Positions 1 through 47,634 of a DNA stretch of 47,634 nt are shown here, one piece after another; the first letter of the stretch is position 1, and every line of letters begins with the position of its first letter. This stretch comes from Bacteroidales bacterium (GTDB taxonomy: Bacteria > Bacteroidota > Bacteroidia > Bacteroidales > UBA932), in the NCBI GenBank assembly GCA_017465225.1, contig JAFTWQ010000039.1:1-47634 (forward strand), read 5' to 3'. Below the pieces are notes generated by a model. It worked only from the letters and a program-made list of their open reading frames with translations, searched no databases and had not been told where the DNA came from. The translations under genes were made by a program, and so were the position numbers.

Positions 1-93
1 CTGTTCTATATATGCCATGCTAAAACCATTTTCAAGCATATGCATATACTTCAGCCGTTCTGCATACCCATGTTTTCTGTACTTTTTAGACAT
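1..93 (-). CDS. Transposase N-terminus, IS3/IS150-like (partial)
   Basis: The minus strand reads from an ATG at 93 to the window edge: 31 uninterrupted codons beginning MSKKYRKHGYAERLKYM and continuing LENGFSMAYIEQ. This basic start followed by a helix-turn-helix-like segment resembles the OrfA protein of IS3-family (IS150 group) elements, which binds the IS ends. It is cut by the window start, so the rest of the element lies to the left. The inverted repeat and probable IS terminus at 101-134 lie directly upstream, as expected for the 5' end of an IS. Family assignment rests on a short fragment; that it is a transposase start is likely, the exact family less so. Confidence 0.6.
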   Translation of the reverse strand, partial: MSKKYRKHGYAERLKYMHMLENGFSMAYIEQ

Positions 94-100
94 AACAAAA

Positions 101-134
101 CCCCGAAAGTTTTTTGTCTAACTTTCGGGGTTCA
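101..134. mobile_element. Probable IS terminus with terminator-like hairpin
   Basis: AACCCCGAAAGTT and its complement AACTTTCGGGGTT flank a short T-rich loop, giving a 13-bp perfect stem. Read outward on the minus strand, the end begins TGAACCCCGAAAGTTAGACA. That resembles the ends of IS150-group elements, in which AAAGTTAGACA-type sequence is common (from memory). The stem just upstream of the transposase could also stop transcription entering from outside. The exact boundary near 134 is inferred; no target-site duplication can be tested because the other end is outside the window. Confidence 0.5.
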
Positions 135-171
135 TGTCATACAGGAGCGGGACTTTTTTATTTTATTTTAC

Positions 172-179
172 TACCTTTG
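172..179 (+). promoter_or_regulatory. Bacteroidetes -7 box (TACCTTTG)
   Basis: TACCTTTG matches the TAnnTTTG -7 consensus and lies 36 bases upstream of the lipoprotein ATG at 216. The -33 region is T-rich but has no clear TTG. Confidence 0.5.
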
Positions 180-215
180 TAAGATAAGGACTTATATTGA
201 CGAACCTGCAAGATT

Positions 216-1562
216 ATGAAAAGACTCCGAATTTCAAGTGTAGTGACCGCGGTCATTTCAATCATGCTCATGGCAGCATGCGACCGTCACGAACCGGAAC
301 CGGTTCCTCCTACTCCTCCAGCCCCGACTCCACCTGTCGAAGAAGAAGACGACGTTGTGACTTCTGAAGGATATCCGGTATCCGACAACACATATGTAAT
401 CGGGAAAAAGGATGAATATCCATTCAAGAGCACGGCTCTGATGATGATAGGTGAGAACATCGCCATTGCGGCATCAGCGGATGAAGGATTCACCGATGTC
501 ACATCAATCATGGAGGAAAGTTCCGAATTCTTCTACGCGGCGCTTTCACCGACGCTTCTTGACAGGGAAATTGACCTCAAGACTGAAGAATCATTGTTCA
601 CCGTCATCAGCACATTGGCAAAGGCAAGGATGGAGACAGTCGCTCCGGGAGAGACATCCGAAATAACAGGCGGAAAGTGCAGGGCGACATTGAAAGACGG
701 GACATTCACATTCAAGGCAGAGATCATCCTGTCGGACAAGACCTGTCTGGCCGTCAGCTTGACTGCCGAAGGAAGCGATGACGCCCCTATCGTCATAAAT
801 GAAAACCTTATAGGACGCGGGGAGGAAGTCAAGCCGTTGAGGGCCGCATTCCATAAAGAAGACGAGGGCCTGACATACCTGTTCTTCACGCCCGGCAACA
901 TCCAGTACTTCGAAGAGCTGTCCATTGTCACATGGTATTCATACATAGTGCTTCCGACAAGCCTTGTCAACGGACAGACGATTGAAACCACCTCAATCAC
1001 AGAAGACAGGACATTCCTGTTCGGAATTGTCGACAATGTCAATGAAGACAAGAGCTTTGACATAGACAACAGCTCATTGGAAAGCATCGACGGCTCATTC
1101 AACATCACATGCAGCGATGAAGGGAAATGCCAGGCGCTGATAAGCTTTGACATTGACGGCACCCGTTACTATGTGGCATTCGACGGAGAATGCATCAGTG
1201 CCGACCTGATAATGCCGGAGCCTGAACGCGAGAACGAATTCACTTATGACGGAGAAAAGACGTCAGTATCCTCCGCAAGACTTGAGAAGGGTGACGAAGT
1301 ATGGAAGCTCACTCTGGATATAGGTAATGGAAAGCAAGCCGTAATATCCATGTCAAAGAAATTCTTTGAGATTGGAGGTACATTCGGATTCTCACAGGAC
1401 CCTGCCATGAGCGTTGAATACGACGGAGTCATCTACAGCAAGGCAAACGGCTATTCCGGCACACTCACCATGCACCTTGACGAAAAGGCCGGCATCGTTG
1501 AAACGGAATTCACTAACTACAAAGGCCTGGGCTTCTATTATAAAGGAGAATACTCCCTTTAA
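216..1562 (+). CDS. Lipoprotein of unknown function
   Basis: A 448-residue protein with a lipoprotein signal: basic MKRLR start, hydrophobic core and lipobox LMAAC (Cys22). A Pro-rich linker (PPTPPAPTPP, about residues 31-40) and an acidic stretch follow, which typically hold a Bacteroidota lipoprotein away from the membrane. The rest looks beta-rich and globular, with no catalytic motif or family I recognise. It should be anchored to the outer membrane or exposed at the surface. A TACCTTTG -7 box lies upstream. The gene stands alone beside an IS end and converges on the DUF4954 gene with a 4-base overlap of the 3' ends. The coding call is firm, the function unknown. Confidence 0.85.
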   Translation: MKRLRISSVVTAVISIMLMAACDRHEPEPVPPTPPAPTPPVEEEDDVVTSEGYPVSDNTYVIGKKDEYPFKSTALMMIGENIAIAASADEGFTDVTSIMEESSEFFYAALSPTLLDREIDLKTEESLFTVISTLAKARMETVAPGETSEITGGKCRATLKDGTFTFKAEIILSDKTCLAVSLTAEGSDDAPIVINENLIGRGEEVKPLRAAFHKEDEGLTYLFFTPGNIQYFEELSIVTWYSYIVLPTSLVNGQTIETTSITEDRTFLFGIVDNVNEDKSFDIDNSSLESIDGSFNITCSDEGKCQALISFDIDGTRYYVAFDGECISADLIMPEPERENEFTYDGEKTSVSSARLEKGDEVWKLTLDIGNGKQAVISMSKKFFEIGGTFGFSQDPAMSVEYDGVIYSKANGYSGTLTMHLDEKAGIVETEFTNYKGLGFYYKGEYSL

Positions 1563-3559
1563 GACACCTTAAGACGCGAAAGCTTTTCCAAAGTCGACTC
1601 TCCAAGAGCCGACTTGTCTTTTATATGCTCCTTTACCGACCTGACAAAAGGATCTGCCTCAAAGAAAGAGCCTCTCACATTCATGAAATCCAGTTCTCTC
1701 TCGGAAACGGTGCCGTCTGCACCGAAGCTTGTCATTGCACTCAAAGAGAATTCCTTTCGTGCATCCTCATATATGAGCTGATCCAATGAAACCACAGAAT
1801 TCTTCCAACGGCGGACAAGATCAGACAGATCCTCAACAGTCGCTTCCGACAGCTTCATGCCGTAATATTCCTCCATTGCCTTGCTTGCCCATTTCCACTC
1901 GAACCTGTAATATTCAGAATGGAGCTCTGCAAAACGACGGTTCAACGAATCCACGTCAGTGATCTCTCCATTCTCTATTGCATCAAGAAGGTCAGATATA
2001 GCCATTTTAGGGACTATCATTCCGGCAATATCGACCCAATCGCCTTCTCCGTATGCGGAACGAGGGACAAAAGCCTCACGCAATTCTTCCAAGGTGCTGA
2101 ATTCCGACCCCATTATTCTGGTAATCAAGGAATTGCCGAAGAACTTGTCAATTGCATATCCGTAATATTTCAGCCCGTTCACAAGAGAGGTGCTCTTGAT
2201 CTTGCCGCTCTGATAAGAATACGTATCGGATGTCAGGCCGGACACTCTCTGCAACTCTTTCAAGACACCAACTCCCTTGAGCATCTTCTGGATGGTATAT
2301 GGACTGAGGAGATTGTAATTGATGCAGTCCATCTTGTCCGGGTCCAGTCTGCGGTCACGTTGAGGCCATTTCTTTGCATCGCGGATAGTTCCGACGCTCT
2401 TGAGGTTGGCGCCAGGCATTATATAGGATGTGCTCTGCTGCTCGATGAGATATGAGAACGGCAGATCGGATGTATCCTGATGGCTCACATGACGGCCCAT
2501 CACCAGGGAGAATGCCCCGACCTTGGCCGGCCAAAGGATATATGAATCCGAAGCGGTCTTCGCTCCCCTCTCCATGATGCCCTGATGGATCGGACCAAGC
2601 TTGTACATATGGTTGCTCTGATTCGAGCCTGATCCGGCATTCATGAACGAAAACATTCCGGCAATAAGAAGAGTCGACTTGTGATGGGTCACAGTATAAG
2701 GTCCGGCAAAGATTGCACACGCCTCTCCGTTCTCACCCTGACAATTGCTGAAGAAAAGCGAATCCGTTGCAGAATAATTATGTCCCAGCTTGCAGGCCTG
2801 ACCCACAAAACAGCGCGAGAATGTCACGCCATCCTCAACGCTGGAGCCGCTTGAAATGATGAAATCATCTCCGATCACACCGACCCCGACATGAACCGGA
2901 GCATGCATGTTGCTGTTTATGCTTCCGTTCTTCAGGCGTGAGGCCCCTTCGATCTTGCAGTAATCTCCTATCTTGACATTCTTGATGTAACCGGCATCAG
3001 CGATAGTGACGTTACGGCCGATATAGCCGACAGACGATGTTACAGAAGACACATGGCTGCGTATCATCTCCTTCAGGCGGGAAATCATTTCAGGACGATG
3101 TCTGTACAAGGCCATAACATATGCCGTCTGGGCTGACAGACGGTCATAGATCATTATCTCCCTGCCTCCGGTCTCGTTCAGCACCGACACTTCGACTCCG
3201 TTGCCGAAGCCTGTCGGACCGTCCGTAATGATGATGTCGACGTTCTCAATGAATGTCCCTTCACCGATTTCATAATTGGCGATATAATTCTTGACATTCT
3301 CTATACAGCAGTCATCACCGACAGTCACATTGTGCAATGTGGCATAATAGATTCCCGAATGCTTCTTCATTCCTCCCGGAAGGCAGAACTCCTTATTGAA
3401 GGCACCAAGCCTGATGTGTCCTGACATCCTCGCCCATCTGACATAATTTGGAGCGAACCCTTCCGCAACCTCGATTTCATTCCAATCCACAGCCGTACAC
3501 ATCTGAGACTTCAGGGTCTCGATCTCCTGGGCTGTAAGCTTTCTGTATGTGTTGTTCAT
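1559..3559 (-). CDS. DUF4954 family protein, left-handed beta-helix
   Basis: A 666-residue cytoplasmic protein with no signal peptide. Residues about 70-300 contain hexapeptide-like runs (NVTVGDDCCIENV, GYIGRNVTIADAGYIKNVKIGDYCKIEG, VGVGVIGDDFIISSGSSVEDGV) typical of left-handed parallel beta-helices such as acyltransferases and nucleotidyltransferases of sugars. The overall pattern fits DUF4954, a large Bacteroidota/Spirochaetota family with no established reaction. The C-terminal third is helical and probably a separate domain. It is the last gene of a minus-strand run after recX, with 9 bases between them. A sugar-nucleotide or acyl-transfer role is only inferred from the fold. Confidence 0.8.
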   Translation of the reverse strand: MNNTYRKLTAQEIETLKSQMCTAVDWNEIEVAEGFAPNYVRWARMSGHIRLGAFNKEFCLPGGMKKHSGIYYATLHNVTVGDDCCIENVKNYIANYEIGEGTFIENVDIIITDGPTGFGNGVEVSVLNETGGREIMIYDRLSAQTAYVMALYRHRPEMISRLKEMIRSHVSSVTSSVGYIGRNVTIADAGYIKNVKIGDYCKIEGASRLKNGSINSNMHAPVHVGVGVIGDDFIISSGSSVEDGVTFSRCFVGQACKLGHNYSATDSLFFSNCQGENGEACAIFAGPYTVTHHKSTLLIAGMFSFMNAGSGSNQSNHMYKLGPIHQGIMERGAKTASDSYILWPAKVGAFSLVMGRHVSHQDTSDLPFSYLIEQQSTSYIMPGANLKSVGTIRDAKKWPQRDRRLDPDKMDCINYNLLSPYTIQKMLKGVGVLKELQRVSGLTSDTYSYQSGKIKSTSLVNGLKYYGYAIDKFFGNSLITRIMGSEFSTLEELREAFVPRSAYGEGDWVDIAGMIVPKMAISDLLDAIENGEITDVDSLNRRFAELHSEYYRFEWKWASKAMEEYYGMKLSEATVEDLSDLVRRWKNSVVSLDQLIYEDARKEFSLSAMTSFGADGTVSERELDFMNVRGSFFEADPFVRSVKEHIKDKSALGESTLEKLSRLKVS

Positions 3560-3568
3560 AGTCTACGT

Positions 3569-4045
3569 TCAATCTCTTTCATTCAACAATCTGCCTATCA
3601 CTTCCGCCGCCTCATCGTACTGATATCCTCTTCCCAAAGCGAATCTCAGCAGCTTCATACGGCATTGAGGGTCATCTTTCAAAGACCGCACCTTAGCAGA
3701 GAGAAGCTTCTCCAGCCGGTCCGAAGCTTTGCCCTCGTCAACTTCCTGCAATGCAGCGGCAATCGTCTCACGGTCAATTCCCTTCGCTGCAAGCATGTAT
3801 CTTATCTTGGTCGCGCCCCATCCGGCTATGGAAGACTTGTCACGGGCAAATGCAGAGGCATATCTCAGATCATCGATATACTTCTCCTCAACGAGCCGGT
3901 CCATTATTCTGCCGGCCTCATCTGCATCGCCTCCCAGAGCCGCAAGGACCTTCTTCATGATGTCCTGACGGCAATACTCACGCCGGGAGCACAAGCCCCT
4001 CATCCTGTCCGCAACCTTCTGCGGATCCATAATCTTCTCTCCCAT
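3569..4045 (-). CDS. recX: Regulatory protein RecX
   Basis: 158 residues with the three-helix repeats of RecX: MRGLCSRREYCRQDIMKKV at the start, then LVEEKYIDDLRYASAFARDKSSIAGWGATKIRYMLAAKGI, then a C-terminal repeat ending GYQYDEAAEVIGRLL. RecX binds along RecA filaments and limits recombinase activity. It starts 3 bases after the patatin-like gene stops, so the two are translationally close. recA lies about 3.6 kb away and divergent, rather than adjacent as in many bacteria. An alternative start is Met6. Length is normal for the family. Confidence 0.85.
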   Translation of the reverse strand: MGEKIMDPQKVADRMRGLCSRREYCRQDIMKKVLAALGGDADEAGRIMDRLVEEKYIDDLRYASAFARDKSSIAGWGATKIRYMLAAKGIDRETIAAALQEVDEGKASDRLEKLLSAKVRSLKDDPQCRMKLLRFALGRGYQYDEAAEVIGRLLNERD

Positions 4046-4048
4046 AGT

Positions 4049-6436
4049 CTAGAAACTGTATCCGGCACTCAGATAGAATCCCACTTTGTGTGTTATGTCC
4101 GACCAATGAATATTCGCACTCAACGGGCCGAAAATAGTATCGAAAGAATACTCCAATGCCGCTCCGAAATATCCCGGTCCATACGCATATTCCCTGAAAT
4201 CATCGCAGTCACGGGCATAATTGACAGTTGCCGTCAGATAATGGTTCTTCGCTAGGGTATAGCGCAGGTCAGCCCTGTAGACCGTAAGGAAATTCTTCAT
4301 CGCCGACAGATTGGTGACGCCCAGGAACGCCATCTGCTGATCCATATAACGGCCCGGCAGCGAACCGCCGACTGCATTGAAATAAGCGACCGGAATATCT
4401 TTGCCCAAAAGGAAACGGAAATTGAAGGATGGTATGAAAGCGAGACGTTCGAATACCGGAGCCACGACCTTTGCGTCCATCTGCAACGTATGGAAATTAT
4501 GCACCTTGCTCGGGAAGCCGGCGAATGTCCAGTCATATGACAGACCAGCATTGACACCTTTTGACGGGAAATATCCGTCATCGAAAGTATCGGTACGGCT
4601 ATCAAGGAAGACAGATACGAAGTCATTGGACAGCTGGTCGAAATCATAATCTCCGATGATCTGCGAAGACTTGATGTTCCTGATGTCGAATATCTCGTTC
4701 CTCAAGCCTCCCTTGATGTCGAGCTGCCTCCATTTGATATTGGAGAGCCAGACTTCCTGCTTTGTGCTGAGATAGCTGAGGCTCAATCTGTTATTGCCGA
4801 AATTCAGCATATTGAGGTCGGTCCATCTCACAGATGCCATCGCATTGACGGTAGGCATATCAGGCAGGTCATATGACCAGTGAAGCTGCACATAAGGATT
4901 GGCGCTGATCTTGGCTGTAAGGTCCCACATATGTCCATAAAGATTATGGACATTGAAGCCGAGATTGAACAGGACAGAAACAATCTCTTCCGTATCAGCA
5001 CGGACGCCCAGCCCAAGCTGATGGATAGGGCCCTTCCTGCAGTTGAGCACCAGTCTGAAAGGCTCGCTGTCGCCCTGGAGTTCATATGTGACATAATCAT
5101 ATGCCTGTGTACCGAAGATCCTTGCCACGATATGGTCCAGGTCCGCCTTGCTGATCTTCTGCCCGAACTTGAGGTCGAGCTTATCCTTGAGAAGCTCCTT
5201 TTCCTGCGGGAGGACTCCTGTCACCTCTACTTCCGCGATAACGAGCGAGTCGGTCTTGAAGCCGTATGCCGCCTTCTTTCTCGGCGAAAGATATCCCACC
5301 GTGGTCTTTTCCGCAACCTCGCGAAGCAGAGAATCCTGGGCCACAGCAGCTTCGTAGCCACGCACCATGATGGTATCTACGCTCCTTGCATTGAAGCTCA
5401 TCATATTGAACTCCTTGAGCTCAGGCCTTATCTTCACATCCGGGATGTTCACATTCCTCTCGAAGGCATCACGTCCGAGCATATCGATTCCCTGTCCGAT
5501 GATGTCACCGATATTGTTCACATCCATATATGTACGGCGCACATCAGACAGGTCAACACCGATGATGATGTCGGCTCCCATCTCACGGGCCAGCGCCGTA
5601 GGATAGTTATCCCTCAATCCTCCGTCCACGAGGACCATTCCGTCCACCCTGACCGGAGCGAATATTCCCGGAATCGACATCGTAGAGCGCATCGCATCAT
5701 TGATCTTTCCGCTATGCCATATCTTCGCCTTGCCAGATACCATATCGGCTGCCACGCACACAAAAGGCACAGGAAGATCCCCGAAGTCCATAGGGTCCTG
5801 ATAGCCTACTGTCAAGGAGCTTATGAGGTTGCTTACATTCTGGCCATATATATATCCGGAAGGAAGACTTCCAAGCAGGTTCTTTTTCAGGAAATCGGCT
5901 CCGTCCTCATTATCGGCTCCGATATGGAGGATATCATGCTTATGTACAGGGTCGAAACGGTTCTCGTCCTGAACCTTCATCCTGAAATAATCCTTGTCAT
6001 AGAAGAACGGGATCGAAATGAGATACTTCTCCTTGTATTTCATGTCCGAATAGGAAATGTACTCCCTCGAGAGCTTGTCGCTCAAGGCCCAGTTCCAGTC
6101 CATGTTACGGACAATGGTGTCCATCTGTTCGGTCGTGTAGCCCAAGGCATAGAGGCCGCCGACAAGGCCGCCCATGCTTGTACCCAGCACCATATCAACA
6201 GGAATTCCGAGTTCTTCAATACGTTTTATAACTCCGACATGAGCCGTACCTTTGGCACCGCCTCCGCTGAGGACAAGGGCTACAGTAGGGCGATACTTGC
6301 GTATTTCATCCATCCTCATCCGCATTCTTTCGAAAGCGGCCGAATCAGCCGCAGGATCGATGCCCTGGGCATGAAGACGTCCGCTGCCTGCTAAAGCAAG
6401 CAGAAGCACCATAAGGATATGCAGGAGTCTCTTCAT
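4049..6436 (-). CDS. Patatin-like phospholipase fused to outer-membrane barrel
   Basis: 795 residues: Sec signal peptide (about 1-23, cleavage near LHAQ), patatin domain (about 50-330), a POTRA-like linker (about 395-465) and a C-terminal BamA-type beta-barrel ending in aromatic GYSF. Catalytic features are complete: oxyanion loop GGGAKG (58-63), nucleophile GTSMG (Ser87) and DGG (Asp271). This is the architecture of the type Vd autotransporter/PlpD-like group common in Bacteroidota: a lipid hydrolase carried to the outer membrane with its own barrel. It begins 34 bases after rlmN and precedes recX. The substrate is not shown by sequence; phospholipase A activity is the family expectation. 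Confidence 0.85.
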   Translation of the reverse strand: MKRLLHILMVLLLALAGSGRLHAQGIDPAADSAAFERMRMRMDEIRKYRPTVALVLSGGGAKGTAHVGVIKRIEELGIPVDMVLGTSMGGLVGGLYALGYTTEQMDTIVRNMDWNWALSDKLSREYISYSDMKYKEKYLISIPFFYDKDYFRMKVQDENRFDPVHKHDILHIGADNEDGADFLKKNLLGSLPSGYIYGQNVSNLISSLTVGYQDPMDFGDLPVPFVCVAADMVSGKAKIWHSGKINDAMRSTMSIPGIFAPVRVDGMVLVDGGLRDNYPTALAREMGADIIIGVDLSDVRRTYMDVNNIGDIIGQGIDMLGRDAFERNVNIPDVKIRPELKEFNMMSFNARSVDTIMVRGYEAAVAQDSLLREVAEKTTVGYLSPRKKAAYGFKTDSLVIAEVEVTGVLPQEKELLKDKLDLKFGQKISKADLDHIVARIFGTQAYDYVTYELQGDSEPFRLVLNCRKGPIHQLGLGVRADTEEIVSVLFNLGFNVHNLYGHMWDLTAKISANPYVQLHWSYDLPDMPTVNAMASVRWTDLNMLNFGNNRLSLSYLSTKQEVWLSNIKWRQLDIKGGLRNEIFDIRNIKSSQIIGDYDFDQLSNDFVSVFLDSRTDTFDDGYFPSKGVNAGLSYDWTFAGFPSKVHNFHTLQMDAKVVAPVFERLAFIPSFNFRFLLGKDIPVAYFNAVGGSLPGRYMDQQMAFLGVTNLSAMKNFLTVYRADLRYTLAKNHYLTATVNYARDCDDFREYAYGPGYFGAALEYSFDTIFGPLSANIHWSDITHKVGFYLSAGYSF

Positions 6437-6470
6437 TCAGTTATCTGCGGACATTAAATGTATCCATAAA

Positions 6471-7535
6471 TCATTCACGATGCTGGCCGGCAAGCATACC
6501 ACATGCCGCCAGGATGTCTTCACCACGCGATGCCCTTATCGTCGTAGTCAGGCCGGAATTGTTGAGACGGTTCCTGAAATTCTCTATGATCACATCAGGA
6601 GAAGTCTCATATGGGAAATCCGGTATCTTATGGAAACGTATAAGGTTCATCCTGCATTCCAGGCCTTTCAGCATCCTGATCAAGGCATCGGCATGCGCCT
6701 TGGTATCATTGAAGCCTGCGAACATGGTATATTCGAAGCTTACACGGCGCTGACCGGTGAAATCATACTGCTTTATAAGAGCTATGACCTCCTCTATCGG
6801 CCATGCTCCCTGCACAGGCATCACGCTCAAGCGTTCATGAGGCAGCGGATTATGCAGACTGACGGCTAGATGGCACTTGCACTCGTCAAGATACCGCTTC
6901 AGATTCGGCAGCACACCGATTGTAGAAAGCGTAATCCTTTTAGGACTCCATGCGAAACCCCAGTCAGCAGTCAGGATCTCTATCGCGCGCATCACGTTGT
7001 CATAATTGTCCAGCGGTTCTCCCATTCCCATGAACACCGCATTTGTCAGCTTGTCCGACTCATCCACAGCGATGAACTGGGATATTATGTCAGCGGCCGA
7101 CATATGTCCATGGAAACCCTGACGTCCTGTCATGCAAAATCTGCACCCCATGCGGCATCCGGCCTGGGAAGACACACATAAAGTCGCACGGTCGGCATCA
7201 GGAATCATCACCGCCTCTATCGCGCTCGTCTCAAGCTCGTCTTCACTTACCCTGACATTGAGTCCGCGCTTATGCGGGCAGCTTACCGGGAACAGATATT
7301 TCTTTGTTCCGTCCGATGAGATCTGCAGTCCGGCATACGGCGTCACACCCACCTCATATTTTTCAGAAAGCCTTGCTCTGGCAGCCTTGGACAGGTTGGT
7401 CATATCATCAATAGAGCGTACTTTCTTCACATAAAGCCATTGGGCGATCTGCTTGGCTGTAAAGCCAGGCAAGCCCTCTTCAGCGACAAGCTTCTTGAGC
7501 TCATCAAGATTCTTTCCTATGAGTCTGATCTTCAT
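6471..7535 (-). CDS. rlmN: 23S rRNA (adenine2503-C2)-methyltransferase RlmN
   Basis: Radical-SAM methyltransferase for A2503 of 23S rRNA (and some tRNAs). The [4Fe-4S] motif C-x3-C-x2-C is visible as GCRMGCRFC (Cys127, 131, 134 from this start), and the methyl-carrying Cys lies in the C-terminal RGEDILAACGML. I chose Met at 7535 (MKIRLIGKN), which starts where RlmN homology starts and gives 354 residues; the open frame extends to 7664 through a low-complexity region overlapping the recA promoter. An in-frame ATG at 7565 is an alternative. A TATTTTTG box lies only 6 bases from the chosen ATG, implying a very short leader if used. Confidence 0.88.
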   Translation of the reverse strand: MKIRLIGKNLDELKKLVAEEGLPGFTAKQIAQWLYVKKVRSIDDMTNLSKAARARLSEKYEVGVTPYAGLQISSDGTKKYLFPVSCPHKRGLNVRVSEDELETSAIEAVMIPDADRATLCVSSQAGCRMGCRFCMTGRQGFHGHMSAADIISQFIAVDESDKLTNAVFMGMGEPLDNYDNVMRAIEILTADWGFAWSPKRITLSTIGVLPNLKRYLDECKCHLAVSLHNPLPHERLSVMPVQGAWPIEEVIALIKQYDFTGQRRVSFEYTMFAGFNDTKAHADALIRMLKGLECRMNLIRFHKIPDFPYETSPDVIIENFRNRLNNSGLTTTIRASRGEDILAACGMLAGQHRE

Positions 7536-7540
7536 ATTCA

Positions 7541-7548
7541 CAAAAATA
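7541..7548 (-). promoter_or_regulatory. Possible rlmN -7 box (TATTTTTG)
   Basis: On the minus strand TATTTTTG fits TAnnTTTG, but no TTG is present about 20 bases upstream and the box is very close to the rlmN ATG at 7535. If real, the transcript would be nearly leaderless. Confidence 0.3.
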
Positions 7549-7573
7549 AGGTTTTTTTCCGACATTATTTCAC

Positions 7574-7594
7574 TTGTGCCACCCCTTGGCACAA
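7574..7594. promoter_or_regulatory. Inverted repeat between rlmN and recA, possible operator
   Basis: TTGTGCCA-CCCCT-TGGCACAA is a perfect 8-bp inverted repeat with a 5-base centre. It lies 27 bases upstream of the recA -33 TTG and just upstream of rlmN. Its right half, extended to CTTGGCACAAAG, recurs in the lon promoter region. The regulator is unknown. Confidence 0.4.
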
Positions 7595-7621
7595 AGCTTA
7601 TGTTATTTTGCACCAGAAAAG

Positions 7622-7652
7622 TTGGAGAAGTTCCTGATTTTCTATATTTTTG
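7622..7652 (+). promoter_or_regulatory. recA promoter (TTG-N20-TATTTTTG)
   Basis: TTG at 7622-7624 and TATTTTTG at 7645-7652 are separated by 20 bases, matching the Bacteroidetes primary sigma consensus. The recA ATG is 30 bases downstream. Confidence 0.75.
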
Positions 7653-7682
7653 CTTTGCTAACATTTAAACTTTTAAACATTT

Positions 7683-8711
7683 ATGGCTAAAGAAGTAGTA
7701 CAGGAAGGTACCGGCATCAATGCTGCGAAACTCAAGGCATTGCAGGCGACGATTGACAAGATTGAGAAAGATTACGGCAAAGGTACGATCATGAAGCTGG
7801 GAGATCAGCCAAAATGGGAGGTTTCGGTCATTCCGAGCGGCTCCATCGCACTTGACGCAGCCCTCGGCATCGGAGGCTATCCTCGTGGAAGAGTAATCGA
7901 GATCTACGGTCCGGAATCAAGCGGTAAGACAACCTTGGCGATCCATGCGATCGCGCAGGCACAGAAGCAGGGCGGCATCGCGGCGATCATCGACGCAGAG
8001 CACGCTTTCGACAGGACCTACGCCAAGAACCTCGGCGTTGACCTCGAGACATTGCTCATCTCGCAGCCGGACAACGGAGAGCAGGCGCTCGAGATCGCTG
8101 ACAACCTCATCCGCTCCGGAGCGATCGACATCATTGTCATCGACTCTGTAGCAGCCCTCACTCCAAAGGCCGAGATCGAAGGAGAGATGGGAGATTCGAA
8201 GATGGGACTTCAGGCTAGGCTCATGAGCCAGGCCCTCAGGAAGCTCACCGCAAACATCAGCAAGACAAACACCTGCTGCATCTTCATCAACCAGCTCCGC
8301 GACAAGATAGGAGTGATGTTCGGAAATCCGGAGACGACGACAGGAGGTAACGCCCTCAAGTTCTATGCATCCGTACGCGTAGATGTACGCAGGACGACAC
8401 AGATCAAGGACGGAGACGAGGCTCTCGGAAACCGCACGAAGGTGAAGATCGTCAAGAACAAGATGGCTCCTCCATTCAAGAAGGCCGAGTTCGACATCGT
8501 CTACGGTGAGGGTATCTCGAAAGTCGGAGAGATCATCGACCTTGGAGTCGAGTATGAAATCATCAAGAAGAGCGGCTCGTGGTTCAGCTACGGGGAAAGC
8601 AAGCTGGCACAGGGACGTGAGGCTGTAAAGCAGCTTCTTACAGACAATGTCGAGCTTTGCGACGAGATCGAGGCAAAGATCCGTGAAGTGCTCCAGAATG
8701 TAAATGACTGA
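7683..8711 (+). CDS. recA: Recombinase RecA
   Basis: 342-residue RecA: an ATP-dependent filament-forming recombinase acting in homologous recombination and the DNA-damage response. Walker A is GPESSGKT (residues 76-83); [22 protein letters not shown] covers Walker B and the start of loop 1, and [22 protein letters not shown] covers loop 2. The protein is full length, with the usual acidic C-terminal region. A strong promoter lies upstream. A small lipoprotein gene follows after 21 bases and is probably co-transcribed. Its modulator recX lies in the divergent cluster. Confidence 0.97.
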
Positions 8712-8732
8712 TAATATCTTTATTCTTTCAAG

Positions 8733-9110
8733 ATGAAAAGATTACTTGGAATACTGACAGCAGGGATATTGGCCCTGCTGTCTTTCAATTCCTGCGAAAT
8801 GGCAGGAAGCGAGTTCGATGTGAAGACCTGCGAGGCATATCTCACCTGTTTCTATGCAGGCGGAATACCTCCGGCAACCCAGCAGAAAAGCTACGAAATC
8901 GAAGGCAGGCTCCACGACAGGGACATCGAGGACATCTTCTATGACCTCAGCAGCGGTGTCGCCCCAGGATTCATTTCTGCAACACTCGAAATAGATTTCT
9001 ATGACTGGATGGACAATTACGACTATACCAGAGCATATGATTTCTGGTGGGAAACTACGGACCTGATGTCCGGAGACGGCTATTATGCATGGGAAGAACT
9101 CATTGACTAG
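8733..9110 (+). CDS. Small lipoprotein, unknown function
   Basis: 125 residues with a lipoprotein signal (MKRLLGILTAGILALL, lipobox FNSC, Cys21). The mature part is short, acidic and rich in Tyr/Trp/Asp (DWMDNYDYTRAYDFWWETTD). No known domain recognised. It follows recA by 21 bases and its 3' end overlaps the convergent helix-hairpin-helix gene by 11 bases. The signal sequence and length suggest a periplasm-facing or surface lipoprotein; any link to recA is positional only. Confidence 0.75.
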   Translation: MKRLLGILTAGILALLSFNSCEMAGSEFDVKTCEAYLTCFYAGGIPPATQQKSYEIEGRLHDRDIEDIFYDLSSGVAPGFISATLEIDFYDWMDNYDYTRAYDFWWETTDLMSGDGYYAWEELID

Positions 9111-9984
9111 GAGCTTCTATCAGACATTTTACCATCTTGGCGGCATTCTCCGAATCCAGAATGCCGGTTGCGATCAATGACTCCATCGTCCACTGGCTGA
9201 CCGGAGAGTTTTCTCTATAAAGGACTATGGCCCTGGCTGTTTCCATATCTCCTATATACGGATGTTTCTGAAGGGAATCAGCCGGAAGGGTCCATAAAGG
9301 GTAAGGGGTCATATGCTCGGGCGAAACGGCCACCAGATCCCGGAGGCCGTCATATTTCTCCTGATCGAAACGGTATATATCCATAAGCTGCTCGGGATAG
9401 GAATACCCGCCGAGAGCATTCCTATGCTCAATCATCTTCGAGGCGAACCAGCCGCCTATTCCCGGAAGAGCGTCAAATGCCGCAGAATCGGCCGCATTGA
9501 GATCCACAAGAGGGATATCGATGAAACTTTCCAGCCTCCTGTAGATGCTGTCCGACACCACATACGACCTGGCAAAATCTGCCTTTCTTCTGAACCTTCC
9601 ACCTTTCTTCCTGTAGTTATCTATACTCTGCGCCTGCTTGAAAGTGAATCCAAGGCGGCAAAGATCATCCACGGAAACCGTATTGGGATCGAAGCGGAAT
9701 GACTCGACCTTCCTTCGTGGAGTCTTTTCACGGACAGCCTCAGCCCTTTCGGAATGGATTGAATTGTTCCGTACGTATCTCTCCTCCCTGATTCCATAGC
9801 CTTCAGAAGAATCCTCCCCATGACTTTGATATACATACACAGTATCAGGTTCATCCCTGCCGGCCGCAATCTTCACCACCGCCGCACGATGGATGAACAT
9901 TGCGACCTGAAATCCTATTATAAGGAAGACTACAGCTATGACTCCTGTAATGAATGATTCCGAAGGTCTGTTCTCTGTTTTCAT
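9100..9984 (-). CDS. Membrane-anchored helix-hairpin-helix protein, ComEA-like
   Basis: 294 residues from the Met at 9984 (an upstream Met at 10017 would add an unconvincing leader). One N-terminal membrane helix (FITGVIAVVFLIIGFQVAMFI) precedes a charged spacer and at least three helix-hairpin-helix units: around DDLCRLGFTFKQAQSIDNYRK, VDLNAADSAAFDALPGIGGW, and a degenerate one near LQKHPYIGDMETARAIVLY. ComEA-type proteins bind double-stranded DNA outside the cytoplasmic membrane during DNA uptake; homologues are widespread in Bacteroidota even where competence is unproven. The DNA-binding fold is clear, a role in uptake is inferred. Confidence 0.8.
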   Translation of the reverse strand: MKTENRPSESFITGVIAVVFLIIGFQVAMFIHRAAVVKIAAGRDEPDTVYVYQSHGEDSSEGYGIREERYVRNNSIHSERAEAVREKTPRRKVESFRFDPNTVSVDDLCRLGFTFKQAQSIDNYRKKGGRFRRKADFARSYVVSDSIYRRLESFIDIPLVDLNAADSAAFDALPGIGGWFASKMIEHRNALGGYSYPEQLMDIYRFDQEKYDGLRDLVAVSPEHMTPYPLWTLPADSLQKHPYIGDMETARAIVLYRENSPVSQWTMESLIATGILDSENAAKMVKCLIEAPSQ

Positions 9985-10105
9985 GTCTGCCGGATATTGA
10001 CTCCGACAAAATTCCATAAATCAAGAAAGCAAAACAATGCATGACGCAAAGTTTTGCTTTTTTTGAAAGAAAATATTTCTCTTTTTTAAAAGTATGTAAC
10101 TTTTT

Positions 10106-10828
10106 TTAATCATCTTCGTCTGCCTTCCGGTAGGATTTCTTCTCCTTTTTCTTCTCTGGAGCACCCGCGACTATGATGACGATCTCCCCTTTGGGCTCAT
10201 GTTCCTTATACCATGAGGCAACTTCCGCCAATGTCCCCCTCTTATGCTCCTCGAACTTTTTGGAAATCTCACGGGCTACCGAGCATTCACGTTCAGCACC
10301 AAAGAATTCGGCAAACTGCTCCAGCGTCTTGACCAGACGGTATGGAGATTCGTAGAATATCATGGTCCTCGTTTCTTCCGCAAGCTCTGTCAGACGCGTC
10401 TGCCTTCCCTTTTTCTGTGGAAGGAACCCTTCAAAGCAGAACCTGTCACATGGATAGCCCGAAGAGACCAAAGCCGGGACAAATGCAGTAGCACCCGGAA
10501 GTGTCTGGACCTCGATACCCTCCTGTGCACATGTACGGACAAGGAGGAAACCCGGATCTGAAATACCCGGAGTACCTGCATCGCTGATCAAAGCCACATT
10601 CAGGCCTGCCAGAATCCTCTCCTTGATCATTGAAGCTGTCTTATGCTCATTGAACTTATGATGAGACTCCAGACGGCCCTTGATCTCGTAATGCTTCAGC
10701 AGCACCGAACTCGTCCTCGTATCCTCCGCAAGTATGAGATCCGCTTCCTTCAGCACCCTTATGGCCCTGAAAGTCATGTCCTCGAGATTGCCGACGGGCG
10801 TCGGCACAATATAAAGAATGCCAGCCAT
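10106..10828 (-). CDS. rsmI: 16S rRNA (cytidine1402-2'-O)-methyltransferase RsmI
   Basis: 240 residues of the tetrapyrrole-methylase superfamily. The N-terminus ILYIVPTPVGNLEDMTFRAIRVLKEAD and the following ILAEDTRTS are diagnostic of RsmI, and ALISDAGTPGISDPG is the SAM-binding region. RsmI methylates the ribose of C1402 in the decoding centre. The tail is lysine-rich then acidic (KKKEKKSYRKADEDD). It starts 2 bases after the stop of the upstream acidic coiled-coil gene, so the two are almost certainly one transcript. Confidence 0.92.
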   Translation of the reverse strand: MAGILYIVPTPVGNLEDMTFRAIRVLKEADLILAEDTRTSSVLLKHYEIKGRLESHHKFNEHKTASMIKERILAGLNVALISDAGTPGISDPGFLLVRTCAQEGIEVQTLPGATAFVPALVSSGYPCDRFCFEGFLPQKKGRQTRLTELAEETRTMIFYESPYRLVKTLEQFAEFFGAERECSVAREISKKFEEHKRGTLAEVASWYKEHEPKGEIVIIVAGAPEKKKEKKSYRKADEDD

Positions 10829-10830
10829 GC

Positions 10831-11604
10831 CTATCTTACCTTACGGCGGACAGCCATCATGAAGCGGTATACGAGTTCAGAAGAGAGGTCCCATTCAGGG
10901 AAAGATGCGCATACAAAGCCGACAGCCTGATCAAGAGTTTCCATGGCATTTATCTTTGACAGCGTATCGACGAATGCCTGAGCATCCTCCTTGAAGAGCA
11001 GGTTTATGAAGATCACCCTGTCATTGAGAGAAATAGCGCTTCTGATATCTCTTACAGGAGTTCCCGGCATATCCTTTCTCCATGCATAATCGGCCGTGAT
11101 GACCTCATTAAGGATAGGTTTCGCCTCTACAGAAGCCTTGTCTGCCACTGTGACCGGCTCCGGAATATCGAAAACTCCCGGAAGATCATCATCTTCCTCC
11201 TCGACAGATTCCTCCTCAACGGATTCCACCTCAACGGCAGCCGGAAGATACCTAAGAACGTCTTCTATGCTTTCCGGAGCTTCTTCAACCTGTATCTCTT
11301 CAAACGGTATCTCTTCAACTAGTTCATCTTCCAGAACATCCTCCGGAGTCTCCTCTAGCGGAAGATCGTCCTCCACTTCAAGCGGAATCTCCTGAACCTC
11401 AACGGTCTGCGGTTCTTCTACAGGTAAACCGGCTACAGGCACAGTCTCGTCAATCTCTATATCGATCGGAGTCGAATCAAACTCTTCAGGATCAACAACC
11501 TGCTGAAGTTCTGCCATCTTGGCATCCAGTCTTTCCAGCTGGCTCCTGATCGAAGCCATCATAGATTTGATTTCAGATAAAATCTGCTGTTCTCTATTTT
11601 CCAT
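10831..11604 (-). CDS. Conserved Bacteroidales protein, coiled-coil and acidic linker
   Basis: 257 residues from the Met at 11604 (MENREQQIL); the frame stays open to 11679 but that part overlaps the tdk promoter. Residues about 1-40 form a short coiled coil. The middle is a long Glu/Val/Pro-rich acidic stretch that looks disordered. The C-terminal ~90 residues are conserved-looking (SLNDRVIFINLLFKEDAQAF, then INAMETLDQAVGFV and a basic MAVRRKVR end). I recall similar proteins beside tdk/rsmI in Bacteroidales, but no function is known to me. Its 3' end is 2 bases from rsmI. Cytoplasmic; possibly an interaction scaffold. Confidence 0.75.
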   Translation of the reverse strand: MENREQQILSEIKSMMASIRSQLERLDAKMAELQQVVDPEEFDSTPIDIEIDETVPVAGLPVEEPQTVEVQEIPLEVEDDLPLEETPEDVLEDELVEEIPFEEIQVEEAPESIEDVLRYLPAAVEVESVEEESVEEEDDDLPGVFDIPEPVTVADKASVEAKPILNEVITADYAWRKDMPGTPVRDIRSAISLNDRVIFINLLFKEDAQAFVDTLSKINAMETLDQAVGFVCASFPEWDLSSELVYRFMMAVRRKVR

Positions 11605-11619
11605 AAGGCAATAAATCAC

Positions 11620-11627
11620 TATATTTG
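11620..11627 (+). promoter_or_regulatory. tdk -7 box (TATATTTG)
   Basis: TATATTTG fits TAnnTTTG exactly and lies 61 bases upstream of the tdk ATG. The -33 position, 19 bases upstream, is TTTT rather than TTG. Confidence 0.5.
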
Positions 11628-11630
11628 CAT

Positions 11631-11647
11631 CCCCTCGAAACCAGGGG
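11631..11647. repeat. Short hairpin in tdk leader
   Basis: CCCCT-N7-AGGGG just after the predicted tdk start site. The segment ACCAGGGGTC is shared with the palindrome at the argD stop codon (17623-17659), suggesting the same dispersed repeat family. Confidence 0.35.
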
Positions 11648-11688
11648 TCAAAGATTAATCTTGTGGAGTCAATATACAAAGTAAGGAA

Positions 11689-12267
11689 ATGTTTTTAGAA
11701 ATCGCAAAAAAAGCAGGTTCAATCGAAGTTATCTGCGGATCAATGTTCTCGGGAAAGACAGAGGAACTCATCAGAAGAATGAAAAGGGCACAGTTTGCAA
11801 AACAGAAGGTAGAGATCTACAAGCCTTGCATTGACGTGCGCTATTCCGAGGACGAGGTTGTCTCTCATGATGCACACAGCATTCCTTCCACCCCTATCGA
11901 CTCCCCAGCAAGCATGCTTCTCCTGTCAAGCGACGTCGAGGTAGTCGGAATCGATGAAGCACAGTTCTTTGACGAGACATTGGTAGAAGTCGTGCAGACT
12001 TTGGCCAACAGAGGCATCAGAGTCATCGTCGCAGGCCTTGACACAGACTTCATGGGCAAGCCTTTCGGCCCGATGCCTGCGCTTATGGCAGTAGCTGAAG
12101 ACATCCAGAAGGTACATGCGATATGCGTGAAATGCGGCAGTCCTGCGAACCACTCGCACAGACTTTCAAAGAGCAGCGAACTTGTAGTCCTTGGAGAGAC
12201 TGACATATATGAGCCTTTGTGCAGACATTGCTACAATGAGGCCATGAAAGAAGAAAAGGAAGCGTAA
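11689..12267 (+). CDS. tdk: Thymidine kinase
   Basis: 192-residue type II thymidine kinase that phosphorylates thymidine in the salvage pathway. P-loop GSMFSGKT (17-24), Walker B-like [11 protein letters not shown] with the catalytic Glu, and a zinc-binding lasso ([11 protein letters not shown] and CRHC) are all present. Length is typical. It has its own TATATTTG box and is divergent from the coiled-coil/rsmI operon. The 3' end forms part of a 10-bp terminator stem with the stop codon in the loop. Confidence 0.95.
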
Positions 12268-12279
12268 CAGCTTCCTTTT
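12254..12279. terminator. Bidirectional terminator, tdk / TSCPD gene
   Basis: AAAAGGAAGC-GTAACA-GCTTCCTTTT is a perfect 10-bp stem with a T-tract, containing the tdk stop codon in its loop and lying between two convergent genes. Confidence 0.75.
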
Positions 12280-12284
12280 CCCGT

Positions 12285-12659
12285 TTATTTCAGAGCCTTG
12301 AGCACTCTCGCCAGCTGATCAGGGCAGGACGTCGGACGTTTGCCGCACTTGATTCCTTCCAGACGACGGATGGCTTCATCCACCTTCATATCCTTGATCA
12401 ACGCTCCGATACCCTTGGCATTACCGTCACATCCTCTGGTATACACGACCTTCAGGATAACATCGTCCTTGATCTCTATGTCGATCTGCTTCGAGCATAC
12501 TATTGCGCTCGGAGCGGCTGTGACATATCTTACCCCATCAACTACCTCGTCCTTGACGATCACGAAATCTTCTCCTGTTGAAACCATGGCATTCTGTTCC
12601 TGCGCCATTGCCGTCATGCTGAAAAGCATGATTGCAAATGCTGTAATTATTCCTTTCAT
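12285..12659 (-). CDS. Exported TSCPD-domain protein
   Basis: 124 residues. The C-terminal ~85 residues carry the TSCPD domain: VYTRGCDGNAKGIGALIKDM, then LEGIKCGKRPTSCPDQLARVL. Unlike the usual ~80-residue cytoplasmic members, this protein begins with a Sec signal peptide (MKGIITAFAIMLFSMTAMAQ), so export to the periplasm is predicted. The three Cys motifs (GCDG, KCG, SCPD) could bind metal or a redox partner; the domain has no firm biochemical role and is also seen attached to some ribonucleotide reductases. It follows the small RHH-like gene by 18 bases, probably as one transcript. Confidence 0.75.
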   Translation of the reverse strand: MKGIITAFAIMLFSMTAMAQEQNAMVSTGEDFVIVKDEVVDGVRYVTAAPSAIVCSKQIDIEIKDDVILKVVYTRGCDGNAKGIGALIKDMKVDEAIRRLEGIKCGKRPTSCPDQLARVLKALK

Positions 12660-12677
12660 GTTATAAATTGTAAGTTA

Positions 12678-12914
12678 TCAGAATAAAGTAGGGTGATTGT
12701 CATCCAGTTCAGACAGGACCTTTTCCATTATCGCTTCACGGAAAAGCACTGCCTTTGTCCCGACCCGGAACTTGTCGCAATAATGTCTGATCGCCGCCAT
12801 CTCACTGTCATTCAGATAGATAACCTGTCTATGCTTACGCACAAGAGCCTCTTTCTGTTTCTTGAGATATTCCGGATCGATACCTGATGCGCTATTTTTC
12901 CTTTTCTTGGCCAC
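12678..12914 (-). CDS. Small basic RHH-like protein
   Basis: Assigned 78 residues from a GTG start at 12914 (VAKKRKNSASG); no good ATG exists there and a minus-strand TAACTTTG -7 box lies about 25 bases upstream, inside the longer open frame that extends to 13061. The sequence has a basic N-terminus, then VIYLNDSEMAAIRHYCDKF and LFREAIMEKVL, resembling a ribbon-helix-helix fold (strand then two helices), ending HPTLF. I recall similar Bacteroidales proteins of unknown function. A DNA-binding role is possible from the fold and charge, not shown. The TSCPD gene is downstream. Confidence 0.6.
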   Translation of the reverse strand: MAKKRKNSASGIDPEYLKKQKEALVRKHRQVIYLNDSEMAAIRHYCDKFRVGTKAVLFREAIMEKVLSELDDNHPTLF

Positions 12915-12938
12915 GTGGTAAAAAGTTAGAAATTTCGC

Positions 12939-12946
12939 CAAAGTTA
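12939..12946 (-). promoter_or_regulatory. -7 box for RHH-like gene (TAACTTTG)
   Basis: Minus-strand TAACTTTG matches TAnnTTTG and would start transcription about 18 bases before the GTG at 12914, supporting that start. No clear -33 TTG. Confidence 0.4.
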
Positions 12947-12967
12947 ACAATTTATTGATAATTTTTA

Positions 12968-12975
12968 TATCTTTG
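12968..12975 (+). promoter_or_regulatory. Arginine cluster -7 box (TATCTTTG)
   Basis: TATCTTTG is an exact TAnnTTTG match driving rightward. Predicted transcription start near 12980-12982 leaves a leader of about 165 bases before the GNAT gene. No clear -33 TTG at the usual distance. Confidence 0.55.
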
Positions 12976-12983
12976 TACTCATT

Positions 12984-13019
12984 ATGGCCATTTTCAAGCA
13001 AATATTCGTCCGACTTTAG
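12984..13019 (+). CDS. Possible leader micro-ORF, arginine cluster
   Basis: Eleven codons, MAIFKQIFVRL, ending TAG, begin within a few bases of the predicted transcription start. The stop is immediately followed by a 6-bp GGAGGG/CCCTCC hairpin (13019-13045). The only arginine codon is CGA at the second-last sense position. This arrangement resembles a leader peptide for attenuation, but one Arg codon is weak evidence and translation would have to start almost leaderless. Confidence 0.35.
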   Translation: MAIFKQIFVRL

Positions 13020-13111
13020 GAGGGGCTCTCGAAGCATTTCCCTCCCAATTGCAATTGACAATCTCGGTTTGTCTTGCCGTTAGGGCCATATTCTTTTCCC
13101 GTGATCCGGGA
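13019..13111 (+). promoter_or_regulatory. Structured leader upstream of arginine genes
   Basis: Three candidate hairpins follow the micro-ORF: GGAGGG (13019-13024) with CCCTCC (13040-13045); GACAA (13057-13061) with TTGTC (13069-13073); TCCCG (13097-13101) with CGGGA (13107-13111). No T-tract follows any of them, so they are not ordinary terminators. The stretch 12915-13146 has no other gene on the plus strand. Confidence 0.4.
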
Positions 13112-13146
13112 CATTCCGTATACTAACAATTTATAATCAGACATCC

Positions 13147-13746
13147 ATGAAGATAGATGTTATGGTGGCTGATGCCAGCCATGTCATGTACGCAGACGAA
13201 GTCTGTGAAGAAATACTTATTTCAGCCCGTGAAAGAGGAACGGGTATCGCAAGAAGGACACCGGAATACATTTCCGAAAAGATATTGGCAGGCAAGGCGG
13301 TAATCGCCATTGCCGAAGACGGCCGTTTTGCAGGATTCTCATACATCGAGACCTGGGGAGGCAAGGAATACGTCGCCAATTCAGGACTGATCGTCGCCCA
13401 TGCATTCAGAGGCATAGGGCTTGCCATGAGAATAAAGAGAAAGATATTCGAGCATTCACGCACAATGTTCCCGAATGCAAAGATCTTCAGCATCACTACA
13501 GGTGCTGCTGTGATGAAGATGAACTATGAGCTGGGCTTCCGTCCTGTCACCTTCGCGGCACTTACCGATGACCCTGAATTCTGGAAAGGCTGCCAGGGAT
13601 GCAGGAATTATGAGATCCTCGAAGCCAACGAGCACCGCATGTGCCTATGCACAGGCCTGCTTTACGATCCGGCGGAACATATTGAAGTATTGAGCCCGGC
13701 CCATCCGGAGCTTGTCAATCTTAAAGATGGAGAACAAAAGAAATAA
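13147..13746 (+). CDS. GNAT acyltransferase, candidate glutamate N-acyltransferase
   Basis: 199 residues with a GNAT fold: acetyl-CoA-binding region around GLIVAHAFRGIGLAMRIKRKIFEHS, flanked by the strand AGFSYIETWGGKEYVANSG. It is the first gene of the arginine cluster, 4 bases before argG. In Bacteroides the homologous first gene is annotated as N-acetylglutamate synthase. If the pathway here uses succinyl-blocked intermediates (see argF'), this enzyme would be the one that places the acyl group on glutamate. The fold is clear; substrate and acyl donor are inferred from position. The C-terminal part (EFWKGCQGCRN) has a Cys pair of unknown purpose. Confidence 0.75.
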   Translation: MKIDVMVADASHVMYADEVCEEILISARERGTGIARRTPEYISEKILAGKAVIAIAEDGRFAGFSYIETWGGKEYVANSGLIVAHAFRGIGLAMRIKRKIFEHSRTMFPNAKIFSITTGAAVMKMNYELGFRPVTFAALTDDPEFWKGCQGCRNYEILEANEHRMCLCTGLLYDPAEHIEVLSPAHPELVNLKDGEQKK

Positions 13747-13750
13747 TCAT

Positions 13751-14944
13751 ATGAGCAAGAAAGTAGTACTCGCCTTCAGCGGCGGACTGGACACATCATT
13801 CTGTGTCCCTTACCTCAAGGAACAAGGTTATGAGGTGCATACCGTAATGGTAAATACAGGCGGATTTTCCGAAGCGGAAGAAAAAGCAATCGAAGAGCGC
13901 GCCCTGACTCTCGGAGCGGCATCGCACAAGAATGTGAATGCCGTCGACACATATTATGAGAAAGGGATCAGATATCTTATCTATGGAAACATTCTGAAGA
14001 ATGCGACATATCCGTTGTCGGTAAGTTCAGAGCGTGTTTTCCAGGCTCTTGAGGTGCTCAACCATGTGAAGGCTCTCGGAGCTGATGCGGTAGCTCACGG
14101 CAGCACCGGAGCCGGCAACGACCAGGTTCGTTTCGATATCGTTTTCGAGATTCTTGCTCCGGAGGTCGAGATCATCGCTCCTGTCCGTGACAACGGATTC
14201 ACCCGTCAGTTCGAGATTGATTTTCTTCAGCAGCATGGCTTTGATTTCACATGGGAGAAGGCGAAATATTCGATCAACCAGGGACTCTGGGGCACAAGCA
14301 TCGGAGGCGTAGAAACCTTGTCATCAGACGGTTACCTTCCGGAGGAGGCATATCCGACAAAGGTGACAAAGACAGAGCCCGAGCATATCAGGATCGGTTT
14401 CCGCAAGGGTGAGCCTGTTTCATTCAATGGCGTGGAGATGAGCCCGGTAGATGTCATCAAGGCCGTGCGCGACGTTGCTGGTCCTTTCGGAATAGGCCGC
14501 GACATCCACATCGGAGACACCATCATCGGTATCAAGGGACGCGTGGGATTCGAGGCTGCGGCTCCGCTCATCATTGTCAAGGCTCATCATCTTCTCGAGA
14601 AGCACACCCTCACCAAGGGGCAGCTCTACTGGAAGGAGCAGATTGCCGGATGGTACGGCCAGCAGATGCATGAGGCTATGTATCTGGATCCTGTCTGCAG
14701 GGACATGGAGGCGATGATGGACAGCATCGAGAAGAATGTGACCGGTGAGGTGGAGATCGCTCTCATGCCTTATCATTTCTCTGTGCTCGGATGTACAAGC
14801 GACCATGACCTGATGAGTTCGAAGTTCGGAGCTTATGGAGAGGTGAACAATTCATATACAGGCCGTGATGTTGTGGGATTCACAAAGGTCATTGCTAATC
14901 CATTGAAGATTTACTATTCGGTGAATGGTTCCATAGAGGAGTAG
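13751..14944 (+). CDS. argG: Argininosuccinate synthase
   Basis: 397 residues from the ATG at 13751 (MSKKVVLAFSGGLDTS); an in-frame Met at 13712 lies inside the GNAT gene and is unlikely. The PP-loop SGGLDTS binds ATP; the enzyme joins citrulline and aspartate to argininosuccinate. Family signatures GSTGAGNDQVRFD and ITPAPV-like IIAPVRDNGFTRQ are present. The gene is intact and ends 1 base before the palindromic element A1 that separates it from argC. Confidence 0.95.
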   Translation: MSKKVVLAFSGGLDTSFCVPYLKEQGYEVHTVMVNTGGFSEAEEKAIEERALTLGAASHKNVNAVDTYYEKGIRYLIYGNILKNATYPLSVSSERVFQALEVLNHVKALGADAVAHGSTGAGNDQVRFDIVFEILAPEVEIIAPVRDNGFTRQFEIDFLQQHGFDFTWEKAKYSINQGLWGTSIGGVETLSSDGYLPEEAYPTKVTKTEPEHIRIGFRKGEPVSFNGVEMSPVDVIKAVRDVAGPFGIGRDIHIGDTIIGIKGRVGFEAAAPLIIVKAHHLLEKHTLTKGQLYWKEQIAGWYGQQMHEAMYLDPVCRDMEAMMDSIEKNVTGEVEIALMPYHFSVLGCTSDHDLMSSKFGAYGEVNNSYTGRDVVGFTKVIANPLKIYYSVNGSIEE

Positions 14945-14945
14945 C

Positions 14946-15046
14946 CGAATGACTTTATGCTCCATTGGCCCCCTCCCACTCTGCGAGTGGGCCCCTCCCC
15001 CTACCCGGGGGTGGGAAAATGCCAATTACGCATTTAAAGTCATTCG
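14946..15046. repeat. Palindromic element copy A1, argG-argC
   Basis: Outer arms CGAATGACTTTA (14946-14957) and TAAAGTCATTCG (15035-15046) pair perfectly and are unique to this copy. Inside, ATTGGC/GCCAAT frame a GC-rich core with two hairpins, CCCACTC-TGC-GAGTGGG and CCCCC-TACC-CGGGGG (with one extra C). Bases 14960-15027 (68 bases) are identical to 15751-15818 inside argC. The region holds no other gene. Confidence 0.85.
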
Positions 15047-15097
15047 ACCAAAGCAGCATGGCACGATATGGACAGAATAACGACAAAGCAAGTAAAT

Positions 15098-16234
15098 ATG
15101 AATGAAAACAATAAAATCCGCGTAGCTATTGCCGGAGGAACAGGATATACTGGAGGTGAACTGTTCAGGATATTGCTGAATCATCCGGATGTGGAGATTG
15201 TGGCGGCTACTACGACTTCTTCCGAGGGCACACCGGTGGCTTCCGTCCATAGGGATCTTATCGGAGAGACCGATCTTTGCTTCGGTACGGAGCTGAACGA
15301 TCCGGATGTGATTTTCCTGTGTCTTGGTCATGGCATCTCACGTCAGTTTGTTGACACTCATGACATAAAGCCGGAATGCAGGATCATAGATCTCGGCAAT
15401 GATTTCAGACTCGACGGAGAGTATGCCGGAAGACATTTCGTGTATGGTCTTTGCGAAAGTGCACGCAAAGAGGTGCGCAAGGCGCATGATGTTGCCAATC
15501 CGGGCTGCTTTGCCACTGCTATTCAGTTGGCTGCATTGCCTTTGGCTGCGGCAGGGCTTATAAATGATGAGATCCACGTTACTGCTATAACCGGTTCTAC
15601 AGGGGCAGGTAAGAAACCTGGAGAGACTACGCATTTCAGCTATAGAAGTGATAATATTTCGATCTATAAGTTGTTTTCGCATCAGCATCTGGCAGAGATC
15701 AGGAAGAATCTTCAGAAGGTTCATGATGCAAAGGGTTCGCAGGCTGCGGCCTCCATTGGCCCCCTCCCACTCTGCGAGTGGGCCCCTCCCCCTACCCGGG
15801 GGTGGGAAAATGCCAATTCCGGCCATCAGCCTTGCTCCCTTTCAGATCAACAAGAACTTTGTACAGGTGAAACGCGAACTGAGATAAAGGTGAATTTTGT
15901 GCCGTTGAGAGGTGATTTTGCGAGGGGAATATTTGCGAGTGTGTATACGAGGGCTGCCGAGGGGATGAGCCAGGAGGATTACCAGAGGATTTTCGAGGAT
16001 TATTATGCAGAGTCGCCTTTTGTGTTCCATAGCAAGGAGGGTATCTCGATGAAGGAGGTAGTGAATACTAACAAGGGACTTGTGCATGTGGAGGTTCATG
16101 ACGGATATGTGCATATTGCTTCTGCGATCGATAATCTGGTGAAGGGTGCGGCAGGTCAGGCTGTGCAGAATATGAATCTGATGTTCGGGCTGCCGGAAGA
16201 CAGCGGTCTTCGTCTCAAGCCTTCTGCATTTTGA
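15098..16234 (+). CDS. argC: N-acyl-gamma-glutamyl-phosphate reductase with in-frame insertion
   Basis: 378 residues from the ATG at 15098. NADP-binding GGTGYTGGELFR (13-24) and the catalytic Cys in NPGCFATA (Cys137) are present, with the usual C-terminal end QNMNLMFGLPEDSGLRLKPSAF. It reduces the acyl-glutamyl phosphate to the semialdehyde. Residues about 211-260 are foreign: Pro/Trp-rich sequence encoded by palindromic element copy A2, placed between EIRKNLQKV and EIKVNFVPLRGDF. Bacteroides ArgC is about 320 residues (from memory), so roughly 50-58 residues are extra. The frame stays open. Whether the enzyme works with this loop is unknown, but the rest is undamaged. Confidence 0.9.
   Translation: MNENNKIRVAIAGGTGYTGGELFRILLNHPDVEIVAATTTSSEGTPVASVHRDLIGETDLCFGTELNDPDVIFLCLGHGISRQFVDTHDIKPECRIIDLGNDFRLDGEYAGRHFVYGLCESARKEVRKAHDVANPGCFATAIQLAALPLAAAGLINDEIHVTAITGSTGAGKKPGETTHFSYRSDNISIYKLFSHQHLAEIRKNLQKVHDAKGSQAAASIGPLPLCEWAPPPTRGWENANSGHQPCSLSDQQELCTGETRTEIKVNFVPLRGDFARGIFASVYTRAAEGMSQEDYQRIFEDYYAESPFVFHSKEGISMKEVVNTNKGLVHVEVHDGYVHIASAIDNLVKGAAGQAVQNMNLMFGLPEDSGLRLKPSAF
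15730..15842. repeat. Palindromic element copy A2 inside argC
   Basis: The 68-base core 15751-15818 is identical to copy A1. Its flanks again form an inverted repeat, imperfect and different from A1: AAAGGG...AGGCTG..GGCC on the left against the complement on the right, ending CCCTTT at 15842. It is read through in the argC frame (core = residues about 218-241). Confidence 0.85.
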
Positions 16235-16235
16235 C

Positions 16236-16332
16236 GGATTGAATCATTGTATTCCGAAGACCCCCGTCCTCGCTATGCTCGGACACCCCCTAGCCGGGGG
16301 TGGCATGTCTTCTCCACACAATAATTCAATCC
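16236..16332. repeat. Palindromic element copy B1, argC-argD
   Basis: Arms GGATTGAATCATTGT (16236-16250) and ACAATAATTCAATCC (16318-16332) pair at 14 of 15 positions. The inner part is bounded by GAAGAC/GTCTTC and contains CACCCCCTAGCCGGGGGTG. It shares a 26-base identical block, inverted, with copy B2 near lon. It begins 1 base after the argC stop codon. Confidence 0.8.
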
Positions 16333-16393
16333 TCCCATCCAAAAACAGAATTTTGAGACGATGACCTTGGGACGCGGAGGGTGATATTAGAGT

Positions 16394-16476
16394 AAAAGCA
16401 CGAAAAAGGCTGGATTTGTGCTTTTGAGACCATTTTTAGTTGTTAAAAGAACGAAAACGGGCATTTTTGTGCTTTT
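16394..16476. repeat. Twin hairpins, 51-base period, upstream of argD
   Basis: Unit 1: AAAAGCAC (16394-16401) pairs with GTGCTTTT (16418-16425). Unit 2: AAAAGAAC (16445-16452) with GTGCTTTT (16469-16476). Units start 51 bases apart and have similar A/T-rich loops. A possible argD promoter, TTG (16440-16442)-N19-CATTTTTG (16462-16469), overlaps unit 2. The stretch 16333-16499 holds no gene. Confidence 0.65.
16440..16469 (+). promoter_or_regulatory. Possible argD promoter (TTG-N19-CATTTTTG)
   Basis: One mismatch from TAnnTTTG in the -7 box, with a correctly spaced TTG. It lies within the second hairpin unit, 30 bases before the argD ATG, so the hairpin could affect transcription start. Confidence 0.4.
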
Positions 16477-16499
16477 GATTAAGGGAAAGAGAGATTTTT

Positions 16500-17639
16500 A
16501 TGAATTTATTTGATGTTTACCCTTTATGGGATATTGAGCCGGTCAAGGGACTGGATACGACACTTTGGGATAAGGATGGGGTCGAGTATACCGACCTTTA
16601 TGGCGGACATGCCGTGATTTCGGTGGGACATTGCCATCCGCATTATGTGAAGATGCTTTCCGAACAGCTTTCAAAGCTGGGATTCTATTCTAATGCCGTG
16701 CAGAATTCACTGCAGAGGGATCTGGCCGCACGTCTGGGAAAGGTCAGCGGTTATGATGATTATGCGCTTTTTCTCTGCAACAGCGGCGCCGAGGCGAATG
16801 AAAATGCATTGAAGGTTGCGTCCTTCCATACCGGGAAAGCCAAGGTCCTTGCATTCCGTAAGGCATTCCACGGAAGGACTTCCGGTGCCGTTGCGGCGAC
16901 AGACAACCCGAAGATTCAGGCTCCGTTCAATGAAACCGCCAATATAGTTTTCGCTCCGCTCAACGATCTTGAAGCTGTTGAACGTGAACTTTCTTCAGGC
17001 GGATTCGCAGCGGTCATCATCGAGGGCATACAGGGAGTCGCCGGCATATATGAGCCGACAGGCGAATTCCTTCATGGGCTCCGTTCACTCTGCGACAGGT
17101 ATGGATGTGTCCTGATCCTTGACGAGATACAGTCAGGATATGGACGTACCGGCCGTTTCTTCGCGCATCAGCACCATGATGTACGAGCAGACATCATAAC
17201 AACAGCAAAGGGAATGGGCAACGGATTCCCTATCGGAGGAGTCCTGATCAGCCCTTCGATTAAGGCATCATACGGCATGCTCGGAACCACATTCGGCGGC
17301 AACCATCTCGCATGCACCGCTGCCATTGCAGTTCTGGACATCATTGAAAATGAACGCCTTATAGAGAACGCCGCCAAAATCGGCGAATACTTCAGGACCG
17401 CATTGGAGGGAGACAAGGCGATCAAGGAATATCGCGGCAAGGGTCTGATGATCGGTCTCGAGCTTAACGAGGAATATATCGGTCTGCGCAACCGTCTTCT
17501 GTTCGAAAAACACTTCTTCACTGGAGCGGCCGGTGCCGGCGTGATCCGCCTCCTTCCATCACTAACCATATCACAGGCGACCGCCGGATCATTCGTCACC
17601 GCCTGGAAAGAACTCACCGACCTGTCACCCCGAGCTTGA
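16500..17639 (+). CDS. argD: Acylornithine aminotransferase
   Basis: 379-residue class III PLP aminotransferase that converts the acyl-glutamate semialdehyde to acyl-ornithine with glutamate as amino donor. SGAEAN (96-100 region), the cofactor Asp in VLILDEIQSGYGRTG (Asp208) and the PLP lysine in TTAKGMGNGFPIGG (Lys237) are all visible. The last residues DLSPRA and the stop codon are encoded by a short dispersed palindrome (17623-17659). The upstream region carries twin hairpins and copy B1. argF' follows after 22 bases. Confidence 0.93.
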   Translation: MNLFDVYPLWDIEPVKGLDTTLWDKDGVEYTDLYGGHAVISVGHCHPHYVKMLSEQLSKLGFYSNAVQNSLQRDLAARLGKVSGYDDYALFLCNSGAEANENALKVASFHTGKAKVLAFRKAFHGRTSGAVAATDNPKIQAPFNETANIVFAPLNDLEAVERELSSGGFAAVIIEGIQGVAGIYEPTGEFLHGLRSLCDRYGCVLILDEIQSGYGRTGRFFAHQHHDVRADIITTAKGMGNGFPIGGVLISPSIKASYGMLGTTFGGNHLACTAAIAVLDIIENERLIENAAKIGEYFRTALEGDKAIKEYRGKGLMIGLELNEEYIGLRNRLLFEKHFFTGAAGAGVIRLLPSLTISQATAGSFVTAWKELTDLSPRA

Positions 17640-17659
17640 CCAGGGGTCTAAAAATGACA
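17623..17659. repeat. Short palindromic repeat spanning argD stop codon
   Basis: TGTCA (17623-17627) and TGACA (17655-17659) bound a CCCC...GGGG palindrome. The argD TGA (17637-17639) lies in the middle. The segment ACCAGGGGTC is shared with the tdk leader hairpin. The style resembles small repeats of the GTCACCCCGAGC...GGGGTCT type that I recall from many genomes. Confidence 0.55.
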
Positions 17660-17661
17660 TT

Positions 17662-18627
17662 ATGAGACATTTCACATCGATAACCCAGCTTCCGGACCTC
17701 AAGCAGGCCCTTGAAGCAGCAAAATACGTAAAGGAGAATCCTTTTGCAGACCAGGAACTCGGCAGGAACAAGACCCTGCTGATGATTTTCTTCAACTCAA
17801 GCCTCCGCACAAGGTTAAGCACTCAGAAAGCGGCCTTGAATCTCGGCATGAACGTAATCGTGCTCGATGTAAATCAAGGAGCATGGAAACTGGAGACCGA
17901 ACATGGCGTGATCATGGACGGCGACAAGCCCGAGCATCTGCTTGAGGCGATTCCGGTAATGGGCAGCTACTGCGACATCATCGGCGTACGTGCATTTGCC
18001 GGTCTGCAGAACAGGGACCACGACTATAACGAGGTCATAATCAACCAGTTCATACAGCATTCGGGCAAACCGGTATTCAGCATGGAGGCTGCCACAAGGC
18101 ATCCCCTGCAGACCCTTGCCGACCTGCTCACAATCGAAGAGCACAAAAAGACGGAGAAGCCGAAGATCGTCATGACATGGGCTCCGCATCCGAAGGCATT
18201 GCCTCAGGCTGTTCCGAATTCATTCGCCGAGGGCATCAACATGACCGACTATGAATTCGTGATCACTCATCCTCGCGGATATGAGCTTGACCCTGCATTT
18301 GCCGGTCGCGCACGGATCGAGTATGACCAGCGCAAGGCCTTCGAGGGAGCGGATTTCATATATGCAAAGAACTGGTCTGCATACAGCGGGGAAAACTACG
18401 GAAAGATTCTCTGCACCGACCGTGACTGGACGGTTGACGCCGAAAAGATGGCCTTGACCAACAATGCATTCTTCATGCACTGTCTTCCGGTACGCCGCAA
18501 CATGATAGTGACGGACGAGGTCATCGAAAGCCCGCAGTCCCTCGTCATCCCTGAAGCCGCGAACCGTGTCGTTTCGGCGCAGACTATCCTGAAGGAAATT
18601 CTGCGTGGACTGCAATCCCCTGAATAA
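17662..18627 (+). CDS. argF': N-succinylornithine (acylornithine) carbamoyltransferase
   Basis: 321 residues of the transcarbamylase family. The carbamoyl-phosphate loop is SLRTRLST (47-54), and HCLPVRRN is the C-terminal active-site motif. It belongs to the acyl-ornithine branch, not the classic OTCase branch. Residue 90 is Pro (DGDKP). In the B. fragilis enzyme Pro90 goes with N-succinylornithine, while Glu at the equivalent site in Xanthomonas goes with N-acetylornithine (published structure and mutagenesis work, from memory). The product would be N-succinylcitrulline, deblocked later by ArgE. Intact, with no repeat inserted. Confidence 0.9.
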   Translation: MRHFTSITQLPDLKQALEAAKYVKENPFADQELGRNKTLLMIFFNSSLRTRLSTQKAALNLGMNVIVLDVNQGAWKLETEHGVIMDGDKPEHLLEAIPVMGSYCDIIGVRAFAGLQNRDHDYNEVIINQFIQHSGKPVFSMEAATRHPLQTLADLLTIEEHKKTEKPKIVMTWAPHPKALPQAVPNSFAEGINMTDYEFVITHPRGYELDPAFAGRARIEYDQRKAFEGADFIYAKNWSAYSGENYGKILCTDRDWTVDAEKMALTNNAFFMHCLPVRRNMIVTDEVIESPQSLVIPEAANRVVSAQTILKEILRGLQSPE

Positions 18628-18717
18628 CAACCGCTTACCACTACCCACGTGCCGTCATCGGGGAGCACGCAGATACATATAAGTCACTAACAATCAAACA
18701 GATACATTCCACGCCAA

Positions 18718-19581
18718 ATGATAAAGGTAATCAAGATAGGAGGAAACGTAGTCGACAATCCGGAGCTGCTGGGAAGGTTTGTCAGGGATTTCGCGGCGAT
18801 GCCGGGAATGAAGATCCTTGTGCATGGAGGAGGCGTCATGGCCAGCCAGATGCAGAAGGCCATGGGCATGGTTCCGCAGATGGTGGAAGGACGCAGGGTT
18901 ACGGATGAGGAGACCCTGAAGGTGGTGACCATGGTGTATGCGGGATGGTGCAGCAAGCATATCACTGCCCTGCTTCAGGCCAATGGTTGTAACGCCATAG
19001 GTCTGTGCGGTGCTGACGGGAATGCCATCAAGGCAAGGAAGAGGGCTCCGTTGTATGTGGAAAGCCTCGGGAAGGAGGTTGATTACGGATATGTGGGAGA
19101 TGTCAATGCAGAGTGCGTGAATGCCGGATTCATATATTCACTGCTTGAAAAGGGCATCGTACCGGTATTCAATGCGATAAACCATGATGGGGAAGGCAAC
19201 CTGCTGAATACCAATGCAGATACGATAGCATCGTCTGTAGCTATAGCCATGGCGAACTACAGATACCGATCGCCGAGAGAGGTCTGCAGCCGATGTGAGG
19301 AATGTACCCACTGCAGCGATGACGGCAGACTGACTCATGAGACCGAGCTCATCTATTGCTTTGAGAAGGACGGCGTGCTGTATGATAAGGATGATGACAG
19401 GAGCGTCATCGGCGAAATCACGCGCGGCAGGTTTGAGGATCTCAAGAAGGAAGGCATCGTTGCAGACGGAATGATTCCGAAGCTTACGAATTCATTCAAG
19501 GCGATTGACAGCGGAGTGGCAAGAGTTGTCGTCAAGCACGCAAGGAACCTGCTCAATGACATGGGTACGGTTTTGATATAA
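18718..19581 (+). CDS. argB: N-acylglutamate kinase
   Basis: 287 residues of the amino-acid kinase family. The N-terminus IKVIKIGGNVVDN has the Lys and Gly residues that bind phosphate, followed by ILVHGGGVMASQMQ for the acyl-glutamate carboxylate. It phosphorylates N-acetyl- or N-succinylglutamate; the succinyl form is expected from the argF' residue. Residues around CSRCEECTHCSDDG form an unusual Cys-rich loop (four Cys in 11 residues) that could bind metal. The 90 bases upstream contain only a weak CGTGC/GCACG hairpin (18648-18669) and no clear promoter. Confidence 0.92.
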   Translation: MIKVIKIGGNVVDNPELLGRFVRDFAAMPGMKILVHGGGVMASQMQKAMGMVPQMVEGRRVTDEETLKVVTMVYAGWCSKHITALLQANGCNAIGLCGADGNAIKARKRAPLYVESLGKEVDYGYVGDVNAECVNAGFIYSLLEKGIVPVFNAINHDGEGNLLNTNADTIASSVAIAMANYRYRSPREVCSRCEECTHCSDDGRLTHETELIYCFEKDGVLYDKDDDRSVIGEITRGRFEDLKKEGIVADGMIPKLTNSFKAIDSGVARVVVKHARNLLNDMGTVLI

Positions 19582-19589
19582 GTGATTTA

Positions 19590-19667
19590 GTCCGTAATTT
19601 TGCCTTTATTACGGACGGGACATACCCAAAGAGTGGTATTGTCCGTAAAAACATCAGATTTACGGAT
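19590..19667. repeat. Twin hairpins, 51-base period, upstream of argE
   Basis: Unit 1: GTCCGTAA (19590-19597) pairs with TTACGGAC (19609-19616). Unit 2: GTCCGTAA (19641-19648) with TTACGGAT (19660-19667). Unit starts are 51 bases apart, exactly the spacing of the argD pair although the stem sequences differ. The argE ATG (19666) lies at the edge of unit 2. Confidence 0.7.
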
Positions 19668-20895
19668 GGGAGACAGATTAAATATCGACAGGCTGACAGC
19701 AGATGCAGTGGAGCTGCTTAAGGGGATGATTGCCATACCGTCACCTTCATTCGAGGAGGAAACGGTATGCAGCTATCTATGTTCCTGGCTTGAGGCCAAG
19801 GGAATCGGGCATCAGCGAAAAGGTAACAACATTATCGCGGAGCATATGACGGATCCATCAAGTCCGACTCTTATGCTGTGCGCCCATATCGACACTGTAA
19901 GTCCCAGTCCGGAATACAGTTTCGACCCATATACACCTGATTACGAGAAAGCTGCGGAGGCTGTGAGCGACATCATCGGCAGGCAGACAGGTGCATCGGA
20001 GATTGTGGCCGGTCTCGGCAGCAACGACGACGGAGCCTCGGTTGTCGCCATGATAGCTGCATACAGGTACTTCTGGAATGTTTCCGGTGGTGCCGGTGGC
20101 TTGCAAAACCGTGCTACCCCCCTGGCCGCAGGGGGAGGGGCCCACGACGAAGGAGTGGGAGGGGTTGTTTTGCAAGCCACCGGCACCACCGGAAACGTTG
20201 AAAGTCCGAATATGATTCTGGTGCTTACGTGTGAGGAGGAGAGATCCGGGAAGAACGGGATGACGGGATTGTGGCCTGAGCTGGCCTCAAAGGTCGATTT
20301 CGCCATCGTCGGAGAGCCGACCGGCATGAAGGCGGCGACGTCCGAAAGAGGGCTGCTGGTCATAGATGCCGTAGCACATGGAATCAGCGGCCATGCCGCG
20401 AGAAACGAGGGCAGGAATGCATTGTACATCGCCCTGGAAGATATCGACAGGCTCCGCAATCATACATTCAGCAAAGTCTCTCCACGGATGGGCAAGGTCA
20501 ATCTGAATGTAACGCAGATCAATGCCGGAACGGCACATAATGTCATTCCGGACACATGCAGTTTCGTGATCGACATACGTCCGACAGAGCAGTACACCAA
20601 TGAGGAAATCCTCATGGAGCTGCAGGAGATCTGCGAAAGCGAGCTGAAGCCCCGCAATCTTGCAAACAGGTCAAGCGCCACTAAAGAAGGATCGTCACTC
20701 CTGAAGGCAGTTGAAAATATGGGCATAGAGACATTCTCGTCTCCGACTACATCCGACTGGATGAGAATCAGATGTGATGCGATAAAGATGGGACCTGGAG
20801 AGTCGTCACGTTCGCACAAGAAGGACGAGTTCGTTTTCGTCGAGGAAATAAGAAACGGTATAGAAACATATATTGAATTTATAAAGACAATATGA
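19666..20895 (+). CDS. argE: N-acylornithine/citrulline deacylase (M20) with in-frame insertion
   Basis: 409 residues from the ATG at 19666; a TTG at 19600 would begin inside the twin hairpins and is less likely. M20 metal-ligand motifs: AHIDTVSP (His74, Asp76), GSNDDGAS (Asp121) and TCEEERSG (Glu190/191). It removes the acyl group late in arginine synthesis, probably from N-succinylcitrulline here. Residues about 140-178 are encoded by a palindromic element. Removing 117 bases (39 codons) between near-identical AATGTT and AACGTT restores a smooth FWNVESPNMILVLTCEEE. Its stop overlaps the argH ATG by 4 bases. Confidence 0.88.
   Translation: MGDRLNIDRLTADAVELLKGMIAIPSPSFEEETVCSYLCSWLEAKGIGHQRKGNNIIAEHMTDPSSPTLMLCAHIDTVSPSPEYSFDPYTPDYEKAAEAVSDIIGRQTGASEIVAGLGSNDDGASVVAMIAAYRYFWNVSGGAGGLQNRATPLAAGGGAHDEGVGGVVLQATGTTGNVESPNMILVLTCEEERSGKNGMTGLWPELASKVDFAIVGEPTGMKAATSERGLLVIDAVAHGISGHAARNEGRNALYIALEDIDRLRNHTFSKVSPRMGKVNLNVTQINAGTAHNVIPDTCSFVIDIRPTEQYTNEEILMELQEICESELKPRNLANRSSATKEGSSLLKAVENMGIETFSSPTTSDWMRIRCDAIKMGPGESSRSHKKDEFVFVEEIRNGIETYIEFIKTI
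20080..20196. repeat. Palindromic element copy inside argE
   Basis: A perfect 30-bp inverted repeat (20080-20109 with 20167-20196) encloses a 57-base GC-rich core. The core shares AGGGGGAGGGGCCCAC and AGTGGGAGGGG with the inverted copies A1/A2 and the CTACCCCC...GGGGG stem. The arms are not found at the other copies. The element is translated as GGAGGLQN...LQATGTTGN. Confidence 0.88.
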
Positions 20896-22220
20896 GTACA
20901 TTATGGAGTAAAGGAACACAGGCCACGGATCTTGTAGAGGATTTCACAGTAGGAAACGACCGCATACTGGACATGCGTCTCGCAAAATATGATGTGATAG
21001 GTTCAAAGGCACATATCAGGATGCTGGAATCGATCGGTCTTCTGACAGCTGAAGAGCTGGAGACTCTGACAGATGCGCTGGATCAGATACTTGGAGAGAT
21101 CAATGCAGGGGAATTCGTGCTTGAAGATGACGTGGAAGACATCCACTCTCAGGTGGAGCTCCTGCTGACCCGACGTCTTGGGGACATCGGCAAGAAGATC
21201 CATTCGGGACGTTCACGCAATGACCAGGTACTTGTGGATGTGAAGCTCTTCCTCAAGGACGAGGTCATCACTTTAAGAGATGAGGTTCTTGCCTTGTTCT
21301 ACACCCTCCAGACCCTCAGCGAAAAGCATAAGGATACTCTTATGCCTGGATACACTCATGGCCAGGTTGCGATGCCGTCTTCATTCGGACTGTGGTTCGG
21401 AGCATATGCAGAGGCACTCGCTGACGACATGTACATGCTCAAAGGGGCATTCCATGTCACCGACCAGAATCCTCTCGGATCCGCTGCCGGCTACGGAAGT
21501 TCATTCCCGCTTGACCGCCAGATGACGACTGAACTTCTGGACTTCGGAAGCCTTGACTATAATGTGGTTGCCGCACAGCTCAGCAGAGGCAAGTCAGAAC
21601 GTGCCGTCGCCTCGGCTATGGGAGCCATTGCGCTCACCCTCAACAAGTTCGCAGCTGACTGCTGCATGTACATGAGTCCGAATTACGGTTTCATTAAGTT
21701 CCCTGACGAACTTACTACCGGCTCCAGCATCATGCCTCACAAGAAGAACCCTGACGTATGGGAGATCATGAGGGGAAACTGCAACAGGATAATGGCCACG
21801 GAAAGCCAGATCAGCATGCTCTGCAGCAACATGCCGCATGGATATCACCGCGAATTCCAGCTTCTGAAGGACATCCTCTTCCCTGCCCTGGAACTCATGC
21901 ACAAGTGCCTCTGTATGGCAGATTACATGCTTCAGCACATCATGATCAATGAGAGTATTCTTGACGCCTCGATCTATGACTATCTGTTCACTGTAGAAGA
22001 AGTGAACAGGCGTACACTTGAGGGGATGCCGTTCAGAGACGCCTACAGGTCGGTCGGCATCGAGGTAAACGAAGGAAGATTCTCATATCAGGGAGCACCG
22101 GGAAAGACAAACGGCCAGCTTACGCCGGCCGATCTGAAGCATACTTCCCTTGGCAGTCTCGGCAATCTCTGCACTAAAGAGATCCGCACCAAGATGGAGT
22201 CTGCCGCTGCATTTATCTGA
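20892..22220 (+). CDS. argH: Argininosuccinate lyase
   Basis: 442 residues of the fumarase/aspartase superfamily. The signature GSSIMPHKKNPD carries the catalytic Ser loop, and HSGRSRNDQV is the N-terminal substrate motif. It splits argininosuccinate into arginine and fumarate, the last step of the cluster. The ATG overlaps the argE stop (ATGA), which indicates coupled translation. The 3' end overlaps the convergent SGNH hydrolase gene by 8 bases. Confidence 0.95.
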   Translation: MSTLWSKGTQATDLVEDFTVGNDRILDMRLAKYDVIGSKAHIRMLESIGLLTAEELETLTDALDQILGEINAGEFVLEDDVEDIHSQVELLLTRRLGDIGKKIHSGRSRNDQVLVDVKLFLKDEVITLRDEVLALFYTLQTLSEKHKDTLMPGYTHGQVAMPSSFGLWFGAYAEALADDMYMLKGAFHVTDQNPLGSAAGYGSSFPLDRQMTTELLDFGSLDYNVVAAQLSRGKSERAVASAMGAIALTLNKFAADCCMYMSPNYGFIKFPDELTTGSSIMPHKKNPDVWEIMRGNCNRIMATESQISMLCSNMPHGYHREFQLLKDILFPALELMHKCLCMADYMLQHIMINESILDASIYDYLFTVEEVNRRTLEGMPFRDAYRSVGIEVNEGRFSYQGAPGKTNGQLTPADLKHTSLGSLGNLCTKEIRTKMESAAAFI

Positions 22221-23304
22221 TCCCATATTTGCGAAGGATCTTCAGGATCTTCGGTGATATGCTCTCCAGCATATATGTAAATCCGAGATCCGTAGGGTGA
22301 GACCCGTCTGATGTCGCTATATGCTCATCTCCGAGAAAGTCGTCCGAAGGTATGAAATAGATATGCTTGTCTTTCTTCATCCTTTCACGGACGGCTTTTT
22401 CTGCCGCCGCCTGCTTCTCGGCCTCAAAGTCTTCCCTCCATGTATCGAAATTGCGGCTTTCGCGACGCTCTGTCTGCATGAAGATGAGCGGAACATCAGG
22501 ATGAGCCTCACGGATCATGTCCACGAAACGGTTGAAATTCTCATTTATGATCTCGGCTGAAGGATTGGAAAACGCATCAAATATGAACGCATCAACATCT
22601 TCTATGTCAGCGAGATACCTTGCATATTCCTCCTGCAGCTTTGACTTGCCGCTGAAGCCGAGGTTGAAGCAATAGAATCCGTTATCCCTTCCGAACCTGG
22701 CCGCATAGCTCATTCCGGGACGTGATGCAGCCAGACCATGTGTGACGCTGGATCCCTTGACCACTATACGATACTTGAAAGGATTCTCCAGAGGCTCCAT
22801 ATACGAGCCTTCCTCCACTCCGATGAAAAGCGAGTCAAGCCTGTCATACAGAGGCAGATAGAGAAGACATTCCTTTCTGCCGGGAGCCATATCCTTGACT
22901 ATCGTCCCGGAATGCATGGCATACTCCGGTCCCTTGTCCATCTTTGGCCTTCCGACTCCGGCGAAGACCCACTCCCCATCCTGCCTTATATACAGATCAA
23001 GTCCCTTCTGGGCTATGGCCGTCATATTCTCGCTCGCATTCTTCGGCGAAGTCTGCCACTTTGCCTTGATGAAAGGACTGTCGGTGGCAAACAGCACCGC
23101 AAGTCCTGTCGAATGGCAGGCATATTCATCTATCACCTTATCATTGAACCTGTAGGCCGATGTATCGATCCTGGTGAAATCCTTTGACGTCGGTATCGCC
23201 TTGCCGATGACATTGAGGTCTGCGGCATTGTGGTAACGGGTCTGCTGCGCACTCAATGAATGGCACATGAGTACGGCAATGGCAACAGAAAGTATCTTCT
23301 TCAT
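22213..23304 (-). CDS. Secreted SGNH-type hydrolase
   Basis: 363 residues: signal peptide (1-19, HSLSAQ), an N-terminal beta-rich domain of the SGNH_hydro_N type (about 20-170) and a catalytic domain. The serine lies in VVKGSSVTHG (Ser185), followed by the Gly block GFSGKSKLQ, Asn247 in FDAFSNPS, and the Asp/His pair in SDGSHPTDLGF (Asp333, His336). Such enzymes are periplasmic or outer-membrane-facing esterases, often acting on acylated polysaccharides; no substrate can be read from sequence. A minus-strand TATCTTTG box lies upstream, divergent from the CE1-type esterase, so the two may serve the same glycan. Confidence 0.82.
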   Translation of the reverse strand: MKKILSVAIAVLMCHSLSAQQTRYHNAADLNVIGKAIPTSKDFTRIDTSAYRFNDKVIDEYACHSTGLAVLFATDSPFIKAKWQTSPKNASENMTAIAQKGLDLYIRQDGEWVFAGVGRPKMDKGPEYAMHSGTIVKDMAPGRKECLLYLPLYDRLDSLFIGVEEGSYMEPLENPFKYRIVVKGSSVTHGLAASRPGMSYAARFGRDNGFYCFNLGFSGKSKLQEEYARYLADIEDVDAFIFDAFSNPSAEIINENFNRFVDMIREAHPDVPLIFMQTERRESRNFDTWREDFEAEKQAAAEKAVRERMKKDKHIYFIPSDDFLGDEHIATSDGSHPTDLGFTYMLESISPKILKILRKYGIR

Positions 23305-23325
23305 AAACTATGCGTTTGAGTAGGG

Positions 23326-23333
23326 CAAAGATA
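23326..23333 (-). promoter_or_regulatory. -7 box of SGNH hydrolase gene (TATCTTTG)
   Basis: Minus-strand TATCTTTG matches TAnnTTTG, 21 bases before the start codon. No clear -33 TTG. Confidence 0.45.
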
Positions 23334-23354
23334 AGAAAGATCAATTATTATTTC

Positions 23355-23362
23355 TATTTTTG
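23355..23362 (+). promoter_or_regulatory. -7 box of CE1-type esterase gene (TATTTTTG)
   Basis: Plus-strand TATTTTTG matches TAnnTTTG, 35 bases before the ATG at 23398. It forms a divergent pair with the box at 23326-23333. Confidence 0.5.
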
Positions 23363-23397
23363 TAATCATTCAGAAATAATCTTTAACCATATACACT

Positions 23398-24552
23398 ATG
23401 AAACATCTGACATCTTTCTTCATCTCACTGCTGATCGCGACATGTTCATTTGCACAGCAGGCACTCTGGAGCGGTTCACAGATCATATCTCCGGAAATCA
23501 ATCAGGACAACAGCGTGACGTTCCGTCTTCATGCCCCAAAGGCTGTAAAGGTACTGGTGACCGGAGACTTCACAGAAGCCGGATATGCCGAACTCGTTGA
23601 AAAAGACGGCATATGGACATACACGACAGCACCGTTAAGTCCTGAACTTTACAGCTATTCATTCGTTGTGGACGGTCTGACAGTAAGGGATCCGTCAAAT
23701 GTGTATATGATCCGCGATGTCGCAAGCGTCACGAATGTATTCATCGTCGGTGGCGGCCGCGCAGATCTCTATAAAGTCAACGATGTCCCTCATGGAAGCG
23801 TGTCAAAGGTCTGGTATCATAGCCCGACACTTGGCATGAACCGTAGAATGACTGTCTATACTCCTGCCGGCTATGAGCAGAACCGCAGGCAGAAATATCC
23901 GGTATTCTATCTGCTTCACGGTGCAGGAGGAGATGAGGAGGCATGGATGGATCTTGGAAGGACATCGCAGATCCTCGACAACCTTATCGCCCAGGGCAAG
24001 GCAGAGCCGATGATCGTGGTGATGACAAACGGCAATGCCGGAGAATCAGCAGCACCGGGACAATGTCCGGATGGTTTCGAGCGCATACCGGGATTCCAGC
24101 AACGTGGCATGATGGAAGGTTCGTTTGAGATGCACTTTCCTGACGTTGTGAAATACATCGAAAGTAATTACCGTGTGTTCAAGGACAAGAAGCATAGAGC
24201 GATTGCAGGCCTCTCGATGGGAGGTTTCCATTCTATGCACATATCGAAATACTACCCTGACATGTTCGACTATGTCGGCCTCTTTTCAGCAGCTGCAAGA
24301 TTCCACGAGAACTCTGACTGCCCTGTATACATGAACGAAAAGGCGCAGATAGACGCCCAGTTTGCAAAGAAGCCTGCATTATACTGGATAGCCATCGGAA
24401 ATACCGACTTCCTTTATCAGGAGAATGTAAAGTTCCGCAACTATCTGGACGAAAAAGGATACAAGTATGAATATGTTGAATCCGAAGGGGGCCACATATG
24501 GAAAAACTGGAGGATCTATCTTACTGAATTCGTACCGAAGCTGTTCAGGTAG
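23398..24552 (+). CDS. Secreted CE1-type esterase with E-set domain
   Basis: 384 residues: signal peptide (1-19), an E-set/CBM48-like beta-sandwich (about 35-115; VTFRLHAPKAVKVLVTGDF) and an alpha/beta-hydrolase esterase-D/CE1 domain (about 140-384). HGAGGDEEAW holds the oxyanion loop, GLSMGG the nucleophile Ser273, NTDFLY a likely Asp337 and GGHIWKNWR His366. This arrangement matches feruloyl or acetyl-xylan esterases that trim plant-polysaccharide side chains; the sequence cannot tell which. Export is predicted. The divergent neighbour is another esterase-type hydrolase. The stop codon lies in a small GTTCAG/CTGAAC hairpin. Confidence 0.87.
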   Translation: MKHLTSFFISLLIATCSFAQQALWSGSQIISPEINQDNSVTFRLHAPKAVKVLVTGDFTEAGYAELVEKDGIWTYTTAPLSPELYSYSFVVDGLTVRDPSNVYMIRDVASVTNVFIVGGGRADLYKVNDVPHGSVSKVWYHSPTLGMNRRMTVYTPAGYEQNRRQKYPVFYLLHGAGGDEEAWMDLGRTSQILDNLIAQGKAEPMIVVMTNGNAGESAAPGQCPDGFERIPGFQQRGMMEGSFEMHFPDVVKYIESNYRVFKDKKHRAIAGLSMGGFHSMHISKYYPDMFDYVGLFSAAARFHENSDCPVYMNEKAQIDAQFAKKPALYWIAIGNTDFLYQENVKFRNYLDEKGYKYEYVESEGGHIWKNWRIYLTEFVPKLFR

Positions 24553-24565
24553 TCTGAACTGATAC

Positions 24566-26050
24566 CTATTTATTGCGGCCAGAGCCGGAGAAGCAGAACG
24601 TCAGTGCGACTCCGGCCATGGTCCTTGAATAGGAACCAGTGAAGGTATCCTTGACCATCGGCCAATAGTCATATGAATACATAGCGGCAAGTTCGAATCT
24701 GCCGTATCCCACACCAACGCGACCTCCGAAGGTAAGAGAGTTTGCCTCATACATCCTTGTGGCATGCATATCTATAGGATATCCGTAGCTGGCTTCCGGT
24801 GCCACATACATATAGAACGGACTCTTCTTCTGCCTTACGAGATTGAATTTCGGAGCCACGAAGAGGCGCAGCTGATGGAAATCAAAGTCATCCGAAGCAT
24901 CCTGCACATTCACGAATGACCAGTAACGGTATTTGACTCCCATTTCAAAATTCATGAAGTTGCGGTAATCCCCTATACTGTAGAAGATATGTCCGCCATA
25001 TACAGGACGGAACGATTCCACAGGAGTCTCAAGACTGACACCGATACCGCCATTGAATCCAAGTCCTGACTTCCTGTTTCTTCTATGCTTTACCTTCGCA
25101 AACTGGCGGGTCTGCTTCATGACATACTCCCTTGTCTTCTCTGTCGTAGCATAAGTCAACATGATTTCAGCAGACGTACCTGCAAGATACATAGGGGATG
25201 ATGCCAGAAGGTATGCCACCTGATCAGACACCTCGGCACGTCTCGAGCTGCTGAGATATGTATTCACGAAATCCATTCCATGCCTGATCTTCTCCTCACG
25301 GTTTTCCTCATTGGCAAACCTGTCATACGCGATACCTTCTTCAGCCTGTGCCCTGAGGTCCATTGCCTCCTTTGTCAAAGGAATATGGTTTTCAGCCTTG
25401 TCCAGAGCGCTCAACGCAGCATAATGATCGCCTTTCCCCTCCGCTTCAAAAGCTTCCAGAAGCTTCACCTTTCCTTTGGCCTCATTGACATACTTTCCGG
25501 ACGGGAATTCCGAAATATACGAATTGAATGCCTCCTTGGTAGCGATATATGTAGCCGTATTCCACTTGTCCTCCTCGATGTTTTCCGGAGTGAATTCATC
25601 TGCTTCCAGAGCATGGATCATTTCAAAATCAGCAGGAGAGATGCTGCCGTCCTTGAGATAGACTCCCTTCAATCTGCCTGACATCAGGCTCATGTAGAAG
25701 ACACCGACGGTCTCACCACCGGACTGCTCAAGAAGACAATACTGATAGTCCGAATCAAATCCGGCAGTGATATTGTCATCAGTCACCATGTCCTCTGCAA
25801 AGCAATGGAGGAAATATATCATTCCTGCCTTGTCGAGTTCTCCCACAGCTGAAGATGTCTCCTCCATCTCGAGAGTCATGGCCGCATCAACACCACCGAC
25901 CTGTCCTTTCCAGGTGCCGCACAATTCACTCAATCTGCCGACTCTGGCCTGCGCGCGACGGCTGGCAGATGACAGATCCTGTGCGTATGTATCATTGATA
26001 TAGAGAGACGGCAGAACTGCCATCAGAAAAAAGACAAATAACTTTTTCAT
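24566..26050 (-). CDS. Exported protein with predicted C-terminal barrel
   Basis: 494 residues from the Met at 26050 (MKKLFVFFLMAVLPSLY), with a signal peptide ending near DTYAQ. Residues about 30-170 are a beta-rich domain of unknown type, 200-300 are helical and TPR-like (AALSALDKAENHIPLTKEAMDLRAQAEEG), and from about 325 amphipathic strands (GLGFNGGIGVSL, MNFEMGVKYRYWSF, FGGRVGVGYGRFELAAMYSYDYW) resemble an 8-10-strand outer-membrane barrel. No catalytic motif seen. The gene has its own TATATTTG box and a strong 5'-UTR hairpin. Envelope location is likely; function unknown. Confidence 0.78.
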   Translation of the reverse strand: MKKLFVFFLMAVLPSLYINDTYAQDLSSASRRAQARVGRLSELCGTWKGQVGGVDAAMTLEMEETSSAVGELDKAGMIYFLHCFAEDMVTDDNITAGFDSDYQYCLLEQSGGETVGVFYMSLMSGRLKGVYLKDGSISPADFEMIHALEADEFTPENIEEDKWNTATYIATKEAFNSYISEFPSGKYVNEAKGKVKLLEAFEAEGKGDHYAALSALDKAENHIPLTKEAMDLRAQAEEGIAYDRFANEENREEKIRHGMDFVNTYLSSSRRAEVSDQVAYLLASSPMYLAGTSAEIMLTYATTEKTREYVMKQTRQFAKVKHRRNRKSGLGFNGGIGVSLETPVESFRPVYGGHIFYSIGDYRNFMNFEMGVKYRYWSFVNVQDASDDFDFHQLRLFVAPKFNLVRQKKSPFYMYVAPEASYGYPIDMHATRMYEANSLTFGGRVGVGYGRFELAAMYSYDYWPMVKDTFTGSYSRTMAGVALTFCFSGSGRNK

Positions 26051-26054
26051 AGTC

Positions 26055-26076
26055 TGCAGAAAACAAATTTTCTGCA
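26055..26076. promoter_or_regulatory. Perfect hairpin in 5' UTR
   Basis: TGCAGAAAA-CAAA-TTTTCTGCA is a perfect 9-bp stem with a 4-base loop between the -7 box (26075-26082) and the start codon at 26050, at or just after the expected transcription start. Confidence 0.45.
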
Positions 26077-26082
26077 AATATA
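26075..26082 (-). promoter_or_regulatory. -7 box (TATATTTG) of exported-protein gene
   Basis: Minus-strand TATATTTG is an exact TAnnTTTG match, 24 bases before the ATG at 26050. No clear -33 TTG. Confidence 0.5.
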
Positions 26083-26095
26083 GTAAAATATAGCA

Positions 26096-26311
26096 TTATG
26101 CCACGCTGACGAAGCTGCTGACATGAGGAGAATCCTCTTCAGCTTCGCAAAGGACCATTTCCTGATACAGATGGAATTCAGGAGAAGCTATCTCTTTATA
26201 GATGTCTTCAGGATTGAAATCATTATCCCAGAATCTTTTGTAAGCCTGTAAACGGGCATCAGCGACAGCTTGAGCAGGATCTGCAAGATAATCCTCGATG
26301 AAAGTACGCAT
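26096..26311 (-). CDS. Small acidic protein, unknown
   Basis: 71 residues from the Met at 26311 (MRTFIEDYLADP); an upstream in-frame Met at 26320 is also possible. The protein is acidic and helical, without signal peptide or Cys cluster (one Cys), ending EEDSPHVSSFVSVA. No family recognised. A TAGTTTG sequence with a TTTG 22 bases upstream, on the minus strand near 26375, could be its promoter. It lies alone between two unrelated envelope genes, so a real but lineage-specific small protein is plausible. The coding call rests on the open frame and codon pattern only. Confidence 0.45.
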   Translation of the reverse strand: MRTFIEDYLADPAQAVADARLQAYKRFWDNDFNPEDIYKEIASPEFHLYQEMVLCEAEEDSPHVSSFVSVA

Positions 26312-26412
26312 GGCAGTCATTGTTTAGAAGGTTTTTATTCATGTCATGACTCATGCACATTTCAAAGGACGGACCAAACTACACTATTTTTGTAATGATT
26401 TCACAAAATTTG

Positions 26413-27906
26413 TTATTTCACAAGGGTAATATACCTCCTTAGAATGATTCCCTTGCGATCCGTTTCCAATACGAAAGGCAGGGCAGACAGGTCGAACTCA
26501 TCGAAAAGGCCATCAGCCAGAGACGGGTCATCCGAAACTATCTCATCCACATTGACCATCAGGACACGCACTTTACGGTCAGAAGCAGCCACTACAGATG
26601 CCGCAGCCTTTTCCGCCTTGCATATTTCACATTCCGATGTATAGAAAATGATGTAATTCTTCTGTCCGCGGAGCTTCCGGAGCCTGAACCATCCGTCCCT
26701 GGACTTTTTCGATTTAAGAAGTTTTCCCGGAACCTTGACATCGCATATCTTCTCACCTGGCGAAGCCTTAGAAAGAAGTTCATCCATCATCTGGGCGAAG
26801 CCTACCACCTTGAGCGAGTCATCCTTTGAGCGCCATATATCTCCACGCGAAAGTATCTTCTCATCAACAAGATACTTCATTCCCTCCTTATATCCTTCCC
26901 CTCTCTGACCTGCAAGATAATAAAGAAGGTCTCCCGTAAGCTGACGGAACATCACGGTATCTGCCCCGCTCAATGTCGCGGTCTCGATATAATCAGCCAC
27001 ATCAGTAACGGCCTTCCTGTCCGGCGAGCCTTCCTGACCGTCAAAAAGTCCCTCGAAAAGAGCATGAGACTCTTCCCCGCCATATTCCAGTTCCACCTCA
27101 TCAAAGATTCCATGAAGCATCGCCGACAATGCCTGGGCATCGAGCCCCCTGCCCAGAATCTTTCCCTCAGGTGACATCAGGAACATCATAGGAGTCTTCA
27201 GGACACCGTATTTCCTCTGAAAATCGGAATCGATCTCCGGATCCCACAGATGGACAACCTTCGTACGCGAGACATCGAAAGACAGTCTGCCGGCAACATA
27301 TTCCTCCCATTTCGCCTTGTCATCACCGGCATATACAGCTATGAAATCTATAGGGAAATCCTCTGTTTCAAGTACATTCGAAAGCATTATACTCTCAAGC
27401 TTACACTTCGCGCAATCCACGTCGTAGAAGAACAGCACGCGGTATCTTCCAGACTTGGCATCATCTGCAAAAAGCACGGTCTCTGTCCCGTCCATGGACT
27501 TCATGACAAGTTCCGGAGCTATCTCGCCTATCATAGACTGACGGTTGAAATCGGCGAATATCCTGGCATTCAGAAAATCCATATCGCTACGCATCCTTAT
27601 CTTGCCGTCAGAGAACCATCTGTCGAACACATGCAGGGCCACTGCTTCGGAACCCATCACCGGCGAACCGATGTAATGGTCATATACAGTACATGCAATG
27701 AACTGACGTACAAGCGGATCGGAGGAGCTCTCTATCAGAAAATCCGCCTCCTCCTTCTGCACCTCGGGGCCTTCATACTCCAAAGCCATGAAAAATTCGG
27801 CCAGTTTGGAGCCGAGAGCCGCCTGTACCGCAGAATCCAATTGCTGGGCAGCCCCTGATACACAGAACAGGAGCAACGAAACAATCAGACCTGCAAACCT
27901 TTTCAT
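26413..27906 (-). CDS. Exported protein with two thioredoxin-like CxxC sites
   Basis: 497 residues: signal peptide (1-20, SGAAQ), a helical DUF5106-like region (about 20-135), a TlpA/redoxin domain with FFYDVDCAKCKLES (CxxC) and a cis-Pro-like TPMMF, and near the C-terminus a second thioredoxin-like segment with FYTSECEICKAEK (CxxC). Periplasmic thiol-disulfide exchange is the family expectation; DUF5106 proteins are common in Bacteroidales. Two redox sites in one chain are unusual, and the second lacks an obvious full fold. The ATG overlaps the coaD stop by 4 bases, so it is translated from the ung-coaD transcript. Confidence 0.78.
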   Translation of the reverse strand: MKRFAGLIVSLLLFCVSGAAQQLDSAVQAALGSKLAEFFMALEYEGPEVQKEEADFLIESSSDPLVRQFIACTVYDHYIGSPVMGSEAVALHVFDRWFSDGKIRMRSDMDFLNARIFADFNRQSMIGEIAPELVMKSMDGTETVLFADDAKSGRYRVLFFYDVDCAKCKLESIMLSNVLETEDFPIDFIAVYAGDDKAKWEEYVAGRLSFDVSRTKVVHLWDPEIDSDFQRKYGVLKTPMMFLMSPEGKILGRGLDAQALSAMLHGIFDEVELEYGGEESHALFEGLFDGQEGSPDRKAVTDVADYIETATLSGADTVMFRQLTGDLLYYLAGQRGEGYKEGMKYLVDEKILSRGDIWRSKDDSLKVVGFAQMMDELLSKASPGEKICDVKVPGKLLKSKKSRDGWFRLRKLRGQKNYIIFYTSECEICKAEKAAASVVAASDRKVRVLMVNVDEIVSDDPSLADGLFDEFDLSALPFVLETDRKGIILRRYITLVK

Positions 27907-28361
27907 AATTCCACGCCTTCCGGTACAAAGAGAGATGTATCGCCACCATGCTTGAGGAGATCACGCACGGCAGTCGAAGAAATATGAGCGAATTCCTGGG
28001 CGGTCGGGATGATTATGGTCTCGATCTCCGGCGCGAGTTTCCTGTTCGCATCCGCAATGGACCTTTCGGTCTCGAAATCGATCATGTTCCTGACGCCTCT
28101 GACAATATGACGCACTCCGAGTTCACGGCATTTGTCAATGGTAAGATTGTCATACTGTATGATGCTCACACCCTCAAGGCCTTCAGTCGCCTGCCTGATG
28201 ATGTCCATCCTCTTTTCATTCGGGAAGAATCCCCTCTTGTCTATATTGACTCCCACAGCGACAATCACCTCATCGAACATTGTCAACGCCCTCTTGAGGA
28301 TATTCAGATGGCCGGCTGTAAACGGATCGAACGATCCGGGAAATAATGCTGTTCTTTTCAT
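27903..28361 (-). CDS. coaD: Phosphopantetheine adenylyltransferase
   Basis: 152 residues. PGSFDPFTAGHLNILKRA contains the nucleotidyltransferase motif (T/H)xGH, and ISSTAVRDLLKHGGD is the C-terminal signature. It transfers AMP from ATP to 4'-phosphopantetheine, the penultimate step of coenzyme A synthesis. Length is normal. It starts 1 base from the ung stop and its own stop overlaps the thioredoxin-like gene. Confidence 0.95.
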   Translation of the reverse strand: MKRTALFPGSFDPFTAGHLNILKRALTMFDEVIVAVGVNIDKRGFFPNEKRMDIIRQATEGLEGVSIIQYDNLTIDKCRELGVRHIVRGVRNMIDFETERSIADANRKLAPEIETIIIPTAQEFAHISSTAVRDLLKHGGDTSLFVPEGVEL

Positions 28362-28362
28362 A

Positions 28363-29031
28363 TCAAAGTGTCCAGTCTATAGGCTGACATCCTCGCGATG
28401 CGAGAATGCTGTTGGCCTGTGAAAAATGTCTTGAACCGAAGAATGCGCCACGGGCCAGAGGTGAAGGATGCGCCGCTTCGAGTACATAATGGCGCGAACG
28501 GTCAATAAGGTCTCTTTTGCTTCGTGCGAAATTGCCCCATAACATAAAGACTACACCTTCGCAATTATCAGATATATAACGGATTACCGCATCCGTAAAC
28601 TCTTCCCATCCGATCTTGCTGTGCGAGGCAGCCTCACCGCATCTCACCGTAAGCACCGCATTCAGGAGAAGCACTCCCTGGCGGGCCCATTTCTCAAGAT
28701 TGGGATATCCGCTCATCCTTACGCCAAGATCAGACTCTATCTCCTTGAAGATGTTCTTCAGGGAAGGCGGAGCAGGCATATTCTCCGGAACAGAGAACGA
28801 AAGTCCATGAGCCTGTCCCGGTCCATGATAAGGATCCTGACCGAGTATCACGACCTTTACATCCTTCACCGGAGTAAGGTCGAATGCCCTGAATATCTGG
28901 CTTCCGGGAGGGAATATCCTTTTTCCGTCAGCCTTCTCTTCATGAAGAAAACGCACCAGCGATGCGAAATATGGTTTTTCAAATTCGCCCGCCAATGCGT
29001 CCTTCCAGCTCTGTTCTATGCGTACATCCAT
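28363..29031 (-). CDS. ung: Uracil-DNA glycosylase
   Basis: 222 residues from the Met at 29031 (MDVRIEQSWKDAL); the open frame extends to 29088 but would run into the palindromic element. The water-activating loop GQDPYHGPGQAHGLSFSV and the HPSPLARGAFFGSRHFSQAN loop are family signatures. It removes uracil from DNA and starts base-excision repair. It is transcribed in the same direction as lon, with palindromic copy B2 between them; no promoter of its own was found. Confidence 0.95.
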   Translation of the reverse strand: MDVRIEQSWKDALAGEFEKPYFASLVRFLHEEKADGKRIFPPGSQIFRAFDLTPVKDVKVVILGQDPYHGPGQAHGLSFSVPENMPAPPSLKNIFKEIESDLGVRMSGYPNLEKWARQGVLLLNAVLTVRCGEAASHSKIGWEEFTDAVIRYISDNCEGVVFMLWGNFARSKRDLIDRSRHYVLEAAHPSPLARGAFFGSRHFSQANSILASRGCQPIDWTL

Positions 29032-29052
29032 AATAAAAGGTCTATTGTTTAT

Positions 29053-29146
29053 TATTTTAATCGGACATGGATGTAAGCGACATGCCACCCCCGGCTAGGG
29101 GGTGCCTGCCGTCAGGCAGGCGGGGGTCGCTGGAATCCATACTCGA

Positions 29147-29154
<8 letters not shown>
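29053..29154. repeat. Palindromic element copy B2, lon-ung
   Basis: Arms TATTTTAATCG and CGATTAAAATA (29053-29063, 29144-29154) pair perfectly; inner arms ATGGAT/ATCCAT and AGCGAC/GTCGCT also pair. The core contains GCCACCCCCGGCTAGGGGGT, then GCCTGCC-GTCA-GGCAGGC, then CGGGGGTC. The right arm includes the lon stop codon (29147-29149). No T-tract follows on the minus strand. Confidence 0.85.
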
Positions 29155-31552
<2,398 letters not shown>

Positions 31553-31566
31553 AGAATAGTCAACAT

Positions 31567-31581
31567 CTGCCAAAATGGCAG
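31567..31581. promoter_or_regulatory. Inverted repeat at lon transcription start
   Basis: CTGCCA-AAA-TGGCAG lies 10 bases downstream of the lon -7 box, at about +4 to +18. Its TGCCA/TGGCA core resembles the inverted repeat at recA. Confidence 0.4.
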
Positions 31582-31590
31582 TCTTCTGCA

Positions 31591-31620
31591 CAAATTTATT
31601 TCCTTTATATATATGGTCAA
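31591..31620 (-). promoter_or_regulatory. lon promoter (TTG-N19-TAAATTTG)
   Basis: Minus strand: TTG (31620-31618), 19 bases, TAAATTTG (31598-31591). CTTGGCACAAAG sits directly upstream at 31633-31622. Start codon 31552 is 38 bases downstream. Confidence 0.7.
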
Positions 31621-31715
31621 TCTTTGTGCCAAGCGGATCAGTCATGCCATATGTATGGAAATTTATGCCAAATACAGGATGTTGATAAGTTTTTCGCTGA
31701 AATTTAAGCACTTGA

Positions 31716-31747
31716 TTTGTCTAATTGAAAAATTCAGTCTATCTTTG
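31716..31747 (+). promoter_or_regulatory. hup promoter (TTTG-N20-TATCTTTG)
   Basis: TTTG at 31716-31719 and TATCTTTG at 31740-31747 with a 20-base spacer: a full match to the Bacteroidetes consensus. The HU gene starts 53 bases downstream. Confidence 0.8.
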
Positions 31748-31799
31748 CACGGATATATCGACAATAGTTTTTGATTTATATATAAAAAGGAAATAAGTT

Positions 31800-32072
31800 A
31801 TGACAAAGGCAGAGATCGTAAATGAGGTTGCAAAGGCAACCGGAATTGAGAAGGCTACAGTTCAGATTGTTGTAGAGTCTTTCATGGAGAGCGTAAAGGG
31901 CTCACTTGCAAAGGGTAACCCTGTATACCTCCGTGGATTCGGCAGCTTCATCATCAAGCATAGAGCAGAGAAGGCAGCAAGAAACATCACAAAGAACACA
32001 ACGATGACTATTCCTGCTCACAACATTCCGGCTTTCAAGCCAGCAAAGGTATTTGTTAACGAAGTAAAGTAA
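31800..32072 (+). CDS. hup: HU-family DNA-binding protein
   Basis: 90 residues of the HU/IHF family: MTKAEIVNEVAKATG at the start, GRN-type arm replaced by VYLRGFGSFIIKHRAEKAARNI, and the proline of the DNA-intercalating arm in MTIPAHNIPAFKPAK. It compacts and bends DNA in the nucleoid. It has the best promoter in the window, as expected for an abundant protein, and is followed by the tiny mS38-like gene 30 bases later and then a terminator. Confidence 0.95.
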   Translation: MTKAEIVNEVAKATGIEKATVQIVVESFMESVKGSLAKGNPVYLRGFGSFIIKHRAEKAARNITKNTTMTIPAHNIPAFKPAKVFVNEVK

Positions 32073-32102
32073 TATCTATAATAATTTAAAAACCAAAGTA
32101 TT

Positions 32103-32195
32103 ATGCCAAACGGAAAGAAGCATAAAAGGCATAAGATGGCAACGCACAAGCGCAAGAAGCGCCTGCGCAAGAACAGACACAAGAAGAGAAAGTAA
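32103..32195 (+). CDS. 30-residue basic AURKAIP1/COX24 (mS38)-like protein
   Basis: MPNGKKHKRHKMATHKRKKR continuing with a basic tail to stop at 32195: 30 residues, more than half Lys/Arg/His. Near-identical small proteins occur across Bacteroidota and are usually named AURKAIP1/COX24-domain proteins, related to the mitochondrial ribosomal protein mS38 and similar to mycobacterial bS22. A place on the small ribosomal subunit is therefore likely but inferred. It is 30 bases after hup and before a strong terminator, so the two share a transcript. Confidence 0.8.
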   Translation: MPNGKKHKRHKMATHKRKKRLRKNRHKKRK

Positions 32196-32236
32196 TTTTC
32201 TCCCAGTGTCTGCCATTTTAGCAGTCCGCTAAAGAA

Positions 32237-32266
32237 GGCCGACCAGGATGGTCGGTCTCTTTTTTT
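32237..32266 (+). terminator. Terminator after hup operon
   Basis: CCGACCA-GGA-TGGTCGG (32239-32255), extendable by a G-U and a G-C pair, is followed by TCTTTTTTT. Classic intrinsic terminator before rng. Confidence 0.85.
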
Positions 32267-32293
32267 AAAATTATCTTATCACTGAAATTCCTG

Positions 32294-33850
32294 ATGGAGT
32301 CTGAAAAGGATCTGATCGTTGATGTGAATTCAACGGAAGTCTCGATAGCACTGATGGAGAACCACAGGCTGATCGAGCTGAACAAGGAGTCCAGCCAGGG
32401 TCACAGCTTTTCCGTAGGAGATGTATATCTCGGAAAGGTGAAGAAGATTCTTCCGGCCCTGAACGCTGCCTTTGTCGACATCGGAGACGAAAAGCAGGCA
32501 TTTGTCCATTATCTTGACCTGGGATTGTATTTCGAAGCCTTCGACGAATTTGTAAGAAGGATGAATCCCAACACGGATGCCAAGGGGATCTACAAGCATA
32601 TCAAGCCTGACCATATCCTTGAAAAGGAAGGCAGGATCGAGAATGTGCTTACTCCGGGACAGATGATCATCGTCCAGATCGTCAAGGAGCCGATCTCGAC
32701 AAAAGGTTCAAGACTGACTGCAGAAATTTCATTGGCAGGACGAAACATTGTACTGCTTCCCTTCGCAGAGAAGGTAAGCGTATCCCAGAAAATTTCCTCC
32801 AAGGAGGAGAAAAGGAGACTGGAGACACTTGTAAGGAGCATTCTCCCGAAGAATTACGGAGCCATCATCCGTACGGCAGCAGAAGGCAAGAACGCCGCTG
32901 TCCTTGATGCGGAAGTGATGTCACTCATCGAGAAATGGGAGAATTCCTGGAAAAAGCTGGCCAAGTCCAAGGATGTTCAGCTGCTCTTCACAGAGTACAG
33001 CAAGACCACGACAATCCTCAGAGACCTTCTCAACGATTCTTTCACAAACATCTATGTGAACAACGAGAACATCTACGAGGAGACCCGGAAGTACATCTCG
33101 CTGATCTCACCGGAACAGGAGAAGATCGTCAAGCTCTATAAGGAGAAGACGCCTATCTTTGACCATTTCGAAGTAACGAGACAGATCAAGAGTTCATTCG
33201 GAAAAGTGGTTCCCATCAAGCAGGGAGCATACCTTGTGATAGAGCACACTGAGGCACTGCATGTCATAGATGTGAACAGCGGCATCCGCTCAAAGAACAA
33301 GGAGCAGGAGCAGAACACATTCGACATCAACTGCTTCGCAGCCGAGGAGATCGCAAGACAGCTCAGACTTCGAGACATGGGTGGCATCGTCATCGTTGAC
33401 TTCATCGACATGGACAGCAACGAGCACAAGAATGCCCTCTTCAAGAAGATGCAGGAGCTTATGGAATCCGACAAGGCAAAGCACAACGTGCTGCCTCTCA
33501 CAAAGTTCGGACTCATGCAGATCACCAGACAGAGAGTACGCCCTGCGACCGAGATCAACACCACAGAGGTATGTCCGGTCTGCAACGGTACAGGAAAGAT
33601 AGCATCAAGTGTCGTTATTGACGAGGCGATCGAAAGAAGGCTCGCGTTCTATGTGACCGAAAAGAAGATCAGCAGCCTGACCCTCAAGGTCAACCCGATT
33701 CTCGGCGCATACCTCACAAGAGGCATATTCTCCTCAATCGTGGGAAAATGGAAAAAGAAGTACAGATGCAAGATCGAAGTTGTCGAGACAACCGACTTCA
33801 CAGTCCTGCAGAATGAATTTTACAATGAAAAAGGAGAGAAGCTTGATTAG
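32294..33850 (+). CDS. rng: Ribonuclease G/E family protein
   Basis: 518 residues: an S1 RNA-binding domain (about 35-125; VGDVYLGKVKKILPALNAAFVDIG), an RNase-H-like/DNase I-like catalytic core with VIDVNSGIRSKNKEQ and VIVDFIDMDSN (metal-binding Asp residues), and the Zn-link CPVCNGTGK. It lacks the long C-terminal degradosome scaffold of E. coli RNase E, so RNase G-type size fits. It processes rRNA and starts mRNA decay. No clear promoter lies between the hup terminator and the ATG; partial readthrough is possible. Confidence 0.92.
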   Translation: MESEKDLIVDVNSTEVSIALMENHRLIELNKESSQGHSFSVGDVYLGKVKKILPALNAAFVDIGDEKQAFVHYLDLGLYFEAFDEFVRRMNPNTDAKGIYKHIKPDHILEKEGRIENVLTPGQMIIVQIVKEPISTKGSRLTAEISLAGRNIVLLPFAEKVSVSQKISSKEEKRRLETLVRSILPKNYGAIIRTAAEGKNAAVLDAEVMSLIEKWENSWKKLAKSKDVQLLFTEYSKTTTILRDLLNDSFTNIYVNNENIYEETRKYISLISPEQEKIVKLYKEKTPIFDHFEVTRQIKSSFGKVVPIKQGAYLVIEHTEALHVIDVNSGIRSKNKEQEQNTFDINCFAAEEIARQLRLRDMGGIVIVDFIDMDSNEHKNALFKKMQELMESDKAKHNVLPLTKFGLMQITRQRVRPATEINTTEVCPVCNGTGKIASSVVIDEAIERRLAFYVTEKKISSLTLKVNPILGAYLTRGIFSSIVGKWKKKYRCKIEVVETTDFTVLQNEFYNEKGEKLD

Positions 33851-33865
33851 CTTCTCTCCTTTTTC
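33827..33865. terminator. Bidirectional terminator, rng / rluD
   Basis: GAAAAAGGAGAGAAGC and its complement form a perfect 16-bp stem with a 7-base loop that includes the end of the rng stop codon. The A- and T-rich ends let it work for both convergent genes. Confidence 0.85.
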
Positions 33866-33871
33866 ATATAT

Positions 33872-34987
33872 CTATTCCTCCTCAAGGAACTGGGTCATGT
33901 TTTCGGAATATTTGCGCCATTTGTCGATCAGGGCCTGCATGTCGGCAGGGAGCTGGGAGTCGAAGCGGACCATCTGTTTCGTACGAGGATGGACGAAACC
34001 GAGTGTCTTGGCATGGAGGGCCTGACGAGGGAGAAGCTTGAAGCAGTTCTCGATGAACTGCCGGTACTTGGCGTAGATGGTTCCCTTGCGGATCTCCGAG
34101 CCGTCATAGCGGCTGTCATTGAAGAGCGGATGACCGATCCAGTTGAAATGCACACGGATCTGATGGGTACGCCCTGTCTCAAGACGGCATTCCACAACGG
34201 TGACATAACCGAAGCGCTCAAGGACACGATAATGGGTCACTGCATGCTTTCCATGATCACCTTCCGGGAAGACCTTGAAACGCATACGGTCGTTAGGGTC
34301 GCGGCCGATATTGCCTGTGATCGTGCCTTCATCATCCTTGAGATTTCCCCAAACGATAGCGACATAGCGGCGTTCTATCGAATGTACGAAGAACTGCTTG
34401 GCAAGATCGAGCTGGGCCTCATCATTCTTGGCCACGACAAGCAGACCTGACGTATCCTTGTCTATCCTGTGGACAAGCACGCCCATCCTTTCATCCTCTG
34501 CATCAGGTCCTTGCGAGATACCGAGATGGTGTGCAAGAGCATTGACCAATGTACCTGAGAAGTGTCCATGACCCGGATGAACGACCATTCCAGCCTCCTT
34601 GTTGAGCACGAGCACGTCCTCATCTTCATGAACGATGTTCAGCGGAATGTCTTCAGGAAGTATTTCAAGCCCCCTGCGCTGATAAGGCATCACGAACTTG
34701 ACCACATCGCCCGGACGGATGACATAGTTAGCCTTGACGATCCTGTCATTTACACGAATATATTCGGCCTTGATTGCAAGCTGTATGCGATGACGCGAGG
34801 TATACTCCATATGGGTGGCCAGATACTTGTCCACACGCATCGGAACCTGACCGGCAGAAATGTCGAAACGGTAATGCTCGAACATTTCCTGCTGCTCATC
34901 CTCGAACGCCACCTCGTCACCAGCCTGTGACGGATCAAAATCCTCTATCGGATCTTCATTGAAATCAAAGAATCTGTCCTGGCTCAT
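33872..34987 (-). CDS. rluD: RluA-family pseudouridine synthase
   Basis: 371 residues: an acidic N-terminal extension (1-45), an S4 RNA-binding domain (about 50-110; MRVDKYLATHMEYTSRHRIQLAI) and the catalytic domain with HRIDKDTSGLLVVAKN (Asp176) and RTHQIRVH. It converts uridines of 23S rRNA to pseudouridine; the RluD assignment is by overall pattern and the Bacteroidales neighbour PASTA gene. The ATG overlaps the PASTA gene stop by one base (TAATG), indicating translational coupling. Confidence 0.88.
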   Translation of the reverse strand: MSQDRFFDFNEDPIEDFDPSQAGDEVAFEDEQQEMFEHYRFDISAGQVPMRVDKYLATHMEYTSRHRIQLAIKAEYIRVNDRIVKANYVIRPGDVVKFVMPYQRRGLEILPEDIPLNIVHEDEDVLVLNKEAGMVVHPGHGHFSGTLVNALAHHLGISQGPDAEDERMGVLVHRIDKDTSGLLVVAKNDEAQLDLAKQFFVHSIERRYVAIVWGNLKDDEGTITGNIGRDPNDRMRFKVFPEGDHGKHAVTHYRVLERFGYVTVVECRLETGRTHQIRVHFNWIGHPLFNDSRYDGSEIRKGTIYAKYRQFIENCFKLLPRQALHAKTLGFVHPRTKQMVRFDSQLPADMQALIDKWRKYSENMTQFLEEE

Positions 34988-35787
34988 TATCTTGAAGGTA
35001 TTCTGTCAGGATTTACAGTAAGGTACAGCGAAAGATCACTTCCGACTGTAACTGGAATCTTGGATGCCTCAGGAGACTGCCTGTAAACCACGGCATTCAG
35101 GCTGTCCTCATAGTCCTTTACACTGTCGTCGAAGCGAAGTGTCTTGATATTAAGCGACTGCTTGTGAACAGCGTCGACGGCTGTCAGATACATCTTTCCT
35201 ACAACATCCGGAACATATGTACTGGCATCACTGTCATGATTGAGTCCTAAAACGAGATCAATGACGGTATCCGCATCCACAGTCCTGCCCGGAGCTATCT
35301 CACGATTGCCTCTAAGCTGTCTGAGGACATTATTTGTAGCCATATCCTGGACATAGATAAGCTTGCCCACGGTCAGTCCTCTGGACTGAAGCTCCGCAAT
35401 GGCCTGACGCAAAGAAAGGCCGACGAGATTCGGCACAGTCACCTTCTTTGCATTCATCGCATTGATGGTCAGGGATATGCGCCTGCCTTCCTTCACCTTG
35501 GCGCCCGGCTCCGGATTCTGGCTGCGGACTGCGCCCTTCTTCATTCTCTTGACAAATACCGAATCGGTAACCTCCACCCTCATGCCGGCCTGCGAAGCAG
35601 CTGCGTCAGCCTCCGCCACCGTCATGTTGGTGAAGTCTGGCACGACAATCTCCTGATTGTGCTTGGTGACAATATTCAGAAACACCATCGCGCCTACAAT
35701 AAGTACGGCAGCGATGATAAACGCTGTCAAGAGGTTACGCACTATCCAGTTGCCGAAAAATCCTTTCTTCTGTGTCTTTTCGCTCAT
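34987..35787 (-). CDS. PASTA-domain membrane protein
   Basis: 266 residues: short cytoplasmic start, one membrane helix (about 13-38; LLTAFIIAAVLIVGAMVFLNIV) and three PASTA domains outside the cytoplasm (about 48-115, 118-185, 190-260; e.g. VPNLVGLSLRQAIAELQSRGL). PASTA domains bind muropeptides or beta-lactams in other proteins, but here no kinase or transpeptidase domain is attached. A role in sensing or organising peptidoglycan is inferred. It lies 2 bases after the DUF362 gene and overlaps rluD. Confidence 0.85.
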   Translation of the reverse strand: MSEKTQKKGFFGNWIVRNLLTAFIIAAVLIVGAMVFLNIVTKHNQEIVVPDFTNMTVAEADAAASQAGMRVEVTDSVFVKRMKKGAVRSQNPEPGAKVKEGRRISLTINAMNAKKVTVPNLVGLSLRQAIAELQSRGLTVGKLIYVQDMATNNVLRQLRGNREIAPGRTVDADTVIDLVLGLNHDSDASTYVPDVVGKMYLTAVDAVHKQSLNIKTLRFDDSVKDYEDSLNAVVYRQSPEASKIPVTVGSDLSLYLTVNPDRIPSR

Positions 35788-35789
35788 TA

Positions 35790-36935
35790 TTATCTTACAT
35801 TAATCAATTCATATGAACGGCATCCGAGGCCGATCTTTTCTCCGTACTCGACGCCGGCCTGCCAGTTGGTATCCGGATGTACGATACGGAACTTGTCCTC
35901 GCCCTTATGATGATGATGGCCGCAGCCGCATTCACCTTCATGGTGATAGTCCTTGTCAGAGATTGCATTGCCCTTGAGGCTCGGAGCCGCGATCACGAGA
36001 TCAGCGCATGCGCAGTCGAGAGCGACAGGGTCGAAAGATGCAGCGATTCCGATGTCCGGAACAAGAGCCGCATCGTTATGGCCCCAGCAGTCGCAGTTCG
36101 GCGACACATTCATGATGAAGCTGATATGGAAATTAGGCTTTCCGTTCACAACCGCATATGCATATTCAGCGATCTTGCTGTTGAGCACGTCAGATGTATC
36201 GTAATCCTTGATCACAGCTGCAGACTTCTGGCACACAGCCACACACTGACCGCATCCTACGCACTTGTCATAATCGATGACAGCCTTCCTGTCAACCACC
36301 TTCACGGCATCGTGGCGGCAGTATTTCTCGCAGATACGGCATCCGATGCAGTTGTCCAGGTCGATGCAAGGCTGCGACGACGAATGAAGCTCGAGCTTGC
36401 CACCGACACTTGCCGAACCCATTCCGAGATTCTTCAATGCACCTCCGAAGCCGCTCTGCTCATGACCCTTGAAATGGTTCATGGAGATCACGATATCTGC
36501 ATCTGCGATGGCAGCACCGATCTTTGGAGACGGGCAAAGCTTACCTCCTGAAGGCACTTCCTTGTAGCTGGTTCCCTTGAGACCGTCGGCAATGATCACA
36601 TCCGCATGGGCTCCGATCCTGTTGAATCCGTTCTCCATCGCCGCATTCAGATGATCAACGGCATTCGAGCGGCCACCTGTATAGAGAGTGTTCGAATCAG
36701 TAAGGAACGGCTTTCCTCCAAGCGAACGGATCACATCCACAACGCGCGCCGCATAGTTCGGACGGATATAAGCCATGTTGCCAGGCTCACCGAAATGAAT
36801 CTTTATGGCAGTGAACTTGCCTTCGAAATCAATGTCACCGATTCCTGCCCTTCTGATAAGTTTCTCAAGCTTTGTGAGAAGATCGTTGCCCGGTACGGTC
36901 CTGAGGTCCGTAAAGTATACCTTTGATTTTTCCAT
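35790..36935 (-). CDS. DUF362 protein with two [4Fe-4S] clusters
   Basis: 381 residues. A DUF362 domain (about 1-180; FTAIKIHFGEPGNMAYIRPNYAARVVDVI) precedes a bacterial ferredoxin insert with two complete motifs, CIGCRICEKYCRHDA and CVGCGQCVAVCQKSA, each C-x2-C-x2-C-x3-C. A His-rich stretch GCGHHHHKGED near the end may bind metal. Cytoplasmic; DUF362 proteins are widespread in anaerobes but the reaction is unknown. It follows the LysE-type gene by 9 bases. Confidence 0.85.
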   Translation of the reverse strand: MEKSKVYFTDLRTVPGNDLLTKLEKLIRRAGIGDIDFEGKFTAIKIHFGEPGNMAYIRPNYAARVVDVIRSLGGKPFLTDSNTLYTGGRSNAVDHLNAAMENGFNRIGAHADVIIADGLKGTSYKEVPSGGKLCPSPKIGAAIADADIVISMNHFKGHEQSGFGGALKNLGMGSASVGGKLELHSSSQPCIDLDNCIGCRICEKYCRHDAVKVVDRKAVIDYDKCVGCGQCVAVCQKSAAVIKDYDTSDVLNSKIAEYAYAVVNGKPNFHISFIMNVSPNCDCWGHNDAALVPDIGIAASFDPVALDCACADLVIAAPSLKGNAISDKDYHHEGECGCGHHHHKGEDKFRIVHPDTNWQAGVEYGEKIGLGCRSYELINVR

Positions 36936-36944
36936 AGTTGTTTT

Positions 36945-37592
36945 TTATGCTATAGGCATGCCCCTGAACACGACATTGAACAGTCCTTGTCCGAGCAGTG
37001 ATATGCCTATGATTACTATTATCGCTCCTGTGATCCTGCTGATCCACAGTATCGTCCTCATTCTGAAGTTCTTGCGGAAACGGCTGAGCAGCCATGACAC
37101 ACTGAACCAATACGACACGGAGCCCACGCTTACTGAAAGAATGATCGGGGTCACGCTCCAGTTGTGCGGCGCATCGTTGGCCAGTCCGAAGAAAGCGAAA
37201 AGCGTGAACATCACGAAGATCGCCATCGGATTGGAAAGGCCCATAGCCACCGCCTGCCCGAAATCCTTCGGAGAAACCGATGAATCTCCATCGGCCTTCA
37301 TCTTCCTGAACGGGTCAGAAAAAGCCATATGAATGCCAAGAAGGATCAGTACGGACCCGCCGACAAGAAGTATCAGGTTCTGATGGTCATCGATGAATTT
37401 CTGCGCGAATGCTAGGGCAAAGATTGCGATGAAGGCATACAGCGTATCGACTACACTTGCTCCCAGACCGGAAATGAAACCGGCCTTATGGCCCTTGCTC
37501 AAGGATTTCTGCACGACAAGGATGGCTATCGGACCGACAGGCGCCGACGCACATATTCCCACGAGGAAACCTTTGAGCATATCCATTACCAT
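36945..37592 (-). CDS. LysE-family exporter
   Basis: 215 residues from the Met at 37592 (MVMDMLKGFLVG); Met at 37586 is equally possible, while the open frame's first Met at 37625 precedes the -7 box and is excluded. Six membrane helices typical of LysE/RhtB, with the N-terminal signature GFLVGICASAPVGPIAILVVQKSLSKG. The family exports amino acids or similar small molecules. A minus-strand TACCTTTG box lies 31 bases upstream. It heads the lysE-DUF362-PASTA-rluD operon. Confidence 0.85.
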   Translation of the reverse strand: MVMDMLKGFLVGICASAPVGPIAILVVQKSLSKGHKAGFISGLGASVVDTLYAFIAIFALAFAQKFIDDHQNLILLVGGSVLILLGIHMAFSDPFRKMKADGDSSVSPKDFGQAVAMGLSNPMAIFVMFTLFAFFGLANDAPHNWSVTPIILSVSVGSVSYWFSVSWLLSRFRKNFRMRTILWISRITGAIIVIIGISLLGQGLFNVVFRGMPIA

Positions 37593-37622
37593 AAATGCCT
37601 CTTTTAAGAAAATGCAATCAAA

Positions 37623-37630
37623 CAAAGGTA
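37623..37630 (-). promoter_or_regulatory. LysE operon -7 box (TACCTTTG)
   Basis: Exact TAnnTTTG match on the minus strand, 30 bases before the start at 37592. No clear -33 TTG; divergent partner of the lnt box. Confidence 0.5.
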
Positions 37631-37643
37631 GTAATAATTTTCA

Positions 37644-37651
37644 TATATTTG
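37644..37651 (+). promoter_or_regulatory. lnt -7 box (TATATTTG)
   Basis: Exact TAnnTTTG match on the plus strand, 23 bases before the lnt ATG at 37675. No clear -33 TTG. Confidence 0.5.
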
Positions 37652-37674
37652 CATTTCATAAAAGACCGCGGATA

Positions 37675-39303
37675 ATGAAAAAGGAAAATATACTTCTCTG
37701 GGGACTCGTCCTGCTGTTTGCAGTCATGATGTCCGTACCGTTCCTCATACCACACACAGGCCTTCTCGCCCTTTTCGGCCTCGTACCTCTGCTCTGCATG
37801 GAGCGGATAGCCGACCTCAGCGGCAAGAAAAGGATATGGCTTTATCATTATTCCGCCTTTGTCATCTGGAACGCCATAACGACATTCTGGGTATGCAACG
37901 CGACTGTAGGAGGAGGAATTTTCGCCGTACTGGCAAATTCGCTGCAGATGTCCCTCGTGTTCGGACTTTTCCGCCTGAGCAAGAAGAAGTTCACAGGCTC
38001 GCTTCCTTACATCTTCCTCGCTGCCGCATGGATCGCATGGGAAAGATTCTATTTCGACGCGGAGATCTCATGGCCATGGCTTGTGCTCGGAAACTCATTC
38101 GCACGCACGACATGGGCGATCCAATGGTATGAGATCACCGGAGCCCTCGGCGGTTCGCTCTGGATATGGGCATGCAACCTTGGCATCTTCGGTCTGCTTG
38201 TCAGCATCTCTGACGGCAGCATATTTTACTGGAACCGGAAGGCAAAAGCTGCCGCTCTGACCGGCATCGTCCTCCTTTTCGCAGGTCCTCTTGCAGCTTC
38301 AGGAATCATCGGAAAGGATTACAAGGATTCAATGGAATCCCCTGATCAGCTTCCTGTCGTCATCGTACAGCCGAACATCGACCCGTACAACAAGTTCCAG
38401 GCTATGACCCAGGACCAGCAGAACGCCCTTCTTGAAAGCCAGATCGTATCCGCGCTGAAAGACCGCAGGGCAGACAGCATCACCTCTCCCCTTCTTGTCG
38501 TAGCGCCGGAGACATTCACAAGCGACATCGTCTGCGGAGACTACCCGAGAAGCAGGACATGGAGACGTTTCACCTCCCTCCTTCAGGAGTATCCAGGCGT
38601 TAACATGCTCTTCGGAGCGTCATCATACGACTACCTCTATCAGGAAGAACGTCCTTCATATACGGCACGTAACCTTCGCGACGGACTCTGGGTCGAGTCC
38701 CATAATTCCGCACTTATGATTGACGGCACATCACGCACCGACATCTTCCACAAAAGCAAGCTGGTGGTAGCTGTGGAGCACACCCCATATCCGAGGATAT
38801 TCTGCCCTATCGACGACCTTCTCGGCGGAGTCATGGGAAGATGCGTCGGACAGGAAGAAATCAACATTCTGAATGTGAAAGGCATTGATGGCCAGAATAT
38901 TCCGATAGGCTGCGCAGTATGCTATGAATCCGTCTACGGCGAATATTACACCGACTACGTCCGCAAGGGAGCGCGCGCGATGACCATCATAACAAACGAC
39001 GCATGGTGGGGTGACACTCCAGGCTACAGACAGCATTTGAGCTATGCTTCATTGAGAGCCATCGAGACCCGCCGCGCCATCGCACGATGTGCCAACACCG
39101 GCATCTCGGCGATCATCGCCCCTTCCGGAGAAATACTTCAGCCGACCCCCTGGTGGGAGCCGGCTGTTATAGAAAGCAGCATTCCGCTGCGTGATGACAT
39201 CACATTCTATGTATCTCACGGCGACATCACAGGCCGTGTCTGCACATTCATATTCATTCTTCTCCTGCTTGCGCTGTGCGTGAGATTCGTGACGAAGAAG
39301 TAA
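37675..39303 (+). CDS. lnt: Apolipoprotein N-acyltransferase
   Basis: 542 residues from the ATG at 37675 (MKKENILLWG), just after the -7 box; upstream in-frame sequence is antisense to the LysE gene. Several N-terminal membrane helices (1-205) lead into a nitrilase-like periplasmic domain with the catalytic triad: Glu279 in VAPETF, Lys360 in FHKSKLVV, Cys416 in CAVCYES. It adds the third acyl chain to lipoproteins at the inner membrane and would act on the two lipoproteins encoded here. A final membrane helix precedes a basic C-terminus. Confidence 0.93.
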   Translation: MKKENILLWGLVLLFAVMMSVPFLIPHTGLLALFGLVPLLCMERIADLSGKKRIWLYHYSAFVIWNAITTFWVCNATVGGGIFAVLANSLQMSLVFGLFRLSKKKFTGSLPYIFLAAAWIAWERFYFDAEISWPWLVLGNSFARTTWAIQWYEITGALGGSLWIWACNLGIFGLLVSISDGSIFYWNRKAKAAALTGIVLLFAGPLAASGIIGKDYKDSMESPDQLPVVIVQPNIDPYNKFQAMTQDQQNALLESQIVSALKDRRADSITSPLLVVAPETFTSDIVCGDYPRSRTWRRFTSLLQEYPGVNMLFGASSYDYLYQEERPSYTARNLRDGLWVESHNSALMIDGTSRTDIFHKSKLVVAVEHTPYPRIFCPIDDLLGGVMGRCVGQEEINILNVKGIDGQNIPIGCAVCYESVYGEYYTDYVRKGARAMTIITNDAWWGDTPGYRQHLSYASLRAIETRRAIARCANTGISAIIAPSGEILQPTPWWEPAVIESSIPLRDDITFYVSHGDITGRVCTFIFILLLLALCVRFVTKK

Positions 39304-39306
39304 TTG

Positions 39307-42300
39307 CTACCTCATCATTCCCGGAGGAGGGCCCATCGGGCCACGTCCCATTCCGCCAGGACCGCCGCGCATTCCGCCAGGGCCGCGACGTCCGCCGCCG
39401 AATGTACCGAAACGGTATGTGAACGACACGATGATGTAACGTCCGAGGGTGTTGTTGCGTACCTCGCGGTGGATGTTTCCGTTATCCGACACCGAGAGAT
39501 TCTTGGCCTGGTTCAGGATGTCATAGGCTCTCAAGGCAAGCGTGCAGGTCTTCTTGAAGAGAAGCTGTGTGATCTCCGCATTCAGGATGAACTCCGGCTC
39601 CTGCTGGCCGGTATAACCGTTGTACCAGTTATAGTTCATGTCGCTGATGAGGTTCATTCCGAAAGGAAGGGTCCAGTTCATCTCAAACGAGACATTGTTG
39701 TTCCATGTAGCGTCTGCATTCTGCTTTGTCATGGTATACCATGATTTGTTCACATTCGTACGTCCGCCTGCAACGAGCTCGACAAAATCGTTGCGGTATG
39801 TAAGACGGAGCATCTGCATCACACCCATAGTCTGGGTCTTGTTGGTTATAAAGGCATCAGCCTTGCCGAGATCCGGGAAGTCCTTGTGGAAAAGTTCATA
39901 GTTGAAGTCCGCGTTTGCCGCATCGTAATATCTGTCTGTACTGAGGAGTTCGTTACCCTCATACGATGTAGACTGGTTGTAGCGGGCGTTTGTCATTGAC
40001 ATTATTGAAAATCCTGACATGCCGAGAGGCGCATTCACCATCAGGTTTCCGTTCAGTGAGCCTGTTCCAGGTCCGTTTACAGGGATTGAATATCTTGTAC
40101 CTGCCTCATACCACTGGGCATTTGTGATGGCATCCTGGACAAGGCTTCCGTTGATACCGGCATTCACGGACATGAATGTCTTCTTGTTGGTATATCTGAA
40201 GTTTGACCTGATGTTGTGGTTGAAGTATGGCTCAAGGTATGGGTTACCGAGAGAGATGTTCAGAGGGTCGGTATTGTCAGGCACAGGCATGAGCTGTGAG
40301 GTAGAAGGCTGTGATGAACGTCCGTTGTAGAACACCATGATGTTGGCGTTGTCATTGAACTGATACCTCACGCGTGCCTCCGGAGACCAGTTGATCACCT
40401 TGCTGTCATATGACTCACCGTTTGTCTCATTATGAGTATCTGTAGGATTGATTCTCGCTCCGACCTGGGCGTTCACCTTATCCTTCTGCCAGCTGAGGGT
40501 AAGACCTGCGTTCTGGTTGATGTAGCGGTTGAGGATAGAGCTTGAGTATGTAGGGTCATACACCTCACCGTCATAGTCATATATCATGCTTGAAGCATCG
40601 AAGACATTGCTTCCGCTCTTATATGTGTCCTTTCCGCTCTTGTTGGCATTCCATGTATACTGGTAGTTGGCCTCGAGGAAGAGGTATTCTGTGAGAGGCT
40701 CGGTATATACGAGGCGTCCGCCGAACGAAGAGTTGGTCGAGAGCTGGTCGAATCTCTGATTCACGACATCATTCTCATAGTTTCCGTCCTGGTTGACATC
40801 AGTCTGGGTAAGAGACTTGTTGAAACCTGCCATTTCATTATTGCTGAAGCTGTAATTGATGTTGGCAGAAATGGTTCTGCCTGGCTTTCCAAGACGCTGT
40901 CTGAGCAGGAGGCGGCCGGTTGCCGACCAGTTCCTGTTATCACCTGTATTGTCTGTGAAACCCTGATTTGTAAATGTTGTATCTGCGCCTACCGCTGTAC
41001 GGCTCAGGAAGTCAGAACGCTGCGAATAGCTTCCTCCTCCGAAGTTGAACTGTGGTTCAAAGAGGATTGATGTATTCTCCGAGAATTCATGATCGAGTCT
41101 GATTCCGAATCTGTGTCCCTGCGATCCGTTACGGCTTGAGCCGGTATTGTCGCTGATAAGGTTGCTGCCGTCCTGTCTGAAGGTGATGCTGTGGCTCTCC
41201 TCCTCGACAAAGCTGTCAGATCCGTTATAGAGATAGTTGCCGGAAAGTTCCATATCCCCGTCAAAGAGATCGAATGCTCCGTTGGCACCGCCCATCCATG
41301 AACTGGTGATACCGTTGCCACCGCCGAAACCACCCATGCCGCCACGGCCCATCATTCCGCCGCCTCCCATCATTCCACGCATCATTCCGCCGGCAAGGTC
41401 GTTGAATCCTCTGTTATTGGTGTTGTTCGCATTCAGGATGATGCTTATCTGGCTGTCCTCCTTGAAGTTTCCGATGATTCCAGCGCCCTGGTAACGCCAT
41501 CCTTCATCCATGAACTTATGGTCATCATTATAGTAGCCCTTGTCCGGTGCATCATGACCGCCTCCGGCCATCACATTTCCGAACCAGCCGTTCATCATGC
41601 CTTTGTAGATCGAAAGATCGATGATGGTCTCCTCATTACCGTCATCAATGCCGGTAAACCTTGCCTGCTCCGACTTTCTCTCCACAACCTTCACCTTCTC
41701 GACGATCTTCGCAGGAAGGTTCTTTGTCGCAAGCTGAGGGTCGTCGAGGAAGAAGGTCTTGCCGTCGATCGTGATCTTCTTGATTGTCTCTCCGTTCGCA
41801 GTGATGGTACCGTCAGAGTTCACCTCCACACCCGGAAGCTTCTTCAGGAGGTCCTCGAGCATATCGTTGTCGGACGTCTTGAACGAAGAAGCATTATACT
41901 CGATGGTGTCCTTCTTGACGATGATAGGATTTCCTACAGCAGAGACATTGGCTGCATCAAGGATTTCAGCATCCTCCTGCATCTTCACGACGCCAAGATC
42001 GAGATTCTTATCAACCACGATCTCCTTCTCATATGTCTTATAGCCAAGCAGCTCGGCCTTAAGGACATATGTACCCTTCCTTACCTTGGCAAGCTCTACC
42101 GCTCCCTCATTGTCGGCAAGAACATATTTCGCAGCAGACTTCTCTCCCTTGACGGTCAGAGAGGCTGTAGCGAACTCTACGGGTTCATCGGTCTTTGCAT
42201 CGACCAGTTTCATCTTTACGGTAAACGAGTTCTGCGCGAAAGCAGATACACTAAACATCATCGAGAAGCTTACTAAAACAAGCTTGAGAAGGATATGACC

Positions 42301-42315
42301 AGGTTTCTGTACCAT
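39307..42315 (-). CDS. Outer-membrane barrel protein (SusC-like), paralog 1
   Basis: 1002 residues: signal peptide (1-27, SAFAQ), a carboxypeptidase-regulatory-like beta-sandwich (about 30-112), a plug-like domain (about 120-250; KKDTIEYNASSFKTSDNDML, GKTFFLDDPQLATKNLP) and an OMP_b-brl_3 type barrel. The barrel has a Gly/Met-rich loop (GGMMRGMMGGGGMMGRGGMGG, about 307-327) and the C-terminal tail is Gly/Arg/Pro/Met-rich, ending PPPGMMR. It is a tandem copy of the next gene, separated by a terminator, with no -7 box of its own found. Ligand unknown. Confidence 0.85.
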   Translation of the reverse strand: MVQKPGHILLKLVLVSFSMMFSVSAFAQNSFTVKMKLVDAKTDEPVEFATASLTVKGEKSAAKYVLADNEGAVELAKVRKGTYVLKAELLGYKTYEKEIVVDKNLDLGVVKMQEDAEILDAANVSAVGNPIIVKKDTIEYNASSFKTSDNDMLEDLLKKLPGVEVNSDGTITANGETIKKITIDGKTFFLDDPQLATKNLPAKIVEKVKVVERKSEQARFTGIDDGNEETIIDLSIYKGMMNGWFGNVMAGGGHDAPDKGYYNDDHKFMDEGWRYQGAGIIGNFKEDSQISIILNANNTNNRGFNDLAGGMMRGMMGGGGMMGRGGMGGFGGGNGITSSWMGGANGAFDLFDGDMELSGNYLYNGSDSFVEEESHSITFRQDGSNLISDNTGSSRNGSQGHRFGIRLDHEFSENTSILFEPQFNFGGGSYSQRSDFLSRTAVGADTTFTNQGFTDNTGDNRNWSATGRLLLRQRLGKPGRTISANINYSFSNNEMAGFNKSLTQTDVNQDGNYENDVVNQRFDQLSTNSSFGGRLVYTEPLTEYLFLEANYQYTWNANKSGKDTYKSGSNVFDASSMIYDYDGEVYDPTYSSSILNRYINQNAGLTLSWQKDKVNAQVGARINPTDTHNETNGESYDSKVINWSPEARVRYQFNDNANIMVFYNGRSSQPSTSQLMPVPDNTDPLNISLGNPYLEPYFNHNIRSNFRYTNKKTFMSVNAGINGSLVQDAITNAQWYEAGTRYSIPVNGPGTGSLNGNLMVNAPLGMSGFSIMSMTNARYNQSTSYEGNELLSTDRYYDAANADFNYELFHKDFPDLGKADAFITNKTQTMGVMQMLRLTYRNDFVELVAGGRTNVNKSWYTMTKQNADATWNNNVSFEMNWTLPFGMNLISDMNYNWYNGYTGQQEPEFILNAEITQLLFKKTCTLALRAYDILNQAKNLSVSDNGNIHREVRNNTLGRYIIVSFTYRFGTFGGGRRGPGGMRGGPGGMGRGPMGPPPGMMR

Positions 42316-42331
42316 AGGAACAATTTTTTAA

Positions 42332-42366
42332 TAAAAAAACACGGCGGCATTTTCCTGCCACCGTGT
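42332..42366 (-). terminator. Terminator/attenuator between paralogous barrels
   Basis: Minus strand: an 11-bp stem (ACACGGTGGCA with TGCCGCCGTGT, one G-U pair) followed by TTTTTTT. It ends only 17 bases before the start codon of the downstream paralog at 42315. Confidence 0.8.
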
Positions 42367-42410
42367 ATATAGACACTTCTGCCATGCGAAAGTTTAATCG
42401 GAAATGCATT

Positions 42411-45356
42411 TTATCTGCGATGAGGACCGCCCGGACCACGTCCGCCGCCCTGCATACCGCCGAAATTACCGAAACGGTAGGTAAGCGAGAGGATCACATA
42501 GCGTCCGAGGGTGTTGTTACGGACCTCCTGATGGTAGTTGCCGGCGTCAGTCACGGAAAGGTTCTTTGACTGCCCGAGAATATCGTACGCCTTAAGGGCC
42601 AGAGTGAACTTGTCCTTGAAAAGAAGCTTCGTGATCTCCGCATTGAGAATGAACTCATCCTCCTGTGGAGTGGTATAGCCGTTGTACCAGTTATAATCGA
42701 GGTCTGCGATAAGGTTTATGCCTCCCGGAATGGTCCAGTTCATAGATCCATCCACCTGATTGCTCCATGTCGGATTTAGATTGAGGTTTTCCATGGTATA
42801 CCATGACTTGTTCATCCTCGTACGTCCTCCGACCGTAAGCTCCACGAAATCATTCCTGTATGTAAGACGGAGTCTCTGGGTGAAGTTCATGGTCTGCGTC
42901 TTGTTGGTCACGAACATGTCGCTCTCTCCAAGATCAGGGAAATCCATATTGAAAAGACCATAGTTGAAGCTTGCCTGCTCGGCATCATAGTATCTTCCGG
43001 TATCGAACGAATCCGCTCCGATATACGATGTAGACTGGTTGTAGCGGGCATTTGTCATAGAGAATATCGAGAATCCAGACTCACCGAAAGGAGAATTGAT
43101 CATGATTCTCATATCTGCCGAACCGGTGCCCGGGCCATTTACCGGAATCGAGTATCTCACGCCCGCATGATCATACCACTGGGCATTCGTGATGGCATCG
43201 TCAACCATGCTCGCTCCGAAACGGGTGTGAACCGATGTGAATGTCTTCTTGTTGGTATAGCCGAACATGCCTCGGATACTATGGCTGAAGTACGGGTCGA
43301 GGTTCGGGTTACCGAGAGAGATGCTCAACGGATTCGAATTGTCCGGCACAGGAAGGAGCTGCGATGTCGAAGGCTGTGCAGAGCGTCCGAAATAGAAGAA
43401 CCTTATATGGGTGTTGTCGTTGAATTCGTAGTTGAGCATAGCCTGAGGCGACCAGTTGATGACCTTGCTGTGGTAAGGATCATGTCCGGTAGTCTCATTG
43501 TATGTATCGGTCGGATTGACCGAAGCACCGAGCTGGGCGCGGAACTTCTCCTTCTGATAGCTGAAGTTAAGACCTGCACGCTGCGTGATCGAGCGGTTCA
43601 GGATCTCATTTGAATACCTTGGATCTGGAGTCTCGCCGTTTTCGATGTAGTCCAGAAAACCGTCTGTCATCAGATTATCTCCGCTGTTGTAGGTGTTCTT
43701 GTACGAAGTGTTCCTGCTCCAGTTGTAAGAATAGTTCGCCTCCAGGAAAAGGTACTTTGTCAATGGTTCCGTATAGACAACCCTTCCGTTGAGGGATGAA
43801 TTGTTCGATTTCTGGTCGAATCTCTGATTGATGATCTCATCCGACCATGCCTTGGTCTCTACATCCTTCACTGAAGTCAACGACTGGTTGAGACCTTCCA
43901 TCTCGTTGTTCCTGAAGTTGAAACGCACGTTTGCCGAAATCGTTCTTCCCGGCTTTCCGAGGCGCTGTCTGAAAAGAAGGAATCCGCTGGCTGACCAGTT
44001 GTCATTGTCGCCCACATTGCTGTTGTAGCCATGGTTGGTCGAATCACGCACCTCTCCTATTTCCGTATCGGTCCTGAATTCCGAGAATTCGCTGTATGAA
44101 CCTTTTCCGAAATTGAACTGCGGCTCGAAAAGGATCGAAGTATTCTCCGAGAACTTATGCTCCAGACGCATTCCGAAACGATGGCCGAGAGAACGGGTGG
44201 TGCTGACTCCGTTGTTGTCATAGAACAGGCGGGTATCGTCATTGACGGACTCGATTCTGGATGTCTCCTCGATCACGTCCCTGACATTGCCGCTATGCAT
44301 GTAGTTTCCAGCAAGTTCCATATCACCGTCGTACAGGTCGAAGGCACCGTTGAGACCTCCCATCCACGATGTGGCGATGCCGTTTCCACGGCCCCAGCCG
44401 CCCATTCCCATACCCATTCCGCCGCCTCCGCGCATGCCCTGCATCATACTGCCGGCCATATCGTTGAATCCACGGTTGTTGGTATTGTTTCCGTTGAGAA
44501 TGATGCTTATCTGGCTGTCATCGGTAAATCTGCCGACCATTCCGGCACCCTGATAGCGGAAGTCATTCATATCGGAACCAGCTCCGGGGACATCATGTCC
44601 GCCTCCGGCCATAAGGTTTCCGAACCATCCGTCCATCATGCCCGGCTTCATCGAAAGGTCTATCACAGTCTCTTCCTCACCGTCATCAATGCCGGTGAAC
44701 AATGCCTGGTCGGATTTCTTCTCCACAACCTTGACCTTGTCGATAAGCTTTGCAGGGATGTTCTTAGATGCGAGCTGAGGGTCGTCAAGGAAGAAAGTCT
44801 TGCCGTCGATGGTGATCTTGGTAATAGTCTCGCCATTGGCTGTAATCGTTCCGTCCGCCTCAACCTCGACTCCTGGAAGCTTCTTGAGAAGCTCCTCGAG
44901 CATGTCATTGTCGGATGTCTTGAATGACGAAGCCGAATACTCGATCGTATCCTTCTTAACGACGATAGGATTTCCTACTGCAGACACACTTGCAGCATCG
45001 AGGACCTCGACATCCTCATTCATCTTAATCTCGCCGAGATCGATGTTCTTTTCGACCACGACTTCCTGCTCATGAGACTTATAACCCATGAGTTCAGCCT
45101 TGAGGACATATGTGCCCTTCTTCACCTTTGCAAGGGTTGCAGCACCTTCAGCATCGGTAAGTTCATATTTTGCTGCAGTCTTTTCTCCCTTTACTGTAAG
45201 GGATGCGGTAGCGAATGATACCGGTTCGGATGTCTTGGCGTCAACGAGTTTCAGCTTGACGGTAAAGGAATTCTGAGCATACGCCGAGAATCCCAGAAGG
45301 AATACACATACAGTCATTATCACTCTCCGGAGAAGAGTAATACGGTTGTTAATCAT
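42411..45356 (-). CDS. Outer-membrane barrel protein (SusC-like), paralog 2
   Basis: 981 residues with the same plan as the downstream gene: signal peptide ending SAYAQ, carboxypeptidase-regulatory-like domain, plug-like domain and barrel. The first ~250 residues are very similar between the two (for example SVSAVGNPIVVKKDTIEYSASS against SAVGNPIIVKKDTIEYNASS). Its Gly/Met-rich loop differs (MQGMRGGGGMGMGMGGWGRG) and the tail is shorter (GGGRGPGGPHRR). Likely a duplicated outer-membrane importer or adhesion barrel; a TonB partner is not visible in the window. It starts 22 bases after the ruvC stop. Confidence 0.85.
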   Translation of the reverse strand: MINNRITLLRRVIMTVCVFLLGFSAYAQNSFTVKLKLVDAKTSEPVSFATASLTVKGEKTAAKYELTDAEGAATLAKVKKGTYVLKAELMGYKSHEQEVVVEKNIDLGEIKMNEDVEVLDAASVSAVGNPIVVKKDTIEYSASSFKTSDNDMLEELLKKLPGVEVEADGTITANGETITKITIDGKTFFLDDPQLASKNIPAKLIDKVKVVEKKSDQALFTGIDDGEEETVIDLSMKPGMMDGWFGNLMAGGGHDVPGAGSDMNDFRYQGAGMVGRFTDDSQISIILNGNNTNNRGFNDMAGSMMQGMRGGGGMGMGMGGWGRGNGIATSWMGGLNGAFDLYDGDMELAGNYMHSGNVRDVIEETSRIESVNDDTRLFYDNNGVSTTRSLGHRFGMRLEHKFSENTSILFEPQFNFGKGSYSEFSEFRTDTEIGEVRDSTNHGYNSNVGDNDNWSASGFLLFRQRLGKPGRTISANVRFNFRNNEMEGLNQSLTSVKDVETKAWSDEIINQRFDQKSNNSSLNGRVVYTEPLTKYLFLEANYSYNWSRNTSYKNTYNSGDNLMTDGFLDYIENGETPDPRYSNEILNRSITQRAGLNFSYQKEKFRAQLGASVNPTDTYNETTGHDPYHSKVINWSPQAMLNYEFNDNTHIRFFYFGRSAQPSTSQLLPVPDNSNPLSISLGNPNLDPYFSHSIRGMFGYTNKKTFTSVHTRFGASMVDDAITNAQWYDHAGVRYSIPVNGPGTGSADMRIMINSPFGESGFSIFSMTNARYNQSTSYIGADSFDTGRYYDAEQASFNYGLFNMDFPDLGESDMFVTNKTQTMNFTQRLRLTYRNDFVELTVGGRTRMNKSWYTMENLNLNPTWSNQVDGSMNWTIPGGINLIADLDYNWYNGYTTPQEDEFILNAEITKLLFKDKFTLALKAYDILGQSKNLSVTDAGNYHQEVRNNTLGRYVILSLTYRFGNFGGMQGGGRGPGGPHRR

Positions 45357-45378
45357 AGTTATATAAAGTTATGTTATA

Positions 45379-45936
45379 CTACTTTTTAATCCTGTCCGGA
45401 TTGTTCTCGATGAATTTCTTCCAATCGGCCTTTCCGGACACACCCGCAAGCGGGTTGGACATCTGGTAATGGTGACAGAGAGCTATGGCAAGTGCATCCG
45501 TCGCATCCAGATATTTCGGATCCAGCTCGACCTTCAATGTCTTCTGGATCATCATCGACACCTGTTCCTTTGAAGCTGCTCCGTTTCCACATATCGCAAT
45601 CTTCGCTTTCCTTGGAGCATATTCGGCCACAGGTATACCACGCATTATGGCAGCTGTTATGGCAGCACCCTGGGCTCTTCCGAGCTTCAGAACCACCTGG
45701 GCATTCTTTCCATAAAACGGGGATTCAACAGCAAGTTCGTTCGGTTTATACTCATCAATAAGCTCACCGACACCTGCAAAGATGTTGGCGAGTTTCTCGA
45801 ATGGGTCCTTGATTTTTCTCAAATCAAAGACTCCCATTGTAACAAATTTCGGGCCAGACGTACCCACACGAATGATCCCGTAACCAAGAATATTGGTTCC
45901 GGGATCAATGCCTAATATGGTCTTTTCTTTAGTCAA
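45379..45936 (-). CDS. ruvC: Holliday junction endonuclease RuvC
   Basis: 185 residues from a TTG start at 45936 (read MTKEKTILGIDPGT); no ATG exists between the serS stop and the GIDPGT motif, and the longer frame to 46086 is antisense-free but inside serS. Catalytic acids: Asp11 (GIDPGT), Glu71 (VESPF), Asp144 and Asp147 (LDATDAL). It resolves Holliday junctions with RuvAB. It overlaps the serS 3' end by 8 bases, so translation is likely coupled. Length matches the family. Confidence 0.88.
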   Translation of the reverse strand: MTKEKTILGIDPGTNILGYGIIRVGTSGPKFVTMGVFDLRKIKDPFEKLANIFAGVGELIDEYKPNELAVESPFYGKNAQVVLKLGRAQGAAITAAIMRGIPVAEYAPRKAKIAICGNGAASKEQVSMMIQKTLKVELDPKYLDATDALAIALCHHYQMSNPLAGVSGKADWKKFIENNPDRIKK

Positions 45937-47200
45937 TATAATCGAAGCCTGTGTATGGACGGAGCGCCTCCGGAATCTCGATCCTGTCACCCTTCTGATT
46001 GTTCTCGAGGAGGGCTGCCACGACACGTGGAAGAGCGAGCGAGCTACCATTGAGGGTATGCGCGAGCTGAACCTTTCCGTCAGCATCCTTATATCTGAGT
46101 TTCAGACGGTTAGCCTGATAAGACTCGAAGTTTGAAACTGAAGAGATCTCAAGCCAGCGGCCCTGTGCTGCAGAATAGACCTCGAAGTCGTAAGTGATGG
46201 CAGAAGTGAAGCTCATGTCACCACCGCAGAGACGGAGAATCCTGTATGGAAGTCCGAGGCTTGAAACGAGCTTCTCCACATGAGCGATCATCTCATCAAG
46301 AGCAGCATATGAATCCTCCGGCTTCTCGATACGCACGATCTCGACCTTGTCGAACTGATGGAGACGGTTAAGTCCGCGTACGTCCTTGCCATATGAACCT
46401 GCCTCACGACGGAAGCATGGGGTATATGCTGTCATCTTCACCGGGAAGTCATTGTTTCCAAGGATCACATCCCTATAGATGTTGGTAACAGGGACCTCAG
46501 CCGTAGGCACAAGGTAGAAGTTGTCAGCTGTAGCATGGTACATCTGGCCTTCCTTGTCAGGAAGCTGACCTGTACCGAAGCCTGAAGCCTCATTTACCAT
46601 TACCGGCGGCTCGACCTCAAGATATCCCACCTCTGTATTCATGTCGAGGAAGTAGTTGACGAGGGCTCTCTGAAGCCTTGCACCCTTACCCTTGTATACA
46701 GGGAAACCGGCACCTGTAAGCTTCACACCAAGGTCAAAGTCGATGATGTCATACTTCTTCGCAAGTTCCCAGTGAGGAAGATTGTTTTCACCGAGCTCCG
46801 GAATCTCGTTTCCGGTCTTTACAACCACATTGTCCTCTGCACACTTTCCTTCAGGAACCTGGTCGCATGGTATATTTGGAAGGAGGACGAGCAGCGAGTT
46901 GAACTCGTTGTTGTTCTCCTCTGATGTCTTCTCAATCTCTCCGGAACGCGCCTTGAGAGCAGCCACCTCGGCCTTTACAGCCTCAGCATCTTCCCTCTTG
47001 CCTTCCTTCATGAGACCGCCGATCTGTGCGGCCTTCTTCTTCTGTTCTGCCAGGCAAGCGTCAAGCTCTGTCTGGAGAGCACGTCTGTTCTGGTCAAGAA
47101 CGTTGATCTTCTCAACGATCTCCTTTGCGTCAAAATTCTTGACTGCAAGCTTCGAAATCACGAATTCCGGATTTTCACGAAGCAGTTTTAATGTCAACAT
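45929..47200 (-). CDS. serS: Seryl-tRNA synthetase
   Basis: 423-residue class II synthetase: N-terminal coiled-coil tRNA-binding arm (about 25-105) and catalytic domain with TAEVPVTN (motif 1 region), CFRREAGSYGKDVRGLNRLHQFDKVE (motif 2) and the C-terminal LNGSSLALPRVVAALLENNQ (motif 3). It charges tRNA-Ser. A dispersed repeat (47229-47255) lies in its leader and contributes a GATCTTTG that is one base from a -7 box. ruvC overlaps its stop. Confidence 0.96.
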   Translation of the reverse strand: MLTLKLLRENPEFVISKLAVKNFDAKEIVEKINVLDQNRRALQTELDACLAEQKKKAAQIGGLMKEGKREDAEAVKAEVAALKARSGEIEKTSEENNNEFNSLLVLLPNIPCDQVPEGKCAEDNVVVKTGNEIPELGENNLPHWELAKKYDIIDFDLGVKLTGAGFPVYKGKGARLQRALVNYFLDMNTEVGYLEVEPPVMVNEASGFGTGQLPDKEGQMYHATADNFYLVPTAEVPVTNIYRDVILGNNDFPVKMTAYTPCFRREAGSYGKDVRGLNRLHQFDKVEIVRIEKPEDSYAALDEMIAHVEKLVSSLGLPYRILRLCGGDMSFTSAITYDFEVYSAAQGRWLEISSVSNFESYQANRLKLRYKDADGKVQLAHTLNGSSLALPRVVAALLENNQKGDRIEIPEALRPYTGFDYID

Positions 47201-47228
47201 CTTTATTTCTGTTTAAATGTTATTTCAA

Positions 47229-47255
47229 AGATCCTTCACTTCGTTCAGGATGACA
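47229..47255. repeat. Dispersed repeat of the GATCCTTC...AGGATGAC type
   Basis: AGATCCTTCACTTCGTTCAG followed by GATGACA; ATCCT/AGGAT ends pair. I recall very similar short palindromic repeats from many unrelated bacterial genomes. Here it lies between rpmA and serS and forms the serS 5' region. Confidence 0.6.
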
Positions 47256-47269
47256 GAAAAGGATGATAG

Positions 47270-47308
47270 AAAAAAGAGGACCGAACCCTACTCGGGAAAC
47301 AGTCCTCT
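47270..47308 (-). terminator. rpmA terminator
   Basis: Minus strand: AGAGGAC, a 20-base loop, GTCCTCT, then TTTTTT. A competing stem, ACTCGGGA with TCCCGAGT (47325-47332 and 47290-47297), uses part of the loop. Confidence 0.7.
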
Positions 47309-47333
47309 ATCTTTGTCATACAAATCCCGAGTC

Positions 47334-47594
47334 TTAGTTCTCAAAAGGGAGTACCGAAACGTAAGATTTGTTGTCAGCCTTCTTGCGGAAGCTTACCTTA
47401 CCGTCAATAAGAGCGTAAAGAGTGTGATCCTTACCCATACCCACGTTCAGACCTGGGTTGTGGACAGTACCTCTCTGACGAACGAGGATGTTGCCAGCCT
47501 TTACTGCCTGATCACCGAATTTCTTGATACCGAGTCGTTTGCTATGTGACTCACGACCGTTCTTAGAACTACCGACGCCTTTTTTATGTGCCAT
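47334..47594 (-). CDS. rpmA: Ribosomal protein bL27
   Basis: 86 residues: [20 protein letters not shown] at the start, then [11 protein letters not shown] and [24 protein letters not shown], the conserved bL27 core. No N-terminal extension needing cleavage (as in Firmicutes) is present. A clear Shine-Dalgarno GAGGAGG lies 8 bases before the ATG, rare in this window. It follows the probable rplU end, as in the usual rplU-rpmA operon. Confidence 0.96.
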
Positions 47595-47602
47595 ATTCTG
47601 TT

Positions 47603-47609
47603 CCTCCTC
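47603..47609 (-). promoter_or_regulatory. Strong Shine-Dalgarno of rpmA (GAGGAGG)
   Basis: Minus strand GAGGAGG with an optimal gap of about 8 bases before the rpmA ATG at 47594. In Bacteroidetes ribosomes the anti-Shine-Dalgarno is usually sequestered, so such a strong site is notable. Confidence 0.7.
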
Positions 47610-47615
47610 AATTAA

Positions 47616-47634
47616 TTAAGCGATCGCATTGATC
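47616..47634 (-). CDS. rplU: Probable rplU 3' end (partial)
   Basis: Minus strand reads ...I-N-A-I-A-stop, ending at 47616, 21 bases upstream of rpmA. Only five codons are visible, so identity rests on the near-universal rplU-rpmA gene order and not on sequence. Confidence 0.4.

Follow-up and report, generated by a model that had tools for sequence, protein, structure and literature searches.

Scattered hairpin repeats of Bacteroidales share a centre and carry different paired arms: comparison of relatives suggests rewriting by templated copying errors

Results

The DNA analysed here (the window) is a stretch of 47,634 nucleotides from a Bacteroidales bacterium (contig JAFTWQ010000039.1), in which we confirmed all 5 hairpin elements that an earlier note, made from the letters alone, had located (Table 1). 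The elements are 97 to 117 nt long; 4 belong to types A and B, and one to type C. ORFs were called on length alone rather than with a gene finder, and the names argC and argE-like (M20 deacetylase) in Table 1 are presumed from the protein families. A minus-strand ORF at 29147-31711, which we take to be lon, has its stop codon overlapped by the right arm of copy 5.

Table 1. Hairpin elements and associated features of the window.
Feature	Positions	Strand	Context
Copy 1, type B	14946..15046	-	between argG (ORF end 14944) and argC; core 14997-15014
argC ORF (presumed)	15068..16234	+	contains copy 2, ends at copy 3
Copy 2, type B	15730..15842	-	in-frame within argC ORF; core 15788-15805
Copy 3, type A	16236..16332	-	directly 3' of argC stop codon; core 16286-16303
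Degenerate inverted copy of argC 3' coding end	16338..16366	.	far side of copy 3; source 16205-16234
argE-like (M20 deacetylase) ORF (presumed)	19600..20895	+	contains copy 4
Copy 4, type C	20080..20196	+	in-frame within argE-like ORF; core 20114-20143
Copy 5, type A	29053..29154	+	core 29085-29102

The earlier note assigned one core to all 5 elements. This holds for copies 1, 2, 3, and 5, which have the core CCACCCCCGG-n-TAGGGGG in common, but not for copy 4, whose core, CTACCCCCCTGGCCGCAGGGGGAGGGGCCC, is related but distinct and occurs at 4 places in the genome (at most 3 mismatches). The outer arms were described as copy-specific yet paired, and swapped-arm controls (see below) bear out the pairing, which in copy 2 is weak and consists only of short interrupted blocks. 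The longest perfect outer run is 12 bp in copy 1 (14946-14957/15035-15046) and 11 bp in copy 5; the arms of copy 3 form a 26-nt pair that is 81% complementary (longest perfect run 9 bp), and those of copy 4 form a 33-nt pair (20077-20109/20167-20199) that is 97% complementary, with 30 bp perfect. Copies 1 and 2 are 99% identical over 71 nt of core, although their arms are unrelated. The site of copy 2 was read in 25 relatives, being filled in 5 of them and 27 to 54 nt long in the other 20.

The GC-rich core of approximately 60 to 80 nt folds into 2 hairpins behind a 3 × 3 purine-rich internal loop and itself occupies the loop that closes a longer stem, giving a whole hairpin of approximately 100 to 125 nt. 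Most internal loops read GGA or GTA against GGA. The 3-bp stem beside the loop, by contrast, varies (25 different sequences), and 149 of 189 parsable copies have it fully paired (G063/G074-type copies, discussed below, omitted). In 4 parsed copies the internal loop is fully complementary, as quasi-palindrome correction predicts; one of these, L149, has TCC/GGA where its orthologue L103 has GTA/GGA.

The genome of the window holds 21 exact core copies and one near copy. Searching with at most 2 mismatches gave 22 matches for the core pattern versus none for the reversed pattern, which excludes chance. Including this genome, 23 of 151 genomes of the genus carry the core, and comparison of relatives reveals small hairpin repeats scattered through these Bacteroidales, with a common centre and long paired arms that differ at most sites. 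Searches against Rfam gave only weak matches below the gathering score (miRNA, snoRNA, and one lncRNA model), of a kind that long hairpins attract, and these were rejected; one 22-mer, searched with a phage origin in mind, had no exact match in viral_contigs. We saw no description of this family among the open-access papers listed.

Perfect paired runs of at least 10 bp are present in 73 of 140 copies compared to 1 of 400 swapped arms (5 of the initial 145 copies were truncated by contig ends and dropped), and outside the window such runs reach 27 bp. In an enlarged set, the outer arms exceed the 95th percentile of swapped-arm controls in 167 of 209 copies and the 99th percentile in 113. The exception is a single lineage, the G063/G074-type copies (1 of 26 above the 95th and none above the 99th percentile), where the arms resemble each other among the matches listed, so that pairing there is not copy-specific. 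These copies were scored separately and omitted from the wobble, arm-sharing, gene-position, flank-mirroring, inversion, arm-change, and stem counts. Arms that fail to pair at other genomic copies, which the earlier note had named as the finding that would undo its claim, were thus not the rule: most copies outside one lineage pair. Arms are common to 5 non-orthologous pairs of copies, and in one burst group the inner arms are common to 4 sites; at least some arms therefore travel.

Most copies lie just after stop codons or in-frame within housekeeping genes. ORFs reading through an element are, by presumed names, argC, argE, murB, sufD-like, hemW-like, folC, metH, prmC, aroK-like, and rluA-like. 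For gene position we kept 175 of 238 copies, dropping those with arm scores below 22 or short flanks, so that this set gives no measure of pairing frequency; in it, the median longest run is 12 bp for 31 copies in ORFs and 15 bp for 144 intergenic copies. The right arm ends at a median of +1 nt from the stop codon of the facing gene (n = 105). Relative to the host or facing gene, the core strand lies in antisense orientation in most cases (in-ORF 36 versus 9, or 22 versus 9 in the filtered 175-copy set; co-directional 36 versus 8). Runs of A and T beside the 144 intergenic copies (A-run left 24, T-run left 24, T-run right 27, A-run right 15) have little polarity, and we rejected terminators as the general identity of the elements, while retaining them for single sites.

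At orthologous sites in sister species the element has been gained or lost. The earlier note regarded sites that are always filled as evidence against mobility; instead, empty sites exist in relatives. At L318 (compared with G302 and G026) and L324 (compared with L331), the gain brought the whole hairpin, arms included, and by eye the empty sites of close relatives at these 2 positions contain no palindrome. The 24-nt arm of the new insertion L318 was not found elsewhere in a search of 12 incomplete genomes (at most 3 mismatches); flank copying therefore does not explain this arm. Inspection by eye shows a possible target site duplication at L324/L331 (a 6-bp AACAGA repeat) and no clear one at L318. 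The L312/L313 site in murB, considered as an empty site, is instead a core deletion that left one arm. At L323 and L326, core-less relatives mostly hold terminator-like hairpins that are, by eye, unrelated in sequence.

Beyond copy 3, the 3' coding end of argC recurs as a degenerate inverted copy (2 of 500 shuffles reach its score). We tested 8 of 28 argC gaps for such copies, the other 20 being shorter than 60 nt. The inverted end is present beyond the element in all 4 species whose gap holds an A/B-type element: it is clear in L051 and L058 (2 and 0 of 500 shuffles) and singly weak in L060 and L065 (16 and 18 of 500), while jointly none of 1,000 shuffles reaches the summed score, compared to 143 of 1,000 for a direct-copy control. 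It was not seen in 2 gaps filled by type C (L053, 380 of 500; L061, 147 of 500) or in 2 element-free gaps (L055, 484 of 500; L074, 488 of 500). Pairwise likeness of the 4 far sides was not used, as these stretches still contain part of the element. Away from argC the mirroring signal is weak: the left flank resembles the coding end of the neighbour in inverted form more than swapped flanks do (p = 1.5e-6; 99th percentile reached or exceeded in 10 of 97), and looser scoring gives 5 of 99 inverted versus 1 of 99 direct copies above the 99th percentile and 8 versus 7 at the 95th.

Among 79 orthologous pairs of filled sites, which share members and are not independent, 25 have the core inverted between the two copies. 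Two such pairs are very close, with flanks 98.7% to 98.9% (L325/L407) and 98.3% (L112/L206) identical; in the latter, an A.A mismatch within one copy is T.T in the other. The L206 MAG has a single core copy (at most 1 mismatch), and misbinning of the contig is possible, which does not affect the sequence comparison.

Arm changes were counted from gapped alignments, which are permissive (random copies give 2,505 of 3,838 aligned pairs unchanged); we did not rely on ungapped counts, in which a one-base shift of register inflates the number of double changes. Among 12 same-orientation pairs with 85% to 90% flank identity, 207 arm pairs are unchanged, 14 have single changes, 13 have double Watson-Crick changes, and one has another double change; 2 of the 12 compare an A with a B element at one site and contribute 2 doubles. 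L038/L040 is a clean example of compensated change. Nine pairs with flank identity of at least 90% have 7 single changes and 1 double, or 5 and 0 without L229/L333, which hold different elements at one site. Arm correction is therefore slow.

Mismatches on the core strand are skewed, with 63 G.T versus 23 A.C (p = 1.9e-5), and 32 versus 9 in a smaller set of 86 copies with arm scores of at least 24. Symmetric copying does not predict such a skew. Since the core strand is mostly antisense, the skew in mRNA is towards A.C and not G.U; orientation and skew together disfavour selection on an mRNA hairpin.

Discussion

Comparison of relatives suggests that the arms of these elements are rewritten, and their centre flipped, by copying errors templated on neighbouring DNA. 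Our preferred reading, to which we give a probability of about one half, is that the elements are short non-autonomous mobile stem-loops of the REP/RPE/MITE kind and that fold-back template switching helps to make their arms, maintains arm complementarity, and also flips the core. Owing to the self-folding of the core, a nascent strand at the replication fork would be able to fold back and copy its own flank. Template switching (quasi-palindrome correction) could then write an inverted copy of one flank on the other side, keep both arms complementary during drift, and sometimes flip the whole core between the arms, so that arms would be site-specific yet paired, even within coding sequence. 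In favour of this reading we count the mirrored argC end, core inversion between orthologous copies, compensated arm changes, the fully complementary internal loops, the long arms retained within ORFs, and the closeness of arm ends to coding sequence. We infer this agent of arm change and core inversion from comparative evidence in incomplete MAGs, in which no template-switch event was caught. Insertion may depend on a transposase, such as a RAYT-like Y1 enzyme, and where newly inserted elements obtain their arms is likewise conjectural. The idea in the earlier note that insertion creates an inverted copy of the flank is partly supported: it agrees with the mirrored argC end in the 4 A/B-filled species, but the gains at L318 and L324 brought whole hairpins, so that insertion may not always make the arms. 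A bolder version, which we entertain only tentatively, is that the mobile element generates terminal inverted repeats of its own at each new site: insertion or the first replication would copy the host flank inverted by fold-back, giving each copy private arms of host DNA and leaving the core as a recombinase-free flip-flop.

A serious rival to template switching, although in our judgement not a probable one, is selection for the hairpin itself, as the earlier note also proposed. A long hairpin in core-strand ssDNA or RNA, for example a transposase substrate or regulatory structure, would be kept while its arms drift by compensatory mutation. The G.T excess on the core strand fits this proposal, as do the recurrent internal-loop sequences and the adjoining stem that varies and is mostly fully paired; by contrast, it predicts neither core inversion nor the inverted argC end, and the mostly antisense core strand disfavours the mRNA form of the hairpin. 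Ordinary mobile hairpins, in which insertion carries the arms and arms differ through lineage divergence or because their sources were lost or not assembled, would account for the gains at L318 and L324 and for arms shared between non-orthologous copies and within burst groups. We consider this unlikely, given the unrelated arms around the near-identical cores of copies 1 and 2 and the L318 arm with no second place in 12 genomes; moreover, it leaves the inverted argC copy and compensated change in place unexplained.

The terminator-like hairpins in most core-less relatives at L323 and L326 (by eye), together with the many elements just after stop codons, could mean that elements insert into the loops of palindromes already present, chiefly intrinsic terminators, and take over their stems as arms. 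However, the 2 empty sites of close relatives have no palindrome by eye, the A and T runs of 144 copies have little of the polarity of terminators, and the scheme is hard to apply to copies within argC, argE, murB, and prmC, making it improbable. Least credible is a site-specific recombinase that flips the core as a phase-variable switch: inversion is indeed frequent, including the 2 pairs at approximately 98% flank identity, but the arms that bear the breakpoints have, among the matches listed, no common sequence for a recombinase to recognise.

Knowledge of template switching derives mainly from reporter genes and scattered footprints. In the present case a single recognisable core tags natural hairpins, well over a hundred of them across many species, within and between genes, so that the likely products (arm copying, correction, inversion, and deletion) can be read by comparing relatives. 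This suggests how a small repeat may stay a strong hairpin despite sequence drift, how in-frame peptide inserts of conserved enzymes may become rewritten, and where gut bacteria might invert DNA without a recombinase.

Several known systems resemble these elements in part. Like REPs (PMC3733652), they are short many-copy stem-loops that lie mostly downstream of coding regions and sometimes within genes. The REP unit is 20 to 40 bp, and the published families have stems of 5 to 13 bp with either GTAG or CGTC as terminal tag (PMC3733652); the present elements differ in their length (97 to 117 nt in the window), their copy-specific arms with up to 30 bp of perfect pairing, and a core that can be inverted. 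Among the matches listed we see no common terminal tag, because copies share no ends; the letters GTAG do occur within the type B core. MITEs have constant terminal inverted repeats, whereas the arms here are mostly copy-specific. Rickettsia palindromic elements (RPE) are palindromic mobile repeats found in-frame in conserved protein genes, and in-frame insertion into housekeeping genes is also seen here. RPE arms are described as losing identity over time (PMC6649704); those described here, in contrast, stay paired while changing. Template switching between inverted repeats is described as yielding arm homogenisation and spacer inversion (PMC8604942), and hairpins maintained in this way and coding palindromes are described in yeast and in Nematomorpha mitochondria (PMC8604942, PMC8794818, PMC6649704). 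As a pattern, homogenised arms, inverted spacers, or paired arms within coding sequence recur in our elements, but the yeast and Nematomorpha hairpins are not scattered mobile elements with a common core.

The earlier note advised looking for a REP-associated (Y1) transposase gene in the genome. A RAYT-like ORF is present (G000:C80), scoring below the cut-off for NF047646 (36.8 bits, cut-off 80) and above that for PF01797 (26.4 bits, cut-off 23); as the mobility enzyme of the hairpins it is only a lead. Relaxed core patterns detected no element within the surrounding 5 kb. Y1_Tnp matches (E ≤ 0.001) occur in 23 of 23 element-bearing versus 87 of 128 other genomes (Fisher p = 5.6e-4, for mostly weak matches and uncorrected for phylogeny). 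In 28 partly overlapping Y1 loci, the relaxed patterns gave 3 matches and no RAYT gene flanked by copies of the core. Core matches near Y1 loci at L165 and L176 look like chance, and at L184 one real core lies approximately 2 kb from a Y1 gene.

Core structure and distribution

The source assembly of the window amounts to 2.35 Mb and is 78% complete, the window being its contig C57. All five window hairpins were re-read and refolded. The earlier note had described one shared core; four hairpins do carry CCACCCCCGG-n-TAGGGGG (types A and B), but the fifth, in argE, has a related core, type C. The A/B core pattern has 21 exact matches in the source genome plus one with two mismatches, compared to none for the reversed control, and the type C core is found at four places. 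The core strand of copies 1-3 and 5 folds so that a long outer stem leads through a 3x3 internal loop to a short stem and two hairpins. GGA or GTA opposite GGA is the commonest form of this loop in the 189 copies that could be parsed; in 149 of them, the three base pairs inside it are all paired, with 25 different triplets in use.

Features of the window and forms of the core
Feature	Position	5' of core	3' of core
Copy 1, type B	14946-15046		
Copy 2, type B	15730-15842		
Copy 3, type A	16236-16332		
Inverted copy of argC coding end	16338-16366		
Another small hairpin, two copies	16393-16478		
Copy 4, type C, in argE-like ORF	20080-20196		
Copy 5, type A	29053-29154		
Type A form		GACATG	TGCCT..AGGC hairpin
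Type B form		GGCATTTTC	AGGGGCCC..GGGAGGGGG

At seven loci from several genomes (L095, L097, L144, L146, L147, L156 and L309), the core is lengthened by an insert of approximately 50-70 nt (GAGC..GCAAACAGTCC..GCAGCGAGCAGCC..) that sits inside the second hairpin. In Rfam, both strands of copy 4 weakly match mir-9456, with scores under the gathering threshold; this is probably an effect of its long perfect hairpin.

Allowing one mismatch at most, 23 of 151 genomes of the genus, source genome included, contain the core. For the exact core 22-mer, the 80 listed of at least 109 matches in genome_contigs have record titles naming Bacteroidales, Bacteroidia or Bacteroidaceae only, and any animal named there is a ruminant; viral_contigs gave no match. 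Further fetching brought the distinct copies gathered to 238.

Pairing and change of the arms

Perfect arm runs of at least 10 bp occur in 73 of 140 scorable copies (out of 145), compared to 1 of 400 swapped-arm controls. For the outer arms alone, 167 of 209 copies lie above the 95th percentile of swapped controls and 113 above the 99th. The earlier proposal that arms are copy-specific yet always pair thus stands for most copies outside the G063/G074-type lineage, but not within it, where none of 26 copies exceeds the 99th percentile and the arms resemble one another. In this GC-rich lineage (G063 and G074, loci L115-L134), the copies repeat a longer unit whose arms are alike, at times with two units less than a few hundred bases apart or with short tandem repeats nearby. 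With this lineage left out, each of five non-orthologous pairs among 224 copies has an arm 13-mer in common. In a burst group from later fetching, four sites share their inner arms, while the outermost pairs differ yet still match. Mismatches are few, with 63 G.T, 23 A.C and 46 others against 3753 Watson-Crick pairs (166 distinct copies).

Nine same-orientation pairs with flank identity of at least 90% have 211 arm pairs unchanged, 7 single changes and 1 double, or 5 single and no double without L229/L333, which are different elements. Twelve pairs at 85-90% have 207 unchanged, 14 single and 13 double changes, and one other double. The alignment is permissive, as random copies score 65% unchanged; by a rough estimate, the doubles at 85-90% far exceed independent mutation alone. 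Both arm sides are altered together at several positions in L038/L040, and the internal loop of L149 is now fully paired.

Gain, loss and inversion

Insertion had been one of two possibilities raised from the sequence, and empty sites were looked for in relatives; they exist. In the sister genomes G301 and G302, site flanks are 86-100% identical. L318 is an insertion, its boundary being present without an element in G302 and G026, and the L324 element is missing at the sister site L331. At another G301/G302 site, the two genomes have different elements in a single short gap; most other species read have this gap empty or short.

The core is inverted in 25 of 79 orthologous filled pairs. L407 and L325 have the same arms and inverted cores within approximately 98.7% identical flanks; L206 and L112 likewise share arms around an inverted core, with an A.A mismatch in one being T.T in the other. 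In our judgement, short-read assembly should resolve orientation provided that the assembly k-mer exceeds the arm length; mixed populations may underlie differing orientations. In murB of L312/L313, the core is deleted and one arm is left behind, and a tandem duplication adjoins an element at L412.

Inverted copies of host DNA

Beyond the A/B element 3' of argC, a degenerate inverted copy of the argC coding end is present in G000 (the source genome), G287, G021 and G169. Its score is matched by 2, 0, 16 and 18 of 500 shuffles, respectively, so the copy is clear in two species and weak in two; jointly, 0 of 1000 shuffles reach the score, compared to 143 of 1000 for the direct-copy control. Among 28 argC-downstream gaps read, no inverted argC end was found in two type C-filled gaps (380 and 147 of 500 shuffles) or two element-free gaps of at least 60 nt (484 and 488 of 500); the other 20 were shorter. 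At other sites, mirroring of the neighbour's coding end by the left flank reaches the 99th percentile of swapped flanks in 10 of 97 cases, with approximately 1 expected. Under looser scoring (n = 99), the 99th percentile is passed by 5 inverted versus 1 direct flank copies, and the 95th by 8 versus 7. By eye, L318 has TAGTCA next to the stop codons on both sides; at the empty site, the stops are TGA and TAA.

Origin of the elements

These elements behave like REP/RPE-type mobile hairpins, but depart from REP on size and stem criteria and, unlike MITEs, lack constant ends. Fold-back template switching would yield arm correction, core inversion and inverted host copies, and is the reading that best unites the three; the arms may be made at insertion. 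Selection on a single-stranded hairpin may also contribute. On the core strand, the excess of G.T (p 1.9e-5) points either to selection on this strand or to a strand-biased process, and of all the evidence it weighs most against pure copying.

As the earlier note had suggested, a REP-associated (Y1) transposase gene was looked for. Pfam Y1_Tnp matches, mostly weak, are present in all 23 element-bearing genomes versus 87 of 128 others (Fisher p 5.6e-4, treating genomes as independent of relatedness). A G000 protein scores 36.8 bits against the REP-associated tyrosine transposase family, under the cut-off of 80, and no element turned up next to its gene with relaxed core patterns; as mobiliser, this RAYT-like protein is a lead only.

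Genomic placement

Of 145 copies, with orthologues counted separately, those spanned by an ORF have the core strand antisense in 36 and sense in 9 cases, and those between co-directional genes have it antisense in 36 and sense in 8; in the filtered set, copies in ORFs are antisense in 22 and sense in 9. For the same filtered set, the median position of the right-arm end is +1 nt relative to the facing gene's stop codon; 2 of 105 right-arm ends are more than 30 nt away, compared to 13 of 75 on the other side.

Copies were found within ORFs that we take to be murB, argC, metH, prmC and folC, among others. The site inside argC is filled in 5 of 25 relatives, the other 20 having a 27-54-nt linker. 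The site inside argE is also filled in 5 of 25, and a separate reading added a sixth, L057. In G000 and G021, the type C core at this site is sense; the other five filled species have it antisense. Its arms are unlike between species and paired within each.

Other in-frame repeats are present in the same variable loops (folC of L018, murB of L099 and L110, the argC linker of L057 and the argE linker of L058). They encode peptides resembling CHPERSEGS or HCEEQ, or take the form of tandem repeats, and are presumably widespread REP-like repeats. Another small hairpin, of the AAAAGCAC...GTGCTTTT type, occurs twice in the window between copy 3 and argD, as imperfect 35-nt copies whose starts are 51 nt apart.
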